The notes under the pieces were generated by a model. The model was not told the origin of the DNA. It searched no databases and saw only the letters and a program-made list of their open reading frames with translations. This document shows, one piece after another, positions 1 through 64,000 of a stretch of DNA of 64,000 nt. Both the position numbers and the translations under genes were made by a program. Every line of letters begins with the position of its first letter. Positions within the stretch are counted from its first letter, which is position 1. This stretch comes from Arenibacter echinorum. GTDB taxonomy: Bacteria; Bacteroidota; Bacteroidia; Flavobacteriales; Flavobacteriaceae. Location: NCBI RefSeq assembly GCF_003259375.1, contig NZ_QLLN01000006.1, positions 310,001-374,000 of the forward strand, in the 5' to 3' direction.

Positions 1-54
1 TTTAGCACTAAGTATAATGAAATTGTACCGCCAACAGAAAAAACTAATCCAATG

Positions 55-159
55 CTACATCAAAGTTTTATCTAAAAACAATCGGCAGCGGTCATACATA
101 CAATAAGCTTCCAATGGATGAATATTGCACTTTTCAGAAAGCCTGCCCAGTACTTTCAT
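55..159 (-). CDS. Possible 34-aa small ORF behind the LON-domain gene
   Basis: Its ATG lies one base after the stop codon of the upstream LON-domain gene on the same strand, so it could be translationally coupled. The product would be 34 residues with three cysteines and no signal peptide, membrane segment or known motif. I do not recognise it. The only support is the tight spacing, so chance is the likelier explanation. Beyond it, bases 1-54 read on the minus strand as a short hydrophobic open frame with no visible start, running off the left edge. Confidence 0.15.
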   Translation of the reverse strand: MKVLGRLSEKCNIHPLEAYCMYDRCRLFLDKTLM

Positions 160-160
160 T

Positions 161-799
161 TTAAATTTTGAAATCCTTAAAATCTATAGGATCGAAATTT
201 TTAAAATGTCCGTTCATCCCTATCATTTCCTTAGATTGGTTTACCTGCTTTAAAACCTGAATGGTATTTGTTAAATGAGCTTTGACAAACAATAAGCGCT
301 CGCTCTTATAGGTCATTTTCAAGAGTTTGTATTCTTGCGCCCGGGAAAGCCCTATCTTATGTATCAGTTGATAAATATCAAAATTCTCTAATGTAAGACC
401 CAAATTAGATACATCCATAAGACCATATAGTTCAATGACAAGGCTAAGGACATTTTCCTCTAAGGTGGTAACGCTGTCATCATAATAAGGTAAAAATTCC
501 ACCATGCCCGCAGCGTACAATTTGCCGTCCATAACTTTTTGGAAAGTATTTATTTTAAAGGTGCGCCGGCCAACACAAACAATATCCATTTCCCCACTGT
601 CATAGGTTTTTATGATTTCCTTTAATTCCAGTTCAGCACCATATGCTATTTCCCCATCAATATAGGCAGGAACCCCAAAATTCATAGCCATTTCCCTGAC
701 ATCCCTTATCAATTGTTTGTAACGTTCTTCAAAAATATGAAGGGCCACAATTTCACCAGGAAAAAAAACGGACGGTAAAGGAAACATAGGTAGCAACAT
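161..799 (-). CDS. LON peptidase substrate-binding (LAN) domain protein
   Basis: A stand-alone homologue of the N-terminal substrate-binding domain of Lon protease, without the ATPase or protease parts. The N-terminus reads MLLPMFPLPSVFFPGE, followed by LHIFEERYKQLIRD, the usual opening of this PUA-like fold (an aliphatic-Pro-Leu strand, then an FExRY-type turn). The rest is helical. The frame is open 20 codons further upstream, to 859, but that extension is not typical of the family, so I start at 799. Such single-domain proteins are cytoplasmic and of uncertain function. The gene is divergent from lysA; their upstream regions share 799-957. Confidence 0.8.
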   Translation of the reverse strand: MLLPMFPLPSVFFPGEIVALHIFEERYKQLIRDVREMAMNFGVPAYIDGEIAYGAELELKEIIKTYDSGEMDIVCVGRRTFKINTFQKVMDGKLYAAGMVEFLPYYDDSVTTLEENVLSLVIELYGLMDVSNLGLTLENFDIYQLIHKIGLSRAQEYKLLKMTYKSERLLFVKAHLTNTIQVLKQVNQSKEMIGMNGHFKNFDPIDFKDFKI

Positions 800-909
800 A
801 TTTTTTTTGTTTAAAATTACAACGGACTCATCAAAAAACAAACCCTGACAATCCAACATCTGTTATATTAATAACAATATGTTACATTTTTCAACTATTG
901 CTATATATT

Positions 910-941
910 TTTGCTCAAAAACAATAAGTAGTCTAAATTTG
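910..941 (+). promoter_or_regulatory. Predicted sigma-A promoter of lysA
   Basis: TTTG at 910-913 and TAAATTTG at 934-941 match the Bacteroidota -33/-7 consensus (TTTG and TAnnTTTG) with a 20-nt spacer, one base longer than ideal. The lysA start codon is 16 nt further on, giving a very short leader. Judged by motif only. Confidence 0.5.
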
Positions 942-957
942 CACAAAATATTGAACA

Positions 958-2199
958 ATGCGAAACACTGACTTATTAAAGATAGCACAAACTTATGGTG
1001 ACCCAGTCTATGTATACGATTCTGAGAAAATAATTTCCCAGTTTCATAGATTGACCAATGCATTTAAAGACGTAAAAAAATTACAATTAAATTACGCCAC
1101 AAAGGCGCTTTCAAATATTGCCATTTTAAAATTGATGAACAGTTTGGGAAGTGGACTCGATACCGTTTCCATACAAGAAGTTCAATTGGGACTCATGGCC
1201 GGTTTTGAGCCTAATTCTATTATATTCACTCCAAATGGTGTATCCTTGGAGGAAATTGAAGAAGCAGCTAAATTGGGCGTTCGTATCAACATTGACAACT
1301 TGTCCATTTTGGAACAGTTTGGCAGCAAGCATCCTGATATTCCTGTTTGCATTAGAATAAATCCGCACGTAATGGCCGGAGGAAATTCTAAAATCTCCGT
1401 AGGTCATATTGATTCCAAATTTGGCATTAGCATACACCAAATACCTCATTTGTTGCGTATCGTAAATCTTACGAACATGAAGGTAAATGGGATACACATG
1501 CATACTGGAAGTGACATTTTGGATATAGACGTATTCCTTTACGCTTCCGAAATTCTTTTTGAAACGGCCAAGAATTTCCAAGATCTTGAGTTTATAGACT
1601 TTGGAAGTGGATTTAAAGTACCTTATAAAGAAGGGGATATTGAAACCAACGTTGAAGAATTGGGGAAGAAATTAAGTAAACGTTTTAATGCTTTTTGCAA
1701 AGATTATGGCAGGGAACTGACCTTGGCCTTTGAGCCCGGTAAGTTTTTGGTTAGTGAGGCCGGTTTCTTTTTGGCCAAAGTAAATGTAGTAAAACAAACT
1801 ACTTCAACCGTTTTTGCCAGTGTAGACTCCGGATTCAACCATCTTATTCGCCCTATGTTTTATGGCGCCATCCACAGCATTGAAAATATCTCCAATCCTG
1901 AAGGACGTGAACGCTATTATTCTGTGGTGGGTTATATTTGTGAGACCGATACTTTTGCCAGCAATAAGCGCATCAATGAGATTTCCGAAGGGGACATCCT
2001 ATGCTTTAAGAATGCAGGTGCCTACTGTTTCACTATGGCTAGCAATTACAACTCCAGATTTAGACCTCCTGAAGTTTTATGGCATAAAGGGAAAGCAATT
2101 CTGATAAGGGAAAGGGAAACTTTTGACGACCTTATCAAGAACCAGATCGATGTAGAGGACTTATTCTCGACTGTTAAAGAAAAGGCAATAGCAAAATAA
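958..2199 (+). CDS. lysA: Diaminopimelate decarboxylase
   Basis: Last step of lysine biosynthesis: PLP-dependent decarboxylation of meso-diaminopimelate to L-lysine and CO2 in the cytosol. At 413 residues it has the family length. The PLP lysine is K49 in NYATKALS. The family signatures GIHMHTGSD, FGSGFKVPY and FEPGKFLVSEAG (phosphate and substrate contacts of the alanine-racemase-like barrel) follow in order. A C-terminal stretch with CETDTFASN supplies the second-subunit active-site cysteine region of fold-III decarboxylases. It is a single gene with a good promoter just upstream; a thioredoxin gene follows 54 nt later on the same strand. Confidence 0.95.
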   Translation: MRNTDLLKIAQTYGDPVYVYDSEKIISQFHRLTNAFKDVKKLQLNYATKALSNIAILKLMNSLGSGLDTVSIQEVQLGLMAGFEPNSIIFTPNGVSLEEIEEAAKLGVRINIDNLSILEQFGSKHPDIPVCIRINPHVMAGGNSKISVGHIDSKFGISIHQIPHLLRIVNLTNMKVNGIHMHTGSDILDIDVFLYASEILFETAKNFQDLEFIDFGSGFKVPYKEGDIETNVEELGKKLSKRFNAFCKDYGRELTLAFEPGKFLVSEAGFFLAKVNVVKQTTSTVFASVDSGFNHLIRPMFYGAIHSIENISNPEGRERYYSVVGYICETDTFASNKRINEISEGDILCFKNAGAYCFTMASNYNSRFRPPEVLWHKGKAILIRERETFDDLIKNQIDVEDLFSTVKEKAIAK

Positions 2200-2253
2200 A
2201 ATTGCTTAATTTTCGTTAGTTTTGATGTTGTTGTCGGACTAATCCCCTAAAAT

Positions 2254-2793
2254 ATGATCGTGAAATTAGTTTCCAAATCATTTTTGAAAATAGCTATTCT
2301 TTTGTGTGTGGCCATTTTACCCTTTGGTAGTATGGCACAGGAAGTAAAATGGCTTAGTTGGGATGAAGCAGCCAAATTGGCTGAAACTGAGAAAAATCCG
2401 AAGAAAATTTTTATTGACGTCTACACCGATTGGTGTGGATGGTGTAAAAAAATGGACAAGGATACCTTTCAGAATGAAGAAGTTGCCGAATACATGTCCA
2501 AAAACTATTATATGGTGAAGTTGGATGGAGAAGGCAAGGAACCCATTGTTTTCAAAGGCAAAACCTTTAAATTTGTTCCTTCGGGCAGAAATGGTTATCA
2601 CGAATTTGCAGCAGCTTTGATGCAGGGTAAAATGAGTTATCCCACGACAATATTTTTGGATGAAAAGATGAATATGCTTTCTCCCGTTCCTGGGTATCAA
2701 AAGCCAGAACCCTTCCTAAAAATAGCCAAATATTTTGGTGACAATATTCACAAGGAGAAAGATTGGAATACCTACGATAGCGAAAGCAAATAG
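2254..2793 (+). CDS. Secreted thioredoxin-fold protein (CxxC)
   Basis: A 179-residue exported thioredoxin-like protein. Residues 1-29 form a Sec signal peptide ending in GSMAQ. The redox motif is CGWC within DWCGWCKKMDKDTF. This Cys-Gly-Trp-Cys type and the preceding FIDVYTDW strand resemble the DUF255/thioredoxin_7 proteins common in Bacteroidota. YPTTIFLDEK supplies the cis-proline strand (Tyr-Pro-Thr-Thr). Expected to act as a periplasmic thiol-disulfide reductase or chaperone; the partner is unknown. It lies behind lysA but probably has no functional link to it. A bidirectional terminator follows. Confidence 0.85.
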   Translation: MIVKLVSKSFLKIAILLCVAILPFGSMAQEVKWLSWDEAAKLAETEKNPKKIFIDVYTDWCGWCKKMDKDTFQNEEVAEYMSKNYYMVKLDGEGKEPIVFKGKTFKFVPSGRNGYHEFAAALMQGKMSYPTTIFLDEKMNMLSPVPGYQKPEPFLKIAKYFGDNIHKEKDWNTYDSESK

Positions 2794-2825
2794 CTTAATG
2801 GACATTAAATTAAAGATAAAGAAAA

Positions 2826-2853
2826 AAAAGAGCCGGAAATCCGGCTCTTTTTT
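2826..2853. terminator. Bidirectional rho-independent terminator
   Basis: A perfect inverted repeat with the core AGAGCCGGA / TCCGGCTCT, flanked by an A-run on the left and a T-run on the right, sits between the convergent thioredoxin and guaB genes and can serve both strands. Confidence 0.9.
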
Positions 2854-2882
2854 TATCGATATGTAACTACCATAAGTCCAAA

Positions 2883-4355
2883 TTACCTGCTATAGTTAGG
2901 TGATTCCTTGGTAATGGTTACGTCATGTGGATGACTTTCGTTGATTCCACTTGCCGTAATCTTAACAAATCGTCCGGTCTCTTTTAAAGTTTCGATATCT
3001 TTGGCCCCGCAATATCCCATCCCGGCACGCAGACCTCCAATAAACTGATGGATACTTTCATAAAGATCTCCTTTATAAGGTACACGACCTACAATTCCTT
3101 CTGGCACCAATTTTTTGATATCATCTTCTACATCTTGGAAATACCTATCCTTACTACCTTGTTTCATGGCCTCTACAGAACCCATGCCCCTATAGGATTT
3201 AAATTTACGTCCTTCGTAAATAATAGTCTCGCCAGGTGATTCTTTAGTTCCTGCCAACAGGGAACCCAACATTACCGTATCGGCCCCAGCTGCAATGGCC
3301 TTGGGAATATCTCCGGTATAACGGATGCCACCATCGGCGATAACCGGAACCCCACTGCCCTTAATGGCTGCAGCTACCTCCAAAACCGCTGAGAATTGAG
3401 GAAATCCAACCCCTGCCACCACACGTGTGGTACAGATGGAACCAGGACCTATTCCGACTTTCACGGCATCCGCTCCTGCCTCTACCAAATATTTGGCAGC
3501 TTCTGCAGTAGCTATATTACCTACTATAACTTCCAAATCTGGAAATCTCTTTTTTACTTCCTTCAAAACAGTTACCACACCTTTGGTATGCCCATGTGCA
3601 GTATCGATCACAACAGCATCTACCCCCGCATTGACCAATGCCTCTGCCCTGTCCACGGCATCACCGGTAACCCCTAAAGCTGCAGCAACCCGCAATCTTC
3701 CGTACTGATCTTTATTCGCTATAGGTTTTTGGGTAAGTTTTGTAATATCCCTAAAGGTAATCAGCCCAACAAGCTTATAATCCTTGTCGACAACTGGTAA
3801 TTTTTCAATTTTCTTTTCCTGCAAAATATCTTCCGCCTGCTCTAAAGAAGTTCCCTCCCCTACAGTAACAAGATTTTTAAAAGTCATGACCTCGGAAATA
3901 GGACGATCATTGTTTTTTTCAAAACGAAGATCCCTATTGGTTACTATTCCGATCAATTTACCCTCATCATCTACTATAGGTATCCCACCGATGCTGAATT
4001 CCTTCATGTTCGCTTTTGCATCCCTTACCGTCGAATTTAATGGCAAGGTAACAGGATCTATGATCATACCACTTTCCGCTCGTTTTACCTTGCGAACCTT
4101 CAGCGCTTGCTGTTCTATGGTCATGTTCTTATGCAATACCCCAATACCACCTTCCTGGGCAATGGCAATGGCCATGCGGGATTCCGTAACGGTATCCATA
4201 GCCGCCGAAACGATGGGCACATTGATCGTAATGTTTCTAGTAAATTTTGTTTGAATATTGACTTCCCTAGGAAGTACTTCAGAAAAAGCTGGAACCAAAA
4301 GTACGTCATCGTACGTAAGACCTTCTCCAACAATTTTATTTAGGTGAGCTTGCAT
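2883..4355 (-). CDS. guaB: Inosine-5'-monophosphate dehydrogenase
   Basis: Oxidises IMP to XMP with NAD+, the committed step of guanine nucleotide synthesis, as a cytoplasmic tetramer. The 490-residue length is normal. The catalytic barrel is split by a CBS pair at about residues 97-210. The active-site loop GSICTTR is at 305-311, with the nucleophile C308. DTAHGHTKG (NAD site) and the mobile flap region near YRGMGS follow. It is monocistronic and convergent with the thioredoxin gene across a shared terminator. A TATATTTG-type -7 element at 4379-4386 lies just upstream on the minus strand, but I see no good -33 match. Confidence 0.97.
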
Positions 4356-4420
4356 AGCAATTAAAGATTAATTGCGTGCAAATATACTACATTTAAAGGA
4401 ACTGATGAACAGTTATTGTG

Positions 4421-4921
4421 TTAATTGACTGTTACCGTTTTTTTAGACAATTGATAAAGCACCAACACAGCGGCAAGACTAAAGGTCAAGGTCATTAAAA
4501 TTCCAGAAAAGATAACCACATATTTCATCCACAATAGCCCCGACCACATTAAATAAATGCCACCAAAAGTTAAAATAACGGATAAAAATGGTTCAATAGT
4601 AAGGAACATTTTAAGCTTGTGAGGAAGTTTGGCTAGCCATACTAGACCACCAAGTAGAAAAAAAATGAGCGACATAGAGAGAATGTGGGTGTGTATTATG
4701 GTAAGCATTTCCCGTTCCCCTTTTTTGAACTTCATTACCTCGGCCTCTTCATCCTCCTCATTTCCCAAATAATTTTCCACAATTCCGTTTGGTGAGGAAG
4801 TACTGGTTTCAGAAACAAATAAAAGGCCTGTATAAAAACCAATACTTAATACAAGAACAAAGGTGGCAACAAACCATTTTATTCCCTTTGGCAATGTCAG
4901 TAATAGACCATCATAACCCAT
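4421..4921 (-). CDS. Four-helix inner-membrane protein of the porin/FMN operon
   Basis: 166 residues with four predicted membrane helices (about 15-37, 75-93, 105-125 and 130-155) and an acidic loop (EEDEEAEVMKF) between the first two. H77 and H79 at the start of helix 2 could ligate a metal or heme, but this is only a suggestion. I do not recognise a named family. The start codon overlaps the stop of the FMN-binding gene by one base (TAATG), so the two are translationally coupled, with the porin gene upstream. A membrane partner for the flavoprotein is the reasonable guess. It is the last gene of the operon; guaB ends the neighbouring minus-strand unit downstream. Confidence 0.6.
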   Translation of the reverse strand: MGYDGLLLTLPKGIKWFVATFVLVLSIGFYTGLLFVSETSTSSPNGIVENYLGNEEDEEAEVMKFKKGEREMLTIIHTHILSMSLIFFLLGGLVWLAKLPHKLKMFLTIEPFLSVILTFGGIYLMWSGLLWMKYVVIFSGILMTLTFSLAAVLVLYQLSKKTVTVN

Positions 4922-5457
4922 TAAAGCATCTTTTTTTCTTGAAGAATTCCAACCGTTTGCAATAGGTTATCCAAGGAGGTAGTCATGGATCGCACGGAGA
5001 TTGTAGCGCCAGAAATACCGTCTATATTGGTTTCATGGCTAACCCTATCTTTTCCTGTTTTTCCGGTAAACTGTTCCAACCACCTTTTACTTCCAATTTC
5101 TCCACCGTATTCCTCACGATATATCAATACCTTTGAGTGGATGATTTTCAAATTGGGATTAAAGATGACCAAATAATCAAATTGTGCCGTCTTACTGGGT
5201 GCCTGATCTACAAAGGCGTAACCCAACAGGGTGTTGCCCTGTTTTATATGGAAGAAATTATCAGCAGTAATCTTAGTCGGAAGTTGTTCGTTTACAGTTT
5301 TTGAAACAGTAACTGGCACGAAGGAATAATTCGTGGTATCAAATACTTTTTCCACTTCCTTGTCCATTTTCTTTTGAACATTTTTCGGGATTCCAAACCC
5401 AAAAAAGACTAGAGAAAATATAGCTAAAACAACTGTTGTCCGTTTTCTAAAATTCAT
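4921..5457 (-). CDS. FMN-binding domain protein, exported or membrane-anchored
   Basis: 178 residues. An N-terminal hydrophobic segment (about 8-24) directs it to or across the inner membrane. The C-terminal half is an FMN_bind domain like those of NqrC and RnfG: a GGEIGSKRWLEQF stretch, then DGISGATIS at 146-154. That fits the flavinylation motif D-x-x-S-G-A-T, with T152 as the expected covalent FMN-phosphate acceptor. No ApbE flavin transferase is seen in the window. It lies between the porin and the 4-TM gene, 83 nt after the porin and overlapping the next start by one base. The likely role is one-electron transfer in the periplasm; the donor and acceptor are unknown. Confidence 0.8.
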   Translation of the reverse strand: MNFRKRTTVVLAIFSLVFFGFGIPKNVQKKMDKEVEKVFDTTNYSFVPVTVSKTVNEQLPTKITADNFFHIKQGNTLLGYAFVDQAPSKTAQFDYLVIFNPNLKIIHSKVLIYREEYGGEIGSKRWLEQFTGKTGKDRVSHETNIDGISGATISVRSMTTSLDNLLQTVGILQEKKML

Positions 5458-5540
5458 GCCCCAAATATACTAATTTAGAATCATTTTTAATAATAATTGA
5501 CATATTTAGGGCAATGAATTAAATATTTTCATTTTCTGGA

Positions 5541-6719
5541 TTAGAACCAAACCCCAATCCCAAAATTCAATACATTTTGCCGATCACTATTGTCCACTTT
5601 GTCAGATCTAAATTGATAATCCCCCTTTAATACAACTCCTGGAGCTAGGTGATAGGTAAGACCTGTCGTTACATCCGTTTTGTTGTAGGCATTGTTCCTT
5701 ACCAAAGTACCCGCCGTATCTGCGTGGGTATCATATTTTTCATATCTAGCGAAGGCAAACAATTTTTGTTCATTGCCGGCTGGCAATAAATTAAAGGCAC
5801 CTTCCACGTACCATCCTTGTAACGCGCTACCTAAATTACTACCTGTTAAGGCGTTGTAATCCTCGGTATCGGAAAGGGAGGCATAAATAAATTGCCCTCT
5901 TGCTGTAAAATTCCCATAGGCGTATCTTGCATCCAAGCCGACCATTGAAACTCCAATGTTTGCTCCCGTAAGCTCTTCTACATCATCTGTAGCCTGTGTT
6001 TTCCCAAAATATCCAGAAAGTCCCAAACGCAGACCAGGGATTCCGTAATAATCCAATTTGGCAGAAAGGGTCGGGCTATCAATGGTAGATTGGATTCCTT
6101 TTTGTCTTCCTCCCCTTAATCCGCTAGAACCTTGCAACACTCCATTGACCCCACCTTCGCCATCAGCTTGGGTAGACTTGAATCCGTTAAATATATATGC
6201 TTGGTAGCCTAAGGATAGGTCATTTACCCTCCCGAAGACACCAACTCCAAGTTCCCTCCAGGTAGTAGGCACTATAACATTGTCCATGGCAGGACGCTCT
6301 GTTCCGTTAAAAGTTGTGGGTTCATGGTATTCGTTAATGATGCCCATGGGTACCAACATTAATCCACCTCTTAGATTTACGCTATTTCCAAGATTATAGT
6401 TAACGAAGGCCTGCTCAATGTACACCTCCTCAACATGCTCAAATTCTATCTCGGTAACAAATTGAGCCCTATCATTGAATCTATATCCCAAAAGCAGCAC
6501 TAACCTTTGAACATCCAATTCTCCATTGTCACCTTCGGGTTGATTGTAAAGCATTTCTCCATAAGCCCCTACTGTAACGGCGGAGGCATAATTACCAGAA
6601 AGCAAACGCTGGGCCGCATTCAATTGTTTTTGTGGATCCAAAGTAATGGAATCATTGGCGGTCTGTGCGAATACTCCAGTAGCCAGGAGCAAAACGAATA
6701 GTAACGAAATTCTTTTCAT
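5541..6719 (-). CDS. Outer-membrane porin (phosphate-selective porin O/P type)
   Basis: 392 residues with a clean signal peptide (MKRISLLFVLLLATGVFAQ). The rest alternates in the manner of a beta-barrel and ends in VLNFGIGVWF, an aromatic C-terminal strand typical of outer-membrane insertion. The pattern (YRFNDRAQFVTEIEFEH, YNLGNSVNLRGGLMLVPMG, YHEPTTFNGTERP) matches the porin O/P-like family of Bacteroidota. It is the first gene of a three-gene operon with the FMN-binding and 4-TM genes, and its promoter lies between two palindromes (6734-6752 and 6798-6822). The cargo is not evident; linkage to a periplasmic flavoprotein suggests a metal or redox substrate rather than phosphate. Confidence 0.8.
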   Translation of the reverse strand: MKRISLLFVLLLATGVFAQTANDSITLDPQKQLNAAQRLLSGNYASAVTVGAYGEMLYNQPEGDNGELDVQRLVLLLGYRFNDRAQFVTEIEFEHVEEVYIEQAFVNYNLGNSVNLRGGLMLVPMGIINEYHEPTTFNGTERPAMDNVIVPTTWRELGVGVFGRVNDLSLGYQAYIFNGFKSTQADGEGGVNGVLQGSSGLRGGRQKGIQSTIDSPTLSAKLDYYGIPGLRLGLSGYFGKTQATDDVEELTGANIGVSMVGLDARYAYGNFTARGQFIYASLSDTEDYNALTGSNLGSALQGWYVEGAFNLLPAGNEQKLFAFARYEKYDTHADTAGTLVRNNAYNKTDVTTGLTYHLAPGVVLKGDYQFRSDKVDNSDRQNVLNFGIGVWF

Positions 6720-6733
6720 TGGTTAATTGTTCT

Positions 6734-6752
6734 TATTTAGATTGGATAAATA
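6734..6752. promoter_or_regulatory. Palindrome downstream of the porin promoter (operator candidate)
   Basis: TATTTA and TAAATA arms separated by 7 nt. It contains ATTTAGATT, whose reverse complement AATCTAAAT recurs in the second palindrome upstream of the promoter. It lies just downstream of the predicted transcription start, a position suited to repression. The AT-rich TTTAGATT core recalls iron-responsive (Fur/DtxR-type) boxes, but the regulator is an inference. Confidence 0.45.
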
Positions 6753-6765
6753 TAATTTTCGGGTG

Positions 6766-6796
6766 CAAATATAATAGCGCCATCCAAATTGACAAA
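6766..6796 (-). promoter_or_regulatory. Predicted sigma-A promoter of the porin operon
   Basis: On the minus strand TTTG (6796-6793), exactly 19 nt, then TATATTTG (6773-6766): a full match to the Bacteroidota consensus in both boxes and spacing. It is flanked on both sides by related palindromes. Confidence 0.7.
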
Positions 6797-6797
6797 C

Positions 6798-6822
6798 TTT
6801 ATTTAAACTAAATCTAAATAAA
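6798..6822. promoter_or_regulatory. Palindrome abutting the -33 box of the porin promoter
   Basis: Eight-base arms TTTATTTA and TAAATAAA with a 9-nt centre, ending one base from the -33 TTTG of the porin promoter. It shares the 9-mer AATCTAAAT, inverted, with the palindrome at 6734-6752. The pair looks like a two-site operator. Confidence 0.5.
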
Positions 6823-6876
6823 TACAGAAATTTAACAATTATGCCATGCAGACATAGCTAAACATTCTCCAATGTT

Positions 6877-7743
6877 TTAGTGATAGGAAGAGAATAAATC
6901 AGTAGCCTTGTTGAATGCCGCTTCAAAAGCCATCCAATTAACATTGGTGTCGGCCTTGATAGCTGTAAAATAGGATAGCATCTTTTCGGTGGGCATATTT
7001 CCAGTGAGCTCATCCTTTGCCATAGGACATCCACCAAAACCTTGCACCGCCCCATCAAACCTACGACAGCCGGCCTTGACGGCAGCATCAACTTTTTCGT
7101 GCCATTTGGAGGGAGTAGTATGTAGATGCGCTCCAAATTCGATGTCAGGAAATTTTGGAATCAGGTTGGAAAATAAATAGTCGATTACTTCAGGCGTGGA
7201 AGAACCCACCGTATCGGAAAGCGATAATATTTTTACTCCCATTCCGGCCAACTTTGCGGTCCATTCACCCACTATCTCAACATTCCATGGATCCCCATAG
7301 GGGTTACCGAAGCCCATAGAAATATAGGTAACCACTTCCTTGCCCGAGTCTCCGGAAATCCTTAAAATCTCTTCCAAAGTAGCTACAGATTCCGCAATTG
7401 TTTTGTGGGTATTCCGCATTTGAAAATTCTCCGATATGGAAAAAGGATATCCCAAATAATCAATGGAATTATGTTCGGAAGCATCCCTTGCCCCTCTCAC
7501 GTTGGCGACAATAGCCAATAACTTACTCGTAGTCTTGGACAGGTCCAATTGGGAAAGAACCTCAGCCGTATCCACCATTTGTGGAATTGCCTTAGGAGAA
7601 ACAAAACTCCCAAAATCGATAGTATCGAAACCACAATTCAAAAGGGATTGAATGTATTTTACCTTTTTTTCTGTTGGAATGAAAGTTTTGATGCCTTGCA
7701 TGGCATCTCTTGGACATTCTATTATTTTAATGGTATTGGACAT
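6877..7743 (-). CDS. Hydroxymethylglutaryl-CoA lyase
   Basis: Cleaves 3-hydroxy-3-methylglutaryl-CoA to acetyl-CoA and acetoacetate in leucine breakdown. At 288 residues it has the family length. The HMGL-like barrel begins with IIECPRDAMQGIKTFIPT (ligand D in PRD), has the metal-binding pair HLH in FGAHLHTTP, and near the C-terminus GFGGCPMA carries the catalytic cysteine loop. The PRD loop is PRDAMQG rather than the common PRDGLQ, as seen in other Bacteroidota members. It stands downstream of a LysE-type exporter gene on the same strand, 30 nt away. Confidence 0.9.
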   Translation of the reverse strand: MSNTIKIIECPRDAMQGIKTFIPTEKKVKYIQSLLNCGFDTIDFGSFVSPKAIPQMVDTAEVLSQLDLSKTTSKLLAIVANVRGARDASEHNSIDYLGYPFSISENFQMRNTHKTIAESVATLEEILRISGDSGKEVVTYISMGFGNPYGDPWNVEIVGEWTAKLAGMGVKILSLSDTVGSSTPEVIDYLFSNLIPKFPDIEFGAHLHTTPSKWHEKVDAAVKAGCRRFDGAVQGFGGCPMAKDELTGNMPTEKMLSYFTAIKADTNVNWMAFEAAFNKATDLFSSYH

Positions 7744-7773
7744 TCCCCTGCTTAAGCTTTATCAAAATTAATA

Positions 7774-8406
7774 TTATTTATCAGATATCAATAGATAAAC
7801 AGCAATAGCCACAAAAACGATAATCTGAAGCCATTTTAGGACTTTTCCCAATTGCCCATGCTCCCTTATATATTTCGAAATGGTTCCTGAAAGGATGGCT
7901 ATCGCACTAAAAATGGTAAAAGAGACCAATATAAATATCCCGGCAAGCACATAGAATTGAACAACAATGCTTATATAATTACTGAACAAAAAACCTGGAA
8001 AGAAGGCCAAGAAAAAAATAGTAACCTTAGGATTAAGAACGTTCATTATAAATCCTTGTTTGTATAAGGCTCCCAATGATTTCTTACTTACACCGCCACT
8101 GGATAATTCCAGATGATCACTACTCCTAAAAACCTTATAGGCCAAATAGACAAGATAAATTGCCCCAAACAACTTTATGACAAAAAATAAACTTGGGTTC
8201 TGTTTAATTATGGCGGAAACTCCAAAAGCCAGCAAGGTTGCATGTACCAAACAGCCGGTCATTAATCCCGCAACGGTTGCTATGCCATATTTCTTTCCAT
8301 TGGTAATACTTTGGATCAGCACAAAAATATTGTCCGGTCCTGGAGAAATGGCCAATGCGGCCGTGGCCAATACGAATGTCATTAATATATCGTAATTCAA
8401 ATCCAA
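7774..8406 (-). CDS. LysE/RhtB-family amino-acid exporter
   Basis: 210 residues and six predicted membrane helices, starting near residue 8. The family motif ISPGPDNIFVL follows helix 1, and a cluster of small residues (TVAGLMTGCLVHATLLAFG) marks helix 2. Members export amino acids or homoserine lactones by proton exchange; the substrate here cannot be told from sequence. The HMG-CoA lyase gene follows 30 nt downstream, so the two may be co-transcribed. Confidence 0.85.
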   Translation of the reverse strand: MDLNYDILMTFVLATAALAISPGPDNIFVLIQSITNGKKYGIATVAGLMTGCLVHATLLAFGVSAIIKQNPSLFFVIKLFGAIYLVYLAYKVFRSSDHLELSSGGVSKKSLGALYKQGFIMNVLNPKVTIFFLAFFPGFLFSNYISIVVQFYVLAGIFILVSFTIFSAIAILSGTISKYIREHGQLGKVLKWLQIIVFVAIAVYLLISDK

Positions 8407-8659
8407 GTAATTTGCATAATGAACAAAGGTCGGAAATTAGCGATTATTTGTCGCTTTTTCTATATATAAATGGTATTAAACCAAAGGACAGGCCCTGGTT
8501 CTGTTTAAGGCTCCGACCCCAGGGGAGGGATTCGTTGGACTTAAGCAATGCAATAAACCTTCGACTTTTAAATATGGTTTGACGAATAAGGCTTGATAAA
8601 TATCTTACTAACGAACGACCCTTATCCAACTTTTTTATATCTTCCACAAAAATTTAAAT

Positions 8660-9082
8660 ATGAAACCAGTTTTTTACACGGTAGGCCTATTGGCTGCTAT
8701 ACTATTGATGAGTTACAACATCCCTAACACGAATAATTTGAACAAGGATTTAACAATGGAAAATTCTAAAAAACAGGACAGCGTATTGCGCCATGTAGTA
8801 CTTTTTAAGTTTAAAGCCAATACCTCCAAAGAGGACATAGCAAAAGTAGAGGCCGCTTTTAGTGCCCTACCTTCCAAAATACCTCAAATAGTGGGTTACG
8901 AATGGGGAACTAACAATAGTCCTGAAGGATTGGACAAAGGGTTTACACATTGTTTTTTCCTTACCTTCAACAGTGAAGAGGATCGTGCCATATATCTTCC
9001 ACATCCTGACCATAAGGCTTTTGGAGCAGTGTTGACTCCCCATTTGGAAGATGTTACGGTTGTGGATTATTGGACTAAATAA
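8660..9082 (+). CDS. Exported Dabb (stress-responsive A/B barrel) protein
   Basis: 140 residues. An N-terminal hydrophobic stretch (about 5-20) suggests export. The remainder is one Dabb domain, a dimeric ferredoxin-like barrel: it begins LRHVVLFKFKANTS, has IVGYEWGTNNSPE in the middle and ends HPDHKAFGAVLTPHLEDVTVVDY. Function is unknown for most members; some are plant stress proteins and others polyketide cyclases. It is a single gene, ending at a bidirectional terminator shared with pyrD. Confidence 0.8.
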   Translation: MKPVFYTVGLLAAILLMSYNIPNTNNLNKDLTMENSKKQDSVLRHVVLFKFKANTSKEDIAKVEAAFSALPSKIPQIVGYEWGTNNSPEGLDKGFTHCFFLTFNSEEDRAIYLPHPDHKAFGAVLTPHLEDVTVVDYWTK

Positions 9083-9123
9083 TAAAAACCCATTTAGGGA
9101 AAAAAAATATCAACCTTGCCTAA

Positions 9124-9169
9124 AAAAAAAAGCAGGCTTTCCCAAAATTGGGTAAAGCCTGCTTTTTTT
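9124..9169. terminator. Bidirectional terminator between the Dabb gene and pyrD
   Basis: AGCAGGCTTTCCC and GGGTAAAGCCTGCT form a long stem with one bulged T and an AAAATT loop, flanked by A9 and T7 runs. It serves the plus-strand Dabb gene and minus-strand pyrD. Confidence 0.9.
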
Positions 9170-9204
9170 ACTACTTAAAATATGAGGTATGCTATCTATC
9201 GCTT

Positions 9205-10248
9205 TCAGTCGTTAATCCTATTAACTATAGCCTTATTGATTCTCTTTATAAGTGACGGACCTTCATAGATAAACCCAGTGTACAATTGGACCAAATCAGC
9301 ACCCGCGTCCAATTTTTCAAGCGCATCTTCAGCAGAATGAATTCCGCCTACCCCGATAATAGGAAATGCCTTATTGCTTTTTTGGGACAAGAACCGGATT
9401 ACTTCAGTACTCCTTTTGGTAAGTGGTCTACCGCTTAAACCACCTGCTTCTTCTTTTAACAAAATATCGGATTTCAAATTATCGCGGGCAATCGTCGTAT
9501 TGGTAGCAATTACCCCATCTATGTCCGTATCCTTGACAATACCTATAATATCCAGTAACTGGTCGTCCGTTAAATCGGGTGCTATTTTTAAAAGAATAGG
9601 TTTTTCCTTCCTATCCTTTACTTTTGCCAATTTGGTATTTTCCTTTTTCAATTCCTTCAGCAATGCCGTCAGAGGTTTCCTATCCTGAAGTTCCCGGAGG
9701 CCGGGGGTATTTGGTGAGCTAACATTCACTACAAAATAATCCACATGGTCGAAAAGGGCATCAAAACATATTAAATAATCCTTTGCCGCAAGTTCGTTGG
9801 GCGTCACCTTGTTCTTCCCGATATTACCCCCGATCAATACCCTATGACTTTTTTTTAGATTTTCAACAGCATCGAACACCCCCTTATTATTAAACCCCAT
9901 TCTATTGACGATGGCCTGATCTTTCTTTAAGCGAAACAAGCGTTTTTTTGGATTTCCATCCTGAGGTTTGGGAGTCAAGGTTCCTATTTCAATAAATCCA
10001 AATCCAAAATCGGATAGTTCATTGTACAACTTGGCATCCTTGTCAAAGCCCGCTGCCAAGCCCACCGGATTTTTAAATTTCAACCCGAACAATTCACGTT
10101 CCAGACGAGGGTCGTTGACCGAATATATGGTCCTAAATATCCCAGCAAATCCTATACTGGATAAAAAACGAATAGCTCTAAAAGTAAAATGGTGAACTCC
10201 TTCTGGATCAAATTGAAAAAGGAGGGGGCGGATAAGCTGCTTATACAT
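9205..10248 (-). CDS. pyrD: Dihydroorotate dehydrogenase (quinone), class 2
   Basis: Oxidises dihydroorotate to orotate with quinone as acceptor, at the inner face of the inner membrane, in pyrimidine synthesis. At 347 residues it has class-2 length, including the N-terminal amphipathic membrane-binding helices (residues 1-40). [33 protein letters not shown] (FMN phosphate region), [11 protein letters not shown] with the class-2 catalytic Ser, and [19 protein letters not shown] are all present. Monocistronic. Confidence 0.96.
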
Positions 10249-10329
10249 TTAAAATATTTTCCGCAAAAATACAAACTACCCGTGCTAAACTATCCTAAGC
10301 GCACGCTTTTTATTAACATTTACCACAAC

Positions 10330-10746
10330 TTATTCCGGTGCCACCACTAGGGGGAGCCTGGATACTTCCTGACAAAGTGTAACATACCTTTGGTATTGCT
10401 TCTCGTTGAAGAGTGCTAAAAGTTTAAGGTCGTATTTTTTAAAAACTTGTTTCATCCGCTCCTCCAGAACCTTATACTTTGCCCCCAATGCCGTTAAATC
10501 CTCAGGGGTACTTTGCGGGTGATTTTCAAATAGATTTTTACGCTCTTCATCCAATAAGCGGGTTTCAATCTCCAGTGCTGCCTTAAACTCCTCCAAATTG
10601 GTTATCTGCTCTTCTTTGAGCTGAAATATTTGTATAATAGTATCCGATTCTGTCGCGCCAATACCCAAACTACATTCTTGTTGGGCTTGTACGGATATCA
10701 CAAATCCGACCATAAGGATCAAGGTGGAAAAAACTTTTTTACACAT
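10330..10746 (-). CDS. Exported helical protein of unknown function
   Basis: About 138 residues from the start I prefer (10746, MCKKVFSTLILMVGF), which gives a signal peptide ending in VQAQ; an upstream ATG at 10773 is open but spoils the signal. The mature part is charged and helical, with ALGAKYKVLEERMKQVFKKYDLKLLALFNEKQ, like the Spy/CpxP-type or Heavy-metal_resist helical hairpins of the periplasm, but with no signature strong enough to name it. Single gene downstream of the pepT/pyrD divergent gap. Confidence 0.55.
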   Translation of the reverse strand: MCKKVFSTLILMVGFVISVQAQQECSLGIGATESDTIIQIFQLKEEQITNLEEFKAALEIETRLLDEERKNLFENHPQSTPEDLTALGAKYKVLEERMKQVFKKYDLKLLALFNEKQYQRYVTLCQEVSRLPLVVAPE

Positions 10747-10963
10747 AGGTTTTTGTGCTGATTTAAAATACAAATATAAAGTAATAATATAACCACCTGC
10801 TCCTCACTGAAAGTTATCTTTCCTCATTAATCTATTTATAGGATAATAAAATTTATGCTGAACCTCGGGTTCCCGGGCTACATCACATTACTCCGCAATA
10901 CAGTTACCGCAACAGGCCCAAATAAAAAATAATAAACTGTATTTTTGATTAAAATTTATTTTT

Positions 10964-12187
10964 ATGCAACACATTATAGACCGGTTTATAAGTTATATTA
11001 CCGTAGACACCCAAAGCGACCCTAAGTCCGACACTACTCCCAGCACTAAAAAGCAATGGACTCTTGCCCATAAATTAGTGGAGGAACTCAAGCAAATAGG
11101 TATGCAGGATGTAGTTATAGATGACAAAGCTTACATTATGGCGACTTTACCCAGTAATTTACAAAAAGAAGTGCCTACAATTGGATTTATTTCGCATTTT
11201 GATACTTCTCCAGATTTCACGTCCAATGATGTAAAGCCTCAAATAATAAAAAATTATGATGGCGGGGATATTGTTTTGAACAAAGCGGAAAATATCATCC
11301 TCTCTCCTAGTTATTTTGATGACCTACTGCAATACAAAGGCAATACCCTTATCACTACAGATGGCACCACTTTGTTAGGTGCCGATGATAAGGCTGGAAT
11401 AACTGAGATCATTACAGCCATGGAGTATTTAATACAACATCCGGAAATTAAACATGGTAAGATTAGGGTGGGCTTTACCCCTGATGAAGAAATTGGCCGC
11501 GGAGCCCACCATTTTGATGTTGCAGCATTTGGTGCCGATTGGGCCTATACTATGGACGGCAGCCAAATCGGAGAATTGGAATATGAAAACTTTAATGCGG
11601 CAGGCGCCAAAATAACCATTAAAGGAAAAAGTGTACATCCTGGTTATGCCAAAGGGAAAATGGTAAATGCCATTTTGATCGCGAACGATTTTATCTCCCA
11701 ATTACCCGGCCATGAAGTGCCTCAAAAAACTACTGGACGGGAAGGTTTCTTTCACGTCCATCACATGAAAGGAGAAATTGAGTTGGCTGAAATTGAAATT
11801 ATAATTCGGGATCACGACCTAAAAAAATTCGAACAGCGCAAGGAACTTTTACAATATATCACGGAAAATTTGAAAGCGGAATATGGAGATTTTGTATCCC
11901 TGGATATTAAAGATCAATATTTTAATATGCGGGAAAAAATTGAACCGGTAATGCATATAGTTGAAATTGCCAAAGAGGCTATGGAAAGCTTGGGGATTAC
12001 CCCAATTATAAAACCCATACGTGGCGGTACCGATGGCTCACAATTGAGTTATATGGGGTTACCATGCCCCAATATTTTTGCAGGCGGACATAATTTTCAT
12101 GGAAAATACGAGTATGTCCCTGTAGAAAGCATGCAGAAAGCGGTTGATGTTATCGTAAAAATTTGCGAACTTACAGCTAAAAGATAA
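10964..12187 (+). CDS. pepT: Peptidase T (tripeptide aminopeptidase)
   Basis: Removes the N-terminal residue from tripeptides; an M20B cytosolic di-zinc enzyme. 407 residues. The zinc-site motifs occur in order: ISHFDTSPDFT (His, Asp), LLGADDKAGI (bridging Asp), TPDEEIGRGAHHF (catalytic Glu and ligand Glu), YTMDGSQIGELE, and a C-terminal AGGHNFHGKYEYVP (ligand His). The dimerisation lid lies between about 205 and 320. It begins after a long spacer of 190 nt from the divergent gene. A TATTTTTG -7-like box is at 10940-10947. Confidence 0.95.
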   Translation: MQHIIDRFISYITVDTQSDPKSDTTPSTKKQWTLAHKLVEELKQIGMQDVVIDDKAYIMATLPSNLQKEVPTIGFISHFDTSPDFTSNDVKPQIIKNYDGGDIVLNKAENIILSPSYFDDLLQYKGNTLITTDGTTLLGADDKAGITEIITAMEYLIQHPEIKHGKIRVGFTPDEEIGRGAHHFDVAAFGADWAYTMDGSQIGELEYENFNAAGAKITIKGKSVHPGYAKGKMVNAILIANDFISQLPGHEVPQKTTGREGFFHVHHMKGEIELAEIEIIIRDHDLKKFEQRKELLQYITENLKAEYGDFVSLDIKDQYFNMREKIEPVMHIVEIAKEAMESLGITPIIKPIRGGTDGSQLSYMGLPCPNIFAGGHNFHGKYEYVPVESMQKAVDVIVKICELTAKR

Positions 12188-12245
12188 CTTAAGTATTTGT
12201 GTGCCCATAATAGCGCGACAATATACATTTCATTTGGTAGGAAAA

Positions 12246-12842
12246 ATGAAGACCCAAGAAAAGATAGAAGCCTATTTCGCAAAAAAACAGCCCTTTATGG
12301 AAGGTATTGGCCTTTTACGGGAATTGGCACTTAAAACTGAACTTATTGAAACGTACAAATGGAGGATCCCTGTATACACCATAGACAATAAGAATGTTCT
12401 AGGTATTTTGGCCTTTAAACATCATTTCGGCATCTGGTTCTATAATGGTGTCTTTTTAAAAGACCCTAAAAAAGTTCTGGAAAATGCACAAGAAGGTAAA
12501 ACTAAGGCAATGAGGCACTGGAAATTTAGAACCATAGAGGATATTGATGAGGCCACGGTTCTAGCTTATTTTCTTGAAGCTATCAGCAACCAAAAGAAGG
12601 GACTTGTCCTTGCCCCTGAAAAAAACAAGCCAATTGAAATGCCTCCTTTGTTAAAAATAGCACTTAACAAGAATCAGGCATTAAAAGCAAATTATGGAAG
12701 TCTAACCCCATATAAACAAAGGGAATATTGCGAGTATATTTCTCAAGCCAAACAGGAAAAGACCAAGCAGGCCCGACTGGAAAAATGTATTCCCCTCTTG
12801 GAAAAAGGTTTGGGGCTGCACGATAAATATAGGAAAGGGTAG
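12246..12842 (+). CDS. DUF1801/YdeI-like protein
   Basis: 198 residues starting at MKTQEKIEAYFAKKQPF; an in-frame ATG 15 codons upstream adds an atypical leader. The N-terminal half is a DUF1801 (SCP2-like) domain with ETYKWRIPVYTIDNKNVLGILAFKHHFGIWF. The C-terminal part (LKANYGSLTPYKQREYCEYISQAKQEKTKQARLEK) is the YdeI/OmpD-associated type, a helical tail rich in basic residues. Cytoplasmic, function not established. It lies 58 nt behind pepT and could be read through from it. A heptanucleotide microsatellite starts three bases after its stop codon. Confidence 0.75.
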   Translation: MKTQEKIEAYFAKKQPFMEGIGLLRELALKTELIETYKWRIPVYTIDNKNVLGILAFKHHFGIWFYNGVFLKDPKKVLENAQEGKTKAMRHWKFRTIEDIDEATVLAYFLEAISNQKKGLVLAPEKNKPIEMPPLLKIALNKNQALKANYGSLTPYKQREYCEYISQAKQEKTKQARLEKCIPLLEKGLGLHDKYRKG

Positions 12843-12844
12843 GT

Positions 12845-12928
12845 GTAGTGAGTAGTGAGTAGTGAGTAGTGAGTAGTGAGTAGTGAGTAGTGAGTAGTGA
12901 GTAGTGAGTAGTGAGTAGTGAGTAGTGA
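12845..12928. repeat. Heptanucleotide microsatellite, 12 perfect copies
   Basis: The 7-bp unit GTAGTGA is repeated 12 times without a mismatch (84 bp) in the gap between two convergent genes, starting three bases after the stop of the upstream one. On the minus strand the unit reads TCACTAC. Because 7 is not a multiple of 3, all frames translate to the same 7-residue cycle (HYSLLTT), which can masquerade as a gene. Confidence 0.97.
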
Positions 12929-12982
12929 AAAATAATAAATACTACTGGACGACTTACCAATTACCTTCAGCCGTGCAAAGAT

Positions 12983-14560
12983 TTATCGTGTGGTATTTTC
13001 CAATACTATTATAGAGGGTCCTTCGGATAGCCATTTTTGGCCCAGCCCGGTCGTATCCCCCAATGGAAGAAAATACACAAAAGATCCTAGAGCCAGGTCA
13101 ATATCGCCATCTGCATCCATATCCTCCGCATCCATTACGATCCATCGACCTTTGATCGACTCCGGAAAGGAATAATCCTCAAATTTCATATCCCCTTTAT
13201 TTTCCAGATACACAAAACTTTCCTCTGGAGAACCCATATAATCGGGAAAAAATGAAATTGCCGCAATATCAAGATCTCCATCCAAATCATAATCCCTGGG
13301 AATGGCTTTATAAGCCCCGTTTAAAGGGTAGAAATAGGATTGCTTAAAATTTAAATCCCCATCGTTCAGAAATATATAAATACCGTGGTATTCCTTTAAT
13401 ATGGGGGTTTTGTCCGCGTTATCCCCACAGACATATATTATGTCATCGAAGCCATCATTATTAAAATCTACCAACTCCATATTTTGGGAACCATTAAGAG
13501 GAAGAAAAGAAAGCAATCTTTTGTTGGAAAACGTGCCATCGCCCAGGTTTTGATAATAAAAAACGCCTTCATCCCCTTGTGCCATAAGCACAAAAATATC
13601 TTTGAAACCATCCCCATTGGCATCCTTTATCACCGCGGTAATGGCACCTGATCTGTTGTCCAGCGTCCTCATAGTGTATTTACCACCCCCCATGTTTTCG
13701 TACCAAACCAATTTTCCAGTTTCATTGCCGTATTCACAGGCCACAACATCTTCCAATCCATCGTTATTCAAGTCCCCATAAGCCATATTTACTGGCCTTT
13801 GTAAATTGGAAATCACCTCGTTGGAAGTGTAGGAATCTGCTGTTCCTTTTGAAAATATTTTTTGTAAAGCTCCATCCGATACATCATTGGGAAAAATATT
13901 TTTCCCTGCAGTTGTCAGATAAATGGTATCGTACTTTTCGTAGAAATGAACAGGAGCCGCTTTAAGCCCAAGAACAAAATCCTTTTCAAGATCTTTGGTC
14001 AGGAATGTTAGGCTATTTATATTTCGTTTACTATCCGCAAATACTACTCCTCTATTTTCTGGAAGGATTTTCACCATAGTGGTTAGAGCCGGAGTATGAG
14101 AAAAACCAGACTCCCTGTATTTAAAATGCTTTAGGCCCATTTTGATTTTATTGGCTCGTTTAGGTGGTAAAATGGTATCCGGTGCATTTTCCAGGTAATA
14201 ATCCTCTATTTTATTCCAATCCGCTTGGGCGATGAGAGGTCTTTCTGGAAAGATATTTGCCTTTTTAACCACTTCCCCGCTCCTGCCATTGTCAAAGAGA
14301 CTATCTGGTCGTACATTTCCTCTATAAATACCCAATCGATGTCCCATTGCTGGAAGTACATCGTTTTGCCAACTGGACCTTGGCAACAATTCTGGTTTAA
14401 CAAAGAGATGACAACTGGAACAGTGAATTTCTGCCGAGCGGTTCCCAGGCAAATTGGTAGCCGTTGGTTCTTTATATTCCAAAATTCGCGATTCCTTTTT
14501 GTTACCGGAACAGGAAAACAACATTCCTATAAGGAGGGTCAGCGAAAAAAAATTCTTCAT
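12983..14560 (-). CDS. FG-GAP/VCBS-repeat lipoprotein with a c-type heme motif
   Basis: 525 residues. A lipoprotein signal ends at C17 (GMLFSCSG). CSSCH at 47-51 is a c-type heme-binding CxxCH motif, which implies a periplasmic or surface monoheme domain. From about 250 onward there are at least five Ca2+-binding FG-GAP/VCBS blades: DLNNDGLEDVV, DANGDGFKDIF, DFNNDGFDDII, DYDLDGDLDIA and DMDADGDIDLA. Together they form a beta-propeller. Family members are common in marine Bacteroidota, and a carbohydrate or adhesion role is often guessed; the heme domain points instead to a redox role. It is convergent with the YdeI-like gene across the microsatellite, and single. Confidence 0.8.
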   Translation of the reverse strand: MKNFFSLTLLIGMLFSCSGNKKESRILEYKEPTATNLPGNRSAEIHCSSCHLFVKPELLPRSSWQNDVLPAMGHRLGIYRGNVRPDSLFDNGRSGEVVKKANIFPERPLIAQADWNKIEDYYLENAPDTILPPKRANKIKMGLKHFKYRESGFSHTPALTTMVKILPENRGVVFADSKRNINSLTFLTKDLEKDFVLGLKAAPVHFYEKYDTIYLTTAGKNIFPNDVSDGALQKIFSKGTADSYTSNEVISNLQRPVNMAYGDLNNDGLEDVVACEYGNETGKLVWYENMGGGKYTMRTLDNRSGAITAVIKDANGDGFKDIFVLMAQGDEGVFYYQNLGDGTFSNKRLLSFLPLNGSQNMELVDFNNDGFDDIIYVCGDNADKTPILKEYHGIYIFLNDGDLNFKQSYFYPLNGAYKAIPRDYDLDGDLDIAAISFFPDYMGSPEESFVYLENKGDMKFEDYSFPESIKGRWIVMDAEDMDADGDIDLALGSFVYFLPLGDTTGLGQKWLSEGPSIIVLENTTR

Positions 14561-14725
14561 GCGATATTAATAAATAATAGGAATTCAAAAATTAATGTCC
14601 TCCTGATAGCGACCTAAGCTACGAAGTTACTGCCTAATTTTCAAGTATAAGGTAAATATCGTATTTACAATGATTACTAAAAGTGCAAATCTTACCACAG
14701 AAAACCCATTTAACAACTATAAGAA

Positions 14726-16543
14726 CTATACCAACCGGACCAAAAGAAAGGTTGCCAAAATCCATAAGATTAGACTTAAAATTCCCCCTATTATAAAAAA
14801 ATGTTTGAATTTGTAGTTGCCTATTCCGTAAATCAAGGTATTGGTCTGATAACCTACCGGGGTAAAAAAACTAAAATTTGCTGCAAACATTACAGCTAGG
14901 ATAAATGGCTTAAAATCCAAATTTAGTCCGCTTGCCAGTGCCATTGCTATTGGGGTCATTATAATAGCTGTGGCATTATTACTGACCACACCGCTCATGA
15001 CCATGGTTATAAGAAAAAGACTGCCAATAATTATCGTTTTGGATTGACCCACTAATAAACCCAGCAATTTTTCCGAGATCCACATATCCGCACCCGTGTT
15101 GTGCATGGCTATACCCAAAGGTATCATTCCTGCCAACAAAAAGAAAATTTGCCAATTTACCTTTTTGTATACATTATCCAAATTTAGGTTATTGGTAAGC
15201 AATAATATGGCAACGCCTGTCAGGGCGCTTACCATAATGGACAAAACACCTGTGGCCGCCAAAACGACTACTAAGCCAAGAACTGCCACCGACAAAATCC
15301 TTCCGAATCGAGAATGGGTTTTAAGAGAATCGAACTCTTGTAAAAGCACAATGTTTTCAAGGGCGTACAAAGATTTAATATTTTGCCTACTTACGTCAAC
15401 TAGTAGTCGATCTCCGGCTTTGAGCACCAATTTATCCGAACTGCTGCGCACCAATCGTTCCTTGATATTGGTCAAGGTCTTGCGCTTCTTAATGGCCACA
15501 GGAACAATATCCTGTTGCATATAACCCCTAAGATTCCCCAAGGTCTTTCCCAAAAGCGCCGCACCTGGAAGCATTAAAAGTTCTACAAACACCCTTTCCT
15601 CCAATTTAGGGACCTTTTCTTCCTCAGAGGAATGAAGATCGGCACCCATCCAATAATTTGGCTGGTTTAGTTCCAAATTTTGGGCATCATTCAATTTAGA
15701 GAGGCTTAAAATGTTGCACATTAATAACAACTCATCATTTTCCTTTAGGGTGATATACTTTCCAGGTGAATTGTGGATCCTATTGTCCCTTATCAATTTA
15801 AGTATTGATATTTCTGGATTGTTGAATAAAAATGTTTCCTCCAACCTTTTGTTTACCAACTGTGACCCCGATTTTATACGGACATTGGTAATATAATCTG
15901 CTACACTATAATCGTTCCCCAATTCCCTCTTTCCGCTCCAAGGCAACCATCTAAGCGTTAAGGTGAGGTAAACAATGGCCACTGCCAGAAAAATTAACCC
16001 AATAGTGGTAAATTCGAAAAAACTCAGGGCGGGTGCCCCCAGATTTTGTGCTACTGAGTTAACAATAAGGTTTGTAGAGGTACCCATTAAGGTACAAGAC
16101 CCCCCCAATATGCCGGCAAAAGAAATGGGCAACAATAATTTGGATTTGGAAATATTGAATCGATCGCAGAGTTGATTGATGATTTTAATGAAAACAATGA
16201 CGACCGCGGTAGTACTTATAAATGCGGAAATACTCGCAGTTACAATCATAAAAATAGGAGCAATTACAAACAACGGGAGGGCTTTAATTTTACCCAGACC
16301 CGAGGTAAGCCAAGTAATAACGCCATTTTCCTCCATGGCTATGGCCAGGATCATCAAGGCCAAAACCGCTATGGTGGCGCTATTGGAAAACCCGCTTATG
16401 GCCTCTTCCGGTTTCACAAGCCCCAATAAGGTTAATGAAACAATGATAAAAAAGGCAATCTTATCTACCGGAAACACTTCCAGGGCAAACAAGATTATGG
16501 TTATCAATAAAACCAAAAACACCAATCCCATTTCGAACGTCAT
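14726..16543 (-). CDS. SLC13/DASS-family anion transporter with TrkA-C domains
   Basis: 605 residues. Two blocks of membrane helices (about 1-185 and 405-600) enclose two cytoplasmic TrkA_C (RCK_C) modules at about 205-290 and 305-390 (ISILKLIRDNRI, and LPGAALLGKTLGNLRG near VPVAIKKRK). The helix blocks contain SNSATIAVLALMILAIAMEENG, GTSTNLIVNSVAQ (the SNT-like anion/Na+ motif) and VVSNNATAIIMTPIA, the second inverted copy of that motif. Such proteins carry sulfate or dicarboxylates with Na+. A sulfate role would suit the sulfatase locus in this genome, but distance and context give no proof. Single gene. Confidence 0.85.
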   Translation of the reverse strand: MTFEMGLVFLVLLITIILFALEVFPVDKIAFFIIVSLTLLGLVKPEEAISGFSNSATIAVLALMILAIAMEENGVITWLTSGLGKIKALPLFVIAPIFMIVTASISAFISTTAVVIVFIKIINQLCDRFNISKSKLLLPISFAGILGGSCTLMGTSTNLIVNSVAQNLGAPALSFFEFTTIGLIFLAVAIVYLTLTLRWLPWSGKRELGNDYSVADYITNVRIKSGSQLVNKRLEETFLFNNPEISILKLIRDNRIHNSPGKYITLKENDELLLMCNILSLSKLNDAQNLELNQPNYWMGADLHSSEEEKVPKLEERVFVELLMLPGAALLGKTLGNLRGYMQQDIVPVAIKKRKTLTNIKERLVRSSSDKLVLKAGDRLLVDVSRQNIKSLYALENIVLLQEFDSLKTHSRFGRILSVAVLGLVVVLAATGVLSIMVSALTGVAILLLTNNLNLDNVYKKVNWQIFFLLAGMIPLGIAMHNTGADMWISEKLLGLLVGQSKTIIIGSLFLITMVMSGVVSNNATAIIMTPIAMALASGLNLDFKPFILAVMFAANFSFFTPVGYQTNTLIYGIGNYKFKHFFIIGGILSLILWILATFLLVRLV

Positions 16544-16705
16544 CCCGTAATTATTAATTTAAGAATCCCTAAAAATCGAATCCCTTAAAACAAAAAATAT
16601 TCTTCCTTGCTTTTTCTGATATATGCCATTACAACCATTCCTACAACAGCAGCTTTATGCATTGCAAAAACAATAGGTCACTAACTGGTTTAAGGTTGAT
16701 GAAAT

Positions 16706-17041
16706 TTAAATTTCACTAGATAAGGTCATTACCACTTTTTGACATTCCTCCATACATTTTACACAAGAATTTGCACAATCTTCACAATGTTTATGATCAT
16801 GTTGTGCGCACTGTTCTGCACACCACTGACATACTCTAGCGCATATGCTGCAATATTCCTTGGCATATGGACTATCTGCCATTAAAAATTGTAATGCTGC
16901 CGAACAAGATTCAATACATAGAATACAGCAAAGGGGGCAGTCATTTTTACTTTCCTTTCCCGACATTTGAAGTAGGCTATATTGACAATCGGCTATACAT
17001 TTACGACAGGCTTCAATACAATCCAAATAAGGTGATTCCAT
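16706..17041 (-). CDS. Cys-rich four-helix-bundle copper-storage-like protein (Csp/DUF326)
   Basis: 111 residues, of which 19 are cysteine, arranged as repeated C-x-x-x-C and C-x-x-C spacings on helices (CIEACRKCIADC, CSICARVCQWCAEQC, CEDCANSCVKCMEEC). This is the pattern of the Csp/DUF326 four-helix bundle, where thiols line the core and store many Cu(I) ions. HDHKH sits before the last helix. There is no signal peptide, so it is a cytosolic (Csp3-like) form. It lies between the SLC13 carrier and the divergent cNMP/CBS gene, with no copper ATPase nearby. Confidence 0.85.
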   Translation of the reverse strand: MESPYLDCIEACRKCIADCQYSLLQMSGKESKNDCPLCCILCIESCSAALQFLMADSPYAKEYCSICARVCQWCAEQCAQHDHKHCEDCANSCVKCMEECQKVVMTLSSEI

Positions 17042-17323
17042 AGCATTTATAATTACGGTTACAGATAAAATTAATTCAACCCAATTTAATCCAATAGCTC
17101 AATGCGATATTATGTGAACGTTATTGACAATTAAGGTATCAGTCCAGACAACATAATTGGCTTCATCTTTTCTTTTGAAGATGACGTATAAAAATTAACT
17201 TTAACCCATATTTATTTATAATAAAATTAAAGTAACTATTGGGTTCTTATTTGATTGTTTAATCTTCAGATGGGAAGAGAACCATGGTCTCTATAATTAC
17301 CAAGGATCAACATATAATATTCC

Positions 17324-19246
17324 ATGAAAAATACCATTTCGCATAGAGTAGCCGATTTTTTAAAAAATTTCCCACCCTTCAATGTCCTGGGCCAGACAGA
17401 CCTTGAAACCCTTGCCCAAGAAATTACCATTGTCTATAAGGAAAAGGATAATGTTATTTTTGCCGAAAACGACGAACCTCACCCCTTCTTCTATGTGGTG
17501 AACAAGGGTGCTGTTGCCCTTAAAAAAGGATCTGATAAGAGTATCATGGACATGTGCGATGAAGGAGATATATTTGGACTTAGACCCTTAATGGCCCAGG
17601 AGAATTACAAAATGACTGCAAAAGCACATGAAGAAAGCATCCTATACGCCATTCCAATCGACATATTTAAACCCTACGCCCAAAAAAATATAGCGGTTGG
17701 AAATTTCTTAATAGAAAGTTTCGCCTCCAATACAAGAAATCCCTATTCAAAAAGTCATCGCGGTAAATTGTATGACGAAGTGACCCTTATAAATCCTGTG
17801 GCTCCCGATACCCATGTACTGGATTTACAATCTGTACAGTATTCCAAAAAATTGGTGACCTGTACCCCAAACACCTCGGCCAAAACAATAGCCATGAGAA
17901 TGACCGAAAAAAAAGTTGGAGCCATGCTGGTAGTCAAGGACAAGATGCCAATCGGGATCATTACGGACAAAGATCTGCGGAACAATATTGTAACCGGCAA
18001 ATATCCCATTACCACAAAAGCCAAGGAAATAATGGTTTCCCCGGTAATCACCTACAACAAACACTTGACCATAACCCAGGCACAAATGGCCATGATGAAA
18101 AGTAATATCAGCCATTTATGTATCACCAAGGACGGCACACCCAACTCCAAGGCAATTGGAATACTATCCAAACATGATGTTATGGTGGCCTTGGGAAACA
18201 ACCCCGCAGTATTGATAAAAGCCATAAATAGGGCCAAGAAAATAAAATCGATAAAACAGATTAGAAAGAGTATTACACATCTTCTACAGGACTATTTGGA
18301 TCAAAATATCCCCATTAAATTGACTACCAAAATAATATCTGAACTTAATGACGCCTGCGTTAAGCAAATTATTAAACTATCCTTGGAGGAAATGCCAACA
18401 AAGCCTCCCGTAAAATTTGCATGGCTGGCACTTGGTAGCCAGGGACGGAGTGAACAACTCCTTCAGACCGATCAGGACAACGCCGTGGTCTTTGAAAATG
18501 TCCCTGAGGAAAAGCTCATAGAAACAACCGACTATTTTTTGAAGTTGTCCAAACTAATCAACAAAGGTTTGTTTGATATTGGATACGATTATTGCCCTGC
18601 AGAAATGATGGCATCCAATCCTAATTGGTGCTTGAGCCTGGATGAATGGAAAAAAACCATTTCGCATTGGATTATAAATCCAGGGACAGATGAAGTGTTG
18701 CTTTCTTCCATATTTTTCGATTATAACATTACCTATGGGGATGTGAATTTGGTAAATGAATTATCTGAACACATTTTTGAAGCCACCAAAAAATATCCCA
18801 TTTTCTATTTGCACCTAGCGAGCGGGGCCCTACAAAACCCTTCCCCAACGGGCTTTTTTAGACAACTATTGGTTGAGGAGGATGGGGAACATAAAGATTC
18901 TTTCGATCTAAAAAGACGGGCATTAATGCCTTTGACCGATGCGGCAAGAGTATTAATTTTATCGCATTCGGTCAAATCCATCAACAGTACCGCAGAGCGA
19001 TTTGAAAAACTGGCGGAACTGGAACCCAACAACGAGGAAATCTTTATGGCCTGTTCCTATGCCACCAGGGCCCTTTTAAAGTTTAGGACCAAACAAGGGC
19101 TGCTCCACAATGATTCCGGGAGGTATATTGCCATAGACAAATTGACCAAGGAAGAAAGAATTAAACTAAAAAGAACTTTTAAGACCATAAAGGAAATACA
19201 GGAATTGGTAAGTATTAGATTCAAAGTTTCAAACTTGTTGCGATGA
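17324..19246 (+). CDS. cNMP-binding/CBS/DUF294 nucleotidyltransferase-like protein
   Basis: 640 residues, cytosolic. Domain order: cyclic-nucleotide-binding (CAP_ED) at about 15-130, a CBS pair at about 175-300, a DUF294 nucleotidyltransferase-like domain at about 325-460, and a helical DUF294_C domain to the end. The NTase core carries LGSQGRSEQLLQTDQDNAVVFE, which keeps the GS...D-x-D pattern of the GlnD/pol-beta fold, so catalysis is plausible. Members are usually linked to acetate uptake or DnaQ-like genes in other phyla. Here the stop overlaps the start of a DnaQ-like exonuclease by 4 nt (ATGA). The substrate of nucleotidyl transfer is unknown. Confidence 0.85.
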   Translation: MKNTISHRVADFLKNFPPFNVLGQTDLETLAQEITIVYKEKDNVIFAENDEPHPFFYVVNKGAVALKKGSDKSIMDMCDEGDIFGLRPLMAQENYKMTAKAHEESILYAIPIDIFKPYAQKNIAVGNFLIESFASNTRNPYSKSHRGKLYDEVTLINPVAPDTHVLDLQSVQYSKKLVTCTPNTSAKTIAMRMTEKKVGAMLVVKDKMPIGIITDKDLRNNIVTGKYPITTKAKEIMVSPVITYNKHLTITQAQMAMMKSNISHLCITKDGTPNSKAIGILSKHDVMVALGNNPAVLIKAINRAKKIKSIKQIRKSITHLLQDYLDQNIPIKLTTKIISELNDACVKQIIKLSLEEMPTKPPVKFAWLALGSQGRSEQLLQTDQDNAVVFENVPEEKLIETTDYFLKLSKLINKGLFDIGYDYCPAEMMASNPNWCLSLDEWKKTISHWIINPGTDEVLLSSIFFDYNITYGDVNLVNELSEHIFEATKKYPIFYLHLASGALQNPSPTGFFRQLLVEEDGEHKDSFDLKRRALMPLTDAARVLILSHSVKSINSTAERFEKLAELEPNNEEIFMACSYATRALLKFRTKQGLLHNDSGRYIAIDKLTKEERIKLKRTFKTIKEIQELVSIRFKVSNLLR

Positions 19247-19908
19247 TAGATTTCTTTAAAAAAAAAGTAACCAACTATCCCGATTATTGGCTGGAATACG
19301 AGAAAAATTTCACCAAAAAACCAATTGAGGACCTCAGTTTGGTAAGATTCGTGGTCTTGGATACGGAAACTACAGGTTTCGATTATTTAAATGACAGGAT
19401 ACTCTGTATTGGCGCCCTAAGTTTGATCGACAAAAATATTGCCCTGAACCAGAGCTTGGAACTTTTTTTAAAGCAGGAGCATTACAATGCGGAAACTGCA
19501 AAAATTCATGGTATCCTTAAAAATGGTGGGGCCTACTGCATAAGTGAAAGTGCCGCTATAGAGGAATTGTTGGGGTTTTTAAAGAATGCTGTAATTGTAG
19601 CACACCATGCCATTTTTGACATTACAATGATCAACAGGGCGCTGGAAAGAAACGGGCTTCCAAGGTTAAGGAATAAAGTACTGGACACTTCACATCTTTA
19701 CAAAAAAACACTATTGAACTCCAATGTCTTCAAAAAGAAAGAGCACTATTCCTTGGATGAATTGGCCGAAAAGTTCGATATATCCAAGAAAGATAGGCAT
19801 ACCGCATTAGGCGATGCCTACATTACTGCCATCGCGTTCTTAAAAATTAGGAATCGATTGAAGGGCAAGGGACAACTAAAATTAAAAGACCTGTTGAAAA
19901 TGGGATAA
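19243..19908 (+). CDS. DnaQ-like 3'-5' exonuclease (DEDDh)
   Basis: 221 residues. All DEDDh exonuclease motifs are present: Exo I VVLDTETTGF (Asp, Glu), Exo II VAHHAIFDITMINR (Asp), Exo III DRHTALGDAY (His, Asp). It is annotated in many genomes as a pol III epsilon-like subunit, but the length and the coupling to the cNMP/CBS/NTase gene mark the accessory branch that pairs with DUF294 proteins. Translational coupling by a 4-nt overlap suggests joint action, perhaps trimming a nucleic acid that the partner modifies. It ends zero bases before the stop of convergent purC. Confidence 0.85.
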   Translation: MIDFFKKKVTNYPDYWLEYEKNFTKKPIEDLSLVRFVVLDTETTGFDYLNDRILCIGALSLIDKNIALNQSLELFLKQEHYNAETAKIHGILKNGGAYCISESAAIEELLGFLKNAVIVAHHAIFDITMINRALERNGLPRLRNKVLDTSHLYKKTLLNSNVFKKKEHYSLDELAEKFDISKKDRHTALGDAYITAIAFLKIRNRLKGKGQLKLKDLLKMG

Positions 19909-20865
19909 CTATTTTAAAGATGACAGGTACCCCAAAACATTTTTCTCAATTCTGGACTGTATATCAGATATGTCGGCCTTGATAAATTTTTCTCCGGTAA
20001 TATTTTCGTAAAGCTCAATGTAACGGTCCGAGACAGTTTGTATATAGTCATCGGTCATCTCAGGTACTACTTGTCCTTTTAGGCCTTGAAAGTTATTGCT
20101 TATCAACCATTGGCGCACGAATTCCTTGGACAATTGCTTTTGGGCCTCTCCCCTGTTTTGTCGTTCCCCGTAGCCTTGGGCATAAAAATAACGGGAAGAA
20201 TCAGGGGTATGGATTTCATCGATAAGTACAATTTTTCCATCCTTGGTTTTCCCAAATTCATATTTGGTATCCACTAAGATCAATCCCCTTTTAGCGGCAA
20301 TTTCCGTACCTCTTTGAAAGAGTGCCTTGGTATACTTTTCAAGAACCAAGTAATCTTCCTCGCTTACTATTTCCCTTTCCAAAATGCCTTCCCTGGAAAT
20401 ATCCTCATCATGGTCTCCCATTTCGGCCTTGGTTGCGGGGGTTATAATGGGAGCTGGAAACTTATCGTTTTCCGACATCCCATGGGGCATGGGAACACCA
20501 CATAGCATTCGTTTCCCCAGCTTGTATTCCCTGGCCGCATGTCCGGATAGATACCCCCTAATCACCATTTCCACCTTAAAGGGCTCGCAGGCAAACCCTA
20601 CAGCAACATTGGGATCTGGAGTGGCCATCAGCCAATTGGGAACTATATCAGCGGTATCCGCCATCATCTTGGTAGCAATCTGATTTAGTATTTGACCTTT
20701 ATACGGAATTCCTTTGGGCATAACTACGTCAAAAGCGGAAAGCCTATCCGTAGCCACCATTACCAAAATATTGTTTTCAAGATGATATACCTCCCTTACC
20801 TTTCCTTTGTACAAATGTTGTTGTCCCGGAAAGTTAAAATTTGTATCAATTATTGTATTACTCAT
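19909..20865 (-). CDS. purC: Phosphoribosylaminoimidazole-succinocarboxamide synthase (SAICAR synthetase)
   Basis: Joins CAIR and aspartate with ATP in purine synthesis. 318 residues from the ATG at 20865; an earlier ATG at 20892 would overlap phoH by 17 nt. The signatures [34 protein letters not shown] and [23 protein letters not shown] are all present, as in the longer eukaryote-like form used by Bacteroidota. It follows phoH closely (10 nt) and is probably co-transcribed. It is convergent with the exonuclease, with abutting stop codons. Confidence 0.95.
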
Positions 20866-20875
20866 GCTGCAACTA

Positions 20876-21829
20876 TCAATTGTTATGCTCAATTCCTTTA
20901 TAGGCTTCGATAACCTTTTTAACCAATTTATGACGTATCACATCCTTATCGTCCAAATAAATAACTTCAATCCCCTCAATGTTCTGAAGAACCAATAAGG
21001 CCTCTTTTAATCCCGAAATCAGACGTCTTGGCAAATCAATTTGGCCAGGATCCCCATTGATTAAAAATTTAGCATTCTTTCCCATTCTTGTTAGGAACAT
21101 TTTCATTTGTGCATGGGTAGTGTTCTGGGCCTCGTCCAATATTACAAAGGCATTGTCCAAAGTCCTACCGCGCATAAAAGCCATAGGGGCTATCTGTATG
21201 GTGCCGTTCTCAATATAATGGGCCAATTTTTCCGGAGCTATCATGTCCCGTAAGGCATCGTATAATGGTTGCATATAGGGATCCAGCTTTTCTTTTAGAT
21301 CTCCTGGCAAAAAACCCAAATTCTCACCGGCCTCAACAGCGGGCCTCGTTAGTATTATCCGTTTTACCTGCTTCTCCTTTAAAGCTTTTACAGCCAAGGC
21401 CACTCCAGTATATGTTTTTCCAGTTCCTGCCGGTCCTACGGCAAATACCATATCATTGTTCCTAGCGGCATCCACCAATCTTCGCTGATTTACCGTTTGT
21501 GCCTTGATAAGCCTACCACTAACGCCATGGACCAGAACCTCACCACTGATTTCCGAGGACTCCAATACTTCCTGTCCATTGCTGGCCAGAAGTCGCTCAA
21601 TGCTGTTTTCATCCAACTTATTATACTTGGCATAGTGAGCGGTGAGCAAGTCGAACCTTCTGTCGAATTCGTCCAATAGGTCTTCGTCTCCATAGACCTT
21701 AATTTTGTTTCCACGGGCCACAATCTTAAGCTTGGGAAAATGCTTTTTCAGTAAATCTATGTTTTCATTATTCTGTCCAAAAAATTCCCTTGGGCTAATG
21801 TCTGTAAGTTCTATTATAAGTTCGTTCAA
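20876..21829 (-). CDS. phoH: PhoH-family ATPase
   Basis: 317 residues. Cytosolic P-loop ATPase with an N-terminal KH-like part (about 1-90) and a PhoH core. The Walker A motif is GPAGTGKT, with a Walker B-type [28 protein letters not shown] is the conserved PhoH box. Members are linked to RNA metabolism and are often near YbeY-type endonuclease genes, though none is seen here. It begins a short operon with purC and is divergent from the SAM hydrolase gene. Confidence 0.92.
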
Positions 21830-21870
21830 AGAAGAGAGGTGTTATAAAGGATTAGATATGAAATATATAT

Positions 21871-21900
21871 TTTGGTTCGCTGATTTTTTGTGTAATTTTG
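21871..21900 (+). promoter_or_regulatory. Predicted sigma-A promoter of the SAM hydrolase/gldF operon
   Basis: TTTG at 21871-21874 and TAATTTTG at 21893-21900, with an 18-nt spacer, fit the Bacteroidota consensus. The first gene starts 60 nt downstream. Confidence 0.5.
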
Positions 21901-21959
21901 TTTAACAAACTTAAGTAAAAAAACAACTTACCAAACCAAAAACATATCAACAGTCCTAT

Positions 21960-22790
21960 ATGGCTATAATTACTTTAACTACTGATTTTGGACATAAAGA
22001 CCATTTTGTAGGCGCCATAAAAGGGACAATTTACAAGGAATTGTCAGATGCAAAAATTGTTGATATTTCTCATTCCATTGCGCCTTTCAATATTCAGGAA
22101 TGCGCCTATATCCTCAAAAATTCTTATAAAAATTTTCCTGATGGCAGTATCCATATCGTAGGTGTGGACTCAGAATTGACGCCAGAAAACCAACATATTG
22201 CGGTCTTGGTGGACAACCATTATTTTATAATGGCCAACAATGGGGTAATAGGGCTCATTATTTCTGAAATAGTGCCGGAAAAAGTGGTAGAAATTCAATT
22301 GCCCAATAGTATTGATAGTTCGTTTCCTGAAATGGATGTTTTTGTAAAAGCGGCAAGCCATATTGCTAGAGGTGGAAAATTGGAAGTAATAGGCAAGCCC
22401 TTTAAAGATCTTAAGGACCTTAGGGAGTTCAACCCAAGAATTTCCGATGACGGCAAGACGATATCCGGAAGTGTCATTTATATAGATAACTACGGCAATG
22501 TGGTAACCAACATTCAACAAAGTACCTTCAAATCCATAGGCAAGGGCAGACCTTTTGAACTACAAGCCCGTAATAAAAAAATAAAGGAGATCCACAAAAA
22601 ATACAGTGACATCATAAATTACAGTTTGGACAAAAGTCAGCGTAAATCCCCAGGGGAATTACTGGCTCTATTCAACTCTTCAGGTTATGTAGAAATCGCG
22701 ATTTACAAGAGCGACCTAAATACCGTGGGTGGGGCCTCTACCCTATTGGGTCTTGATTATAGGGATACTGTAATTATTAATTTTACTTAA
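21960..22790 (+). CDS. S-adenosyl-L-methionine hydrolase (DUF62, adenosine-forming)
   Basis: 276 residues. The N-terminus MAIITLTTDFGHKDHFVGAIKG and the following VDISHSIAPFNIQECAYIL are the hallmarks of the SAM hydroxide adenosyltransferase/fluorinase fold, with the conserved Asp in TTDFG. The C-terminal barrel ends in GYVEIAIYKSDL. Predicted reaction: SAM + water to adenosine + methionine. The physiological role in Bacteroidota is not settled; the gene is a near-constant neighbour upstream of gldF in flavobacteria. It starts the operon leading to gldFG. Confidence 0.88.
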   Translation: MAIITLTTDFGHKDHFVGAIKGTIYKELSDAKIVDISHSIAPFNIQECAYILKNSYKNFPDGSIHIVGVDSELTPENQHIAVLVDNHYFIMANNGVIGLIISEIVPEKVVEIQLPNSIDSSFPEMDVFVKAASHIARGGKLEVIGKPFKDLKDLREFNPRISDDGKTISGSVIYIDNYGNVVTNIQQSTFKSIGKGRPFELQARNKKIKEIHKKYSDIINYSLDKSQRKSPGELLALFNSSGYVEIAIYKSDLNTVGGASTLLGLDYRDTVIINFT

Positions 22791-22803
22791 ATACAATGAA
22801 CAA

Positions 22804-23100
22804 ATGTTGGTAAGAATTGTAAAATTAACCTTCAAAAAGGAAAATATTGCTAGTTTTGAGGCCATCTTTGAAAACAATAAAAAGAAAATCCGACAGGCGG
22901 AGGGCTGCACCTTTTTAGAACTGTTGCAGAGCAAGGAAGATAATAATATATTTTTCACATACAGTTATTGGAATAGCGCTACCGATTTGGAAAACTATAA
23001 AAATTCGGAATTTTTCAAAAGCGTCTGGGGGAAGACCAAACAATTATTCGAGGACAAACCAGAAGCTTGGAGCCTAATAAAGAAGGAAACGATTAACTAA
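22804..23100 (+). CDS. Antibiotic biosynthesis monooxygenase (ABM)-domain protein
   Basis: 98 residues, one dimeric alpha-beta ABM domain: it starts MLVRIVKLTFKKENIASFEAIF and has AEGCTFLELLQSKED then FFTYSYWNSATDLENYKNSEFF. It has no heme or flavin motif of its own. Such proteins act as quinol monooxygenases or in heme or aldehyde handling. It lies 13 nt after the SAM hydrolase and 6 nt before gldF, so it belongs to that operon. Confidence 0.8.
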   Translation: MLVRIVKLTFKKENIASFEAIFENNKKKIRQAEGCTFLELLQSKEDNNIFFTYSYWNSATDLENYKNSEFFKSVWGKTKQLFEDKPEAWSLIKKETIN

Positions 23101-23106
23101 ACATAC

Positions 23107-23838
23107 ATGATTGCCATATTTAAAAGAGAAATACAATCATTTTTTACCTCACCCATAGGTTATCTGGTCATAGGATTATTTTTAGTGCTCAACGGGTTAT
23201 TTCTTTGGGTATTTAAGGGACCTTTTAATATTTTTGAATACGGCTTTGCCGATCTGGGCAATTTCTTTCTCCTTTCCCCTTGGGTCTTTCTTTTTCTTAT
23301 CCCCGCCATTACTATGAAAAGTTTTTCGGAGGAAAAAAAACTAGGCACTTTGGAGCTTCTTTTTATAAAACCTATCTCCTTATGGGAAACGGTTATAGGA
23401 AAGTTTTTGGGTACCTTTTGTCTGGCCTTGATTGCGATATTGCCTACACTTCTATACGTGTATACCATTTCCCAATTGGGTGTCACCATAGGCAATTTGG
23501 ATATGGGTATGGTGTTGGGATCTTATTTTGGACTTTTATTTTTAATTGCAAGTTATACCACTATTGGATTATTTGCCTCTACCCTATCCGAAAACCAAAT
23601 AGTGGCCTTTATAATTGGTATGGTGCTGTGCTTTATTATGCTGTACGGTTTTGAAAGTCTGGCCACAATTTTGCCCAACGGTCCCATGATACTTTTTGTG
23701 GAACAAATTGGAATGAAGGCTCATTTTGAAAGTATAGCCAGGGGCGTATTGGATACAAGGGATATTATTTATTTCACAAGTCTTACCCTATTCTTTCTCT
23801 TCCTGACCGTTAATCAACTAAAAAACCAAAATAGATAA
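23107..23838 (+). CDS. gldF: Gliding-motility ABC transporter permease GldF
   Basis: 243 residues and six predicted helices of an ABC-2 type permease. The sequence opens MIAIFKREIQSFFTSPIGYLVIG and includes FSEEKKLGTLELLFIKPIS, the cytoplasmic ABC-2 motif. GldF works with GldA (ATPase, not in this window) and GldG in gliding, and is also found in non-gliding flavobacteria. Its stop overlaps the gldG start by one base (TAATG), so the two are translationally coupled. Confidence 0.9.
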   Translation: MIAIFKREIQSFFTSPIGYLVIGLFLVLNGLFLWVFKGPFNIFEYGFADLGNFFLLSPWVFLFLIPAITMKSFSEEKKLGTLELLFIKPISLWETVIGKFLGTFCLALIAILPTLLYVYTISQLGVTIGNLDMGMVLGSYFGLLFLIASYTTIGLFASTLSENQIVAFIIGMVLCFIMLYGFESLATILPNGPMILFVEQIGMKAHFESIARGVLDTRDIIYFTSLTLFFLFLTVNQLKNQNR

Positions 23839-25502
23839 TGAAGAAAGGTTTGTTATCTATTATTAAGGCTGTTGTACTATTGCTGGTCGTAAATATTCTG
23901 GCCAGTTTTTTCTACTCAAGAATAGATCTTACAGAAGACAATAGATATACCCTTTCCAAGGCGGCATTAAATTCTGTTGGGGACTTTAGATCCCCGGTAA
24001 TAATCGATATTCTGTTAGATGGAAATCTTCCTCCCGAATTTATAAAATTGAAAGTGGAAACCAGGCAGCTATTAGAGGAATTTGCGTCGGAAAATAAGAA
24101 TATAAAGTTCAATTTCGTAAATCCGCTTGAAGGTGCCTCTCAAATTGATGGCGTTATCACAGATTTACAGGCATTGGGCCTTACCCCCACCAACGTTACC
24201 GTTGAACAGAATGGAAAAGTCTCCCAAGAGATTATCTTTCCCTGGGCCATGATCAATTATAACAACAGCACGGTAAAAGTACCCTTGTTAAAAAATAAAC
24301 TTGGTGCCACCACGGAAGAGCGGGTAAACAATTCCGTTCAACATTTGGAATATGCCTTTGCAGATGCCTTTACAAAGTTGAACATCAAGGAAAAGAAAAA
24401 AATTGCCATCATTAAGGGCAATGGAGAGTTGGGCGATATTTTCATGGCAGATTATCTGACCACCATAAAGGATTATTACAACATTGGCGCCATTACCTTG
24501 GACTCGGTGGCAACCAATCCAGAAAAGGTATTGGAACAACTAAAAAGCTTTGATCTTGCCATCATTGCAAAGCCTACAGAGGCCTTTACCGATGAAGAGA
24601 AATTTATTCTGGATCAATATATTACCGGGGGAGGCAAATCGCTTTGGCTCATAGATCAGGTAGCTATGGAACTGGATAGCCTCTTCAACGAAGAAGGTAC
24701 CGCCATGGCTCTACCACGAAATCTTAACCTAAACGATTTCTTCTTTAAATATGGGATTCGATTAAATACTGATCTTGTCAACGACCTTTATTTTACCCAA
24801 ATAGTTTTGGCGTCCGGAGAGGGAAACAGTTCCCAATACAACCCCGTTCCCTGGTATTACAACCCAATGGTCTTTTCCAAAAACGACCATCCCATAAACA
24901 ACAATTTGGAAGCGGTAAGGTTCCAGTTCACAGGTAGTTTGGATACCCTGGCCAGTGATTACAACAAACAGATCCTACTCAGTAGCTCTCCACTATCCAA
25001 AACCGAGGGAGTCCCAAAACCAATTCAATTGGATATTATAAATACGCCACCGGATAAGGACTTATATAATGATGGAAATAAGATATTGGGGGTATTGGTC
25101 GAAGGTGCCTTCAAATCTACTTTCCTGAACCGTGTAAATCCGCTAAAGCTGGATAAAATAGTGGATCAAGGCCCTGAAAACAAAATGATAGTGCTTCCGG
25201 ACGGTGATCTTATAAGAAACCAGGTCCGAAATGGCCGACCTTTGGAATTGGGTTATGATAAATGGACAAACAACTTTTTTGGCAACAAAGAATTTCTCAT
25301 AAATTGCCTTAATTACCTCTTGGACGATACCGGACTTATAAACATTCGGAACAAGAAAGTAACTATCCCTTTCTTGGATGAGGAAAAAATTAATGACCAA
25401 AAAACCAAATGGCAGTTGATTAATATTGGCCTACCCCTGTGTTTGACCTTTATTTTTGGGTTCCTGATTCACACTATTCGAAAGAAAAAATATGGGGTAT
25501 AA
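23838..25502 (+). CDS. gldG: Gliding-motility-associated ABC transporter substrate-binding protein GldG
   Basis: 554 residues. One N-terminal membrane helix (about 8-28), a large periplasmic part of the ABC_transp_aux type (YTLSKAALNSVGDFRSPVII, FVNPLEG), and a C-terminal helix ending HTIRKKKYGV in the cytosol. This is the usual GldG layout. It works with GldF and GldA in motility or type-IX secretion-linked functions. The operon runs SAM hydrolase, ABM protein, gldF, gldG. No terminator is seen after it; dnaN follows 146 nt downstream. Confidence 0.9.
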   Translation: MKKGLLSIIKAVVLLLVVNILASFFYSRIDLTEDNRYTLSKAALNSVGDFRSPVIIDILLDGNLPPEFIKLKVETRQLLEEFASENKNIKFNFVNPLEGASQIDGVITDLQALGLTPTNVTVEQNGKVSQEIIFPWAMINYNNSTVKVPLLKNKLGATTEERVNNSVQHLEYAFADAFTKLNIKEKKKIAIIKGNGELGDIFMADYLTTIKDYYNIGAITLDSVATNPEKVLEQLKSFDLAIIAKPTEAFTDEEKFILDQYITGGGKSLWLIDQVAMELDSLFNEEGTAMALPRNLNLNDFFFKYGIRLNTDLVNDLYFTQIVLASGEGNSSQYNPVPWYYNPMVFSKNDHPINNNLEAVRFQFTGSLDTLASDYNKQILLSSSPLSKTEGVPKPIQLDIINTPPDKDLYNDGNKILGVLVEGAFKSTFLNRVNPLKLDKIVDQGPENKMIVLPDGDLIRNQVRNGRPLELGYDKWTNNFFGNKEFLINCLNYLLDDTGLINIRNKKVTIPFLDEEKINDQKTKWQLINIGLPLCLTFIFGFLIHTIRKKKYGV

Positions 25503-25648
25503 GTGTTGATAAGTTTGTTTCCTTAAAAAGGACATTTAAAATATCTTTGTTTTGACCGTGATTCAAGGAATATTACGGATTCAAACAGATATTCGAACAC
25601 TGTTTTAGGTTGTACAATAATGTAGATTCCTTAAAAAAAAATAAACTA

Positions 25649-26767
25649 ATGAAATTTATAGTATCTAGCACTTATTTACTAAAACAACTCCAAGTTTTAG
25701 GTGGGGTTATCAATAACAGCAATACCTTACCTATTCTAGACAATTTTCTCTTCGATTTAAATCAAAAAGAACTCACTGTTTCGGCTTCCGATCTTGAAAC
25801 TACAATGAGCTCTGTATTGGAAGTAGATTCGGACAATGAGGGAACCATTGCGGTTCCAGCAAAACTGTTGTTGGAAATCTTAAAAACCTTTCCAGAACAG
25901 CCCTTGACTTTTGTTGTTGAGGATAACAATACAGTGGAAATCAGCTCTAACCACGGTAAATATGCCTTGGCATACGCGGACGGTGCAGAATTTCCAAAAT
26001 CGGTTGAATTATCAAACCCATCTTCTACAACAGTACTAGGAGATATATTGGCAACAGCCATCAACAAAACAATTTTTGCTGCCGGAAATGATGATCTGAG
26101 ACCTGTCATGAGCGGAGTCTTTTTTCAATTTTCCCCTGAAAGTTTAACCTTCGTCGCTACCGATGCCCATAAATTGGTAAAATATCAACGTACAGATGTT
26201 AAGGCTTCCAAAGTGGCCGAATTTATAATGCCCAAAAAACCGCTTAATTTATTAAAGGGGATTTTATCGGGCAGCGAAACGGAAGTGCTGATAGAGTACA
26301 ATGAAAGCAATGCCAAATTCAGTTTTGAGAATACCATCCTGATCTGTAGATTGATCGATGGTAAATACCCGAATTACGAAGCGGTTATTCCTAAGGAAAA
26401 TCCAAACAAACTATCCATAGCCCGAAACCAACTTTTAAGTTCGGTTAGAAGGGTTTCCATATTCTCCAATAAGACGACACACCAAATAAGATTAAAAATT
26501 GCAGGTGCGGAACTTAATATCTCTGCTGAGGATATAGATTACAGCAATAAGGCGGAGGAAAGGTTGACCTGTTCTTACCAGGGTGATGATATGCAGATAG
26601 GGTTTAACTCAAGGTTTCTGGTGGAAATGTTGAACAACCTTACGTCGGATGACGTGCAATTGGAAATGAGCCTTCCCAATAGGGCTGGAATCCTTACCCC
26701 AATTGACGGTTTGGACGAAGGCGAAAATGTGACCATGTTGGTAATGCCAGTCATGTTGAACAGTTAG
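25649..26767 (+). CDS. dnaN: DNA polymerase III beta subunit (sliding clamp)
   Basis: 372 residues from MKFIVSSTYLLKQLQVL; an ATG 13 codons upstream is in frame but outside the family start. Three clamp domains (about 1-120, 125-245, 250-372), with VAPAKLL-like and FVATDAHKLVKY (domain 2) signatures and a C-terminal LVMPVMLNS, like the M-P-M-R/L end of clamps. It forms the ring that tethers the replicase to DNA. A -7-like TATCTTTG is at 25542-25549. It lies away from dnaA, as is normal in Bacteroidota. Confidence 0.96.
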   Translation: MKFIVSSTYLLKQLQVLGGVINNSNTLPILDNFLFDLNQKELTVSASDLETTMSSVLEVDSDNEGTIAVPAKLLLEILKTFPEQPLTFVVEDNNTVEISSNHGKYALAYADGAEFPKSVELSNPSSTTVLGDILATAINKTIFAAGNDDLRPVMSGVFFQFSPESLTFVATDAHKLVKYQRTDVKASKVAEFIMPKKPLNLLKGILSGSETEVLIEYNESNAKFSFENTILICRLIDGKYPNYEAVIPKENPNKLSIARNQLLSSVRRVSIFSNKTTHQIRLKIAGAELNISAEDIDYSNKAEERLTCSYQGDDMQIGFNSRFLVEMLNNLTSDDVQLEMSLPNRAGILTPIDGLDEGENVTMLVMPVMLNS

Positions 26768-26822
26768 AAATAAAAATTCAACTCAATTGTTGAATTCAAA
26801 ATACACCCCACTCTTTCACTAT

Positions 26823-26859
26823 AAAAAAAGCCGTATCTCATTTGAAATACGGCTTTTTT
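26823..26859. terminator. Bidirectional terminator between dnaN and the DUF4870 gene
   Basis: GCCGTAT / ATACGGC stem with an A7 run before and a T6 run after. It stops dnaN on the plus strand and the DUF4870 gene on the minus strand. Confidence 0.9.
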
Positions 26860-26879
26860 GTCCCAAACATGTTTACTAA

Positions 26880-27218
26880 CTACACAAACTTTATGCTCAG
26901 GGGATAATGAGGTTTTTCACCGTTGGATACCTTAATGGCATTGACAATAGGAAAGACGAAACAGAGCACTGCTATCGCAATAATTCCTAATATCCCAATA
27001 CCAAGAAGTAAAATCATCGGGATGCAAATTAGGATATATAGGAACATGCTGATCTGGAAGTTGATAATCGACTTTCCATTTTCATCCATATTCATGACGG
27101 TATCCCTTTGTGTTAGCCACAGGACCAAAGGAACTATAAATCCCCCAAATCCAGTTACTATATCCAGTAATTGACTTAAATGGGTCAACACGAGTAATTG
27201 TCTGTTTTCCGCCTTCAT
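26880..27218 (-). CDS. DUF4870 membrane protein
   Basis: 112 residues, two to three membrane helices. The family pattern is clear: LTHLSQLLDIVTGFGGFIVPLVLWL at the start, then NMDENGKSIINFQISMFLYI (the conserved K-x-x-x-N-F-Q) and AIKVSNGEKPHYPLSIKFV at the end. The role is unknown; family members are small inner-membrane proteins. Single gene. Confidence 0.88.
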   Translation of the reverse strand: MKAENRQLLVLTHLSQLLDIVTGFGGFIVPLVLWLTQRDTVMNMDENGKSIINFQISMFLYILICIPMILLLGIGILGIIAIAVLCFVFPIVNAIKVSNGEKPHYPLSIKFV

Positions 27219-27347
27219 GATTTATCTTTCTTAATGCTCATAAATAGAAACCCCGAACCGAAATTTCTACTATTGCCAAGTTGTTATATAAATAGGACGA
27301 GCAAATCATGAATATGTTACATAGAAAGGCAGAATATCTGTCAGGAC

Positions 27348-27800
27348 TTATTGTTTACTTTCCAGTTTTCTCAATTTTTCTTTATCCTTTTCTATGCCCT
27401 TGTTCAGTTTATCCATTTTCTGGTTCAGTTTCTCTATCGCCAATGGTGACAATTTGCCTTTTTTCTCATCCTTTATCATTTTCTCCTGAATCTTTGTAAT
27501 TTTCTTTTCATCCTTGGCAATAGACCTTCTCTTGGAATCTATATCGGAGGAAAGTTTCTCTCGATTTTTAAGTTCCTTTTCAGCCTTCTTCTGAGCTTTT
27601 TCAGCCTTCTTGGCCTCCTTTTCCGCCTTTTCAATCCTTTTTTGGGCTTCTCTGGCCTCTTTCGCTTCCTGCCGAATTTTTTCCTGCATCATCTGTTCTG
27701 TATTTTCCACGGGAGTAACTGGAACCGGAGTTTCCTGTGCCAAGCTGATTTGGCAGAATAAAACCACTGCCAATAGGGTAATAATTTTAATCATTTTCAT
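27348..27800 (-). CDS. Exported Lys/Glu-rich coiled-coil protein
   Basis: 150 residues. A signal peptide ends in ISLAQE. After a Pro-rich linker (TPVPVTPVEN), residues 40-150 are almost wholly charged (KEAKKAEKAQKKAEKELK and similar), with heptads that should form a long coiled coil. It has no known domain. Such periplasmic coiled coils occur widely in flavobacteria, sometimes as chaperone-like or structural proteins. The gene stands alone. Confidence 0.6.
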   Translation of the reverse strand: MKMIKIITLLAVVLFCQISLAQETPVPVTPVENTEQMMQEKIRQEAKEAREAQKRIEKAEKEAKKAEKAQKKAEKELKNREKLSSDIDSKRRSIAKDEKKITKIQEKMIKDEKKGKLSPLAIEKLNQKMDKLNKGIEKDKEKLRKLESKQ

Positions 27801-28116
27801 AAAGTAGTATTAAGTTGAATGTCCCGATACACCTAGATTCCAAGGCTTAAATGGAATCTTTTATGTTGTATTGGATCATTATCAAAATTACGCAATATAT
27901 CCTGCAATAATTATGACTAAAATCATTGTGTTAAACTTTGCAACTCCCAAATGAAAGTTCCAAATCATTATTGTAACAGTGATTTTCAATCGTTTTACAA
28001 AGTGTTAAAGGTTAACGTACATCGTTTCAAATAATTAGATTATTGTATTTGTCAATTGAATGGTGAAACCGTTTTGAAAATTTTATATCGTATTTTTACG
28101 GTCAATTATAATTCTA
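27801..28116. other. Intergenic region upstream of mnmE
   Basis: AT-rich, 316 nt between divergent genes; it should hold the promoters of both the coiled-coil gene and mnmE. I find no gene, repeat or exact TTTG-N19-TAnnTTTG match in it. Confidence 0.4.
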
Positions 28117-29514
28117 ATGATTACCAACGACAACATCATTGCCTTAGCTACGCCCTCAGGGGCCGGTGCCATAGCTGTAATCCGTATTTCCGGTAAGGAC
28201 GCCATAGCCTTGGCGAATCCTTTCTTTACATCGATCAGAGGTAAGGATTTACGGAAACAAAAGAGCCATACCATACATTTGGGGCATATTACGGAGAACG
28301 ACAAGGTATTGGATGAAGTTTTGGTATCCCTTTTTAAAGGACCCCATTCCTATACAGGTGAAGATGTTGTTGAGATATCCTGTCATGGTTCGCCCTATAT
28401 TCAACAACAGATAATTCAGTTGTTTTTGCGCAATGGTTGCCGCATGGCAAATGCAGGGGAATTTACCCTACGAGCCTTTTTAAATGGTAAAATGGACTTG
28501 AGTCAGGCCGAAGCCGTGGCAGATCTTATAGCTTCCGATAACGAGGCAAGCCACCAAATAGCCATACAGCAAATGCGTGGCGGGTTCAGTAACGAGATCA
28601 AAAAATTGAGGGACCAATTATTAAACTTTGCCTCGTTAATGGAATTGGAGCTCGACTTTGCAGAGGAGGACGTAGAGTTTGCAGATAGAACCCAGTTTAA
28701 AAAACTTTTGACCAAAATACAGCGTATTTTAAAACGTCTGATCGATTCCTTTGCTGTAGGCAATGTAATCAAGAACGGGATTCCCATCGCCATTGTTGGC
28801 GAGCCCAATGTTGGCAAATCCACCCTGCTGAATGCCCTTTTAAATGAGGAGCGGGCCATTGTAAGTGATATTGCCGGTACCACCAGGGATACCATAGAGG
28901 ACGAGATTGTCATAGGCGGCATAGGATTTCGGTTTATTGACACCGCCGGAATTAGGGACACCAAAGATGTGGTGGAAAGTATAGGGATAAAAAAGACTTT
29001 TGAGAAAATAGAACAGGCCCAGGTGGTGGTGCTATTGGTAGATGCTTGGCAAATGGCTACCCATGCAGATAAGTTAAAGAACAGCATAAAGGAACTGGAA
29101 AAAATAAGGACTAAATACCCCCAAAAACCTTTGTTGGTAATTGCCAACAAGGTGGACAGGTTGGATAAGGAACAAATTAAGAATCTACAATCCAAAATTT
29201 CAGGACTGCACTTGCTGTCTGCCAAATCTGGACAAGGTGTTGAAACGTTGAAGTCGCGCTTATTGGATTTTGTCAATACGGGAGCCCTGCGGAATAGTGA
29301 AACCATTGTAACCAATACGAGGCATTACAGTTCCCTTTTAAAGGCCTTGGAAGAAATAGAAAAAGTACAATTTGGTATGGAGGAGGACACTCCCAGTGAC
29401 TTGCTGGCCATAGATGTTAAGGAAGCCCTTTACCATTTAGGAGAAATTACCGGGCAAGTGACCAATGATGAGCTGTTGGGGAATATATTTGCCAACTTTT
29501 GTATCGGAAAGTAA
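28117..29514 (+). CDS. mnmE: tRNA uridine-5-carboxymethylaminomethyl modification GTPase
   Basis: 465 residues. With MnmG it installs the carboxymethylaminomethyl group on U34 of several tRNAs. The N-terminal tetrahydrofolate-binding domain begins NIIALATPSGAGAIAVIRISG; the helical domain carries LNGKMDLSQAEAVADLI. The G domain (about 215-380) has G1 GEPNVGKST, G2-G3 GTTRDT and DTAG, and G4 NKVD. The C-terminal FCIGK carries the catalytic Cys. The start codon is the family start. A hairpin terminator follows 30 nt after the stop. Confidence 0.97.
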   Translation: MITNDNIIALATPSGAGAIAVIRISGKDAIALANPFFTSIRGKDLRKQKSHTIHLGHITENDKVLDEVLVSLFKGPHSYTGEDVVEISCHGSPYIQQQIIQLFLRNGCRMANAGEFTLRAFLNGKMDLSQAEAVADLIASDNEASHQIAIQQMRGGFSNEIKKLRDQLLNFASLMELELDFAEEDVEFADRTQFKKLLTKIQRILKRLIDSFAVGNVIKNGIPIAIVGEPNVGKSTLLNALLNEERAIVSDIAGTTRDTIEDEIVIGGIGFRFIDTAGIRDTKDVVESIGIKKTFEKIEQAQVVVLLVDAWQMATHADKLKNSIKELEKIRTKYPQKPLLVIANKVDRLDKEQIKNLQSKISGLHLLSAKSGQGVETLKSRLLDFVNTGALRNSETIVTNTRHYSSLLKALEEIEKVQFGMEEDTPSDLLAIDVKEALYHLGEITGQVTNDELLGNIFANFCIGK

Positions 29515-29544
29515 CATTACAAAATATCATAAATTAAAACACAA

Positions 29545-29569
29545 TAAAACCCAGTAAATACTGGGTTTA
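29545..29569 (+). terminator. Terminator after mnmE
   Basis: AAACCCAGTA / TACTGGGTTT arms of 10 bp separated by AA, followed by TTTATTAATT. Modest T-tract, but well placed after the mnmE stop. Confidence 0.6.
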
Positions 29570-29863
29570 TTAATTCCAACTTTTTCGATACTTTCCTTTT
29601 TTTAGTCATTTTTTGCAATATTTTGTACCTCTAACCATTATAATCTAATTATTTAGAACAGGGAAATTTTCGACCCTCATATGTACCTAATATTTAACAC
29701 TAACCCTATTTTTATTAATGAGTTAGTTATATTATCATTTGAGTATCTATAAATTGACTTATTTTGTAACTTTATTTCGCTGCGATTTTCGAACGATTTG
29801 ATTTTCAAAACATTTCACATTGGAGAGGCAGCAATTTAGAGATTTCTGGTAATAATTTTCAAT
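29570..29863. other. Intergenic region before the metallopeptidase pseudogene
   Basis: 294 nt, AT-rich. It contains no gene I can support; one presumes the promoter of the zinc peptidase gene lies in it. Confidence 0.4.
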
Positions 29864-30763
29864 ATGAAATGGAAAGGTAGGCGTCAAAGTTCAAATGTAG
29901 AAGACAAAAGAGGTGGATCTGGTTCAAGCAGAGGAATAGGTGGATTTAATCCTATGTTACTAGGGCCATTAATTAAACTTCTTTTTTCAAAAACTGGTTT
30001 AATTATAGTTGCAGTATTATTGGTATTTTCTTTTATTACCGGTAATAATCCTATAAGTTTCCTTGGTAATATATTTCTAGGGGGCAACAGTCAGCCGGCC
30101 TCTACAGAATCCTATCAAGGCACGGCAGAGGAAAATATACAGGCGGAATTCAGCGCTACTATTTTGGCCAGCACTGAAGATGTGTGGAATACTATTTTAG
30201 ATAACTATCAAGAACCGACCTTAGTGCTTTTTTCAGGTTACGTTACATCTGCCTGCGGTTCTGCGTCAAGTGCTACTGGTCCTTTTTATTGCCCTGGTGA
30301 TCAAAAATTATATCTGGATCTTAGTTTTTTTGAGGATATGGAACGCCAAATGAATGCTCCAGGTGACTTTGCACAAGCCTATGTCATAGCCCATGAGGTA
30401 GGTCATAATGTTCAAAAACTAATGGGTACAATGGACAAGGTAAATCGCCTGAAGGGACAATTAAGTGAGACTGAATTCAATAAGGTTTCGGTGCGATTGG
30501 AGTTACAAGCAGATTTTTTAGCAGGTGTTTGGGCAAACCGTTCCCAACGCATGACACAAATGATGTAGGAAGGGGATCTAGAGGAGGCCCTTAATGCCGC
30601 CAATGCCATCGGCGATGATAGGTTACAGCGTCAATCAACTGGAAAGGTAGTACCTGACTCATTTACGCACGGTACATCGGAACAGCGAATTAGATGGTTT
30701 AAAAAGGGGTTTGAAACAGGGGATATTTCTCAAGGAGACACATTTAATGCCAAGTTTCTTTGA
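29864..30763 (+). pseudogene. YpfJ/KPN_02809-type neutral zinc metallopeptidase, broken by TAG
   Basis: The reading frame runs 29864-30763 but is interrupted by an in-frame TAG at 30566-30568. Residues 1-234 include a membrane helix (about 45-67), LVLFSGYVTSACGSASSATG, VIAHEVGHNVQK (HExxH zinc site) and RLELQADFLAGVWAN (third ligand). After the TAG the same frame continues 64 codons to a TGA. That tail still matches the family: [40 protein letters not shown] and [12 protein letters not shown]. The tail is intact and well conserved, so this is either a very recent nonsense mutation, a sequence error, or readthrough. All catalytic residues lie before the stop. A PH-domain gene follows 56 nt later. 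Confidence 0.9.
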
Positions 30764-30819
30764 TTATAGTAGTGTAATTTATTAGGGAACTCAATAAATC
30801 TAGATTTGGAGAATAGTAT

Positions 30820-31197
30820 ATGGGTCTATTAAATAAAATATTAGGAAACGCGAGTGAGGTATCGTCAGAAAAACTTAATCAGAAGTATGCTAGATTACTT
30901 ATCGATGATGAACAAATCGAACTCGGATTTACCTTGTTCAGGGATGTATTTATGTTCACTAATAAAAGGTTAATTTTAGTGGATATTCAAGGCCTTACGG
31001 GAAGCAAAATAGAGTACAAATCTTTGCCATATAAAAACATCTCCCGCTTCTCCCTGGAAACATCAGGAACCTTTGATTTGGACGCAGAGCTAAAGATTTG
31101 GATTTCCGGTGAGGACACACCCAGTGTAAGTAAGAAATTCAATAAAAGCATAGACGTATACGAAGTCCAAAAATATTTAGCCAAAAAGGTAATGTAA
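30820..31197 (+). CDS. Bacterial PH-domain protein (bPH_1 type)
   Basis: 125 residues forming one bacterial PH domain: LLIDDEQIELGFTLFRDVFMFTNKRLILVDIQG, then KIEYKSLPYKNISRFSLETS and FDLDAELKIWISGEDT, ending in an amphipathic helix. The Y-x-x-L-P-Y-x-x-I-x-x-F and F-x-x-T-x-x-R-L spacing is the family mark. Cytosolic. Function unknown; the fold resembles eukaryotic PH domains but has no proven lipid ligand. Downstream of the broken peptidase gene, perhaps in the same unit. Confidence 0.85.
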   Translation: MGLLNKILGNASEVSSEKLNQKYARLLIDDEQIELGFTLFRDVFMFTNKRLILVDIQGLTGSKIEYKSLPYKNISRFSLETSGTFDLDAELKIWISGEDTPSVSKKFNKSIDVYEVQKYLAKKVM

Positions 31198-31520
31198 CCT
31201 TTTGCTTTACAAGTTTAAATACAATATCTGGTAAGTGGTTTATCATCGATGATTTTAATCTGCCCTTGATTAGAACTGTTTTTTCTAGAATCTTCATTAA
31301 AGTGACCTCCTCCCCCTGATAATGGCCGTGACCTGATTTTTTACTAACTTATGCAATAGTCACACAAGTTGGGAATGATTAAACTAAGGCACTATGTACT
31401 TTTAGGAGATATACCCACAAAGGCACAATCATTATGATTCTTTCGGACATAAAGGGAAAATGGATTCATAATGAAAATAAGGAAGGACATTATAGATAAA
31501 ATAAATGTGATACAAAACAC
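31198..31520. other. Intergenic region before the DUF5916 gene
   Basis: 323 nt. Two short overlapping open frames (about 20 codons each) occur near 31377-31500, but neither has a recognisable motif. No terminator or clear promoter was found. Confidence 0.35.
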
Positions 31521-33776
31521 ATGAATTTCCAGAATCACTTTACGAAAATTATGATAAATGCCATTTATCAGATACCCATATACCTTATACCTGTTCTAGG
31601 ATTTGGTCAGGACATGGATAATGAAAATGATGTAAAGGAAATAAATGGGTATTCACTTAATGGCATAGAGCTTCGTATGGACGGGATTGTGGATGAAGAA
31701 TTTTGGACTACTATTCCGGGCAATGGCAATTTCTTAATGCAAGAACCAAAAGAAGGGGCTGAACCAACAGAGCAAACTGAAGTACGAATTGCCTTCGATA
31801 GCCAAAATATCTATATCGCAGTGGTTTGTTATGATAGTAGTCCGTCAGATATAAAGACTTTTCAAAAGAAAAGGGACGCACCCCTAGAGACAGATGATCG
31901 TTTTAGATGGATTTTTGATACATTTATGGACAAGCGAAGTGCCTATTTTTTCGAAATAAATCCCTTGGGATTACGGGGGGATGGTCTCATTTCTTCTGGC
32001 CAGGGTCAAACGTTGAACAAAGATTGGGATGGTATTTGGAATGCATGGACCTATATAGGCGATTTTGGTTGGTCTGCCGAAATCAAAATCCCCTTTCGCA
32101 GCATAAACTTTGATCCTAAAAGCGATATTTGGGGAATTAATTTTCAAAGGACCATACGCCGTAAAAACGAAGAACAATTATGGACAGGCCATCGCCGAAA
32201 TCAGGGATTGTTACGACCGCAGAATGCCGGTATTCTTACGGGGCTTGTTGGACATTCGCAGGGATTAGGCTTAGAAATTGTCCCTTATGGCATTACCCAG
32301 TACAGCAAAGAATATAATGAGGGGAAGGACGGGTACAGCAGTACTTCTTCTGCCGACCTTGGATTTGATATTAATTACAATATTACATCCCAGTTGAAAG
32401 CTTCTATTACCTACAATACTGATTTTGCCCAGACCGAGGTGGACAATCGACAAATAAATCTTACTCGTTTTCCTTTGCGTTTCCCAGAGAAAAGAGATTT
32501 TTTCCTAGAGGGGTCCTCAATTTTGCAATTTGCACCTTCAAGTAATGTAGACCCTTATTTTAGTCGCAGAATCGGACTGGTGAAAGGGTTACCTATCCCT
32601 ATTAAGTATGGAGGTCGTCTTATAGGAAATATAGGTAAGAGCAACATTGCACTATTACACGTACGTACAGGAAGAGAAGGAGAGCTGAATCCAGAAAATT
32701 TTTCAGTGGCCAGATATACAAGAAATTTCTGGAAGGAGAGTTCTATCGGCCTAATATACACCCATAGAAGCACTGAAGACGATATTTTATTTGGTAACCC
32801 AATTCAAGATAGAAAAACATGGGGTACCGATCTAAACTTAAGTACTTCAGAATTTCTAGGAGATAATACACTACAGTTCTCAGCTTTTTTTGTTGCGCAC
32901 AACCCCGCTTCACCCTTTGATAATTCTACCTCCATATCCGATAGATCAGTCCGCGGGTTTCGTTTTAATTTTCCCAACCAACCCTGGTCTGCTTGGGTTT
33001 CGTACAGGGAATTTGGAGATGAGTATGATCCAGCGATCGGGTTTAACCAACGTAACGGTTTTAAAAGGTTGCAACCGGCAATTAACTATGCTCCTCTATT
33101 TGAAAAGAGCTCCTTTATAAGAGAAATAGAATGGGGCATTTACTATGAATATCTCACTTCATTGGAAAATAAACTTCTTACCGAAAATCTCCGGTTTAAC
33201 TTGGGAACCATCCGTTTTGAATCTGGTGATAATTTAGGTGTTGAAGTCTCTAGGAACTTTGAATTTCTTAATGAAGAATTTGATATACTTGGGGACAGTA
33301 CAGTTATTGTAGCTCCAGGGGAATATGTGAATTGGGGTTACGAAATACAAGCATCTTCTGCCTCCTTTCGTAAGGTATCTGGATCAATTGGTTATGAAGC
33401 TGGAGGATTTTGGACCGGAAATATTACAAGTCTGGTTATGGGTCTAACCATTCGCCCAGCACTTGGTATTAATCTAAGCAGTGGGTACACGCATACCCAA
33501 GTAAGTGCTGAAAACAGTGGATTTAGTACCAATTTATTCCAGATAGATCTTGGCCTTGATTTTACTCCCGATATTTCACTTTCGTCTAACATCCAATTTG
33601 ATGATATAAGCGATGTTCTGGGGACCAACACCCGTTTTAGATGGATAATTACCCCTGGTACCGACATTTTTTTTGTGTATAACCACAATTGGCTAAACGA
33701 CCCAATATTGAACAGAAGACTTTTTACAACACAACAGGGAGCAGCGATGAAGGCAGTTTACACCTATCGTTTTTAG
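31521..33776 (+). CDS. CBM9-like/DUF5916 outer-membrane beta-barrel protein
   Basis: 751 residues with a signal-like N-terminus (hydrophobic at about 12-28). Residues 40-230 form a CBM9-type beta-sandwich: LRMDGIVDEEFW, TEVRIAFDSQNIYIAVVCYD, RDAPLETDDRFRWIFDTFMD and WSAEIKIPFRSINF. The rest is a DUF5916 beta-barrel (RFPLRFPEKRDFFLEGSS, DPYFSRRIGLVKG, YSKEY) ending in AVYTYRF, an aromatic C-terminal strand. Members sit in the outer membrane and are often near peptidase or glycan loci; the role is unproven. It is a single gene before the accessory block. Confidence 0.85.
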   Translation: MNFQNHFTKIMINAIYQIPIYLIPVLGFGQDMDNENDVKEINGYSLNGIELRMDGIVDEEFWTTIPGNGNFLMQEPKEGAEPTEQTEVRIAFDSQNIYIAVVCYDSSPSDIKTFQKKRDAPLETDDRFRWIFDTFMDKRSAYFFEINPLGLRGDGLISSGQGQTLNKDWDGIWNAWTYIGDFGWSAEIKIPFRSINFDPKSDIWGINFQRTIRRKNEEQLWTGHRRNQGLLRPQNAGILTGLVGHSQGLGLEIVPYGITQYSKEYNEGKDGYSSTSSADLGFDINYNITSQLKASITYNTDFAQTEVDNRQINLTRFPLRFPEKRDFFLEGSSILQFAPSSNVDPYFSRRIGLVKGLPIPIKYGGRLIGNIGKSNIALLHVRTGREGELNPENFSVARYTRNFWKESSIGLIYTHRSTEDDILFGNPIQDRKTWGTDLNLSTSEFLGDNTLQFSAFFVAHNPASPFDNSTSISDRSVRGFRFNFPNQPWSAWVSYREFGDEYDPAIGFNQRNGFKRLQPAINYAPLFEKSSFIREIEWGIYYEYLTSLENKLLTENLRFNLGTIRFESGDNLGVEVSRNFEFLNEEFDILGDSTVIVAPGEYVNWGYEIQASSASFRKVSGSIGYEAGGFWTGNITSLVMGLTIRPALGINLSSGYTHTQVSAENSGFSTNLFQIDLGLDFTPDISLSSNIQFDDISDVLGTNTRFRWIITPGTDIFFVYNHNWLNDPILNRRLFTTQQGAAMKAVYTYRF

Positions 33777-33859
33777 GTAGGTAATAGTCATAAAGACCGC
33801 GGGGAATCAAATAACCAAGACTTTCTTATTCTCAGGTAAAAACTTGGAAAAAATACAAA

Positions 33860-33994
33860 ATGCTATTGTTATTATTTTTGGTTCTGAAACTAATGGTGGG
33901 GTTTAAAGACAATCCAATCGCAATTGCATTTTTATTACCAATTGCCAATTTCCTTATACTTTCGGCATTTCTTTTTATCTCGATTTACACCTAA
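33860..33994 (+). CDS. Possible 44-aa hydrophobic ORF or gene remnant
   Basis: ATG at 33860 to TAA at 33992-33994. The product has two hydrophobic stretches separated by MVGFKDNP; it could be a small membrane protein or, more likely, the tail of a decayed transporter or glycosyltransferase. No family recognised. Confidence 0.25.
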   Translation: MLLLLFLVLKLMVGFKDNPIAIAFLLPIANFLILSAFLFISIYT

Positions 33995-34265
33995 ATGGAG
34001 TTTAATGATCTGTATACAATTTTCCATTGGTCATTCTTTGGCTATCCTAGGGTTAATATTATAATTTAGACATGGTTAGCCTGTGGTTGACCTATGGTTA
34101 AAAATGGTGGGTGTGAGTGCTTATTTTACCATGTACATGCAACCAAAACCTATTAAATAATTGATTATAAACATATTATAATTTGTTTAATTATGCTTCT
34201 AATGCGGTAACAATGTGGTTCGACTTTGGTTGACATTTCAAAGTTATACTCCAAATTTCGAGAAC

Positions 34266-34300
34266 AAAAAAAGAACAATGGTTTCCCATTGTTCCCTTTT
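34266..34300 (-). terminator. Terminator of the SusCD-amidohydrolase block
   Basis: GAACAATGG / CCATTGTTC stem with a TTTC loop; on the minus strand a U-run of seven follows. It stands 56 nt after the BASS-carrier stop. The same hairpin, with the same AACTCAACT-rich flank, recurs at 53170-53206 after the sulfatase genes. Confidence 0.85.
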
Positions 34301-34355
34301 CAACTAAACTCAACTCAACTTAAATTATTGTATTTCTTTCAATGTAATGTCTAAC

Positions 34356-35450
34356 TCAATAAACCTCTGAATGCTTAGGTTCTTTTTTGTGCCAATAGGA
34401 TGCCAATATGGATCCCGTTATGTTCATCAGTGGCCCGAATACCGCTGGGGCCAGTCCCATGGTCGCTATCTTACCCAAAGAATTGGCTATCCCTGAGGCA
34501 AGGCCCCCATTTTGCATCCCAACTTCCAGTGCAATCGTACGTGAATCCTGCTCATTCAACTTCAATAGTCGAGCATACCAATACCCTAGCATGTACCCAA
34601 ATAAGTTGTGGATAAGCACCAATAACATTAAGATTCCCCCTATATCCAAAAGACTGTCCCTTCCCGCTGCCGTTATTACAACAATAATCAATCCAATACC
34701 CAGCATGGAAATTACAGGTAGTGCCTTGTCCATCCATTTAGCCTTATCTCCCCGCAAACGGTTAAACAACAGACCAACACCAAGGGGTAAAATAATCATC
34801 TTTACAATACTCCACATCATATCCAGCACATCTATTTCTATAAATTCGCCAGCCAAGAACTTCATAAGAAGTGGTGTTATAAAGGGAGCCAGTAAAGTAG
34901 ACACAGAGGTAATTGTAATGGATAGTGCCAAATTGGCCTTCGCCAAATATGCCATTACATTGGATGCCACCCCACTAGGGGAACAGCCGATCAGAACGAT
35001 CCCTGCCGCGATTTCCGGTGGAAAATTGCTATATTTTGCCAGGACAAAACCCATGATGGGCATAATACCCAACTGTGCCGTGACCCCGACCATTACCCCT
35101 TTGGGCGACTTGATAACTTCTGCAAAATCGCCAAGTTTCATTGAGGTTCCCATACCGAACATAATGAGTTGGATCAAGGGTATGATCAGTGCGGTAAGCT
35201 TAAAATCGCCTATCTGCAAAAAGTATTGGGGGTAATATAGCGCCAGGGCTACTCCGGCAAATATGGAGGCTGTAAATACATAACTGTTCAGGGACTTATA
35301 TCCACTGAAGCCAAAGGCCAGAAGTGCAAAAAAGGCCATTATCAATAGCCCGGCATGTTCAATATTATAGGTAAAGATCATGCCCAAAATTGCCAACAGA
35401 AATATGGCGGCCATGCCAAGACAAATGGAATAAATATTCAATTTTTTCAA
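34356..35450 (-). CDS. BASS (bile acid:sodium symporter)-family carrier
   Basis: 364 residues, about ten predicted membrane helices. GIVLIGCSPSGVASNVMAYLAKANLALSITITSVSTLLAPFITP carries the conserved Gly-Cys-x-x-Ser/Pro-Gly...SN unwound region that binds Na+. Members import organic anions such as bile acids, pantoate or 2-keto acids with Na+. The last gene of the minus-strand accessory block, 27 nt after the SnoaL-like gene. The most economical idea is that it imports the carboxylate made by the periplasmic enzymes upstream. Residues 1-75 form a longer N-terminal part than usual (two to three extra helices). Confidence 0.85.
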   Translation of the reverse strand: MKKLNIYSICLGMAAIFLLAILGMIFTYNIEHAGLLIMAFFALLAFGFSGYKSLNSYVFTASIFAGVALALYYPQYFLQIGDFKLTALIIPLIQLIMFGMGTSMKLGDFAEVIKSPKGVMVGVTAQLGIMPIMGFVLAKYSNFPPEIAAGIVLIGCSPSGVASNVMAYLAKANLALSITITSVSTLLAPFITPLLMKFLAGEFIEIDVLDMMWSIVKMIILPLGVGLLFNRLRGDKAKWMDKALPVISMLGIGLIIVVITAAGRDSLLDIGGILMLLVLIHNLFGYMLGYWYARLLKLNEQDSRTIALEVGMQNGGLASGIANSLGKIATMGLAPAVFGPLMNITGSILASYWHKKEPKHSEVY

Positions 35451-35477
35451 AATAGTTTGGTTTAGGTTATTGTGGTT

Positions 35478-36026
35478 CTAGCTGGGCAATTTATAAGCCT
35501 GTCTGGCCAAAAGCCGAAGTTTGCCGTCCTTCCCTTTTTGATAGACCTGCATATTGCCGATACGAACATCCACAGGTTCCCCGGCATTGGTGCCTTTGGC
35601 CAAAAAAATATGTCTAACAATTGCTGTATTCCCAGAAATATGGATGGTCTGGTCAGCAGCTTCCAAAGACAAAAAATCGAACGGGCCGTTCACTAAATCA
35701 TCTATAAACGCGTCTTTGTTCTGAATAAGTCCGCTCGAATGACCATAGGTAAGTTCCTCAGAGCACAACGTTTCCATGAGTTCCGCGGTCGGATTTACCA
35801 TGACTTTATTAAAAGCTGTCACAGCCTTTTGAACTTCATCAATAGTGGGCAGATCTTGCCCTTCCATGGTAGTACTAGTAGAAGTTTCAGACTTCGTGTG
35901 ATCTGTATTTTGCTTACACCCCATCAATATGAACAGGGCGAAAAAAACAATGATCCAGCTGCTTTTTATTTTGTGATCTTCTTTTTGATCCTTGACTTTC
36001 ATTAATTCCTGTAGTCCGATTACCAT
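35478..36026 (-). CDS. Lipoprotein with a SnoaL/DUF4440 (NTF2-like) domain
   Basis: 182 residues. A hydrophobic stretch with lipobox ILMGC gives a lipoprotein; a Ser/Thr linker (TSTSTT) is followed by an NTF2-like DUF4440 fold at about 70-180 (VTAFNKVMVNPTAELMETLCSEELTYGHSSG and IHISGNTAIVRHIFLAKG). The start codon overlaps the end of the RraA-like gene by 7 nt; a second ATG at 36002 is possible and would shorten the leader. Periplasmic; NTF2-like proteins act as small isomerases or ligand sinks. Its place between the RraA-like gene and the carrier suggests a step late in the pathway. Confidence 0.75.
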   Translation of the reverse strand: MVIGLQELMKVKDQKEDHKIKSSWIIVFFALFILMGCKQNTDHTKSETSTSTTMEGQDLPTIDEVQKAVTAFNKVMVNPTAELMETLCSEELTYGHSSGLIQNKDAFIDDLVNGPFDFLSLEAADQTIHISGNTAIVRHIFLAKGTNAGEPVDVRIGNMQVYQKGKDGKLRLLARQAYKLPS

Positions 36027-36946
36027 GTCCTTTTACTTAAAATCTTATTCAAAGTCTCCTTGGACATTTTTACCAATTCCGGATGTTTGTCCAGCCATTC
36101 AAAAAATTCCGCTTTTAGCTTTTCGTTCCAATCACTATCTATCTCTCCTGTAGAATATTTTTTGGTCTTTACCATCTCAAAACCAAACTGGTCCTTAAGA
36201 GCTACAAACTCCGCAGTGCCTACTACCTGTTCGGCCAAATGCGCAGGAATAAAAAGTACACCTTCCCTTTTGGCAAGGACAAGATCTCCGGGCAATACCA
36301 TTACCTGGCCTATCCGTATTGGGGTGTTGAGTCCCATAAGTACTTCTTCCTCCAAAAAGGATGGGTGAAAATCCCTTACAAAGGCATTGAATCCTTCTAT
36401 CTGGCTTATACTCTCCAGATCCCTTGCACTGCCATTAAAAACCACTCCGTTGCCGGACTTGCTGTAAATGGAAGTTGCGAGGGTAGCTCCCATAAGGGTG
36501 CCCGTATCGATCTTGCCAAAACTATCCGCAACATAAACGTCGCCTTTAGTGAGTACCTCAATGGGCCATGAATTGGTATTTCCCTTCCTACCCTGCGAAT
36601 TTATTCCCCTTTCCTTAACGCTCTTCTCCACATCGGGGCGGCTCGGCATGAACAATGCCGTAAGTGCCCTACCCACAACAGGAACCTCATCGTGTACCAT
36701 TTTCCAATTGCCCTCGAACTGATTTTTATATCCTTCGTTTTCCAGGACGGTCCATGCATCATCGATACCAATTTTTTTTGCCCGTTCCAAAAGATCGTCC
36801 GGAATTTTTGGACGCCCATCGTTAAACCGTTCCCCTTTCCATTCGGAGGTCAAAAAAATAAGTTCCTCCTTGGGAATGGTCTGTCCCAATACATTAAAAG
36901 TGAGTAAAAATGAGAAAAGGAATAGTACAATTATATTGAACTTCAT
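36020..36946 (-). CDS. Exported RraA-like protein (HMG/oxalocitramalate aldolase superfamily)
   Basis: 308 residues with a Sec signal (MKFNIIVLFLFSFLLTFNVLGQ). The RraA-like core (about 75-270) holds the conserved KGDVYVADSFGKIDTGTLMGATLA, then GVVFNGSARDLESI with R175-D176, the Arg-Asp pair that forms the metal and keto-acid site in the aldolase subgroup. Cytosolic relatives cleave 4-hydroxy-4-methyl-2-oxoglutarate or decarboxylate oxaloacetate. An exported form is unusual. It lies between RidA (36 nt upstream) and the SnoaL lipoprotein (overlapping). The substrate here is probably a 2-oxo acid made by the PLP enzymes and RidA. Confidence 0.8.
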   Translation of the reverse strand: MKFNIIVLFLFSFLLTFNVLGQTIPKEELIFLTSEWKGERFNDGRPKIPDDLLERAKKIGIDDAWTVLENEGYKNQFEGNWKMVHDEVPVVGRALTALFMPSRPDVEKSVKERGINSQGRKGNTNSWPIEVLTKGDVYVADSFGKIDTGTLMGATLATSIYSKSGNGVVFNGSARDLESISQIEGFNAFVRDFHPSFLEEEVLMGLNTPIRIGQVMVLPGDLVLAKREGVLFIPAHLAEQVVGTAEFVALKDQFGFEMVKTKKYSTGEIDSDWNEKLKAEFFEWLDKHPELVKMSKETLNKILSKRTW

Positions 36947-36981
36947 TGTGCAAAAAGGTTTATAAGATGTTGATCGGTTTA

Positions 36982-37458
36982 CTAGTCCAACGCGGCTATA
37001 CAGTCCATTTCCACTAAGGAATTCCCGGGAACGCCACCATAAGTAGCAACAGTAGTCCTTACCGGAGGGTTTGGTCCAAAACGACCCCTAAACACTTCGT
37101 TCATTCCCTTGTAATCCGCCAAATCGGCCAAATATACATTTACCTTGAGTACCTTTTCCATGGAAGAACCATGTTTTTTTAGCTCCTTTTCCAGCTCTTG
37201 CAGTACAATTTCGGTATGTGCCTTGATCTCATAAGGTTCCACATGCGCGCCCTTCCCTGCAATATAAAGAGTATTCCCGTGTTTTACGCCTCCTGAAAAT
37301 AATGGAATATCCTGATCCATGACGATGTCACCTACGACTTCTTTTTTTGGTTTTGAACCTCCGTCCATTGCCTTGGCTGCGGCACCCAGGCCAAACATGG
37401 CCGCCAATCCCATTCCTAATTTTTTAAAAGATGCCCTTCTAGTTGTTTTGTTTTCCAT
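36982..37458 (-). CDS. Exported RidA-family imine/enamine deaminase with a Tat-like signal
   Basis: 158 residues. An N-terminal TRRASFKKLGMGLAAMFGLGAA is a Tat-like signal (twin Arg, short hydrophobic core). The RidA core (about 50-158) has the substrate-binding R134 in PPVRTTVA and E150 in LVEMDCIAAL, both kept, which mark the deaminase-active subgroup. RidA hydrolyses enamines/imines released by PLP enzymes to 2-oxo acids and ammonia. Nearly all known members are cytosolic; here it is exported together with two PLP enzymes. It begins the 3' part of the block (RidA, RraA-like, SnoaL, BASS); a 254-nt gap precedes it. Confidence 0.85.
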   Translation of the reverse strand: MENKTTRRASFKKLGMGLAAMFGLGAAAKAMDGGSKPKKEVVGDIVMDQDIPLFSGGVKHGNTLYIAGKGAHVEPYEIKAHTEIVLQELEKELKKHGSSMEKVLKVNVYLADLADYKGMNEVFRGRFGPNPPVRTTVATYGGVPGNSLVEMDCIAALD

Positions 37459-37712
37459 GGTTATAAAATTTAAGATTTAATACAAAAAAGTTTTAATTAT
37501 AATAAGCTGTAAAAATTTAATCTGAGGTCATAAAATATATAAAGTCGCTTCATAGGTTATTTAGGGTGTATGAATTATAAAATTTTATTTCAGCAAATGG
37601 TGCTCCATTACTACGTTCATAACTTTCTATCCTGTTTATAGCCTTATTTATGATGCATTATTTTGCAATTATCCCTTACTATAAATCATACTTTTTCGGG
37701 ATTTCATGCTAC

Positions 37713-38963
37713 TTATTTTTGAAAGTCGTTCGCTGCAAGGCCATTCAAATCCCAAAGTACCTTACCCCCCTTTATAGTAAGTTCAGCCTCTAATTTCTGT
37801 TTTCCTTTGATTCTGTTGCCAGCGGCATCCACAAAACCAAAACTACCCGCCCTCACTCCTAATATAGCAATGTCCGCCACTGCCCCTATGTCCAAATTAC
37901 CCAGATCTTCACGTTTTATGGCCTTTGCAGGGTACCAACTTCCCCTGAGTAACACTTCATTCAAAGGCATACCCATATTAAGGTACTTAGACATTAAATT
38001 CAGCATGTCCTTCATCCCCGCGTTCATACTAAATCTGTGGAAATCAGTACCGAATGAATTGGGCCACAGACCCTGTTCAAATGAGGGTAACGCTTGGTCG
38101 AACCAGAAACCAGCTCCACCATGGCCCACATCGAAAAGGACGCCTCTGTCTTTGGCTTTCAATACGAAAGGTCTTAATTTTCCATTATCATCCACCACCG
38201 GCATGCGTTCAACAATATTCTCATATGAATGGGTAATGATATCTCCTGGTCGCATACGCTCGAGTTGTTCTTTCAAAGAATATTGTGGAAGGTGGCATTC
38301 CACGAATAAGGGCCTGTCAGTTTTTGAAGCAGCTTCTAAAGCCCTTTCGAAGGGCAACCAACTTTCCCCATCATAATGACCTATCTTTACTCCAACTATA
38401 ATATCTGAGTATGCCTTAATTATCTCCATGGTTTTGATGGCATCCATTTCATCAAGATCATGCTTAGCATCCTCAATTTGAGTTAAAGAGACTTCTGTCC
38501 CGCTTATGCCATGAGCGGCAATATTTAAAAAAACAAGGATTCTTGTTTTGGATACGTCGATTACCTGTCTTTTAAATTGTGGAAAATTTTGCCAACCAGA
38601 AGTGCCTGCATCCACAACTGTTGTTACCCCAGATTTGAAACTAAAGTCATCCGGGGATATACTATTGATCCCATCCGCAAACTTACCAGGTTTTGGCCCC
38701 ACAAAAACATGAGTATGTATATCGATAAGGCCAGGGCTTACATAGAGACCCGTTGCATCAATAATTTGTTTAGCTTTTTCTGTCTTTAAATGCTGTGCCA
38801 CTCTAATTATTTTACCATCGGCTATGGCTATATCCATAGGTTTATCTATTTGATTTTTAGGATCAAATACATGACCATTTATAATTAGAATATCAATTTC
38901 CTGTCCCTTTACAGCAAAGGATAGGATAACTAGCAAAGCAAAGATTATATTCATTTTTTTCAT
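37713..38963 (-). CDS. Exported amidohydrolase (COG3964/EF_0837-like), copy 1
   Basis: 416 residues with a Sec signal (1-20). The amidohydrolase barrel has the metal ligands H83 and H85 in DIHTHVF, likely carboxylated K193 in GVKIGHYDG, H224 and H245, and the catalytic D307 in FGTDFHRFS. In the slot where characterised COG3964 members (as I recall) carry a His after the strand PLxV, this copy has E222 (VECH). Relatives hydrolyse N-acyl or O-acyl D-amino/hydroxy acids. Copy 2 lies at 40674. A SelA-like PLP gene comes 38 nt upstream, so each amidohydrolase is read behind a PLP partner. Confidence 0.85.
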   Translation of the reverse strand: MKKMNIIFALLVILSFAVKGQEIDILIINGHVFDPKNQIDKPMDIAIADGKIIRVAQHLKTEKAKQIIDATGLYVSPGLIDIHTHVFVGPKPGKFADGINSISPDDFSFKSGVTTVVDAGTSGWQNFPQFKRQVIDVSKTRILVFLNIAAHGISGTEVSLTQIEDAKHDLDEMDAIKTMEIIKAYSDIIVGVKIGHYDGESWLPFERALEAASKTDRPLFVECHLPQYSLKEQLERMRPGDIITHSYENIVERMPVVDDNGKLRPFVLKAKDRGVLFDVGHGGAGFWFDQALPSFEQGLWPNSFGTDFHRFSMNAGMKDMLNLMSKYLNMGMPLNEVLLRGSWYPAKAIKREDLGNLDIGAVADIAILGVRAGSFGFVDAAGNRIKGKQKLEAELTIKGGKVLWDLNGLAANDFQK

Positions 38964-39001
38964 TTGTTTTACAAAATTTAAAATTCGGCTTAAATTCTAA
39001 T

Positions 39002-40633
39002 CTATGTTGCCAACGGCGCCCCTGCTGGTATCGAAATCCTTTTATTACCCGATTGATAGGTCACTCGATTAGCGGTAAATTTGGCCGTAAGGTATTCGCC
39101 CAAAAACACGGAACCACTTAGGATTCCGTTCGCCACCTTTCCCGAAAACCAATAATTGATGGAGTTTCCAGGGACACTAAAATGACTTTTAAGTTTTACC
39201 TCATCACCTTCGATCATTCCCGCCATTTCTTGCATAGAATAGTCGCTGGTATGTGTACCTTTAATCCAATTTCCTTCTTGTTCCAAGAAGAATTTATGGC
39301 TGCTCTTACTAGTGAAAAACTCCATTTCTACATCCCAATGGCCTGCAAGGTCAGCATTCGCCTTAACCATATCCTCCGAACGGGGTTCCCGTTTTGCAGA
39401 TAATATTTCATGAAGTCGGTTGGCCACCACCTTGGCATTTCCAGGTCTCATTTGACTGGGAGTAATGGAAATCATTGTTGTCCCGTCGTCGGACGTATTT
39501 CCTCCAATAGCTATTCTAGGTGTATTGCAGGCCACCTCTTCTGCTATTTCCTCCCCAGTAATATGCAAGCTTTCCGGATCCCATTTTAGAAGTAATCTGG
39601 GAGCCCTATTGTCTAAACTCGTCGGTAGCTGAACTTCTGAGCTTATACCCTTTATTTTGGTGATTTTCGATGAAATTTTCTCCAACCAGGCCAGCCAGGT
39701 GTCCCACTCCTTATCATGGTCCCTGGTAGTCCAAGCCTCTACTGCAGCCAACATCCCCAACATTTCCTCTTTCCCAACCTTGTTGTCCCTTCCCGGACCG
39801 TGGTGGGGCGAACTGGCTTGCCAAGCAGCCATCAATAAATTTTTATCTCCCAACAAAAGTCCAGCACATTGAGGTCCGCACATGGCTTTACCCCCACTGT
39901 AAGCAACTACCGTAGCACCCCTCTCCAGATGCACACAGGGAATACTCAAATTCTCGGCAGCGGCATCAGCCAAAATAGGGATATTCTTTGGTTTGGCAAT
40001 CTTGCTAATAACCTCCAAGGATAGTGGTTTACCTGTTTCATTATCCCTTCCGGTCATTATATAGATCATGGCAGTTCTGGAATTTATAGCTTTTTCCAAC
40101 TCGTCTGGCGTATCTACCATGATTAACTTGACCCCTATATTTCGAATGGCCTGGTCATAAACATTTCTAGAACTACGTGGAATTATAACCTCATTTTTTT
40201 CGAAGCCCTCCAAATTGGGTATTCTAATTAGCTTCTCTGGATTTCCCCCGGTTACACAAGCGGCCGTAACATGTTTCATGCCGGCGGCACAACCCGCCGA
40301 TACCATTCCCCAGTTGGCCTTGGTCAACTCCGCCAAGCGCCGACCTATTGCAAAGGCCAATTCATCATACTGGACAAAATAGCCTGTTGCGGCTTCCATG
40401 GCCTCCAATACTTCCGGACGTTCGGTAGATCCACCTAGAATGGTAAAGGTACCTCGGCAATTTATAATGGTATCTACACCAATAGATTCATATATATTCT
40501 GTTCAGCTGTGAAGGGCTTGGCAACCATCGGGGCGGCTGTGCTCATTACATTCCCAAACATGGTTTCACTGGCCATTAAACTCCCCGCAATGGGAACAAC
40601 GCCCAATTGCTTAATTATATCTCTACGCTTCAT
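39002..40633 (-). CDS. Tat-exported SelA/DgaE-like PLP enzyme with an extra C-terminal domain, copy 1
   Basis: 543 residues. N-terminus MKRRDIIKQLGVVPIAGSLMA is a Tat-like signal. The PLP core (about 45-430) is of the SelA-like fold used by D-glucosaminate-6-phosphate ammonia-lyase (DgaE): D223 in PILADAAAE (pyridine-N contact) and Schiff-base K249 in YSGGKAMCGPQ. The C-terminal 110 residues (from NADLAGHWDVEMEF) form an all-beta extension, perhaps lipocalin-like, that copy 2 lacks. It likely removes ammonia or another group from an amino substrate. Exported PLP enzymes are rare; Tat export would let the enzyme fold with its cofactor in the cytosol first. Confidence 0.85.
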   Translation of the reverse strand: MKRRDIIKQLGVVPIAGSLMASETMFGNVMSTAAPMVAKPFTAEQNIYESIGVDTIINCRGTFTILGGSTERPEVLEAMEAATGYFVQYDELAFAIGRRLAELTKANWGMVSAGCAAGMKHVTAACVTGGNPEKLIRIPNLEGFEKNEVIIPRSSRNVYDQAIRNIGVKLIMVDTPDELEKAINSRTAMIYIMTGRDNETGKPLSLEVISKIAKPKNIPILADAAAENLSIPCVHLERGATVVAYSGGKAMCGPQCAGLLLGDKNLLMAAWQASSPHHGPGRDNKVGKEEMLGMLAAVEAWTTRDHDKEWDTWLAWLEKISSKITKIKGISSEVQLPTSLDNRAPRLLLKWDPESLHITGEEIAEEVACNTPRIAIGGNTSDDGTTMISITPSQMRPGNAKVVANRLHEILSAKREPRSEDMVKANADLAGHWDVEMEFFTSKSSHKFFLEQEGNWIKGTHTSDYSMQEMAGMIEGDEVKLKSHFSVPGNSINYWFSGKVANGILSGSVFLGEYLTAKFTANRVTYQSGNKRISIPAGAPLAT

Positions 40634-40673
40634 GATTTATAGTTTTAGTTTTTGCTCAATTCACAACGATGAA

Positions 40674-41924
40674 TTATTTATCCCACTCCTCACTAGATAA
40701 ACCATTCAAATCATATACTATCCTACCGTCTCTTATTGTAACTTCACATTCCAATTTTTTATCTCCTTTCAATTTCATTCCTTTAACATCAACAAATCCA
40801 AAATCACCCTTTCGCATATTCAAAATTGCAATATCTGCAGCAGCGCCTACTGATAAATGTCCCAAATCAGTTCGTTTAATGATTTGTGCCGGATTCCAAG
40901 TAACTGTACCAATGACATCTACCAAGGGCATATTCATATTAATAAATTTCGACATTATATTGAGTATATCTTTCATTCCTCCATTCATACTACCGGTGTG
41001 GAGATCGGTACTAATAGAATTAGGTCTAAGCCCTTGCTTCATCGCTGGTACGGCCTGTTCGAATAAAAAGCTTCCTCCACCGTGACCCACATCCATAATC
41101 ACGCCTCTTTTTTGAGCTAAAAATACGTAGTCTCGTACCTTTCCTCTTTCATCCACAATTGGCGTACGACCTTGAACATGGCCATAGGTATGGGTAAAAA
41201 TATCACCAGGACGCAATTTTTCCAACATCAGTTTTTCCAATGATAATTCTGGCTCACTCCCGCCGAAATCCACCATTATAGGTATATCCGCCAACCTGCC
41301 CGCTTCAACCGCACGCTCAGTAGGTGTCCAATCGAACCCATGGTAATGTGCCAGTTTAACCCCAACGACTTCTCCTGGAAATTGATTGGCTACCATAGCA
41401 GTTAGCTTTGCATCCATATCAGCTATGTTCTGCTCAATGGCACCGCCTTTCATACCCGAACCAACAATATTTAAAAACGCCAGGACCCGGGTCTTTGACT
41501 GATCAATCACCTGATCCTTGAATTGCTGAAAATTTCGCCACCCTGCTCCACCCACATCCACTAATGTGGTTACTCCACTTTCAAAACTGAACCCGTCCGG
41601 GGCAACCGCGGAAAATCCATTACTCAAATATGCGTTTGGTTCAGTGCCATAAAAATTATGACTATGAATATCGATTAAACCAGGGGTCACAAATAGATCT
41701 TTAGCATTGATAACAGTTTTGGACTTTTTTTCCGAAATGTTAGTGGCAACTTCCGCTATTCTTCCATTTGCTATGGCCACATCAATGACCTTGTCAATAC
41801 CATTCTTTGTGTCAATTACATGACCTCCTTTAATAAGAAGATCAAATTCTTGACTACTGGCTAGATTTGATACAGATAATACAATTACAAAGCCAATTAA
41901 AAATTTATAGTTATAGATTTTCAT
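40674..41924 (-). CDS. Exported amidohydrolase (COG3964/EF_0837-like), copy 2
   Basis: 416 residues, the same length as copy 1 and clearly a paralogue. Sec signal at 1-24. H87 and H89 in DIHSHNF, K190 in GVKLAHYHG, H245 in FTHTYGH and D307 in ISTDLHTGS are kept. At the position of copy 1's E222 it has D219 in IMVDFGGSEP, so an acidic residue replaces the expected His, which may change the metal site from the known family. It lies 40 nt upstream of the copy-1 PLP gene and 250 nt after the copy-2 PLP gene. Confidence 0.85.
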   Translation of the reverse strand: MKIYNYKFLIGFVIVLSVSNLASSQEFDLLIKGGHVIDTKNGIDKVIDVAIANGRIAEVATNISEKKSKTVINAKDLFVTPGLIDIHSHNFYGTEPNAYLSNGFSAVAPDGFSFESGVTTLVDVGGAGWRNFQQFKDQVIDQSKTRVLAFLNIVGSGMKGGAIEQNIADMDAKLTAMVANQFPGEVVGVKLAHYHGFDWTPTERAVEAGRLADIPIMVDFGGSEPELSLEKLMLEKLRPGDIFTHTYGHVQGRTPIVDERGKVRDYVFLAQKRGVIMDVGHGGGSFLFEQAVPAMKQGLRPNSISTDLHTGSMNGGMKDILNIMSKFINMNMPLVDVIGTVTWNPAQIIKRTDLGHLSVGAAADIAILNMRKGDFGFVDVKGMKLKGDKKLECEVTIRDGRIVYDLNGLSSEEWDK

Positions 41925-42174
41925 ATTTAATTCAGGTATAAGGTTTTTATTAATTCTTGTTTTTTATCATTTGAAATCCGTTCATTACTAGGTGCCGAAT
42001 GAAAAGGATTCACTATTACAATTATTCTAAAGTGTACATGAAACCAATTGGCATTACCAGCCCACCAAACATTATTTGAGTTTATCTCGAAGGCCCAGTA
42101 TTAGTACTTTTAATTTTCAATGGACTTGTAAATAATTGCATTTAATTTTGAATTTGCTGCCCAAAGATCGATTA

Positions 42175-43416
42175 CTAACCAAAAGTCGCATTCGACAATT
42201 CTTCATAGAGTCTTCTGGCTACTATTTTCTCTTGCCCGGGCTTTAACATAAAAACAGTAAGATCTATACTATTTTCATCGTTACCCCATGAAATAATTTC
42301 AATAGAAGGGTTCCCAAAACGCATTTTTTCACCAAGTTGCATACGAGTCAATTTTATAATATTCTTATCCCAGGATATATTAATCTTAGGACTGTGATTC
42401 GCAATTGGCGGGACTGTTACCGATACTTTAATTCCTTCTATTTTAGAGATAGCTTTGGAAATGACTTCAACACGGTCTTCCCACATCTTCCACTCTTTTT
42501 CATGATCTTGATTTATATAATTATCCAATGCGGCATACATCCCAAGCATTTCTTCTTTATTTACTTTCATTCCCCTGCCTATAGTACTTCCATTAGGGGA
42601 GTTATTTAATTTTGCCGCATCAATAACACTTTTATTACCCATTAAAATACCAGCACTTTGCGGACCTCGAATTGCTTTACCTCCTGATAATGCCACAAAA
42701 CTGAATCCCATATCATTAAATCTCCAGAGATTCGACACCGGTGGCACATCAGCAGCTATATCTATAGTCGCAGGTAGATTATATTTCCTAGCCATTTTTA
42801 TCCATTCTTCATGCTTAATCTTCCCTTCATGGGTATTACAGTTTAAAAAATGCATGGAAGCAGTTCTTTCGTTCACAACTCTATTTATGTCATCTGTTGT
42901 TTCTACAGGAACCAAGGTAATCCCTGTATTGGAAAGAGCATGTTCATAACCATCAAAGTGAGCTTTCTGAATAATTACTTCTGATTTTATCCCAGCTTCC
43001 TCAAGACGATGGGGCAGACGTTTCACTTTATCCCGATCCATACCGGTTAGAATCCCAGCCATCCCGAGGGTCAACGCTGAAAAGGCACCAGAAGTCACCA
43101 TTGCTGACTCTGCATGAACCATTTTGGCAATTTGTACCCCAACCTTATCTTGAACTTCATTCAACATAATAAATTCCTTTGAAGAAGCATTAATAGCCTC
43201 CATGACCTCTTCTTGCATCAACGATGCTGTCATTGTGGTGTAGGTCCCGGCTGCATTAATAAAAGTACGTAAGTTAAGTTCTTTGATTAAATCGCGTTTA
43301 GGCGCTAATACTGGTGTTGGAGCCCCAAATACCGACTGTATAGGAGCTAAACCAACGGCTATTCCCCCAACCAATGGGGCCGCCCCTATCAATTTGAATA
43401 TTTTTCTTCTTTTCAT
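42175..43416 (-). CDS. Tat-exported SelA/DgaE-like PLP enzyme, copy 2
   Basis: 413 residues from the ATG at 43416 (MKRRKIFKLIGAAPLVGG), a Tat-like signal; an upstream ATG at 43443 only lengthens it. SelA-like fold with the pyridine-N Asp in PATIDIAADVPP and the PLP lysine in ALSGGKAIRGPQ. It aligns with copy 1 to the end of the PLP domain and stops there (no C-terminal beta domain). First enzyme gene after the SusD gene. It and the copy-2 amidohydrolase form the older-looking or duplicate pair. A class V/SelA ammonia-lyase or transaminase-like role is the likely one; substrate unknown. Confidence 0.85.
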   Translation of the reverse strand: MKRRKIFKLIGAAPLVGGIAVGLAPIQSVFGAPTPVLAPKRDLIKELNLRTFINAAGTYTTMTASLMQEEVMEAINASSKEFIMLNEVQDKVGVQIAKMVHAESAMVTSGAFSALTLGMAGILTGMDRDKVKRLPHRLEEAGIKSEVIIQKAHFDGYEHALSNTGITLVPVETTDDINRVVNERTASMHFLNCNTHEGKIKHEEWIKMARKYNLPATIDIAADVPPVSNLWRFNDMGFSFVALSGGKAIRGPQSAGILMGNKSVIDAAKLNNSPNGSTIGRGMKVNKEEMLGMYAALDNYINQDHEKEWKMWEDRVEVISKAISKIEGIKVSVTVPPIANHSPKINISWDKNIIKLTRMQLGEKMRFGNPSIEIISWGNDENSIDLTVFMLKPGQEKIVARRLYEELSNATFG

Positions 43417-43443
43417 CTTTATATAATTATTAATATTTTCCAA

Positions 43444-43910
43444 TTTGGCATATAATATCCCAGAAGCAAATCAATTTATATGGTTTTAGAAAACTTTAGA
43501 TTTTTATTAACAGTAGATCGAGACAAAAGGAATCTCCTCTTCGGCGATTATTGAGTTATACAATCTTAAGCAACCATCCGTGTTAGGATAATGATTTTAA
43601 GCAAAATAGCTCCAATAATCAACTATCTGAGAAGACAATCCAATCGCCGATGGCCCTTTAGGTTCAGTCTACGATATAACAAATAATATTGAACCAATAG
43701 GTTTCGAAGAGAAAGGGCTTATTTTGAAAGTTCAAACTACTTCCAACCACTTTTTCATTAACCGCCTTACTTTTGATACATCATTCAAGAATTGACCCTT
43801 ATAAACCATAGGTCCAGGTATCCCTCTATTAATTGATAATCTTCTTTGCTCCTGAAATTACCGGTAATACTACTTATGGATTATTTTCAGTTTGTCTTAA
43901 TTAATAACTT
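43444..43910. other. Intergenic region between the SusD-like and SelA-like genes
   Basis: 467 nt within the minus-strand block. A 9-bp inverted repeat (TCGGCGATT at 43541, AATCGCCGA at 43642) spans it. Minus-strand frames give short peptides (such as RGIPGPMVYKGQFLNDVSK) broken by stops, so a decayed gene is possible. No clear promoter seen. Confidence 0.35.
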
Positions 43911-45467
43911 TCAAGGTTTATCCCACCAAACTGTACTCGTTAGCGCATCCCCTACCCCTTGCCGATCTAATGCCTCCTTATAATTAGCGGCATTAATAGT
44001 GCTCTCAGAATCAGGCAATACAAAACGTGTAGGGATTTTTCCACCAGTAAGGTTTCCTGGATAATTCACAGGGACTAAATCTGGATACCCAGTGCGCCTC
44101 CAATTGGCAAAAATTTCATACTCATCTAGAAATAGTGTAACCCATTTTTGAGTTTGTATTTGATCCATTTTTTCCTCGAATGAACCAGCGGCATTAAAGG
44201 GATTATTGGTAAGATATGTATCAATGTGTTGGTCCGAAATAACACCCGCATCACCGTATAGTGACCACTGTTGCATACCTGCTCTTACTGCTTCTTCATA
44301 TAGAACCGCAGCATCGCCAGTGTACCATCCCCTAATTGCTGCTTCAGCAATCAGTAGTTTCATTTCTGCGTTTGTCATAATCATTAAAGGAGAATCGTAG
44401 GCCAAAACAGTTTCAGGATGTGGTTCTGAGAAGGTAGCAAAATTTTCAGGTCTGTTGTTAAAAGCAGCATTGGGCATACCCGTTTGTATTGCTGTGGTTG
44501 TATCGGCAACATATAATCCGCTACCGTTATCAATCCAAACCACAGATAGTACATTTAACCTTGGATCACTGGTATCCTTGAGGTGATCGATAAAAGTTTT
44601 GGCGTATTTCCCTCCTTCTACATTCTCTACACTTTGCGGGTTTATATAATCGCCGTTCATTAATCCCTGTGCTATTGGATTCCGGCTAGAAACCTGAGAC
44701 CCATCAACGTAAGCTATAGCGGCCAAATCACTATTCTCTAGAATAACTCCACCTTCAATAGCTTTTTTAACCCAAGTCTCCGATAGCTGGGAGTCGACAT
44801 TAGTTAAGCGCATTCCTAAACGCAACATTAAAGAATATGCAAATTTCTTCCACTGGTCAACGTTCCCCCCGTAAAGCAGATCAGATGACCCGAATGTAGC
44901 TTTGTTGGAATCGAAAGCGTTTGCGGCTTCTTCCAATTCTTTCAACATATCAAGATAAATAAAGGATTGCTCATCATACTTGGGCGTATAAATTTTCTCA
45001 GTTACACCCTTTCCTGCCTCAGAATATGGGATATCTCCGTAAAGGTCTGTTATATGGTGAAATATATAGGCTCGCCATATCCTAGCCATGGAATGCTTAT
45101 TAATATTTTCGGTATCTTCCGAGACCGCTAGAATCACTTCTTGAATCTCATTTACCGCCAATGGGTAAATAGTTGAAAAATATCCTTTGGAATACCCATC
45201 ATTAAAATATTTATCTCCAGCAGCAGGCACTTCCTTATAGGTTGCGAACTGCTGCATGGAACCACCAATAGTTAAGGCTGCAGTCCCAAAATAACTTACA
45301 TTAACAGCATCCAATTGTGCTTTTGTAAAAAGATATTCAGGAATAATCTCACCATATACATCCGGGTTTTTATTTAGAGCTTCCAAATCACTATCACATG
45401 ATAATGTTATGGAAATGATGACGAACCCTAGCGCCATATTTATATATTTAAGTGCATGAATTTTCAT
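43911..45467 (-). CDS. SusD-like (SusD-like_2) surface lipoprotein
   Basis: 518 residues. Lipoprotein signal with C at ITLSC. The SusD-like_2 subgroup is marked by NKNPDVYGEIIPEYLFTKAQ, the QQFATYKE segment and ARIWRAYIFHHITDLYGDIPY, with TPR-like helices through the middle. It should cap the SusC barrel 21 nt upstream and bind the ligand. This subgroup is often found with peptide or non-glycan substrates, which fits a pathway for an acylated amino compound. Confidence 0.88.
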   Translation of the reverse strand: MKIHALKYINMALGFVIISITLSCDSDLEALNKNPDVYGEIIPEYLFTKAQLDAVNVSYFGTAALTIGGSMQQFATYKEVPAAGDKYFNDGYSKGYFSTIYPLAVNEIQEVILAVSEDTENINKHSMARIWRAYIFHHITDLYGDIPYSEAGKGVTEKIYTPKYDEQSFIYLDMLKELEEAANAFDSNKATFGSSDLLYGGNVDQWKKFAYSLMLRLGMRLTNVDSQLSETWVKKAIEGGVILENSDLAAIAYVDGSQVSSRNPIAQGLMNGDYINPQSVENVEGGKYAKTFIDHLKDTSDPRLNVLSVVWIDNGSGLYVADTTTAIQTGMPNAAFNNRPENFATFSEPHPETVLAYDSPLMIMTNAEMKLLIAEAAIRGWYTGDAAVLYEEAVRAGMQQWSLYGDAGVISDQHIDTYLTNNPFNAAGSFEEKMDQIQTQKWVTLFLDEYEIFANWRRTGYPDLVPVNYPGNLTGGKIPTRFVLPDSESTINAANYKEALDRQGVGDALTSTVWWDKP

Positions 45468-45488
45468 GATATAATGAATTATAAATTA

Positions 45489-48400
45489 TTAAAATTTTAA
45501 GTTTAAGTCTAATCCTATACTCCTTGTTCTAGGCACTCCAAAAGCTTCCAGACCCTGTGCATTCCCATTTGTATAACTGGATTCGGGATCAAATAAATCA
45601 GTGTTTTTATATAGTATGGCGATATTTCTCCCTACCAGACTAATCGATGCAGATTGCAGATTAACAAAACTTAAGCGTTCAACAGGAATCTTATAACTTA
45701 AAACAACCTCCCGCAGTTTTACAAAACTTCCATCATATACGAAAATATCCGTGTATCTTTTATGGTTATCGTAATAAGTGTCCAATTCTTCAACGGGCAC
45801 TACCCTTTGATATGGGTTGCCAGCAGTATCCACGCCCGATAACGGCAGACCATTTTCCCTACCCGGAAGTGTTGCCTTGGTAAGTCCAAACCTATGCGAG
45901 TATTGTGCCAAATTGGAGAACATGGAATTACCAAATTTTCCGTCCAACAAAATATTTAACGAAAAATCCTTATAAGAAAATTCATTTGTAAAACCCATGG
46001 TTAATGGTGGAACGCCCTCTCCTATCTCGGTTATTTCACTTCGCAACTCATAACCACTATTGGAATCAAAGATTTTATCTCCATTATCGTTAGTGGCCAT
46101 TTTATAACCCCATATCGTACCGTAGGGCCTCCCTACTACATTTTGAATAGATCCTCCTCCAATTCCACTTCCTATCTGAATTGTGCTTAAACCCTCCGCC
46201 AGTTGTTTTATTTCACTTTTATTATAGGCCATATTATAACTTACGTCCCATTGAAAATCTTCATTCTTTATAGGTGAACTCGTTATTAATAACTCTATTC
46301 CTTTATTACCAATTTTTCCTACATTCAATAAAGCTCGAGTATATCCAGAACCCGTTGAAATATCTGTCTGGACAATATCGTCTGTTGTAGTCCGATTATA
46401 AAAAGTCAGATCGATACCAAGACGATATTCCAACATTTTCGCATTTAGACCAACTTCATAGGTCGTGGAGGTATAAGGTCGCAAATCAGGATTAGTAACT
46501 AATGAGGAAGATATTTCCTGCACAGGCCTTCCATTATGTCCTCCTTGAACAATTCCATATGCCTGATTTATTAAATATGGATCTGGTGCTCCACCACCAA
46601 CTTGTGCCCAGGACGACCTCAACTTTACAAAATTAAAGACATCCGGAAGTACTACTGCTTGAGACAATAGAAAGCTTCCTCCCACAGAGGGGTAAAAAAT
46701 ATGGTTGTTTTCTGGGCTTAAAGTCGAAAACCAATCTTCCCTTCCTGTTAAAGTTAAAAATGCAAGCTCTTTGTAACCAATATCTATAGAACCGAATAAT
46801 GAATTAACCCCGGTTCTCCGATTATCTGGAGTTGTCGTTAGCGTACTTAGATTGGTATAACTATAATATTCGGGTATTGTAAATTGTTGGCCATCTATAG
46901 CCGTGGAGTTATTTACATTTCTTTGTTGATTTCCACCCGCCATGGCAGAAAAACTAAACTTTTCAAAGAATTTAGTATTGTAATTAAGGGTGAATAAAAG
47001 ATTCGTTTCTGATACATTAGCTTGTAATGATTCATAACTACCGCCTGGCCTGAAAGCTGTGTACGATGGTGTAATCCCTACGTATTCAAAATAGTAAAAA
47101 TCCTTACTCATTGTACCTCGGGCACTCAGGTTTTTCAATATGTCATACGTAATATTAACTTGTCCAATAAATCGGTTTTTCGTATCAAAATTCTTATATC
47201 TGTTCACAACCCAATATGGATTATTGGCAACATTTACTGGGTTCCATAAAATCTCACTACCGTCCTCATTATAACCTGGCGCCATATTCCTGACATCTAC
47301 AGTATTGGAAACTAAATGTGTTGCCCACGCCGCATTATCATCAGCATAACCAGTACCAGGCCTGTTATTGGCCTTTTCAAGATTATACTGCGCAACAGCT
47401 TCGACGTTGAGTTTTTCACCTAATTTGGAATTTAAACTCAAGTTCGCCGTCTTTCTATTAAAATATGAATTAGGAACTACACTTTTGGCTTCTAAATTTG
47501 ATAAAGACAACCTAAAATTAATAGCCTCCACTCCACCAGTCAGTGCTACTGTATTAACGATATTTGTTCCTGTTCTATAGAAATTCTTAATATTATCCTT
47601 TACATATACTGGTGAATATGGACGTTCAACACCATCAAATTGTATAACTGGGGTTCCATCCATTGGCGCTCCAAATGACAAACGTCCCCACTCAATTGCC
47701 TGGTCCTTTGTAGTAGGTTTAGTACCATTTGAGCCTGCACCATACTCATATTGGTAATCGGGAAACATAGAAGGAGTATCGTAAGTAACATTCCCACTAT
47801 ACTCCACACCTATGCCCTTCTGAACCTTGCCTTTTTTAGTAGTAATAAGAATAACACCATTCGCAGCTCTTGAACCGTATAATGCTGCCGCGGCACCACC
47901 TTTCAGTACACTTATAGTTTCAATGTCGTCAGGATTGATTCCGGCAATACCATCTCCCCTATCAACATTAATTCCCTGACCACCAGTTGAAGATCCTCCA
48001 CCAGGTATGGAATTATCGATAGGCATACCATTTACAACGTATAAAGGTTGATTATCGCCCGATAAGGAACCATTGCCCCTAATTATGACCCGGCTTGAAC
48101 CTCCTGGACCCGTAGCTAAACCCGTTGCATTTACACCAGCAATCTTACCCGTTAAGGCATTTGCTACATTTGCTTCCCTAGCCTCTGTAAATTTTTCTCC
48201 ACCTACTTCAGACACAGAATAAGCCAGTGCCTTTTCGTTCCTTTTTATTCCTAATGCCGTTACCACGACCTCGTCCAATCCTGCGGCATCTTCCAAAAGG
48301 GTTACGGAAATATTAGATTGGCCATTAAGATTTATTTCTTTTGTGGCGAACCCGACATAAGAGATGACTAGAACTGCGTTGGCATCCTTTAGGTTGATAG

Positions 48401-48929
48401 TAAAATTCCCATCAAAATCCGCAGTAACACCGTTTGAAGTTCCTTTTACCACTACATTTGCACCGGGTAAAGGAGTTCCATTTCCATCCCCAACGTTTCC
48501 AGTTACGGTCAGTTGTTGTATTACCGCACCTATTGGGATATCATCCTTTAATTTAATAACACTCGGAGGTTGTTTGGTAAGTACAATCTGTCTGTTGTCC
48601 AACACCTCATACTTTATGTGGGTATCTTTAAAGAGTTGATTTAATATTTCATAAATTTTTTCTTTTTTAACATGGATTGCTATTGTTCGCCCAAGGTCAA
48701 TTTCTTTATTCTTATATAGAAATCTAAATTCACTTTTACCTTCAATTTCCTTAAATACGTCATTTATAGATATTTGATCATAATCAAGTGAAATCTTTGT
48801 GTTCTGTGAATATGAATTGGCTTGAATCTTAAAAAGTGAAACTATAAGAAGGAAGGTGGTTAGTTTCATTTTGAGGGTCATTTTGAAAGGAATAGGGCTA
48901 GGCCATCCCTTAAAACAGATATTTTTCAT
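45489..48929 (-). CDS. SusC/RagA-like TonB-dependent transporter with STN domain
   Basis: 1146 residues. Signal peptide near 20-42, STN domain at about 48-120 (ISINDVFKEIEGKSEFRFLY), a carboxypeptidase-D-like repeat at 138-222 (GTPLPGANVVVKGTSNGVTADFDGNF), then the TonB plug (EVVVTALGIKRNEKA, RGNGSLSGDNQPLYVVNGMP, VLKGGAAAALYGSRAANGVI) and barrel to RTRSIGLDLNLKF. The STN domain and the FecR gene upstream mean it signals its cargo to the sigma factor. A 24-bp palindrome lies 59 nt upstream. The SusD-like gene follows 21 nt downstream. Confidence 0.95.
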   Translation of the reverse strand: MKNICFKGWPSPIPFKMTLKMKLTTFLLIVSLFKIQANSYSQNTKISLDYDQISINDVFKEIEGKSEFRFLYKNKEIDLGRTIAIHVKKEKIYEILNQLFKDTHIKYEVLDNRQIVLTKQPPSVIKLKDDIPIGAVIQQLTVTGNVGDGNGTPLPGANVVVKGTSNGVTADFDGNFTINLKDANAVLVISYVGFATKEINLNGQSNISVTLLEDAAGLDEVVVTALGIKRNEKALAYSVSEVGGEKFTEAREANVANALTGKIAGVNATGLATGPGGSSRVIIRGNGSLSGDNQPLYVVNGMPIDNSIPGGGSSTGGQGINVDRGDGIAGINPDDIETISVLKGGAAAALYGSRAANGVILITTKKGKVQKGIGVEYSGNVTYDTPSMFPDYQYEYGAGSNGTKPTTKDQAIEWGRLSFGAPMDGTPVIQFDGVERPYSPVYVKDNIKNFYRTGTNIVNTVALTGGVEAINFRLSLSNLEAKSVVPNSYFNRKTANLSLNSKLGEKLNVEAVAQYNLEKANNRPGTGYADDNAAWATHLVSNTVDVRNMAPGYNEDGSEILWNPVNVANNPYWVVNRYKNFDTKNRFIGQVNITYDILKNLSARGTMSKDFYYFEYVGITPSYTAFRPGGSYESLQANVSETNLLFTLNYNTKFFEKFSFSAMAGGNQQRNVNNSTAIDGQQFTIPEYYSYTNLSTLTTTPDNRRTGVNSLFGSIDIGYKELAFLTLTGREDWFSTLSPENNHIFYPSVGGSFLLSQAVVLPDVFNFVKLRSSWAQVGGGAPDPYLINQAYGIVQGGHNGRPVQEISSSLVTNPDLRPYTSTTYEVGLNAKMLEYRLGIDLTFYNRTTTDDIVQTDISTGSGYTRALLNVGKIGNKGIELLITSSPIKNEDFQWDVSYNMAYNKSEIKQLAEGLSTIQIGSGIGGGSIQNVVGRPYGTIWGYKMATNDNGDKIFDSNSGYELRSEITEIGEGVPPLTMGFTNEFSYKDFSLNILLDGKFGNSMFSNLAQYSHRFGLTKATLPGRENGLPLSGVDTAGNPYQRVVPVEELDTYYDNHKRYTDIFVYDGSFVKLREVVLSYKIPVERLSFVNLQSASISLVGRNIAILYKNTDLFDPESSYTNGNAQGLEAFGVPRTRSIGLDLNLKF

Positions 48930-48987
48930 ATTTTTGTTTGGTTAATCGGTTTAACAATAGTCAACGTTAAATCACATTATCTCAATT

Positions 48988-49011
48988 CGGGGGATGGTCG
49001 GACATTCCCCG
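48988..49011. promoter_or_regulatory. 24-bp palindrome upstream of SusC (operator or 5'-UTR hairpin)
   Basis: CGGGGGATGG then TCGGACATTCCCCG: arms CGGGGGAT and ATTCCCCG about an 8-nt centre. It is 59 nt before the SusC start and 61 nt after the FecR stop. The SusC of the sulfatase locus has a matching element at 63030-63053; both fit CGGGrrATGG...CATTyyCCG. Either the target of the cognate system or a conserved transcript hairpin. Confidence 0.6.
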
Positions 49012-49071
49012 TTTTATGTGATATAACAAAATTTACTTTAGTTCTGTTTGTTAATTCATAGGCAATCAGTT

Positions 49072-50223
49072 TTAGTTTATTGTTATAACATTGTTTTCAC
49101 TTATAGTAAAGTGATAAGGGCTATTTTTAGATATATAGTTAATTACCTGTTCAATATTTTCTTTTTCTACATTAAAAGTAGCACTAAAAATTTCGTCATT
49201 TAATGACTGATTATTATTTATTATGGTGCAGTTGTAACTTCTTTCCAATTTTTTAATAATATCCTTGAAAGGCACTGCTCGAAATACCAATTGACCGTTC
49301 ATCCAGGCCAAAGTCGAGGGAATATCAGCCTTAGCAACTACCATTTGTTTTTGAACTTTATCCCAAATTGCCTCATGTTCAGGTTGTAAAAGAACAGCTG
49401 TAGCATTTTCTATATTATTATCTAGCAGCTGAACTGACCCTTCGACCAATACCGTATTCATAGACCTGTCATCTACGTAGGCGGATACGTTAAATTGAGT
49501 TCCCAATACCTTGACATTAATGCTTTCGGCATTAACTATAAAGGGGTCTCTATTCTTGGTGACTTCAAAAAATGCCTCTCCAGATAGAAAAACTTTCCGA
49601 TCAGCATTGGGAATAAATTTAACTGGGAATTTCATACTTGAACCAGAGTTTAAAAATACCCGAGTCCCGTCAGAAAGTGTCACTTGAAACCTTTTGCCAT
49701 AGGGTACTTTAAGAGTATTGTAAACGAGCTCGGAAAGTTCCGTATCCTCATATTGAATACCCTGTTTTATTTGTTTCCCAATAACTTCACCCTTTTCCGA
49801 AACAATGTCTTGAGTTTCCTCCTCTTTCAGTATGACAGATCGCCCATTTTCCAACTCTAAGGTTATTGTTTGATCAGTTTGTAATGGCACAGTAATTGGA
49901 GGTGTTAATTTTTCCTTTTGAAATAAAAACACTACCCCTAGGGCTATTACCAATATGGCAGCATATTTAGCAATACTTAAAACACGCTTTCTCCTGTACT
50001 GCCTTTTATCTTTTTGAATTTTATTAAGTAAAAGTCTTTTTACTTCCTCAGTATTATATGTGCTCAATTTAAAATCTATTGAATAATTAATTTTAACATA
50101 TTCCTGAAACGTCTCCTTATTCCCTGGCTGTTCCAGCCAAAAAACAAGCTCATCCAGTTCATCCTGCGTTATGGAATGGTTAACATATTTTACTATTAGA
50201 CTATCACTATGATTCGGCTTCAT
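49072..50223 (-). CDS. FecR-type anti-sigma factor
   Basis: 383 residues. Cytosolic N-terminal domain (about 1-80), one membrane helix near 86-104 (IAKYAAILVIALGVVFLFQ), then the FecR domain (LSDGTRVFLNSGSSMKFPVKF, AFFEVTKNRDPFIVNAESINVKVLGTQFNVSAY) and a DUF4974 C-terminal domain (FKDIIKKLERSYNCTI). It senses the SusC STN domain in the periplasm and holds the ECF sigma. Unusually, its partner sigma gene is divergent (50347, plus strand, 123 nt apart) rather than upstream on the same strand. Confidence 0.92.
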   Translation of the reverse strand: MKPNHSDSLIVKYVNHSITQDELDELVFWLEQPGNKETFQEYVKINYSIDFKLSTYNTEEVKRLLLNKIQKDKRQYRRKRVLSIAKYAAILVIALGVVFLFQKEKLTPPITVPLQTDQTITLELENGRSVILKEEETQDIVSEKGEVIGKQIKQGIQYEDTELSELVYNTLKVPYGKRFQVTLSDGTRVFLNSGSSMKFPVKFIPNADRKVFLSGEAFFEVTKNRDPFIVNAESINVKVLGTQFNVSAYVDDRSMNTVLVEGSVQLLDNNIENATAVLLQPEHEAIWDKVQKQMVVAKADIPSTLAWMNGQLVFRAVPFKDIIKKLERSYNCTIINNNQSLNDEIFSATFNVEKENIEQVINYISKNSPYHFTISENNVITIN

Positions 50224-50346
50224 AACTTATTAAATCTATAATAATTTAGTTAATTCTATTTGAATTACGGAGCCATTTTGCTAATCCCCTACTTTTTTCC
50301 AAAAAAAATTCACATATTTGAATAATTCTTTTTTAAAAGTCGAAAA

Positions 50347-50946
50347 ATGATGTGGGATTTTAGTATCAATTCCGTTTTGATAGATCAGTTGGAAAAGGGC
50401 AATGAAAAGGCTTTTTCCTTTTTAGTCGATAACTATAATCACAGGTTATGCGTTTATGCTAATAGTTTGGTAAATGACAAGGTGAGAGCCCAAGATATAG
50501 TACAGAATGTTTTTATAAAAACTTGGGAAAGAAGGGAAATGCTAAAAAACAATCTTTCTATCAAGGGGTTTATGTATCGAGCTGTCCACAATGAGTTTAT
50601 TGATCAATATAGAAGTAATAAATCCCTTTTGGCGTTAGAAAAATTATATGTAGACACCATTTTACAATTTGAAAAGGAATCGGAATCAGAAAAAATAGAG
50701 AAAATAATGAATATGGTGATGTGTGCCATAAACGAACTACCCCCAAAATGCCAACAAATTTTTCTTTTGAGCAAAAAAGAAGGATTGGACAACATTGAAA
50801 TCGCTGAATACTTGGAAATATCGCGTAAGACTGTTGAGAATCAAATAACTAAAGCCTTTGCCATCTTAAGGGAAAAGCTAGGAAAGAAATATGAGATGAT
50901 AATGTTTCTTGTCTTCGGTAGCGAAATTAAAGGATTGGCAAAATAA
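50347..50946 (+). CDS. ECF sigma factor of the FecI/Bacteroides-I type
   Basis: 199 residues. Region 2 is at about 20-85 (NYNHRLCVYANSLVNDKVRAQDIVQNVFIKTWERR) and region 4 at about 130-180 (INELPPKCQQIFLLSKKEGLDNIEIAEYLEISRKTVENQI). Both match the Bacteroides expansion family-1 sigmas paired with FecR and SusC. It should drive the SusCD locus on the minus strand when the anti-sigma is released. ATGATG start; either of the first two codons will do. Divergent from FecR, with a shared 123-nt promoter region. Confidence 0.92.
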   Translation: MMWDFSINSVLIDQLEKGNEKAFSFLVDNYNHRLCVYANSLVNDKVRAQDIVQNVFIKTWERREMLKNNLSIKGFMYRAVHNEFIDQYRSNKSLLALEKLYVDTILQFEKESESEKIEKIMNMVMCAINELPPKCQQIFLLSKKEGLDNIEIAEYLEISRKTVENQITKAFAILREKLGKKYEMIMFLVFGSEIKGLAK

Positions 50947-50993
50947 CCAACTATCACAATTTTTTACTTATAAATCGGTAAGTAAATCTCTTT

Positions 50994-51176
50994 TCAAAAT
51001 ATTAAATTCAAATCATAATGTACACCCCGTCCAGCACCTACAGGATGTAAGCATTGTTTTTCAACAATATCCTGCAAATCTCTGGTGGCCGTAGCTTTGG
51101 AACTTTTGGCGATAGACCTATATTTTTTTGCCAAAATGTCTGGACATGCTTTAATTTTTATTTTAAATGGCTCATA
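50994..51176 (-). pseudogene. C-terminal remnant of a Fic-family protein
   Basis: No start codon, but the minus-strand frame from about 51176 to a TGA at 50994-50996 reads ...DILAKKYRSIAKSSKATATRDLQD, then VEKQCLHPVGAGRGVHYDLNL. The pattern K-A/S-T-A-T-R-D-L-x-D-L-x-E-x...G-A-G-R is the winged-helix C-terminus of Fic/DUF4172-type proteins. The rest of the gene is missing: the frame is closed by a stop inside the hairpin at 51188-51220. It lies between the sigma factor and a chemoreceptor-like gene, a likely scar of a lost gene. Confidence 0.65.
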
Positions 51177-51187
51177 TATTATTAAAA

Positions 51188-51220
51188 AATGAGCCGATTA
51201 GGTCTATTAATCGGCTCATT
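51188..51220 (-). terminator. Strong hairpin terminator
   Basis: Perfect 13-bp stem, AATGAGCCGATTA / TAATCGGCTCATT, with a 7-nt loop; on the minus strand TTTTTTAAT follows. It is 258 nt downstream of the chemoreceptor-like gene and sits directly upstream of the Fic remnant. Confidence 0.8.
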
Positions 51221-51477
51221 GCATTATTTTCTATTGCTTTCAAAGTAAAGTTATATCTTGGTAGGGAAATTACAGGAGGGGATTAAGTACGCCCAGGTGC
51301 AAATGCACTTCTTTAACCCAATGCTAATTTCCGTGTACTTTCCGCGACTTTTTGTACCTCAATTTACACCTAACCCAATAAACATGGGCTTTTCATATTT
51401 CTGTATCGGGAAATAACCTCAGCAAAGGGTCTACTGAAATAGAATGATTACTACAAAGAAAAAGATACTGGAATAAT
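51221..51477. other. Intergenic region with half of a diverged repeat
   Basis: 257 nt. Bases 51351-51412 match 53108-53160 at about 70 percent, with a 22-nt core (AACATGGGCTTTTCATATTT...) matched at 20 of 22. I see no gene in it. Confidence 0.35.
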
Positions 51478-52125
51478 TTAAGCATCTTTCCCAATCATCC
51501 TTATAAACGGTTTTTCTCCGTGAAAAATAATGAGTACCATAAGAAGACCAATGACAATCAAAAATGCAACTTGAAGTTTAGATAGCAACAGATTCATACT
51601 TAATGCCTTATTGGATAAATAAGTCAACTGACGCCCTTCAGAAAGCTGCACTTTGGAAAGTTTATCCAGATTGTCGCTAATTTTTGTAAATAGTGCACTG
51701 AATTCTTTTGAAGGTCCCATTTCCTCAGATGCATGTGTCTTAGACAATCCATTTTCCAAGGATTGTAATTCATTATAGTTTTTCTTAAGCAGTTCAAAAT
51801 GGACCCCTTCATTGGGTGTTAATTCGGTTTTAGAAAAATTCTCCAGAAGTTCCGCAATACTGTTGCCGTTAACATTATGGGCAGTAGTCCCTTCCGATGA
51901 GGTCAACTCCAACTCTTTCTGGTGAAAAAGGTTGTTAAGTCTATAGATGTACTCAAGGGCTACAACACGATCTTCAAAAACAGAGTTAACGGTATGGTCT
52001 GCGGTAGAGAAGTTTCTTCTGTTTAATTCATTTGATGTAAGCACCAATAAAAATGCTATGGCCAAGATAAAACCGGTATTAAGACGCTGTTTTAGAGTCA
52101 ATTTTTTGTGCATTTTTTTGTGCAT
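51478..52125 (-). CDS. Four-helix-bundle sensor-like membrane protein without output domain
   Basis: 215 residues. One membrane helix at about 15-32 (IAIAFLLVLTS), a periplasmic helical part (33-180) like 4HB_MCP sensor domains, a second helix at about 185-203 (VAFLIVIGLLMVLIIF), and only 12 cytosolic residues after it. So it lacks a HAMP and signalling part. The first eight codons are a 12-bp tandem duplication (ATGCACAAAAAA twice, MHKKMHKK), so either ATG may be used. Function unknown; perhaps a decoy, a partner of a separate signaller, or a truncated receptor. Confidence 0.65.
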   Translation of the reverse strand: MHKKMHKKLTLKQRLNTGFILAIAFLLVLTSNELNRRNFSTADHTVNSVFEDRVVALEYIYRLNNLFHQKELELTSSEGTTAHNVNGNSIAELLENFSKTELTPNEGVHFELLKKNYNELQSLENGLSKTHASEEMGPSKEFSALFTKISDNLDKLSKVQLSEGRQLTYLSNKALSMNLLLSKLQVAFLIVIGLLMVLIIFHGEKPFIRMIGKDA

Positions 52126-52192
52126 TTTTTTGTTTTATTAGTGTTTACATGGAATTATTAAAAAAGTATCAAATTATACAATGGGATAAAAA

Positions 52193-52254
52193 TATCCGTC
52201 CAGTCCTTAACTAACCAACTTGTGCAACTAAAACAACCCGGAACTGGACGGATA
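52193..52254. repeat. 12-bp inverted repeat with a 38-nt loop
   Basis: TATCCGTCCAGT (52193-52204) and ACTGGACGGATA (52243-52254), perfect, in the gap between the chemoreceptor-like and secreted-protein genes on the minus strand. It may be a weak terminator for the latter (it lies 18 nt after its stop) or a transcript hairpin. No T-tract. Confidence 0.6.
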
Positions 52255-52271
52255 AACCAACTATTTAAATA

Positions 52272-52640
52272 TTAAATTCCACTAAGTTCGCCTGATTCAA
52301 GTGCATTCTTTAAATCTGCAGATACAACACTATGGATACCAAAAAATCGTCCACCATCAGTCCTTTTGATCTTGACCTGTAGGGTACCGTCCTTTTTTTC
52401 CTTAACATCTGTAACCACTACTTTGACCCCTTCCATTTTTTTATAGTTGGCAATACCCCCGGATTTAATTATAGTATTGGCTCTTGGAAAATCAATATGC
52501 TTAAAACTAGGAGCATCTGGGCGCCCAATCTGAAGTATATCACCCGCCTTTACCTCTTTAAGAACTTCGGGACTACCACTTTGTGCATTAATGTTTAAGG
52601 TTGCCACCATGAATAAGACTGCAAAAAATAATTTTTTCAT
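52272..52640 (-). CDS. Small exported protein of unknown function
   Basis: 122 residues from the ATG at 52640, which gives a good signal peptide (MKKLFFAVLFMVATLNINAQ); a further ATG at 52667 is open but spoils it. The mature part is rich in charged beta-strand patterns (VKAGDILQIGRPDAPSF, VVVTDVKEKKDGTLQVKIKR). No known domain recognised; the layout hints at a small beta-barrel or OB-like fold. It is followed by the 12-bp inverted repeat. Single gene, with 629 nt of mostly empty DNA upstream. Confidence 0.6.
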   Translation of the reverse strand: MKKLFFAVLFMVATLNINAQSGSPEVLKEVKAGDILQIGRPDAPSFKHIDFPRANTIIKSGGIANYKKMEGVKVVVTDVKEKKDGTLQVKIKRTDGGRFFGIHSVVSADLKNALESGELSGI

Positions 52641-53268
52641 AACTCTGTTTTTAAAGGTTTCATTCAATTTTTTCTGTTTTTTTATTTTAGGTCTCCGAAT
52701 TTCATTAATATCCGCTTGTTATATCAATCGAATATTATGCGAATCGCTCTCTAAATATTTATGGGCCTAGAGCAAAGCCTGTGCCATGTAAAATGGCATA
52801 TTAAAAACACAAACCGTAATCCCTTGAAATTCAGTAAATAAAATTTTATGTGAAGATTGTAAGCAGAAATTTAAACTGGGGAATTTTGCATCAATTGGGA
52901 AATTTCACCCCAGTCATAATTTGGGTTTTTGCGAAGAATTCATTTGATCCATTCCTACAATTTAGCCTAGTCCCAATATTAAAATCTAATAGTTTGGATG
53001 CTAACCTTCTTTATTTGCTGGGAACACTTTTTATTTCAAATTGATTTTTAACGGATAGGATTTATTGTTCCGGTATCTCAACCATCGATCTCCGTCATTA
53101 CTTCCATTTTTTTATCTCAATTCCAACAATACCAAATAACATAGGATTTTCATATTTCTTCCCGGTTACAAAAAAAAAGGAACAATGGCCTCCCATTGTT
53201 CCTTTTGTAACTCAACTAACTCCAAACTTAATATCTATAATCTTATGGCTCTTTAACTGGAATATTTA
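52641..53268. other. Long gap between the small secreted gene and the sulfatases
   Basis: About 630 nt. It contains the sulfatase terminator (53170-53206) and a diverged copy (about 53108-53160) of the repeat at 51351-51412; a 64-codon plus-strand frame at 52850-53044 has no credible homology pattern. The rest is AT-rich and unexplained. Confidence 0.45.
53170..53206 (-). terminator. Terminator of the sulfatase locus
   Basis: GGAACAATGG / CCATTGTTCC, loop CCTC; on the minus strand a U9 run follows. It is 63 nt after the stop of the last sulfatase gene. Nearly the same hairpin and flank as at 34266-34300. Confidence 0.9.
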
Positions 53269-54645
53269 TTATTCTGATATCACCTCTACACCTTTAAAAA
53301 CATCCTTTTGCCAATTTTTAAGTTTTTTAAGTAACTGCTTTACTATTTTAGGATGGTATTCGGCAAGATCATTGTTTTCTGAAATATCTTTTGACAAATC
53401 AAATAACTCAACTGCTTCCTGGCCGTCCGATTTAATAGTCACGAGTTTCCAATTATCACTTCTGACTGCATTTTTATTTCCAAAATTCCAAAACAGATCC
53501 CGCTTTGGCAACGCCTCATTGGATAGGAGATGATTCTTAATACTCAGTCCGTCTATCACAGTACTTTCTGGCTCTTCCCCAATAAAATCTAAAAATGTGG
53601 GTAGAAAGTCCATCGTAAGTACAGGAGTTTCGATAACGGTTCCTGCATTAAATTCTTTTGGATACCACGCAATGGCCGGAACACGATGACCACCTTCATA
53701 CAAACCGGCTTTAAACCCTCTTAGGTTCCCGTTGCTGCCATTTTGTGAGGCTCCGTTATCAGAGCAAAAAATTACGATGGTGTTCCTATCGAGTCCAGTG
53801 TCCTTGAGTTTTTGCATGATCTTGCCCACACCCTCATCGAAAACCTCAACCATTTCCTTGTAAATACCAGGTATACTATCTTCCGGTACAGGATCGGTGC
53901 CTCTTTCCCCAACCCTGCGAAGGGCCTTATCAGTTCTTCTCTGATATGGGTAATGAGGGGACTCATGTGGAAGATATAAGAAAAATGGTTTTTCAGTTTT
54001 TTTAGGGTTATTCCTATCTATAAAATCCAAACCATATTCTGTTATCAAGTCGGTCGTATAGCCTTTATCATCCTTAATTTCCGTGTCATTCCACCAATCA
54101 AAATATCCTTCCTGGTCTAGATGTGCATGGTAATCTACATTCCCACTCACAAAACCACTAAAATCATCAAACCCTTGTAGGGAGGGATTAAACTTGGGGT
54201 CGTACCCTAAATGCCATTTTCCGAAAATCCCTGTGATATAACCATGTTTTTTAAGTTCATCGGCAATGGTTATCTCCTCAATAGCCAAGCCTACTTCTCT
54301 GTGGCTTGCTGCCGTAATGACGCCCCCTACCCCAGTCCGCTGCTGATATTTACCTGTTAATAGTGCTGCTCGTGTGGGACTACAAACTGCCCCATTGGAA
54401 TGAAAGTCCGTAAACCGTATTCCTTCCATAGCCAACCTATCAATATTTGGGGTATTGATGTAAGTATTGCCATAACAGGAGATGTCACCATAACCCAAAT
54501 CATCGGCCATGATAAGAATAAAATTAGGTTTAAGGACTTTCCTATCGTTATCTATACTTTTATTTTCCTGCGAGAAAACCGAATTCAATGTTATTAAAGT
54601 GACAAGAAAGAAAAATACTTTATTAAGTGTTTTATTGATCATCAT
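53269..54645 (-). CDS. Sulfatase (S1 family), exported, third of three
   Basis: About 458 residues from the ATG at 54645; further upstream ATGs give up to 467. Signal peptide (VFFFLVTLITLNSVFSQ), no lipobox, so periplasmic. The sulfatase core begins PNFILIMADDLGYGDISCYG (metal Asp-Asp). The formylglycine motif is CSPTR in GAVCSPTRAALLTG; then GKWHLGY and CSDNGASQNGSNGNLRGFKAG (metal Asp-Asn). The Cys type needs a formylglycine-generating enzyme or anSME, which is not in the window. Removes sulfate esters from carbohydrates; family and position on the substrate are not readable. Last gene of the locus. Confidence 0.93.
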   Translation of the reverse strand: MMINKTLNKVFFFLVTLITLNSVFSQENKSIDNDRKVLKPNFILIMADDLGYGDISCYGNTYINTPNIDRLAMEGIRFTDFHSNGAVCSPTRAALLTGKYQQRTGVGGVITAASHREVGLAIEEITIADELKKHGYITGIFGKWHLGYDPKFNPSLQGFDDFSGFVSGNVDYHAHLDQEGYFDWWNDTEIKDDKGYTTDLITEYGLDFIDRNNPKKTEKPFFLYLPHESPHYPYQRRTDKALRRVGERGTDPVPEDSIPGIYKEMVEVFDEGVGKIMQKLKDTGLDRNTIVIFCSDNGASQNGSNGNLRGFKAGLYEGGHRVPAIAWYPKEFNAGTVIETPVLTMDFLPTFLDFIGEEPESTVIDGLSIKNHLLSNEALPKRDLFWNFGNKNAVRSDNWKLVTIKSDGQEAVELFDLSKDISENNDLAEYHPKIVKQLLKKLKNWQKDVFKGVEVISE

Positions 54646-54685
54646 TCCTAAAACAATTTTGATTCCATGCATTTTGGTGTAGTTT

Positions 54686-56260
54686 TTATTTGGCAGTGAC
54701 AGGGGTCCGTTCTACGGAATATCCTTGTTCCCTATATTTTTGTAAAAGCTGGTCCATCGTATCTATTTTCTCTGGATGTTGAGCAAATAAATTGATGCGT
54801 TGCTCGGGGTCTTTCTCCAAATCGAACAATAGGCCTTCTCCTTCAAAGTCAGTATAATTCCTTAGCTTTTTAAAGGAGTCCGGCATTTTTGTATGTTCTC
54901 CAGAAGGAGCATTGATATAAAGCCACTTACCCTGCCTCAACCCCCATTCCTTTTCAAAGGTGTTGTGAACCGTAGCTTCGCGTAAGGGTGAAGTATATTT
55001 TCCCCCCTTAAAAACCGGTAGTAAATTATAGCTATCCGGAGCTGCTCCTTCTGCCAAGGGAGTATTGGTGACTGCTGCCAGTGTGGCCATGATATCCACC
55101 TGGGATATTACCTCCCTGGAAACGGAACCGGCACTGACCTTTCCTGGCCATTTTACAATAAATGGCACGTGGTGGCCTCCTTCCCATACATCTCGTTTTA
55201 AACCCCTAAAATCACCCATACTAAAGTGGCCGTATTTTTCTGCCCGTTCAAAAGCATATTTTTCCGGACCATTATCGGCACTAAATATAACAATGGTATT
55301 CTTATCTAAACCTTTCTCTTTCAAGGCTTTTAACACCTGTCCGGCAACCCAGTCCGTCTGTACCATAAAATCTCCATAACCCCCTGCTTCAGACGTTCCA
55401 ATAAACTCATCGTTAGGAATTATAGGTGCATGCGGCGAGGGAAGTGCAAAATATAGAAAAAAGGATTTGTCCTTCTCTTGTCTATTTACGTATTCCACTG
55501 CTTTTTGGGTAAGGGTAGGTAATACCTTATAAGGGTCCCATCCTTCTACCATTGGTCCCGGACGAAATTCCCAATTCCCTTCCTTAGTCTCAAAACCTCT
55601 CTTAACAATGTCTTGATCTTTTGTTGGCAGTTCTATGAATTTATCGTTTTCAATCCATGCATAGGGTGGGAAATTTATGGTTCCATCACCAAAATAGTAA
55701 TCAAAACCTCGATCTAAAGGTCCGCCTGAAATTGGAGCACTCCAATCTAAATCCTCAGGAAGGTAGTAGTTAACCTCTCTTTCCCCCTGCACCGTTTTTC
55801 CTGATGGCTCATTCTTAAATTTCCAATCCCATCCCAAATGCCACTTACCGATACAAGCCGTAGTGTAGCCTGATTTTTGTAAAACCTGTGGAAGTGTAAC
55901 ATCGGATTCCTTGAAGAAGGGTTTGCCAAATGAATTTACTATTCCATGTTGATTTCGCCAATGGTATGTCCCGGTTAACAAAGCAAAACGACTGGGAGAA
56001 CAGATTCCAGAAGAACTGTGGGCATCCGTAAAACGCATACCTTCCGAAGCCAATTGATCAAGATTAGGTGTAGGTATTTTAGAGTCTGGATTCTGACAAT
56101 TAAGATCTCCGTAGCCCATATCATCGGCATAAATTATAACAATATTGGGCAAGTCTTCTTTTTGCATTGCCCCCTCTTTCTTGGATTGTTGATTACCTCC
56201 ACAAGAGGTAATGAGAACCATAAAAAAACATGCCGCCGAACGTTTAAAGATTTTATTCAT
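54686..56260 (-). CDS. Sulfatase (S1 family), lipoprotein, second of three
   Basis: 524 residues. Lipoprotein (lipobox LITSC, C20). Core: [18 protein letters not shown] (metal Asp-Asp), formylglycine Cys C87 in [25 protein letters not shown], and [19 protein letters not shown]. It has a longer insert than the third sulfatase ([16 protein letters not shown], probably a substrate loop). Surface or periplasm facing. Lies 41 nt upstream of the third sulfatase gene. Needs formylglycine maturation outside this window. Confidence 0.94.
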
Positions 56261-56330
56261 TTGATTCTATAATTGTATGTTTAGGTCGATTACATTTTTT
56301 TTGTGGGCCAATATGCCCCAACTTAAATAA

Positions 56331-57881
56331 TTATTTTTTGGCATCATCCAAAAGCGTCAAAAGTTCCGCTACAACATCAGGGTGCTCCCCATAAACATTG
56401 TTGGTTTCCTTTGGATCTTCTCTCAAATTATACAAGGTTGCGTTTGGCTGTCCACCTTCAGCAACTATTTCATCGGGTTTGGTAAAACCTCCTGACCCTA
56501 GAGAGGTGGTTAACTTCCAGTCGCCCTTTCTAATAGCAAAAAAGCCGTTTAAGGAATGGTGCACTGTAAAATCCCGAATTGGTTCCTGTGCCTTTCCAGT
56601 AAATGCCGGTAACATATTGTAACTATCCTCCCCTGCTCCTTTTGGCAAATCTTTACCGACTATACCCGATAGTGTAGCCAATAAATCTGTAGTACAAAGA
56701 ACTTGATCAGAAACACTACCTGGTTTTATTTTTCCCGGCCACCGCGCAATAAAAGGGATGCGATGTCCTCCTTCATATATATCCGCCTTCTGGCCTCTGT
56801 AAATATAATTGGCACGATGTTCAAATTCGGCCTTGTCTTCCTCCGTCCAATTAGAACCGTTGTCCGAGGTAACTATAATTAATGTGTTTTCTGCCTTACC
56901 GGATTCCTCCAAAGCTTGTAAAATAGCGCCCACAGTATTATCTACAAGGGATACAAAATCACCATAACGGCCTGCATTCGATTTTCCATTCACCTCTTCA
57001 GTTGGTAACCAAGGTGTGTGTGGTGCAGTTAATGGGAAATAAAGGAAAAATGGTTCCTTTGACTTCTTTTGTTCAGTTATATAATTTGTAGCCTTAAAAG
57101 TTAGATGATCCATTACTTTATTGAAGTCGAAGTTTGGAGCAACTTCTCCTGGTCTCCAAAAAACACCTCTTCCATCCTTGGCCTGACTTTTACCCTTTGT
57201 GTAGGCTGTAGGAAGTTCGGTAGCTTTTTCATTCTCCAAATATAGGTATGGGGTCATATCTAAAGAAGCCGGAATAATATAAGAATAGTTAAACCCCAAT
57301 GTATTTGGGCCACTTACCATTTTACCGAAATCTACATTGCTATCGGCTCCTTCTTCAAATACTTTGTCCCACTCATATTTCGCAATGGGCTTATCCAAAT
57401 TCTTTGCTTGCCATCCCAGCCCTAAATGCCATTTGCCAATACAAGCGGTATTGTAACCATTATCTTGCAGAAAGAAGGCCACGGTAGTACGATCGGATTC
57501 AATTAGTGGCGGATCATAACCCCACAAAACGCCTTCCTTTAATCTACTCCTCCACGCATAACGACCTGTGAGGATACCATATCTTGTGGGAGTGCAAACT
57601 GCTGAATTGGAATGTGCATCGGTAAAATGAATTCCTTCGTCCACGATCTTATCCATAAATGGCGTTTGAATTCCAGAATTTGCGTTGAGCGAAGACAAAT
57701 CGCCATATCCCATGTCATCCGCTAAAATATAGACGATATTTGGACGATTGTCTTCCGTATTTTCCTCTTCCAAAGATTTTTTGGAGGCGTTTGAACCACA
57801 AGAAACAATTACCATAGAAAGGCACGCTATAAAAACCGGCCATGGACGTAAAAAAATGTATTTTCTATTAACTAATGTCAT
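56331..57881 (-). CDS. Sulfatase (S1 family), lipoprotein, first of three
   Basis: 516 residues. Lipoprotein (VSCGS, C28). Core: [17 protein letters not shown], formylglycine Cys C96 in [25 protein letters not shown] and VTSDNGSNWTEEDKAEFEH. Close in layout to the second sulfatase (both have Y-W/D inserts before Y-x-E-N-E/D-K), so a duplication is likely, whereas the third is a shorter, different subfamily. Lies 70 nt upstream of the second. A hairpin at 57985-58031 separates it from SusD. Confidence 0.94.
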   Translation of the reverse strand: MTLVNRKYIFLRPWPVFIACLSMVIVSCGSNASKKSLEEENTEDNRPNIVYILADDMGYGDLSSLNANSGIQTPFMDKIVDEGIHFTDAHSNSAVCTPTRYGILTGRYAWRSRLKEGVLWGYDPPLIESDRTTVAFFLQDNGYNTACIGKWHLGLGWQAKNLDKPIAKYEWDKVFEEGADSNVDFGKMVSGPNTLGFNYSYIIPASLDMTPYLYLENEKATELPTAYTKGKSQAKDGRGVFWRPGEVAPNFDFNKVMDHLTFKATNYITEQKKSKEPFFLYFPLTAPHTPWLPTEEVNGKSNAGRYGDFVSLVDNTVGAILQALEESGKAENTLIIVTSDNGSNWTEEDKAEFEHRANYIYRGQKADIYEGGHRIPFIARWPGKIKPGSVSDQVLCTTDLLATLSGIVGKDLPKGAGEDSYNMLPAFTGKAQEPIRDFTVHHSLNGFFAIRKGDWKLTTSLGSGGFTKPDEIVAEGGQPNATLYNLREDPKETNNVYGEHPDVVAELLTLLDDAKK

Positions 57882-57984
57882 ATTTCAATTATCTAAAATT
57901 ATTCATATATAAAGATTGCTCTAACATCCTAAATTTCCACTTTTGCCACCAAGTCCTTGTAAAACCAAGCTTGAGAATACAAAA

Positions 57985-58031
57985 TATGCCTGTAGAGGGT
58001 TTCTATGAATGTCTAGAAACCCTCATCGGCA
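57985..58031 (-). promoter_or_regulatory. Intercistronic hairpin after susD
   Basis: GAGGGTTTCTA / TAGAAACCCTC (11-bp stem, 8-nt loop), extended by ATGCC / GGCAT. It lies 37 nt after the SusD stop and 104 nt before the first sulfatase. The transcript tail (ATATTTTGTATT) is only weakly terminator-like. Such hairpins after susD can lower expression of the downstream enzymes relative to susCD or protect the mRNA. Confidence 0.65.
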
Positions 58032-58067
58032 TTTAAATTTAGTTATGTAAGGACCTGAAATAGTATA

Positions 58068-59573
58068 CTAGTACCCAGGATTCTGTTCTTGCAGGTTGGC
58101 GTTGTTGGAAAACTCTACCAAAGGTATTGGATATAGAAAATACGACTTACCTGTAATTGGATGTTGAATCAACCTGTTGCTGGGAAATGTAAGTTCTCCT
58201 TTGATATCCATTTGAAACTGGATCTTATCCCTTAAAATACCCCATCTATTCAAATCAAAATAACGTTTACTCTCAAAAGCCAGCTCTACCCTTCGTTCCT
58301 TTCTAATGGCTTCCCTAAACTCCTGTTGAGTGGTCAATGATAATGCATCAAGTGCTCCGAGTCCTGCGTTTACCCTGATTTCATTTAGAAGGTCGAAGGC
58401 TTCCCCATTAGGCACATAACCAATTTCATTTAATGCCTCAGCCCGCATTAGTAACACATCCGCATATCGAATAATAGGAAAATTCCATGTACTCTGCGTT
58501 ATCGGCTGATCAACCTCATTGAAAAACTTATTAATATATAAAAGACTTCCCTTTGGTTGGTCGGGAAACAAGAAATTATCCAGGTCATAGCCTGCAAGGG
58601 TAACATCTTTTCGTTTATCACCTGGTTCGTATTCTTGAACAATACCATTACCAGAAGACAAACTTCCGCCTTCCCCGTTCCAGGTATCATCTGTGGGCAA
58701 ATTAGCAGCACCACCTTGGAGATCAGGTGGAGAATAGGTGCCGCGGGAATTAATTGTTGTAGCCCCGGTCTCCCCTCCATATTGCACTTCAAAAATGGAA
58801 CCAGGACCATTTTCCTGTGTGCCGTTAAAATTATCCGCATAATTCTCTAAAAGTCGTCCCTTCCCTATGATTTCGCTAGTATTTGAAACTGCCCCTTCCC
58901 ATTCCTCCAATTCTAGATTTACGGTGGCCATCAATGCCAATGCTGCGTATTTCGTTGGCCTACCTACCTCTTGTCCTATGCCACCTGTATAGGTAGTAGG
59001 AAGAAGTGTTATTGCATCTCCCAAATCCAATTTTATTTGGGTATAAATCTCTGCAATGGAAGATCTGGGCAATTCGGCGTCCGCAGGTGTTTTTATCTCA
59101 TTTACCAATAAGGGTACGCCTCCATAGAACCTTACCAAATTAAAATAGTAATATGCACGCATAAACTTGCTTTGCCCTTCTATTAAACGCCTCATTTCAT
59201 CACTTGAAAACGATTCAACCAAAGGCAATCTTTCCAGCACGGTATTGGCCCGGGTAATCCCACGATAATGATTTTCCCAAGTCGTCTCTATAAGACCGAA
59301 TGCTTCGTCAATATTAAAAATATCGGATTCCGTTTCTTTACGCCAAGTCCAAGTATCGTCACTTGATCTTCCGGCCATCTGCACCATGGTACCTCCATAA
59401 ATGTTATGCAAAGGTTGAAATATGCCATTAACGCCCGTAATCAGTCCTTCTTCCGTAGACAATAGGGCATCCAAAGCTACTTGTCCTTCAGGCTCTGGTT
59501 CCAAAATTTTACTACAGTTATGGAACAATATTCCGATTAATACTAGACCTATATATTTTATATAATTATTCAT
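58068..59573 (-). CDS. SusD/RagB-like surface lipoprotein
   Basis: 501 residues. Lipobox at about 16-20 (LFHNC). The classical SusD/RagB layout: LEPEPEGQVALDALLSTEEGL, NTVLERLPLVES, GQSKFMRAYYYFNLVRFYGGVPL, and C-terminal RADVLLMRAEALNEIG-like and IRKERRVELAFESKRYFDLNRWG. This class binds glycan ligands. It pairs with the SusC gene 15 nt upstream. Compared with the SusD-like_2 protein at 43911, it is a different subfamily, so the two SusCD systems handle different ligands. Confidence 0.94.
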   Translation of the reverse strand: MNNYIKYIGLVLIGILFHNCSKILEPEPEGQVALDALLSTEEGLITGVNGIFQPLHNIYGGTMVQMAGRSSDDTWTWRKETESDIFNIDEAFGLIETTWENHYRGITRANTVLERLPLVESFSSDEMRRLIEGQSKFMRAYYYFNLVRFYGGVPLLVNEIKTPADAELPRSSIAEIYTQIKLDLGDAITLLPTTYTGGIGQEVGRPTKYAALALMATVNLELEEWEGAVSNTSEIIGKGRLLENYADNFNGTQENGPGSIFEVQYGGETGATTINSRGTYSPPDLQGGAANLPTDDTWNGEGGSLSSGNGIVQEYEPGDKRKDVTLAGYDLDNFLFPDQPKGSLLYINKFFNEVDQPITQSTWNFPIIRYADVLLMRAEALNEIGYVPNGEAFDLLNEIRVNAGLGALDALSLTTQQEFREAIRKERRVELAFESKRYFDLNRWGILRDKIQFQMDIKGELTFPSNRLIQHPITGKSYFLYPIPLVEFSNNANLQEQNPGY

Positions 59574-59588
59574 GTTGTCATTTTTACG

Positions 59589-62500
59589 TTAAAAACCAAT
59601 TTTCACCCCTAAGTTATATTGCTTGGTATTGGGATAAGGTGTATAATCTATACCAGCAGACAATAGGCTTTCCCTACTTGATGCCTCAGGATCCAAACCT
59701 GTGTACTTTGTAAAAGTCAGTAGATTGGTGGCCGATATTGTAAATTGGGCACTACTAATAAAAGATGTCTCGAATATTTTACCGGGAAGGTCATATGTTA
59801 GAGCAACGTTCTTAACCCTTAAAAAACTTGCATCTTCCAGAAAGCGGGTAGATGCCAAAGTGGCCAAGGTAGTGGTTGTACCTCCTTGGGAAGGTCTTGG
59901 GGAGGTCGCTGATGGATTATCAGGAGTCCAAAAATCGGCAGCTTCCGCAAAATTCTGTACAAAAGGAACTCCCCTAGAGAATAGGTTTCTAGCTGTGTTG
60001 TAGAGTTTATTTCCTGTTGCAAAATTCATAAAAACGGATAATGATAGATTCTTATAAGAAAAGGTATTGTCCATTCCCCCTATAAATTTTGGGTGAGGGT
60101 TACCTACAAAAGCTCTATCCCCAGCATCTAAAAGTCCATTATTGTTAAGATCCTTGTATTTTGGATCTCCCGGCACCGCATTAAACCATGTAGCTGCTTC
60201 CGCCTCTTCACCCAACTGCCACATACCGTCAAATATGTACATATTAAATGCGCCAACTGGTTTCCCAGCTACCGTTAAATTCGTTGGGACATTGGATAGA
60301 GGTATATTTTGGCCCGGTATTTCCAATGGTTCCCCAGCGGAATTACTCCCTATGTCCAACACTTCATTCTTATTGTAAGAGATATTGAAATCTGTGGACC
60401 ATTTGAAATTTCCTGTCAGGTTTCTGGTGAAGATGGCAAATTCGACTCCAGAATTTCGCACCGAACCAATATTGACAATAGGAGGATTGGGCACACCCGC
60501 TGTCAAAGGAATAGGATTCTGAATCAATAGATCTTCAGATTTCTTATCGTAATAATCTATGGTACCACTAATTCTGCTCTTAAATAAGGCAAAATCAACA
60601 CCAATATCCAATTGCTTGTTTGCCTCCCACTGTAAGGATGGATTTCCGATATTGGATGCCGAGTTGCCGACCACCACAGAATTACCAAAAATATAGGGGG
60701 TAGAGGCCGCCCTGGTTATAAACTCAAAATTACCAATATTCTGATTTCCAGTAAGGCCATAACTTACCCTAAACTTTAGGTCATTCAAAGTTGTGCTGTT
60801 CTTCAAAAAGTTTTCCTGCGAAACCCTCCAGGCAAGTGAGGCCGAAGGAAACACACCATATCTTTTATCCGGTCCGAAACGTGAAGATCCATCTCTCCTT
60901 ACCGTCGCAGTTAATAAATATCGGTCATCAAAACCGTAGTTTAATCTTGCAAAGGTAGAGGCCAGTCCCCCCTTCACGTTACTTCCCGTACTATTAAAAC
61001 TGGTCTGATTTGATAACTGATTCAAAGCATTATCAATGGTCCCCGTTCCAAACGCAGAAGTCCTGCGCAATAGGAATTGTTGAGCAGATACCCCTACCAA
61101 TAATTTTAAATCATGCTTATCAAACTCTTTAGTATAATCCAAAGTGGCATCTGCCACCCAGTTGGTATCACTGTTATTGGATACTGTAACCGAGCCTTGG
61201 GTGTTGATCATTCTTCCAATTGAATAAATCGGATTATAGGCGTACCCCTCAACACGGACTAAATCGCCACCCAAATTGGTGTTAAAAAAAAGCCCATCCA
61301 TAAGTCTGATATTCGCTTGGAAATTCCCCAGTAATCTTGTAGTGTTCAATTCTTTGGTAGGTAATAAAAGTGGAACCAAAGGATTGGAATTTGCACCAAA
61401 ATATGGAGCCGATGCGGTATCTATATTGGCAAGTTCACCATTCTCATCATATGCCGGTGTGTAACTATGATGGTAAACAAAACCTCTATAACCCGTAGCA
61501 CCCCAGTCATCCCCATCGGAATAGTTTTGAGGCTGGAAGCTCCCGGTAATATTAGTACTAATTTTAAGCCAATCGTTAACTTGTGAACTTAAATTGGTTC
61601 TTAAAGAATATGTTTTTATATCTGTATTCAACAAAATACCGGTACGGTTCTGGTACGAGGCGGAAGCCGAATATTGTGTGTTCTCGGTACCTCCAGAATA
61701 ATTTAAATTATGAATTTGACGAATACCGGCACGTGTACCTAGGTCTTGCCAATCGTTATCTACTTGCCAAATAGGGTTACTTGGATCATCATAAACAGCA
61801 GTACTTCTATTGGAATTCTTAAAAGCCTCCACAAATAGTAATCTCTGCTGCTCTGTAGACATAACATCATAGCGTTCTGAAATATGTTCTATGCTTACAT
61901 CTGAACTATATGTCAGTTGAGGTTTGCCAACTGTTCCTTTTTTCGTAGTAATAATCACTACACCATTGGCGGCCCTTGAACCATAGATAGCAGTGGCGGA
62001 AGCATCCTTCAATATGTCTATTGACGAAATATCTTTAGGGTTTATCGTGGAAAAATTTGCACTGACCAATGGAACACCATCTACAACAATTAAAGGTTCA
62101 TTACTACCGGTCACAGATCCAACACCACGGATAGCTATTTGAAACTTTCCGTCCAGATCTCCACCTGATTGTCTAATTTGAACCCCACTACTGCGCCCCT
62201 GTAAAGCATCTGAAAAGTTTGCCGTAGGTCTACTCTGTAATTTTTCTTCGGAAATATTGGACACAGCTCCGGTGATATCCGACTTCTTTTGCACACCATA
62301 ACCCACAACGACTACTTCATCAAGTCCCGCAGCACTTTCTTCCAGAACAATATTAACACTGGCCTGTCCATTAAGAGGAACTTCCTTGGTAGAGTACCCA
62401 ATATAGGAAACCACTAAAGTTGCATTGGCATTGGCTACATCAATGGAAAAATTACCATCAAAATCGGCGGTAACCCCATTGGTAGTACCTTTTTCTACCA

Positions 62501-62975
62501 CATTGGCACCCGCCAAAGGAATACCGTCGCTATCTGAAATCTGTCCGGAAACTATGCTCTGAAGTTTAATTGGACTATTCTGGATCACGTGATTGGGAGT
62601 ATTGGTCCGAGCCTCACGCTCTTTAAGGAAAATTTGTTTATCTACCACATTGTGGGTGGTCTTAGTATTTCCAAATATCCTTTCAAGGATACTGGTAACC
62701 AATTCCTTATTGGCTTTTACACTAACTACACGGTTTAGATCAACTTCCTTTATTTGGTATACAAAATGAAAATCGGTTTTACTCTCTATTTCATCAATAA
62801 GCCTCTCTACGGTAACATTGTTAAGGTCCAATGTAATCTTTGTACGCTGAGCATAGGATGAATTGGCCTGCATGGTAAACAGTACCAAAAACATGAATAA
62901 CATACTGATCTTCATCTTTAAACTGAGTTTAAGCAATGGGTACGACCTTCTCTTTTGGTCAAGAATTTTTTTCAT
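59589..62975 (-). CDS. SusC/RagA-like TonB-dependent transporter with STN domain
   Basis: 1128 residues. Signal peptide at about 22-43, STN domain at about 48-115 (VTVERLIDEIESKTDFHFVY), a carboxypeptidase-D repeat at 142-222 (GIPLAGANVVEKGTTNGVTADFDGNF), then plug (DEVVVVGYGVQKKSDITGAV, IRGVGSVTGSNEPLIVVDGVP, ILKDASATAIYGSRAANGVVI) and barrel to NTKQYNLGVKIGF. It senses through its STN domain and FecR. It begins the sulfatase locus. A 24-bp palindrome lies 55 nt upstream, the same element as before the SusC at 48929. Confidence 0.95.
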   Translation of the reverse strand: MKKILDQKRRSYPLLKLSLKMKISMLFMFLVLFTMQANSSYAQRTKITLDLNNVTVERLIDEIESKTDFHFVYQIKEVDLNRVVSVKANKELVTSILERIFGNTKTTHNVVDKQIFLKEREARTNTPNHVIQNSPIKLQSIVSGQISDSDGIPLAGANVVEKGTTNGVTADFDGNFSIDVANANATLVVSYIGYSTKEVPLNGQASVNIVLEESAAGLDEVVVVGYGVQKKSDITGAVSNISEEKLQSRPTANFSDALQGRSSGVQIRQSGGDLDGKFQIAIRGVGSVTGSNEPLIVVDGVPLVSANFSTINPKDISSIDILKDASATAIYGSRAANGVVIITTKKGTVGKPQLTYSSDVSIEHISERYDVMSTEQQRLLFVEAFKNSNRSTAVYDDPSNPIWQVDNDWQDLGTRAGIRQIHNLNYSGGTENTQYSASASYQNRTGILLNTDIKTYSLRTNLSSQVNDWLKISTNITGSFQPQNYSDGDDWGATGYRGFVYHHSYTPAYDENGELANIDTASAPYFGANSNPLVPLLLPTKELNTTRLLGNFQANIRLMDGLFFNTNLGGDLVRVEGYAYNPIYSIGRMINTQGSVTVSNNSDTNWVADATLDYTKEFDKHDLKLLVGVSAQQFLLRRTSAFGTGTIDNALNQLSNQTSFNSTGSNVKGGLASTFARLNYGFDDRYLLTATVRRDGSSRFGPDKRYGVFPSASLAWRVSQENFLKNSTTLNDLKFRVSYGLTGNQNIGNFEFITRAASTPYIFGNSVVVGNSASNIGNPSLQWEANKQLDIGVDFALFKSRISGTIDYYDKKSEDLLIQNPIPLTAGVPNPPIVNIGSVRNSGVEFAIFTRNLTGNFKWSTDFNISYNKNEVLDIGSNSAGEPLEIPGQNIPLSNVPTNLTVAGKPVGAFNMYIFDGMWQLGEEAEAATWFNAVPGDPKYKDLNNNGLLDAGDRAFVGNPHPKFIGGMDNTFSYKNLSLSVFMNFATGNKLYNTARNLFSRGVPFVQNFAEAADFWTPDNPSATSPRPSQGGTTTTLATLASTRFLEDASFLRVKNVALTYDLPGKIFETSFISSAQFTISATNLLTFTKYTGLDPEASSRESLLSAGIDYTPYPNTKQYNLGVKIGF

Positions 62976-63029
62976 ACTTTTATAATGTTTGATTGTGGTT
63001 AAACGTAATGGTTAATCACTTCTACCGAT

Positions 63030-63053
63030 CGGGAAATGGTGACGCATTTTCCG
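63030..63053. promoter_or_regulatory. 24-bp palindrome upstream of the second SusC
   Basis: CGGGAAATGG then TGACGCATTTTCCG: same layout and 15 of 24 bases identical to the element at 48988-49011, including the CGGG ends, the ATGGT centre and CATT. 55 nt before the SusC start. Confidence 0.6.
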
Positions 63054-63145
63054 ATTTTTTTATGAACCCTTACAAGGGCGGTGCAAAGTGGTTTTTTTGG
63101 TTGTTTTTAGTTCTTCATTGGCTGCATTTATTTAGTTTCTATTAT

Positions 63146-64000
63146 TTAGTTTACAATTATTTCCTGGTCATTTATTACGGTATAATCAATATTGTACTCT
63201 CCCTTAAAGTAGTCCAATATTTTATGGATAGGCATATCCCCAAAACTGGCATTGAATTTGGCCGAAGCTAGTTTCGAATTTTTGTTGACGATCTTTACAT
63301 CGTAGTGTCGCTCTAGTTTTTTTAGGATATTCTCGAAAGTCATATTCCTGAAGACCAATACCCCATTCACCCAGGAAGTATAGATACTGGTGACCACTTC
63401 TTCCGTAGTAATATTTCCCTCTGCATTATCATAACTCCCTTTAAGGCCCGGAATAAGCACTGTTCCTTCACCTCCATCGGATAATTCAGTTCCTGGATAC
63501 ATCCCTACAGAGCCCTCTACCAATACCACCTCTTTCAATTGATCTTCCGGATAAGCCGACACATTGAACTTTGTTCCAAACACCTTGATCTCCAAGTCAG
63601 CAGCATTTACAATAAACGGACGGTCCGTATCCTTTGCCACTTCAAGAAAGGCCTCACCTGTTAGGTACACCTTTCGCTCTTTGCCTACAATAAATTCAAC
63701 GGGATACCTTAGGGACGAACCCGAATTTAAATAGGCCACGGAACCATCCGACAATTTTAGTTCAAAGTGCTTGCCATATGGTACATGAAGTGTGTTGTAT
63801 ATAGGTTCTCCCGTACCAGTCTTGCTCCCATTGGTATATACAAGTTGGTTGCCGACTTGGGAACCGACTACATTGCCTTCTGAGTCAATAACTTCTGAGG
63901 TGCCGTCTTCAGATATTACTTGAATATTACCATCCTCCCGTTCCAGCGTAATGAAATTCTCTTTAGGGCCGAATTCTTTGACAGGATTATCTTTGGTTAC
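63146..64000 (-). CDS. FecR-type anti-sigma factor, cut by the right edge
   Basis: The C-terminal 284 residues are in the window; the frame stays open to 64000, so the N-terminal regulatory domain and probably the membrane helix lie outside. FecR domain: IYNTLHVPYGKHFELKLSDGS, LNSGSSLRYPVEF, AFLEVAKDTDRPFIVNAADLEIKVFGTKFNVSAY; DUF4974 domain: FENILKKLERHYDVKIV. It is upstream of the SusC gene on the same strand, so the cognate sigma gene is probably beyond the edge. Confidence 0.93.
   Translation of the reverse strand, partial: VTKDNPVKEFGPKENFITLEREDGNIQVISEDGTSEVIDSEGNVVGSQVGNQLVYTNGSKTGTGEPIYNTLHVPYGKHFELKLSDGSVAYLNSGSSLRYPVEFIVGKERKVYLTGEAFLEVAKDTDRPFIVNAADLEIKVFGTKFNVSAYPEDQLKEVVLVEGSVGMYPGTELSDGGEGTVLIPGLKGSYDNAEGNITTEEVVTSIYTSWVNGVLVFRNMTFENILKKLERHYDVKIVNKNSKLASAKFNASFGDMPIHKILDYFKGEYNIDYTVINDQEIIVN

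What the first reader, a model, noticed from the sequence alone, without database searches (positions are those of the whole stretch)
34356..50946. SusCD-linked, wholly exported PLP / RidA / amidohydrolase pathway
From FecR to the terminator at 34266 the minus-strand block encodes SusCD, two SelA-like PLP enzymes, two amidohydrolases, RidA, an RraA-like aldolase-type enzyme, a SnoaL lipoprotein and a BASS carrier. All soluble enzymes carry an export signal: Tat-like on both PLP enzymes and RidA, Sec or lipoprotein on the others. Tat would suit cofactor-loaded PLP enzymes. RidA hydrolyses enamines/imines that PLP lyases release, so pairing them in the periplasm makes chemical sense. Proposed flow: SusCD uptake of an N-acyl or cyclic amide compound, amide hydrolysis, PLP ammonia loss, imine clearing by RidA, C-C cleavage by the RraA-like enzyme, import of the acid by BASS. 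I know no described pathway with this set outside the cytosol; the substrate is inferred only.
Basis: partly seen in the sequence, partly recalled or inferred. Interest (0 to 1): 0.85.

Follow-up and report, generated by a model that had tools for sequence, protein, structure and literature searches.

The report
Exported amino-sugar-acid degradation pathway
A gene cluster in a Bacteroidota-type bacterium appears to break down amino-sugar acids outside the cytosol, with a vitamin-B6 enzyme and its clean-up partner RidA both sent across the inner membrane, an arrangement for which I found no published example.

Summary
Window 34356-50946 encodes SusCD, two SelA/DgaE-like PLP enzymes, two amidohydrolases, RidA, an RraA-like protein, a DUF4440 lipoprotein and a BASS carrier; each soluble enzyme has a credible export signal (Tat-type on both PLP enzymes and RidA). 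It is not chance: amidohydrolase and RidA accompany the exported PLP enzyme in 42 of 52 long relative loci and in 6 of 6 other genomes from a second draw; none of the three is in 20 random regions. Neighbours point to the substrate: cytochrome-c-fused sugar dehydrogenases, sugar lactonases, KDGal kinase, KDPG aldolase, a galactonate-type transporter. Best reading: a periplasmic counterpart of the D-glucosaminate (Dga) and chitin-oxidation (Ong) routes: deacylation, PLP beta-elimination, RidA hydrolysis of the enamine, then aldol cleavage and BASS uptake, or uptake followed by DgoK/Eda. The exported PLP enzymes lack DGL's proton-donor His163 and nearly always its three phosphate-site Args, which predicts an unphosphorylated substrate and release of free enamine. 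Substrate and activities are untested. The RidA-RraA-DUF4440-BASS half is a duplicated cassette that also occurs without the PLP enzymes, and rhizobial homologues keep His163 yet have RidA. New variant of known chemistry in a new compartment.

The parts
34356..35450 (-). BASS-family carrier (SBF; 230.8 bits to PanS model), candidate 2-oxo-acid importer
   Evidence: below the TIGR00841 and PanS cut-offs
35478..36026 (-). DUF4440/SnoaL-like lipoprotein
36020..36946 (-). RraA-like class II aldolase-type protein, Sec-type signal; Arg123/Asp124 equivalents of HMG aldolase present, Asp102 equivalent is Ala here
36982..37458 (-). RidA with Tat-type signal; active-site Arg and Glu present (positions recalled)
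37459..37712 (.). 254-base gap, boundary of the duplicated RidA-RraA-DUF4440-BASS cassette
37713..38963 (-). amidohydrolase AHS2 (PRK09237 family), Sec-type signal; strand-5 ligand position Glu
39002..40633 (-). PLP enzyme PLP2, Tat-type signal, exported subclade 2 with a C-terminal extension of about 120 aa without Pfam match
40674..41924 (-). amidohydrolase AHS1 (PRK09237 family), Sec-type signal; HxH, Lys190, His245, Asp307 conserved, strand-5 position Asp
42175..43416 (-). PLP enzyme PLP1, proposed start at the internal ATG (MKRRKIF), Tat-type signal, exported subclade 1; PLP Lys247
43911..45467 (-). SusD-like lipoprotein (SusD-like_2)
45489..48929 (-). SusC-like TonB-dependent transporter
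   Evidence: named from sequence and position, not scanned on its own
49072..50223 (-). FecR-type anti-sigma factor
50347..50946 (+). ECF-type sigma factor, divergent
   Evidence: named from sequence and position, not scanned

Best explanation
The locus encodes a periplasmic degradation module for N-acyl-2-amino-2-deoxy-aldonates (N-acetylglucosaminate or N-acetylgalactosaminate type). SusCD brings the compound or a larger precursor across the outer membrane (inferred). In many relatives a cytochrome-c-fused sugar dehydrogenase, in some also a lactonase, would make the acid from an N-acetylhexosamine in the periplasm (inferred from context; in this genome they lie at other loci). The exported amidohydrolase removes the acyl group. 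The Tat-exported, cofactor-loaded DgaE-like PLP enzyme eliminates water across C2-C3 and lets go of an enamine, because it lacks the proton-donor histidine of the known enzyme. Exported RidA hydrolyses the enamine/imine to a 2-oxo-3-deoxy acid and ammonia. That acid is either split by the exported RraA-type aldolase to pyruvate plus an aldehyde, with BASS importing the 2-oxo acid, or imported whole and passed to DgoK and Eda in the cytosol. Shown: gene set, recurrence, residue changes, neighbours; export signals by rule-based prediction only. Inferred: substrate, every reaction, transport and regulation.
For: Recurrence in the 52 long loci: AHS 48, RidA-type 42, both 42, dehydrogenase 38, lactonase 22; in 26 genus-level groups (loci pooled): AHS 25, RidA 22, dehydrogenase 19, lactonase 6. 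Second draw: 7 of 296 phylum genomes have the PLP enzyme; the 6 besides the own genome have, in the stretches fetched, AHS 6, RidA-type 6, dehydrogenase 5, SMP-30 5, RraA 3, BASS 4. PLP, AHS, RidA, dehydrogenase, lactonase, RraA and BASS labels: none in 20 random 20-kb regions of four of these genomes. Same genome, second site: GSDH-cyt c, AHS, Tat-PLP and lipoprotein RidA in a row. Substrate class, one representative per cluster: GSDH 38.3 bits, SGL 150, Lactonase 371.5, DGOK 176.6, Eda 173.8 over its cut-off, galactonate-transporter-like MFS 250.8, under its cut-off; RraA or BASS in 0 of 6 DgoK loci, as two alternative exits would predict. Chemistry: closest solved relatives by profile DGL 7lc0 (1.1e-50); in 107 sequences the PLP Lys 107, Asp189 107, His at the His163 column 0, all three phosphate-site Args absent in 104. 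DGL H163A stays active but releases free enamine (PMC9529869, parts 1 and 2 of 3 read). RraA: Arg123/Asp124 equivalents invariant in 11 of 11. Exported PLP enzymes separate from the 10 cytosolic ones as one group, support 0.989.
Against: No activity was measured. Signals come from home-made rules; Sec calls have a high background (87 of 285). Rhizobial homologues keep both His residues and still have RidA beside them (4 of 4 examined), and RidA is absent from 6 of 6 DgoK loci, so RidA does not track His163 loss one to one. The His163 column lies in a loop two residues shorter, so its alignment is uncertain; 30 of 107 have some His in the loop, and Arg226, near the carboxylate in DGL, is Arg in only 35 of 107. 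Cap15 scores slightly better than DGL by structure. The amidohydrolases have Asp or Glu instead of His at the strand-5 metal position in 11 of 11 rows. The window RraA has Ala at the Asp102 position; Asp in 5 of 11. The GSDH match is partial and no PqqE passes its cut-off in this genome. Lactonases are in only 6 of 26 genus-level groups. The window locus itself has no dehydrogenase or lactonase. 10 of 52 long loci lack RidA and 4 lack AHS too.
Confidence: 0.58

Rival explanations
1. Same exported enzymes and order, but the substrate is an N-acyl (D-)hydroxyamino acid or a related N-acyl amine, not a sugar acid; the sugar genes nearby belong to other routes.
For: The amidohydrolase family is broad and annotated only as deacetylase; RidA classically serves serine/threonine dehydratases (recalled). 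9 of 52 long loci have no sugar-acid marker (43 of 52 do).
Against: Dehydrogenase, lactonase, DgoK, Eda, galactonate-type MFS beside the module; nearest characterised PLP relative by profile acts on a sugar acid.
Confidence: 0.15
2. Two neighbouring but separate modules: PLP/amidohydrolase genes with SusCD, and a RidA-RraA-DUF4440-BASS cassette that serves some other periplasmic chemistry.
For: 82% identical cassette elsewhere beside SMP-30, GH88 and sulfatase-like genes without PLP or AHS; 254-base gap at the boundary.
Against: A RidA type stands near exported PLP in 42 of 52 long relative loci and a different, lipoprotein RidA stands in the second same-genome site; RraA, BASS, RidA, PLP and AHS occur together in L025, L045, L094, L101, L102 and L105, L108, L109.
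Confidence: 0.15
3. The PLP enzymes are oxygen-dependent oxidases like Cap15 rather than ammonia-lyases.
For: Cap15 (8t7j) is the top structural match, just ahead of DGL (1.6e-23 against 3.4e-23); DGL's catalytic His pair is missing.
Against: By sequence profile DGL is closer (1.1e-50 against 4.5e-39); neighbours fit a 2-oxo-3-deoxy acid product.
Confidence: 0.07
4. The signals are misread and the enzymes are cytosolic, as in the Dga and Ong routes.
For: No SignalP was available; Sec rules are permissive.
Against: Tat calls on 102 of 108 PLP and 55 of 58 RidA against 4 of 285 random genes and none on the 9 PLP and 4 RidA homologues from plasmid loci; in-locus controls negative.
Confidence: 0.04

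Closest known systems
Dga pathway of Salmonella and relatives (DgaABCD PTS, DgaE = DGL EC 4.3.1.29, DgaF aldolase)
   Same: DgaE-family PLP enzyme beside a PRK09237-type amidohydrolase and an aldolase; proposed product a 2-oxo-3-deoxy acid
   Different: Cytosolic, phosphorylated substrate; no RidA within 5 kb in 5 of 5 such loci examined (L134-L138); DGL has His162/163 and Arg301/332/346, which the exported enzymes lack nearly throughout
Ong chitin-oxidation pathway of Pseudoalteromonas prydzensis (PMC9537276; abstract, outline and 12 passages seen)
   Same: Deacetylation then PLP deamination of an N-acetyl-aminosugar acid, with a RidA (OngD) essential for growth, role unknown
   Different: OngB is a D-aminoacylase-type enzyme (the exported amidohydrolases match PpOngB only at 29 bits over the N-terminus); OngB and OngC are predicted cytosolic; SSS carrier
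Rhizobial RidA and DgaE-like PLP loci (L139-L142)
   Same: RidA beside a DgaE-like PLP enzyme in 4 of 4, with a PRK09237-type amidohydrolase in 3 of 4
   Different: His pair and Arg301/332 kept, Arg346 is Cys; RidA (4 of 4) and amidohydrolase (3 of 3) without signal by my rules (Sec called on 3 of 4 PLP, which I take as false); ABC transporter in the two annotated loci
Periplasmic 3-keto-glycoside routes (BT2157, LacABC-DUF1080; PMC9007349, passages seen)
   Same: Multi-step oxidative sugar chemistry proposed outside the cytosol, also in Bacteroidota
   Different: Different enzymes; no PLP enzyme, RidA or deacylase in the passages seen

Membership tests
[quoted passage not shown]
   Lys of the SGGK motif (213 in the chain numbering; the paper says Lys-217) in 107 of 107; fold match to 7lc0
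[quoted passage not shown]
   His163 column His in 0 of 107, His162 column His in 5 of 107; loop alignment uncertain
[quoted passage not shown]
   all three absent in 104 of 107; absent in both window enzymes
[quoted passage not shown]
   145 and 129 bits against 600; TIGR01437 155 and 162 against 385
Ong pathway | OngB-type D-aminoacylase | tested here: not met
   29 bits to PpOngB; best matches are other amidohydrolases
Ong pathway | cytosolic deacetylase and deaminase | tested here: not met
   export signals by my rules
PRK09237 amidohydrolase/deacetylase | curated score cut-off | tested here: met
   400.5 and 439.8 against 371
PRK09237 amidohydrolase/deacetylase | metal site HxH, Lys, His, His, Asp (pattern recalled) | tested here: inconclusive
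   all conserved but the strand-5 His, which is Asp in 9 and Glu in 2 of 11; His in the solved relatives shown
RidA (PF01042) | Pfam cut-off | tested here: met
   64 bits against 27.3; TIGR00004 56.6 against 106.25 not reached
RraA-like class II pyruvate aldolase | Arg123 and Asp124 of HMG aldolase | tested here: met
   invariant in 11 of 11 and aligned to 3noj
RraA-like class II pyruvate aldolase | Asp at position 102 (recalled D-X20-R-D motif) | tested here: not met
   Ala in the window, Asp in 5 of 11
BASS carrier | SBF domain; import of a 2-oxo acid | tested here: inconclusive
   SBF 140 bits met; transport not testable; TIGR00841 241 against 326 not reached
PQQ sugar dehydrogenase (neighbour in relatives) | GSDH domain and cofactor site | tested here: inconclusive
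   PF07995 38.3 against 25, partial; cofactor residues not tested; only the cytochrome part matches solved chains; no PqqE over cut-off

The most novel reading that the evidence does not exclude
A complete oxidative amino-sugar route outside the cytosol: N-acetylhexosamine is oxidised by a cytochrome-c-fused dehydrogenase, delactonised, deacylated, deaminated by a Tat-exported PLP lyase that has lost its proton-donor histidine and so hands a free enamine to an exported RidA, and cleaved to pyruvate in the periplasm. RidA here is a pathway step in a compartment where I found it described nowhere, not a housekeeping repair enzyme.
Probability: 0.38. Interest if true: 0.87.

Novelty: new variant of a known kind. 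Interest (0 to 1): 0.72.

Why it matters
RidA and most PLP lyases are known as cytosolic enzymes (recalled). If the pair works in the periplasm, RidA can be tested as a true pathway enzyme for an enamine that the lyase is built to release. That would also suggest a role for OngD in the marine chitin-oxidation route, which its authors left open. It would add amino-sugar acids to the compounds that Bacteroidota process by multi-step chemistry outside the cytosol, and give a function to families now annotated only as 'SelA-like', 'amidohydrolase/deacetylase' and 'RraA-like'.

Tried and rejected
Considered and set aside. (1) A strict rule 'His163 lost, therefore RidA present': rejected, because four rhizobial loci keep the histidines and have RidA, and six DgoK loci lack RidA. 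(2) One operon from SusC to BASS: not supported by the gaps, and the TAnnTTTG promoter-like motif occurs at chance level in the window (82 found, 81.5 expected). (3) A riboswitch or other RNA element: no Rfam match over the gathering score in 33700-51500. (4) My first signal rules (used) call Sec on 142 of 285 random genes; stricter rules were used for the counts, and even these call Sec on 5 of 9 PLP homologues from plasmid loci. (5) OngB membership: not met. (6) A second draw, from the class of G249, gave only the centre genome itself, 1 of 198 at E 1e-100: the trait is rare and patchy. Rows dropped: ORFs cut by locus ends or outside length limits, and near-identical ones, in the alignments (10 of 108 PLP, 11 of 105 AHS, 11 of 13 RraA rows kept); 27 loci shorter than 19 kb in the 52-locus counts; the '80 loci' include one TatC locus (L104), so the relatives number 79. 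The 26 genus-level groups were typed by hand from record titles.
Full report
WHAT IS THERE. Two points were added. PLP1 most likely starts at the internal ATG (MKRRKIF...), which places its twin-arginine motif at the N-terminus. PLP2 carries about 120 extra residues at its C-terminus with no Pfam match. Of the soluble enzymes, both PLP enzymes and RidA have Tat-type signals, both amidohydrolases and the RraA-like protein have Sec-type signals, and the DUF4440 protein has a lipobox. The genome encodes TatC.

HOW SURE ARE THE SIGNALS. SignalP was not available, so I wrote rules and controlled them. With the stricter rules, read from the first ATG, relatives (window included) gave Tat on 102 of 108 PLP enzymes and 55 of 58 RidA proteins, and some signal on 99 of 105 amidohydrolases, 11 of 13 proteins of the second RidA type and 12 of 13 RraA-like proteins; gene products of the same loci not expected to carry one gave 0 of 6 (DgoK), 0 of 5 (Eda), 0 of 34 (FecR) and 0 of 34 (sigma; 5 of 34 if any start is allowed). 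In 285 random genes Tat was called 4 times and Sec 87 times. Tat calls are therefore strong and Sec calls weak on their own. For the amidohydrolases, 7 of 7 homologues from plasmid loci were negative; for PLP homologues there Sec was called on 5 of 9, which I take as false, and Tat on none.

IT RECURS. A scan of genome contigs with the three PLP enzymes of this genome returned 79 loci, the best kept of at least 577; by title they are Bacteroidota or MAGs of that kind, plus one Fodinibius whose phylum I did not look up. In the 52 with at least 19 kb: amidohydrolase 48, a RidA type 42, both 42, cytochrome-c-fused GSDH or the GDH2 family (my name; no Pfam match) 38, lactonase 22, SusC and SusD 18, BASS 13, RraA 9, DgoK 4; four loci (L080, L087, L091, L098) have neither amidohydrolase nor RidA. 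Many loci are from related strains, so I also pooled them into 26 genus-level groups: 25, 22, 22, 19, 6, 10, 7, 7 for the first eight of these. A second draw of 296 phylum genomes found the PLP enzyme in 7, own included; the other six have amidohydrolase 6, RidA type 6, dehydrogenase 5, SMP-30 lactonase 5, BASS 4, RraA 3 in the stretches fetched; one further stretch, at a contig end (L111), holds the PLP gene alone. Species may overlap between the two sets. Twenty random 20-kb stretches from four of these genomes, ten of them from the own genome, held no PLP, amidohydrolase, RidA, dehydrogenase, lactonase, RraA or BASS label; four had a sulfatase-type, one a NagB-type and one sigma, FecR and SusC. 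A draw of 198 genomes from another class gave 1, the centre itself, at a stricter cut-off: the trait is rare and patchy.

SAME GENOME, OTHER SITES. L024 (contig 2) holds, in one direction, GSDH-cyt c, amidohydrolase, Tat-PLP and a lipoprotein RidA, so RidA is paired with an exported PLP enzyme a second time with another kind of signal. L009 (contig 2) holds RidA, RraA, DUF4440 and BASS at 82% DNA identity over 3092 bases, beside an SMP-30 lipoprotein, GH88 and sulfatase-like genes and without PLP or amidohydrolase in 20 kb. Most codon differences in the RidA pair are silent (53 silent, 4 changing). The window block is thus two modules side by side, with a 254-base gap between them.

WHAT THE NEIGHBOURS SAY. 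Clustering of neighbours (81 loci, window and L024 included) gave GSDH-cyt c in 49, CBM9 in 33, SMP-30 in 21, BASS in 17, seven-bladed lactonase in 15, RraA in 13, galactonate-type MFS in 7, DgoK in 6, Eda in 5; names rest on one representative per cluster. The DgoK loci contain no RraA, BASS or RidA (0 of 6 each). I read RraA plus BASS and MFS plus DgoK plus Eda as two exits for one 2-oxo-3-deoxy acid; MFS and RraA do occur together in L027 and L092. Three sulfatases with SusCD lie upstream in the window; a link is possible but untested.

CHEMISTRY. [quoted passage not shown] the predicted structure of PLP1 (mean pLDDT 78) matches Cap15 and DGL about equally. In 107 sequences, the window's included, the PLP lysine and Asp189 are invariant, none has His at the His163 column, and all three Args near the phosphate are absent in 104; Arg226, near the carboxylate in DGL, is kept in 35. 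In DGL, His163 protonates the enamine; the authors call H163A fully active (their table has kcat 20 against 27 per second and kcat/Km about three times lower), but it releases the enamine, and they connect this to RidA and toxicity (PMC9529869, two of three parts read). This predicts an unphosphorylated substrate, as a periplasmic enzyme needs, and a job for exported RidA. It is not a clean rule: four rhizobial homologues keep the histidines and have RidA next door, while five Dga-type loci keep a His at 163 and have none within 5 kb; and the loop is hard to align. The amidohydrolases keep HxH, Lys, His and Asp in 11 of 11 but have Asp or Glu at the strand-5 position; the AHS1 model (pLDDT 88) is closest to the amidohydrolases 8je0, 8wzy and 2ics. 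The RraA-like proteins keep the Arg/Asp pair of HMG aldolase in 11 of 11; the window copy has Ala at position 102 (with passages of PMC5065237, 90). In a tree of 28 sequences the exported PLP enzymes group apart from the cytosolic ones (support 0.989, midpoint rooting) with two subclades, and the window holds one of each; two epimeric substrates would be one explanation.

KNOWN OR NEW. The chemistry has two cytosolic precedents, Dga (PMC9529869) and Ong (PMC9537276; abstract, outline and passages). Paper searches for an exported RidA or this gene set gave no title or abstract opening that describes it; I opened only four papers, and the library holds open-access papers only. Tat-exported PLP enzymes are known (PvdN, recalled). 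I file it as a new variant of a known kind, in a new compartment.

Noticed in passing
window 53269-62975: SusC-SusD locus with three sulfatases carrying SGSH_C domains just upstream of the finding; possibly a sulfated, amino-sugar-containing glycan.
   Followed up: partly
L009 7040-11330: Second copy of the BASS-DUF4440-RraA-RidA cassette beside SMP-30, GH88 and sulfatase-like genes (DHDPS-like genes by eye), without PLP or amidohydrolase.
   Followed up: partly
window 39005-39367: C-terminal extension of PLP2 (about 120 aa) with no Pfam match; members of exported subclade 2 are likewise long, about 520-560 aa.
   Followed up: partly
L139-L142 (Aminobacter, Sinorhizobium, Rhizobium, Hyphomicrobiales plasmids): RidA beside a DgaE-like PLP enzyme (4 of 4), amidohydrolase in 3 of 4; DGL's His pair and two of three phosphate Args kept: a likely relative route without PTS.
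   Followed up: partly
L093 15606-16844, cluster also in L054, L061, L063, L084: Enolase-superfamily sugar-acid dehydratase near the PLP gene, in four of the five loci with a sulfatase; Tat-type call on 4 of 5 members by the first rules.
   Followed up: no
G000 contig 4, 579480-580628 (L145, L150): A diverged GSDH-cyt c homologue read with one TGA inside, possibly a decaying copy.
   Followed up: no
L087, L091, L098: Lone Tat-PLP enzymes among sulfatases beside a protein of one family, 588 aa in L098, with no Pfam match there; no amidohydrolase or RidA nearby.
   Followed up: no
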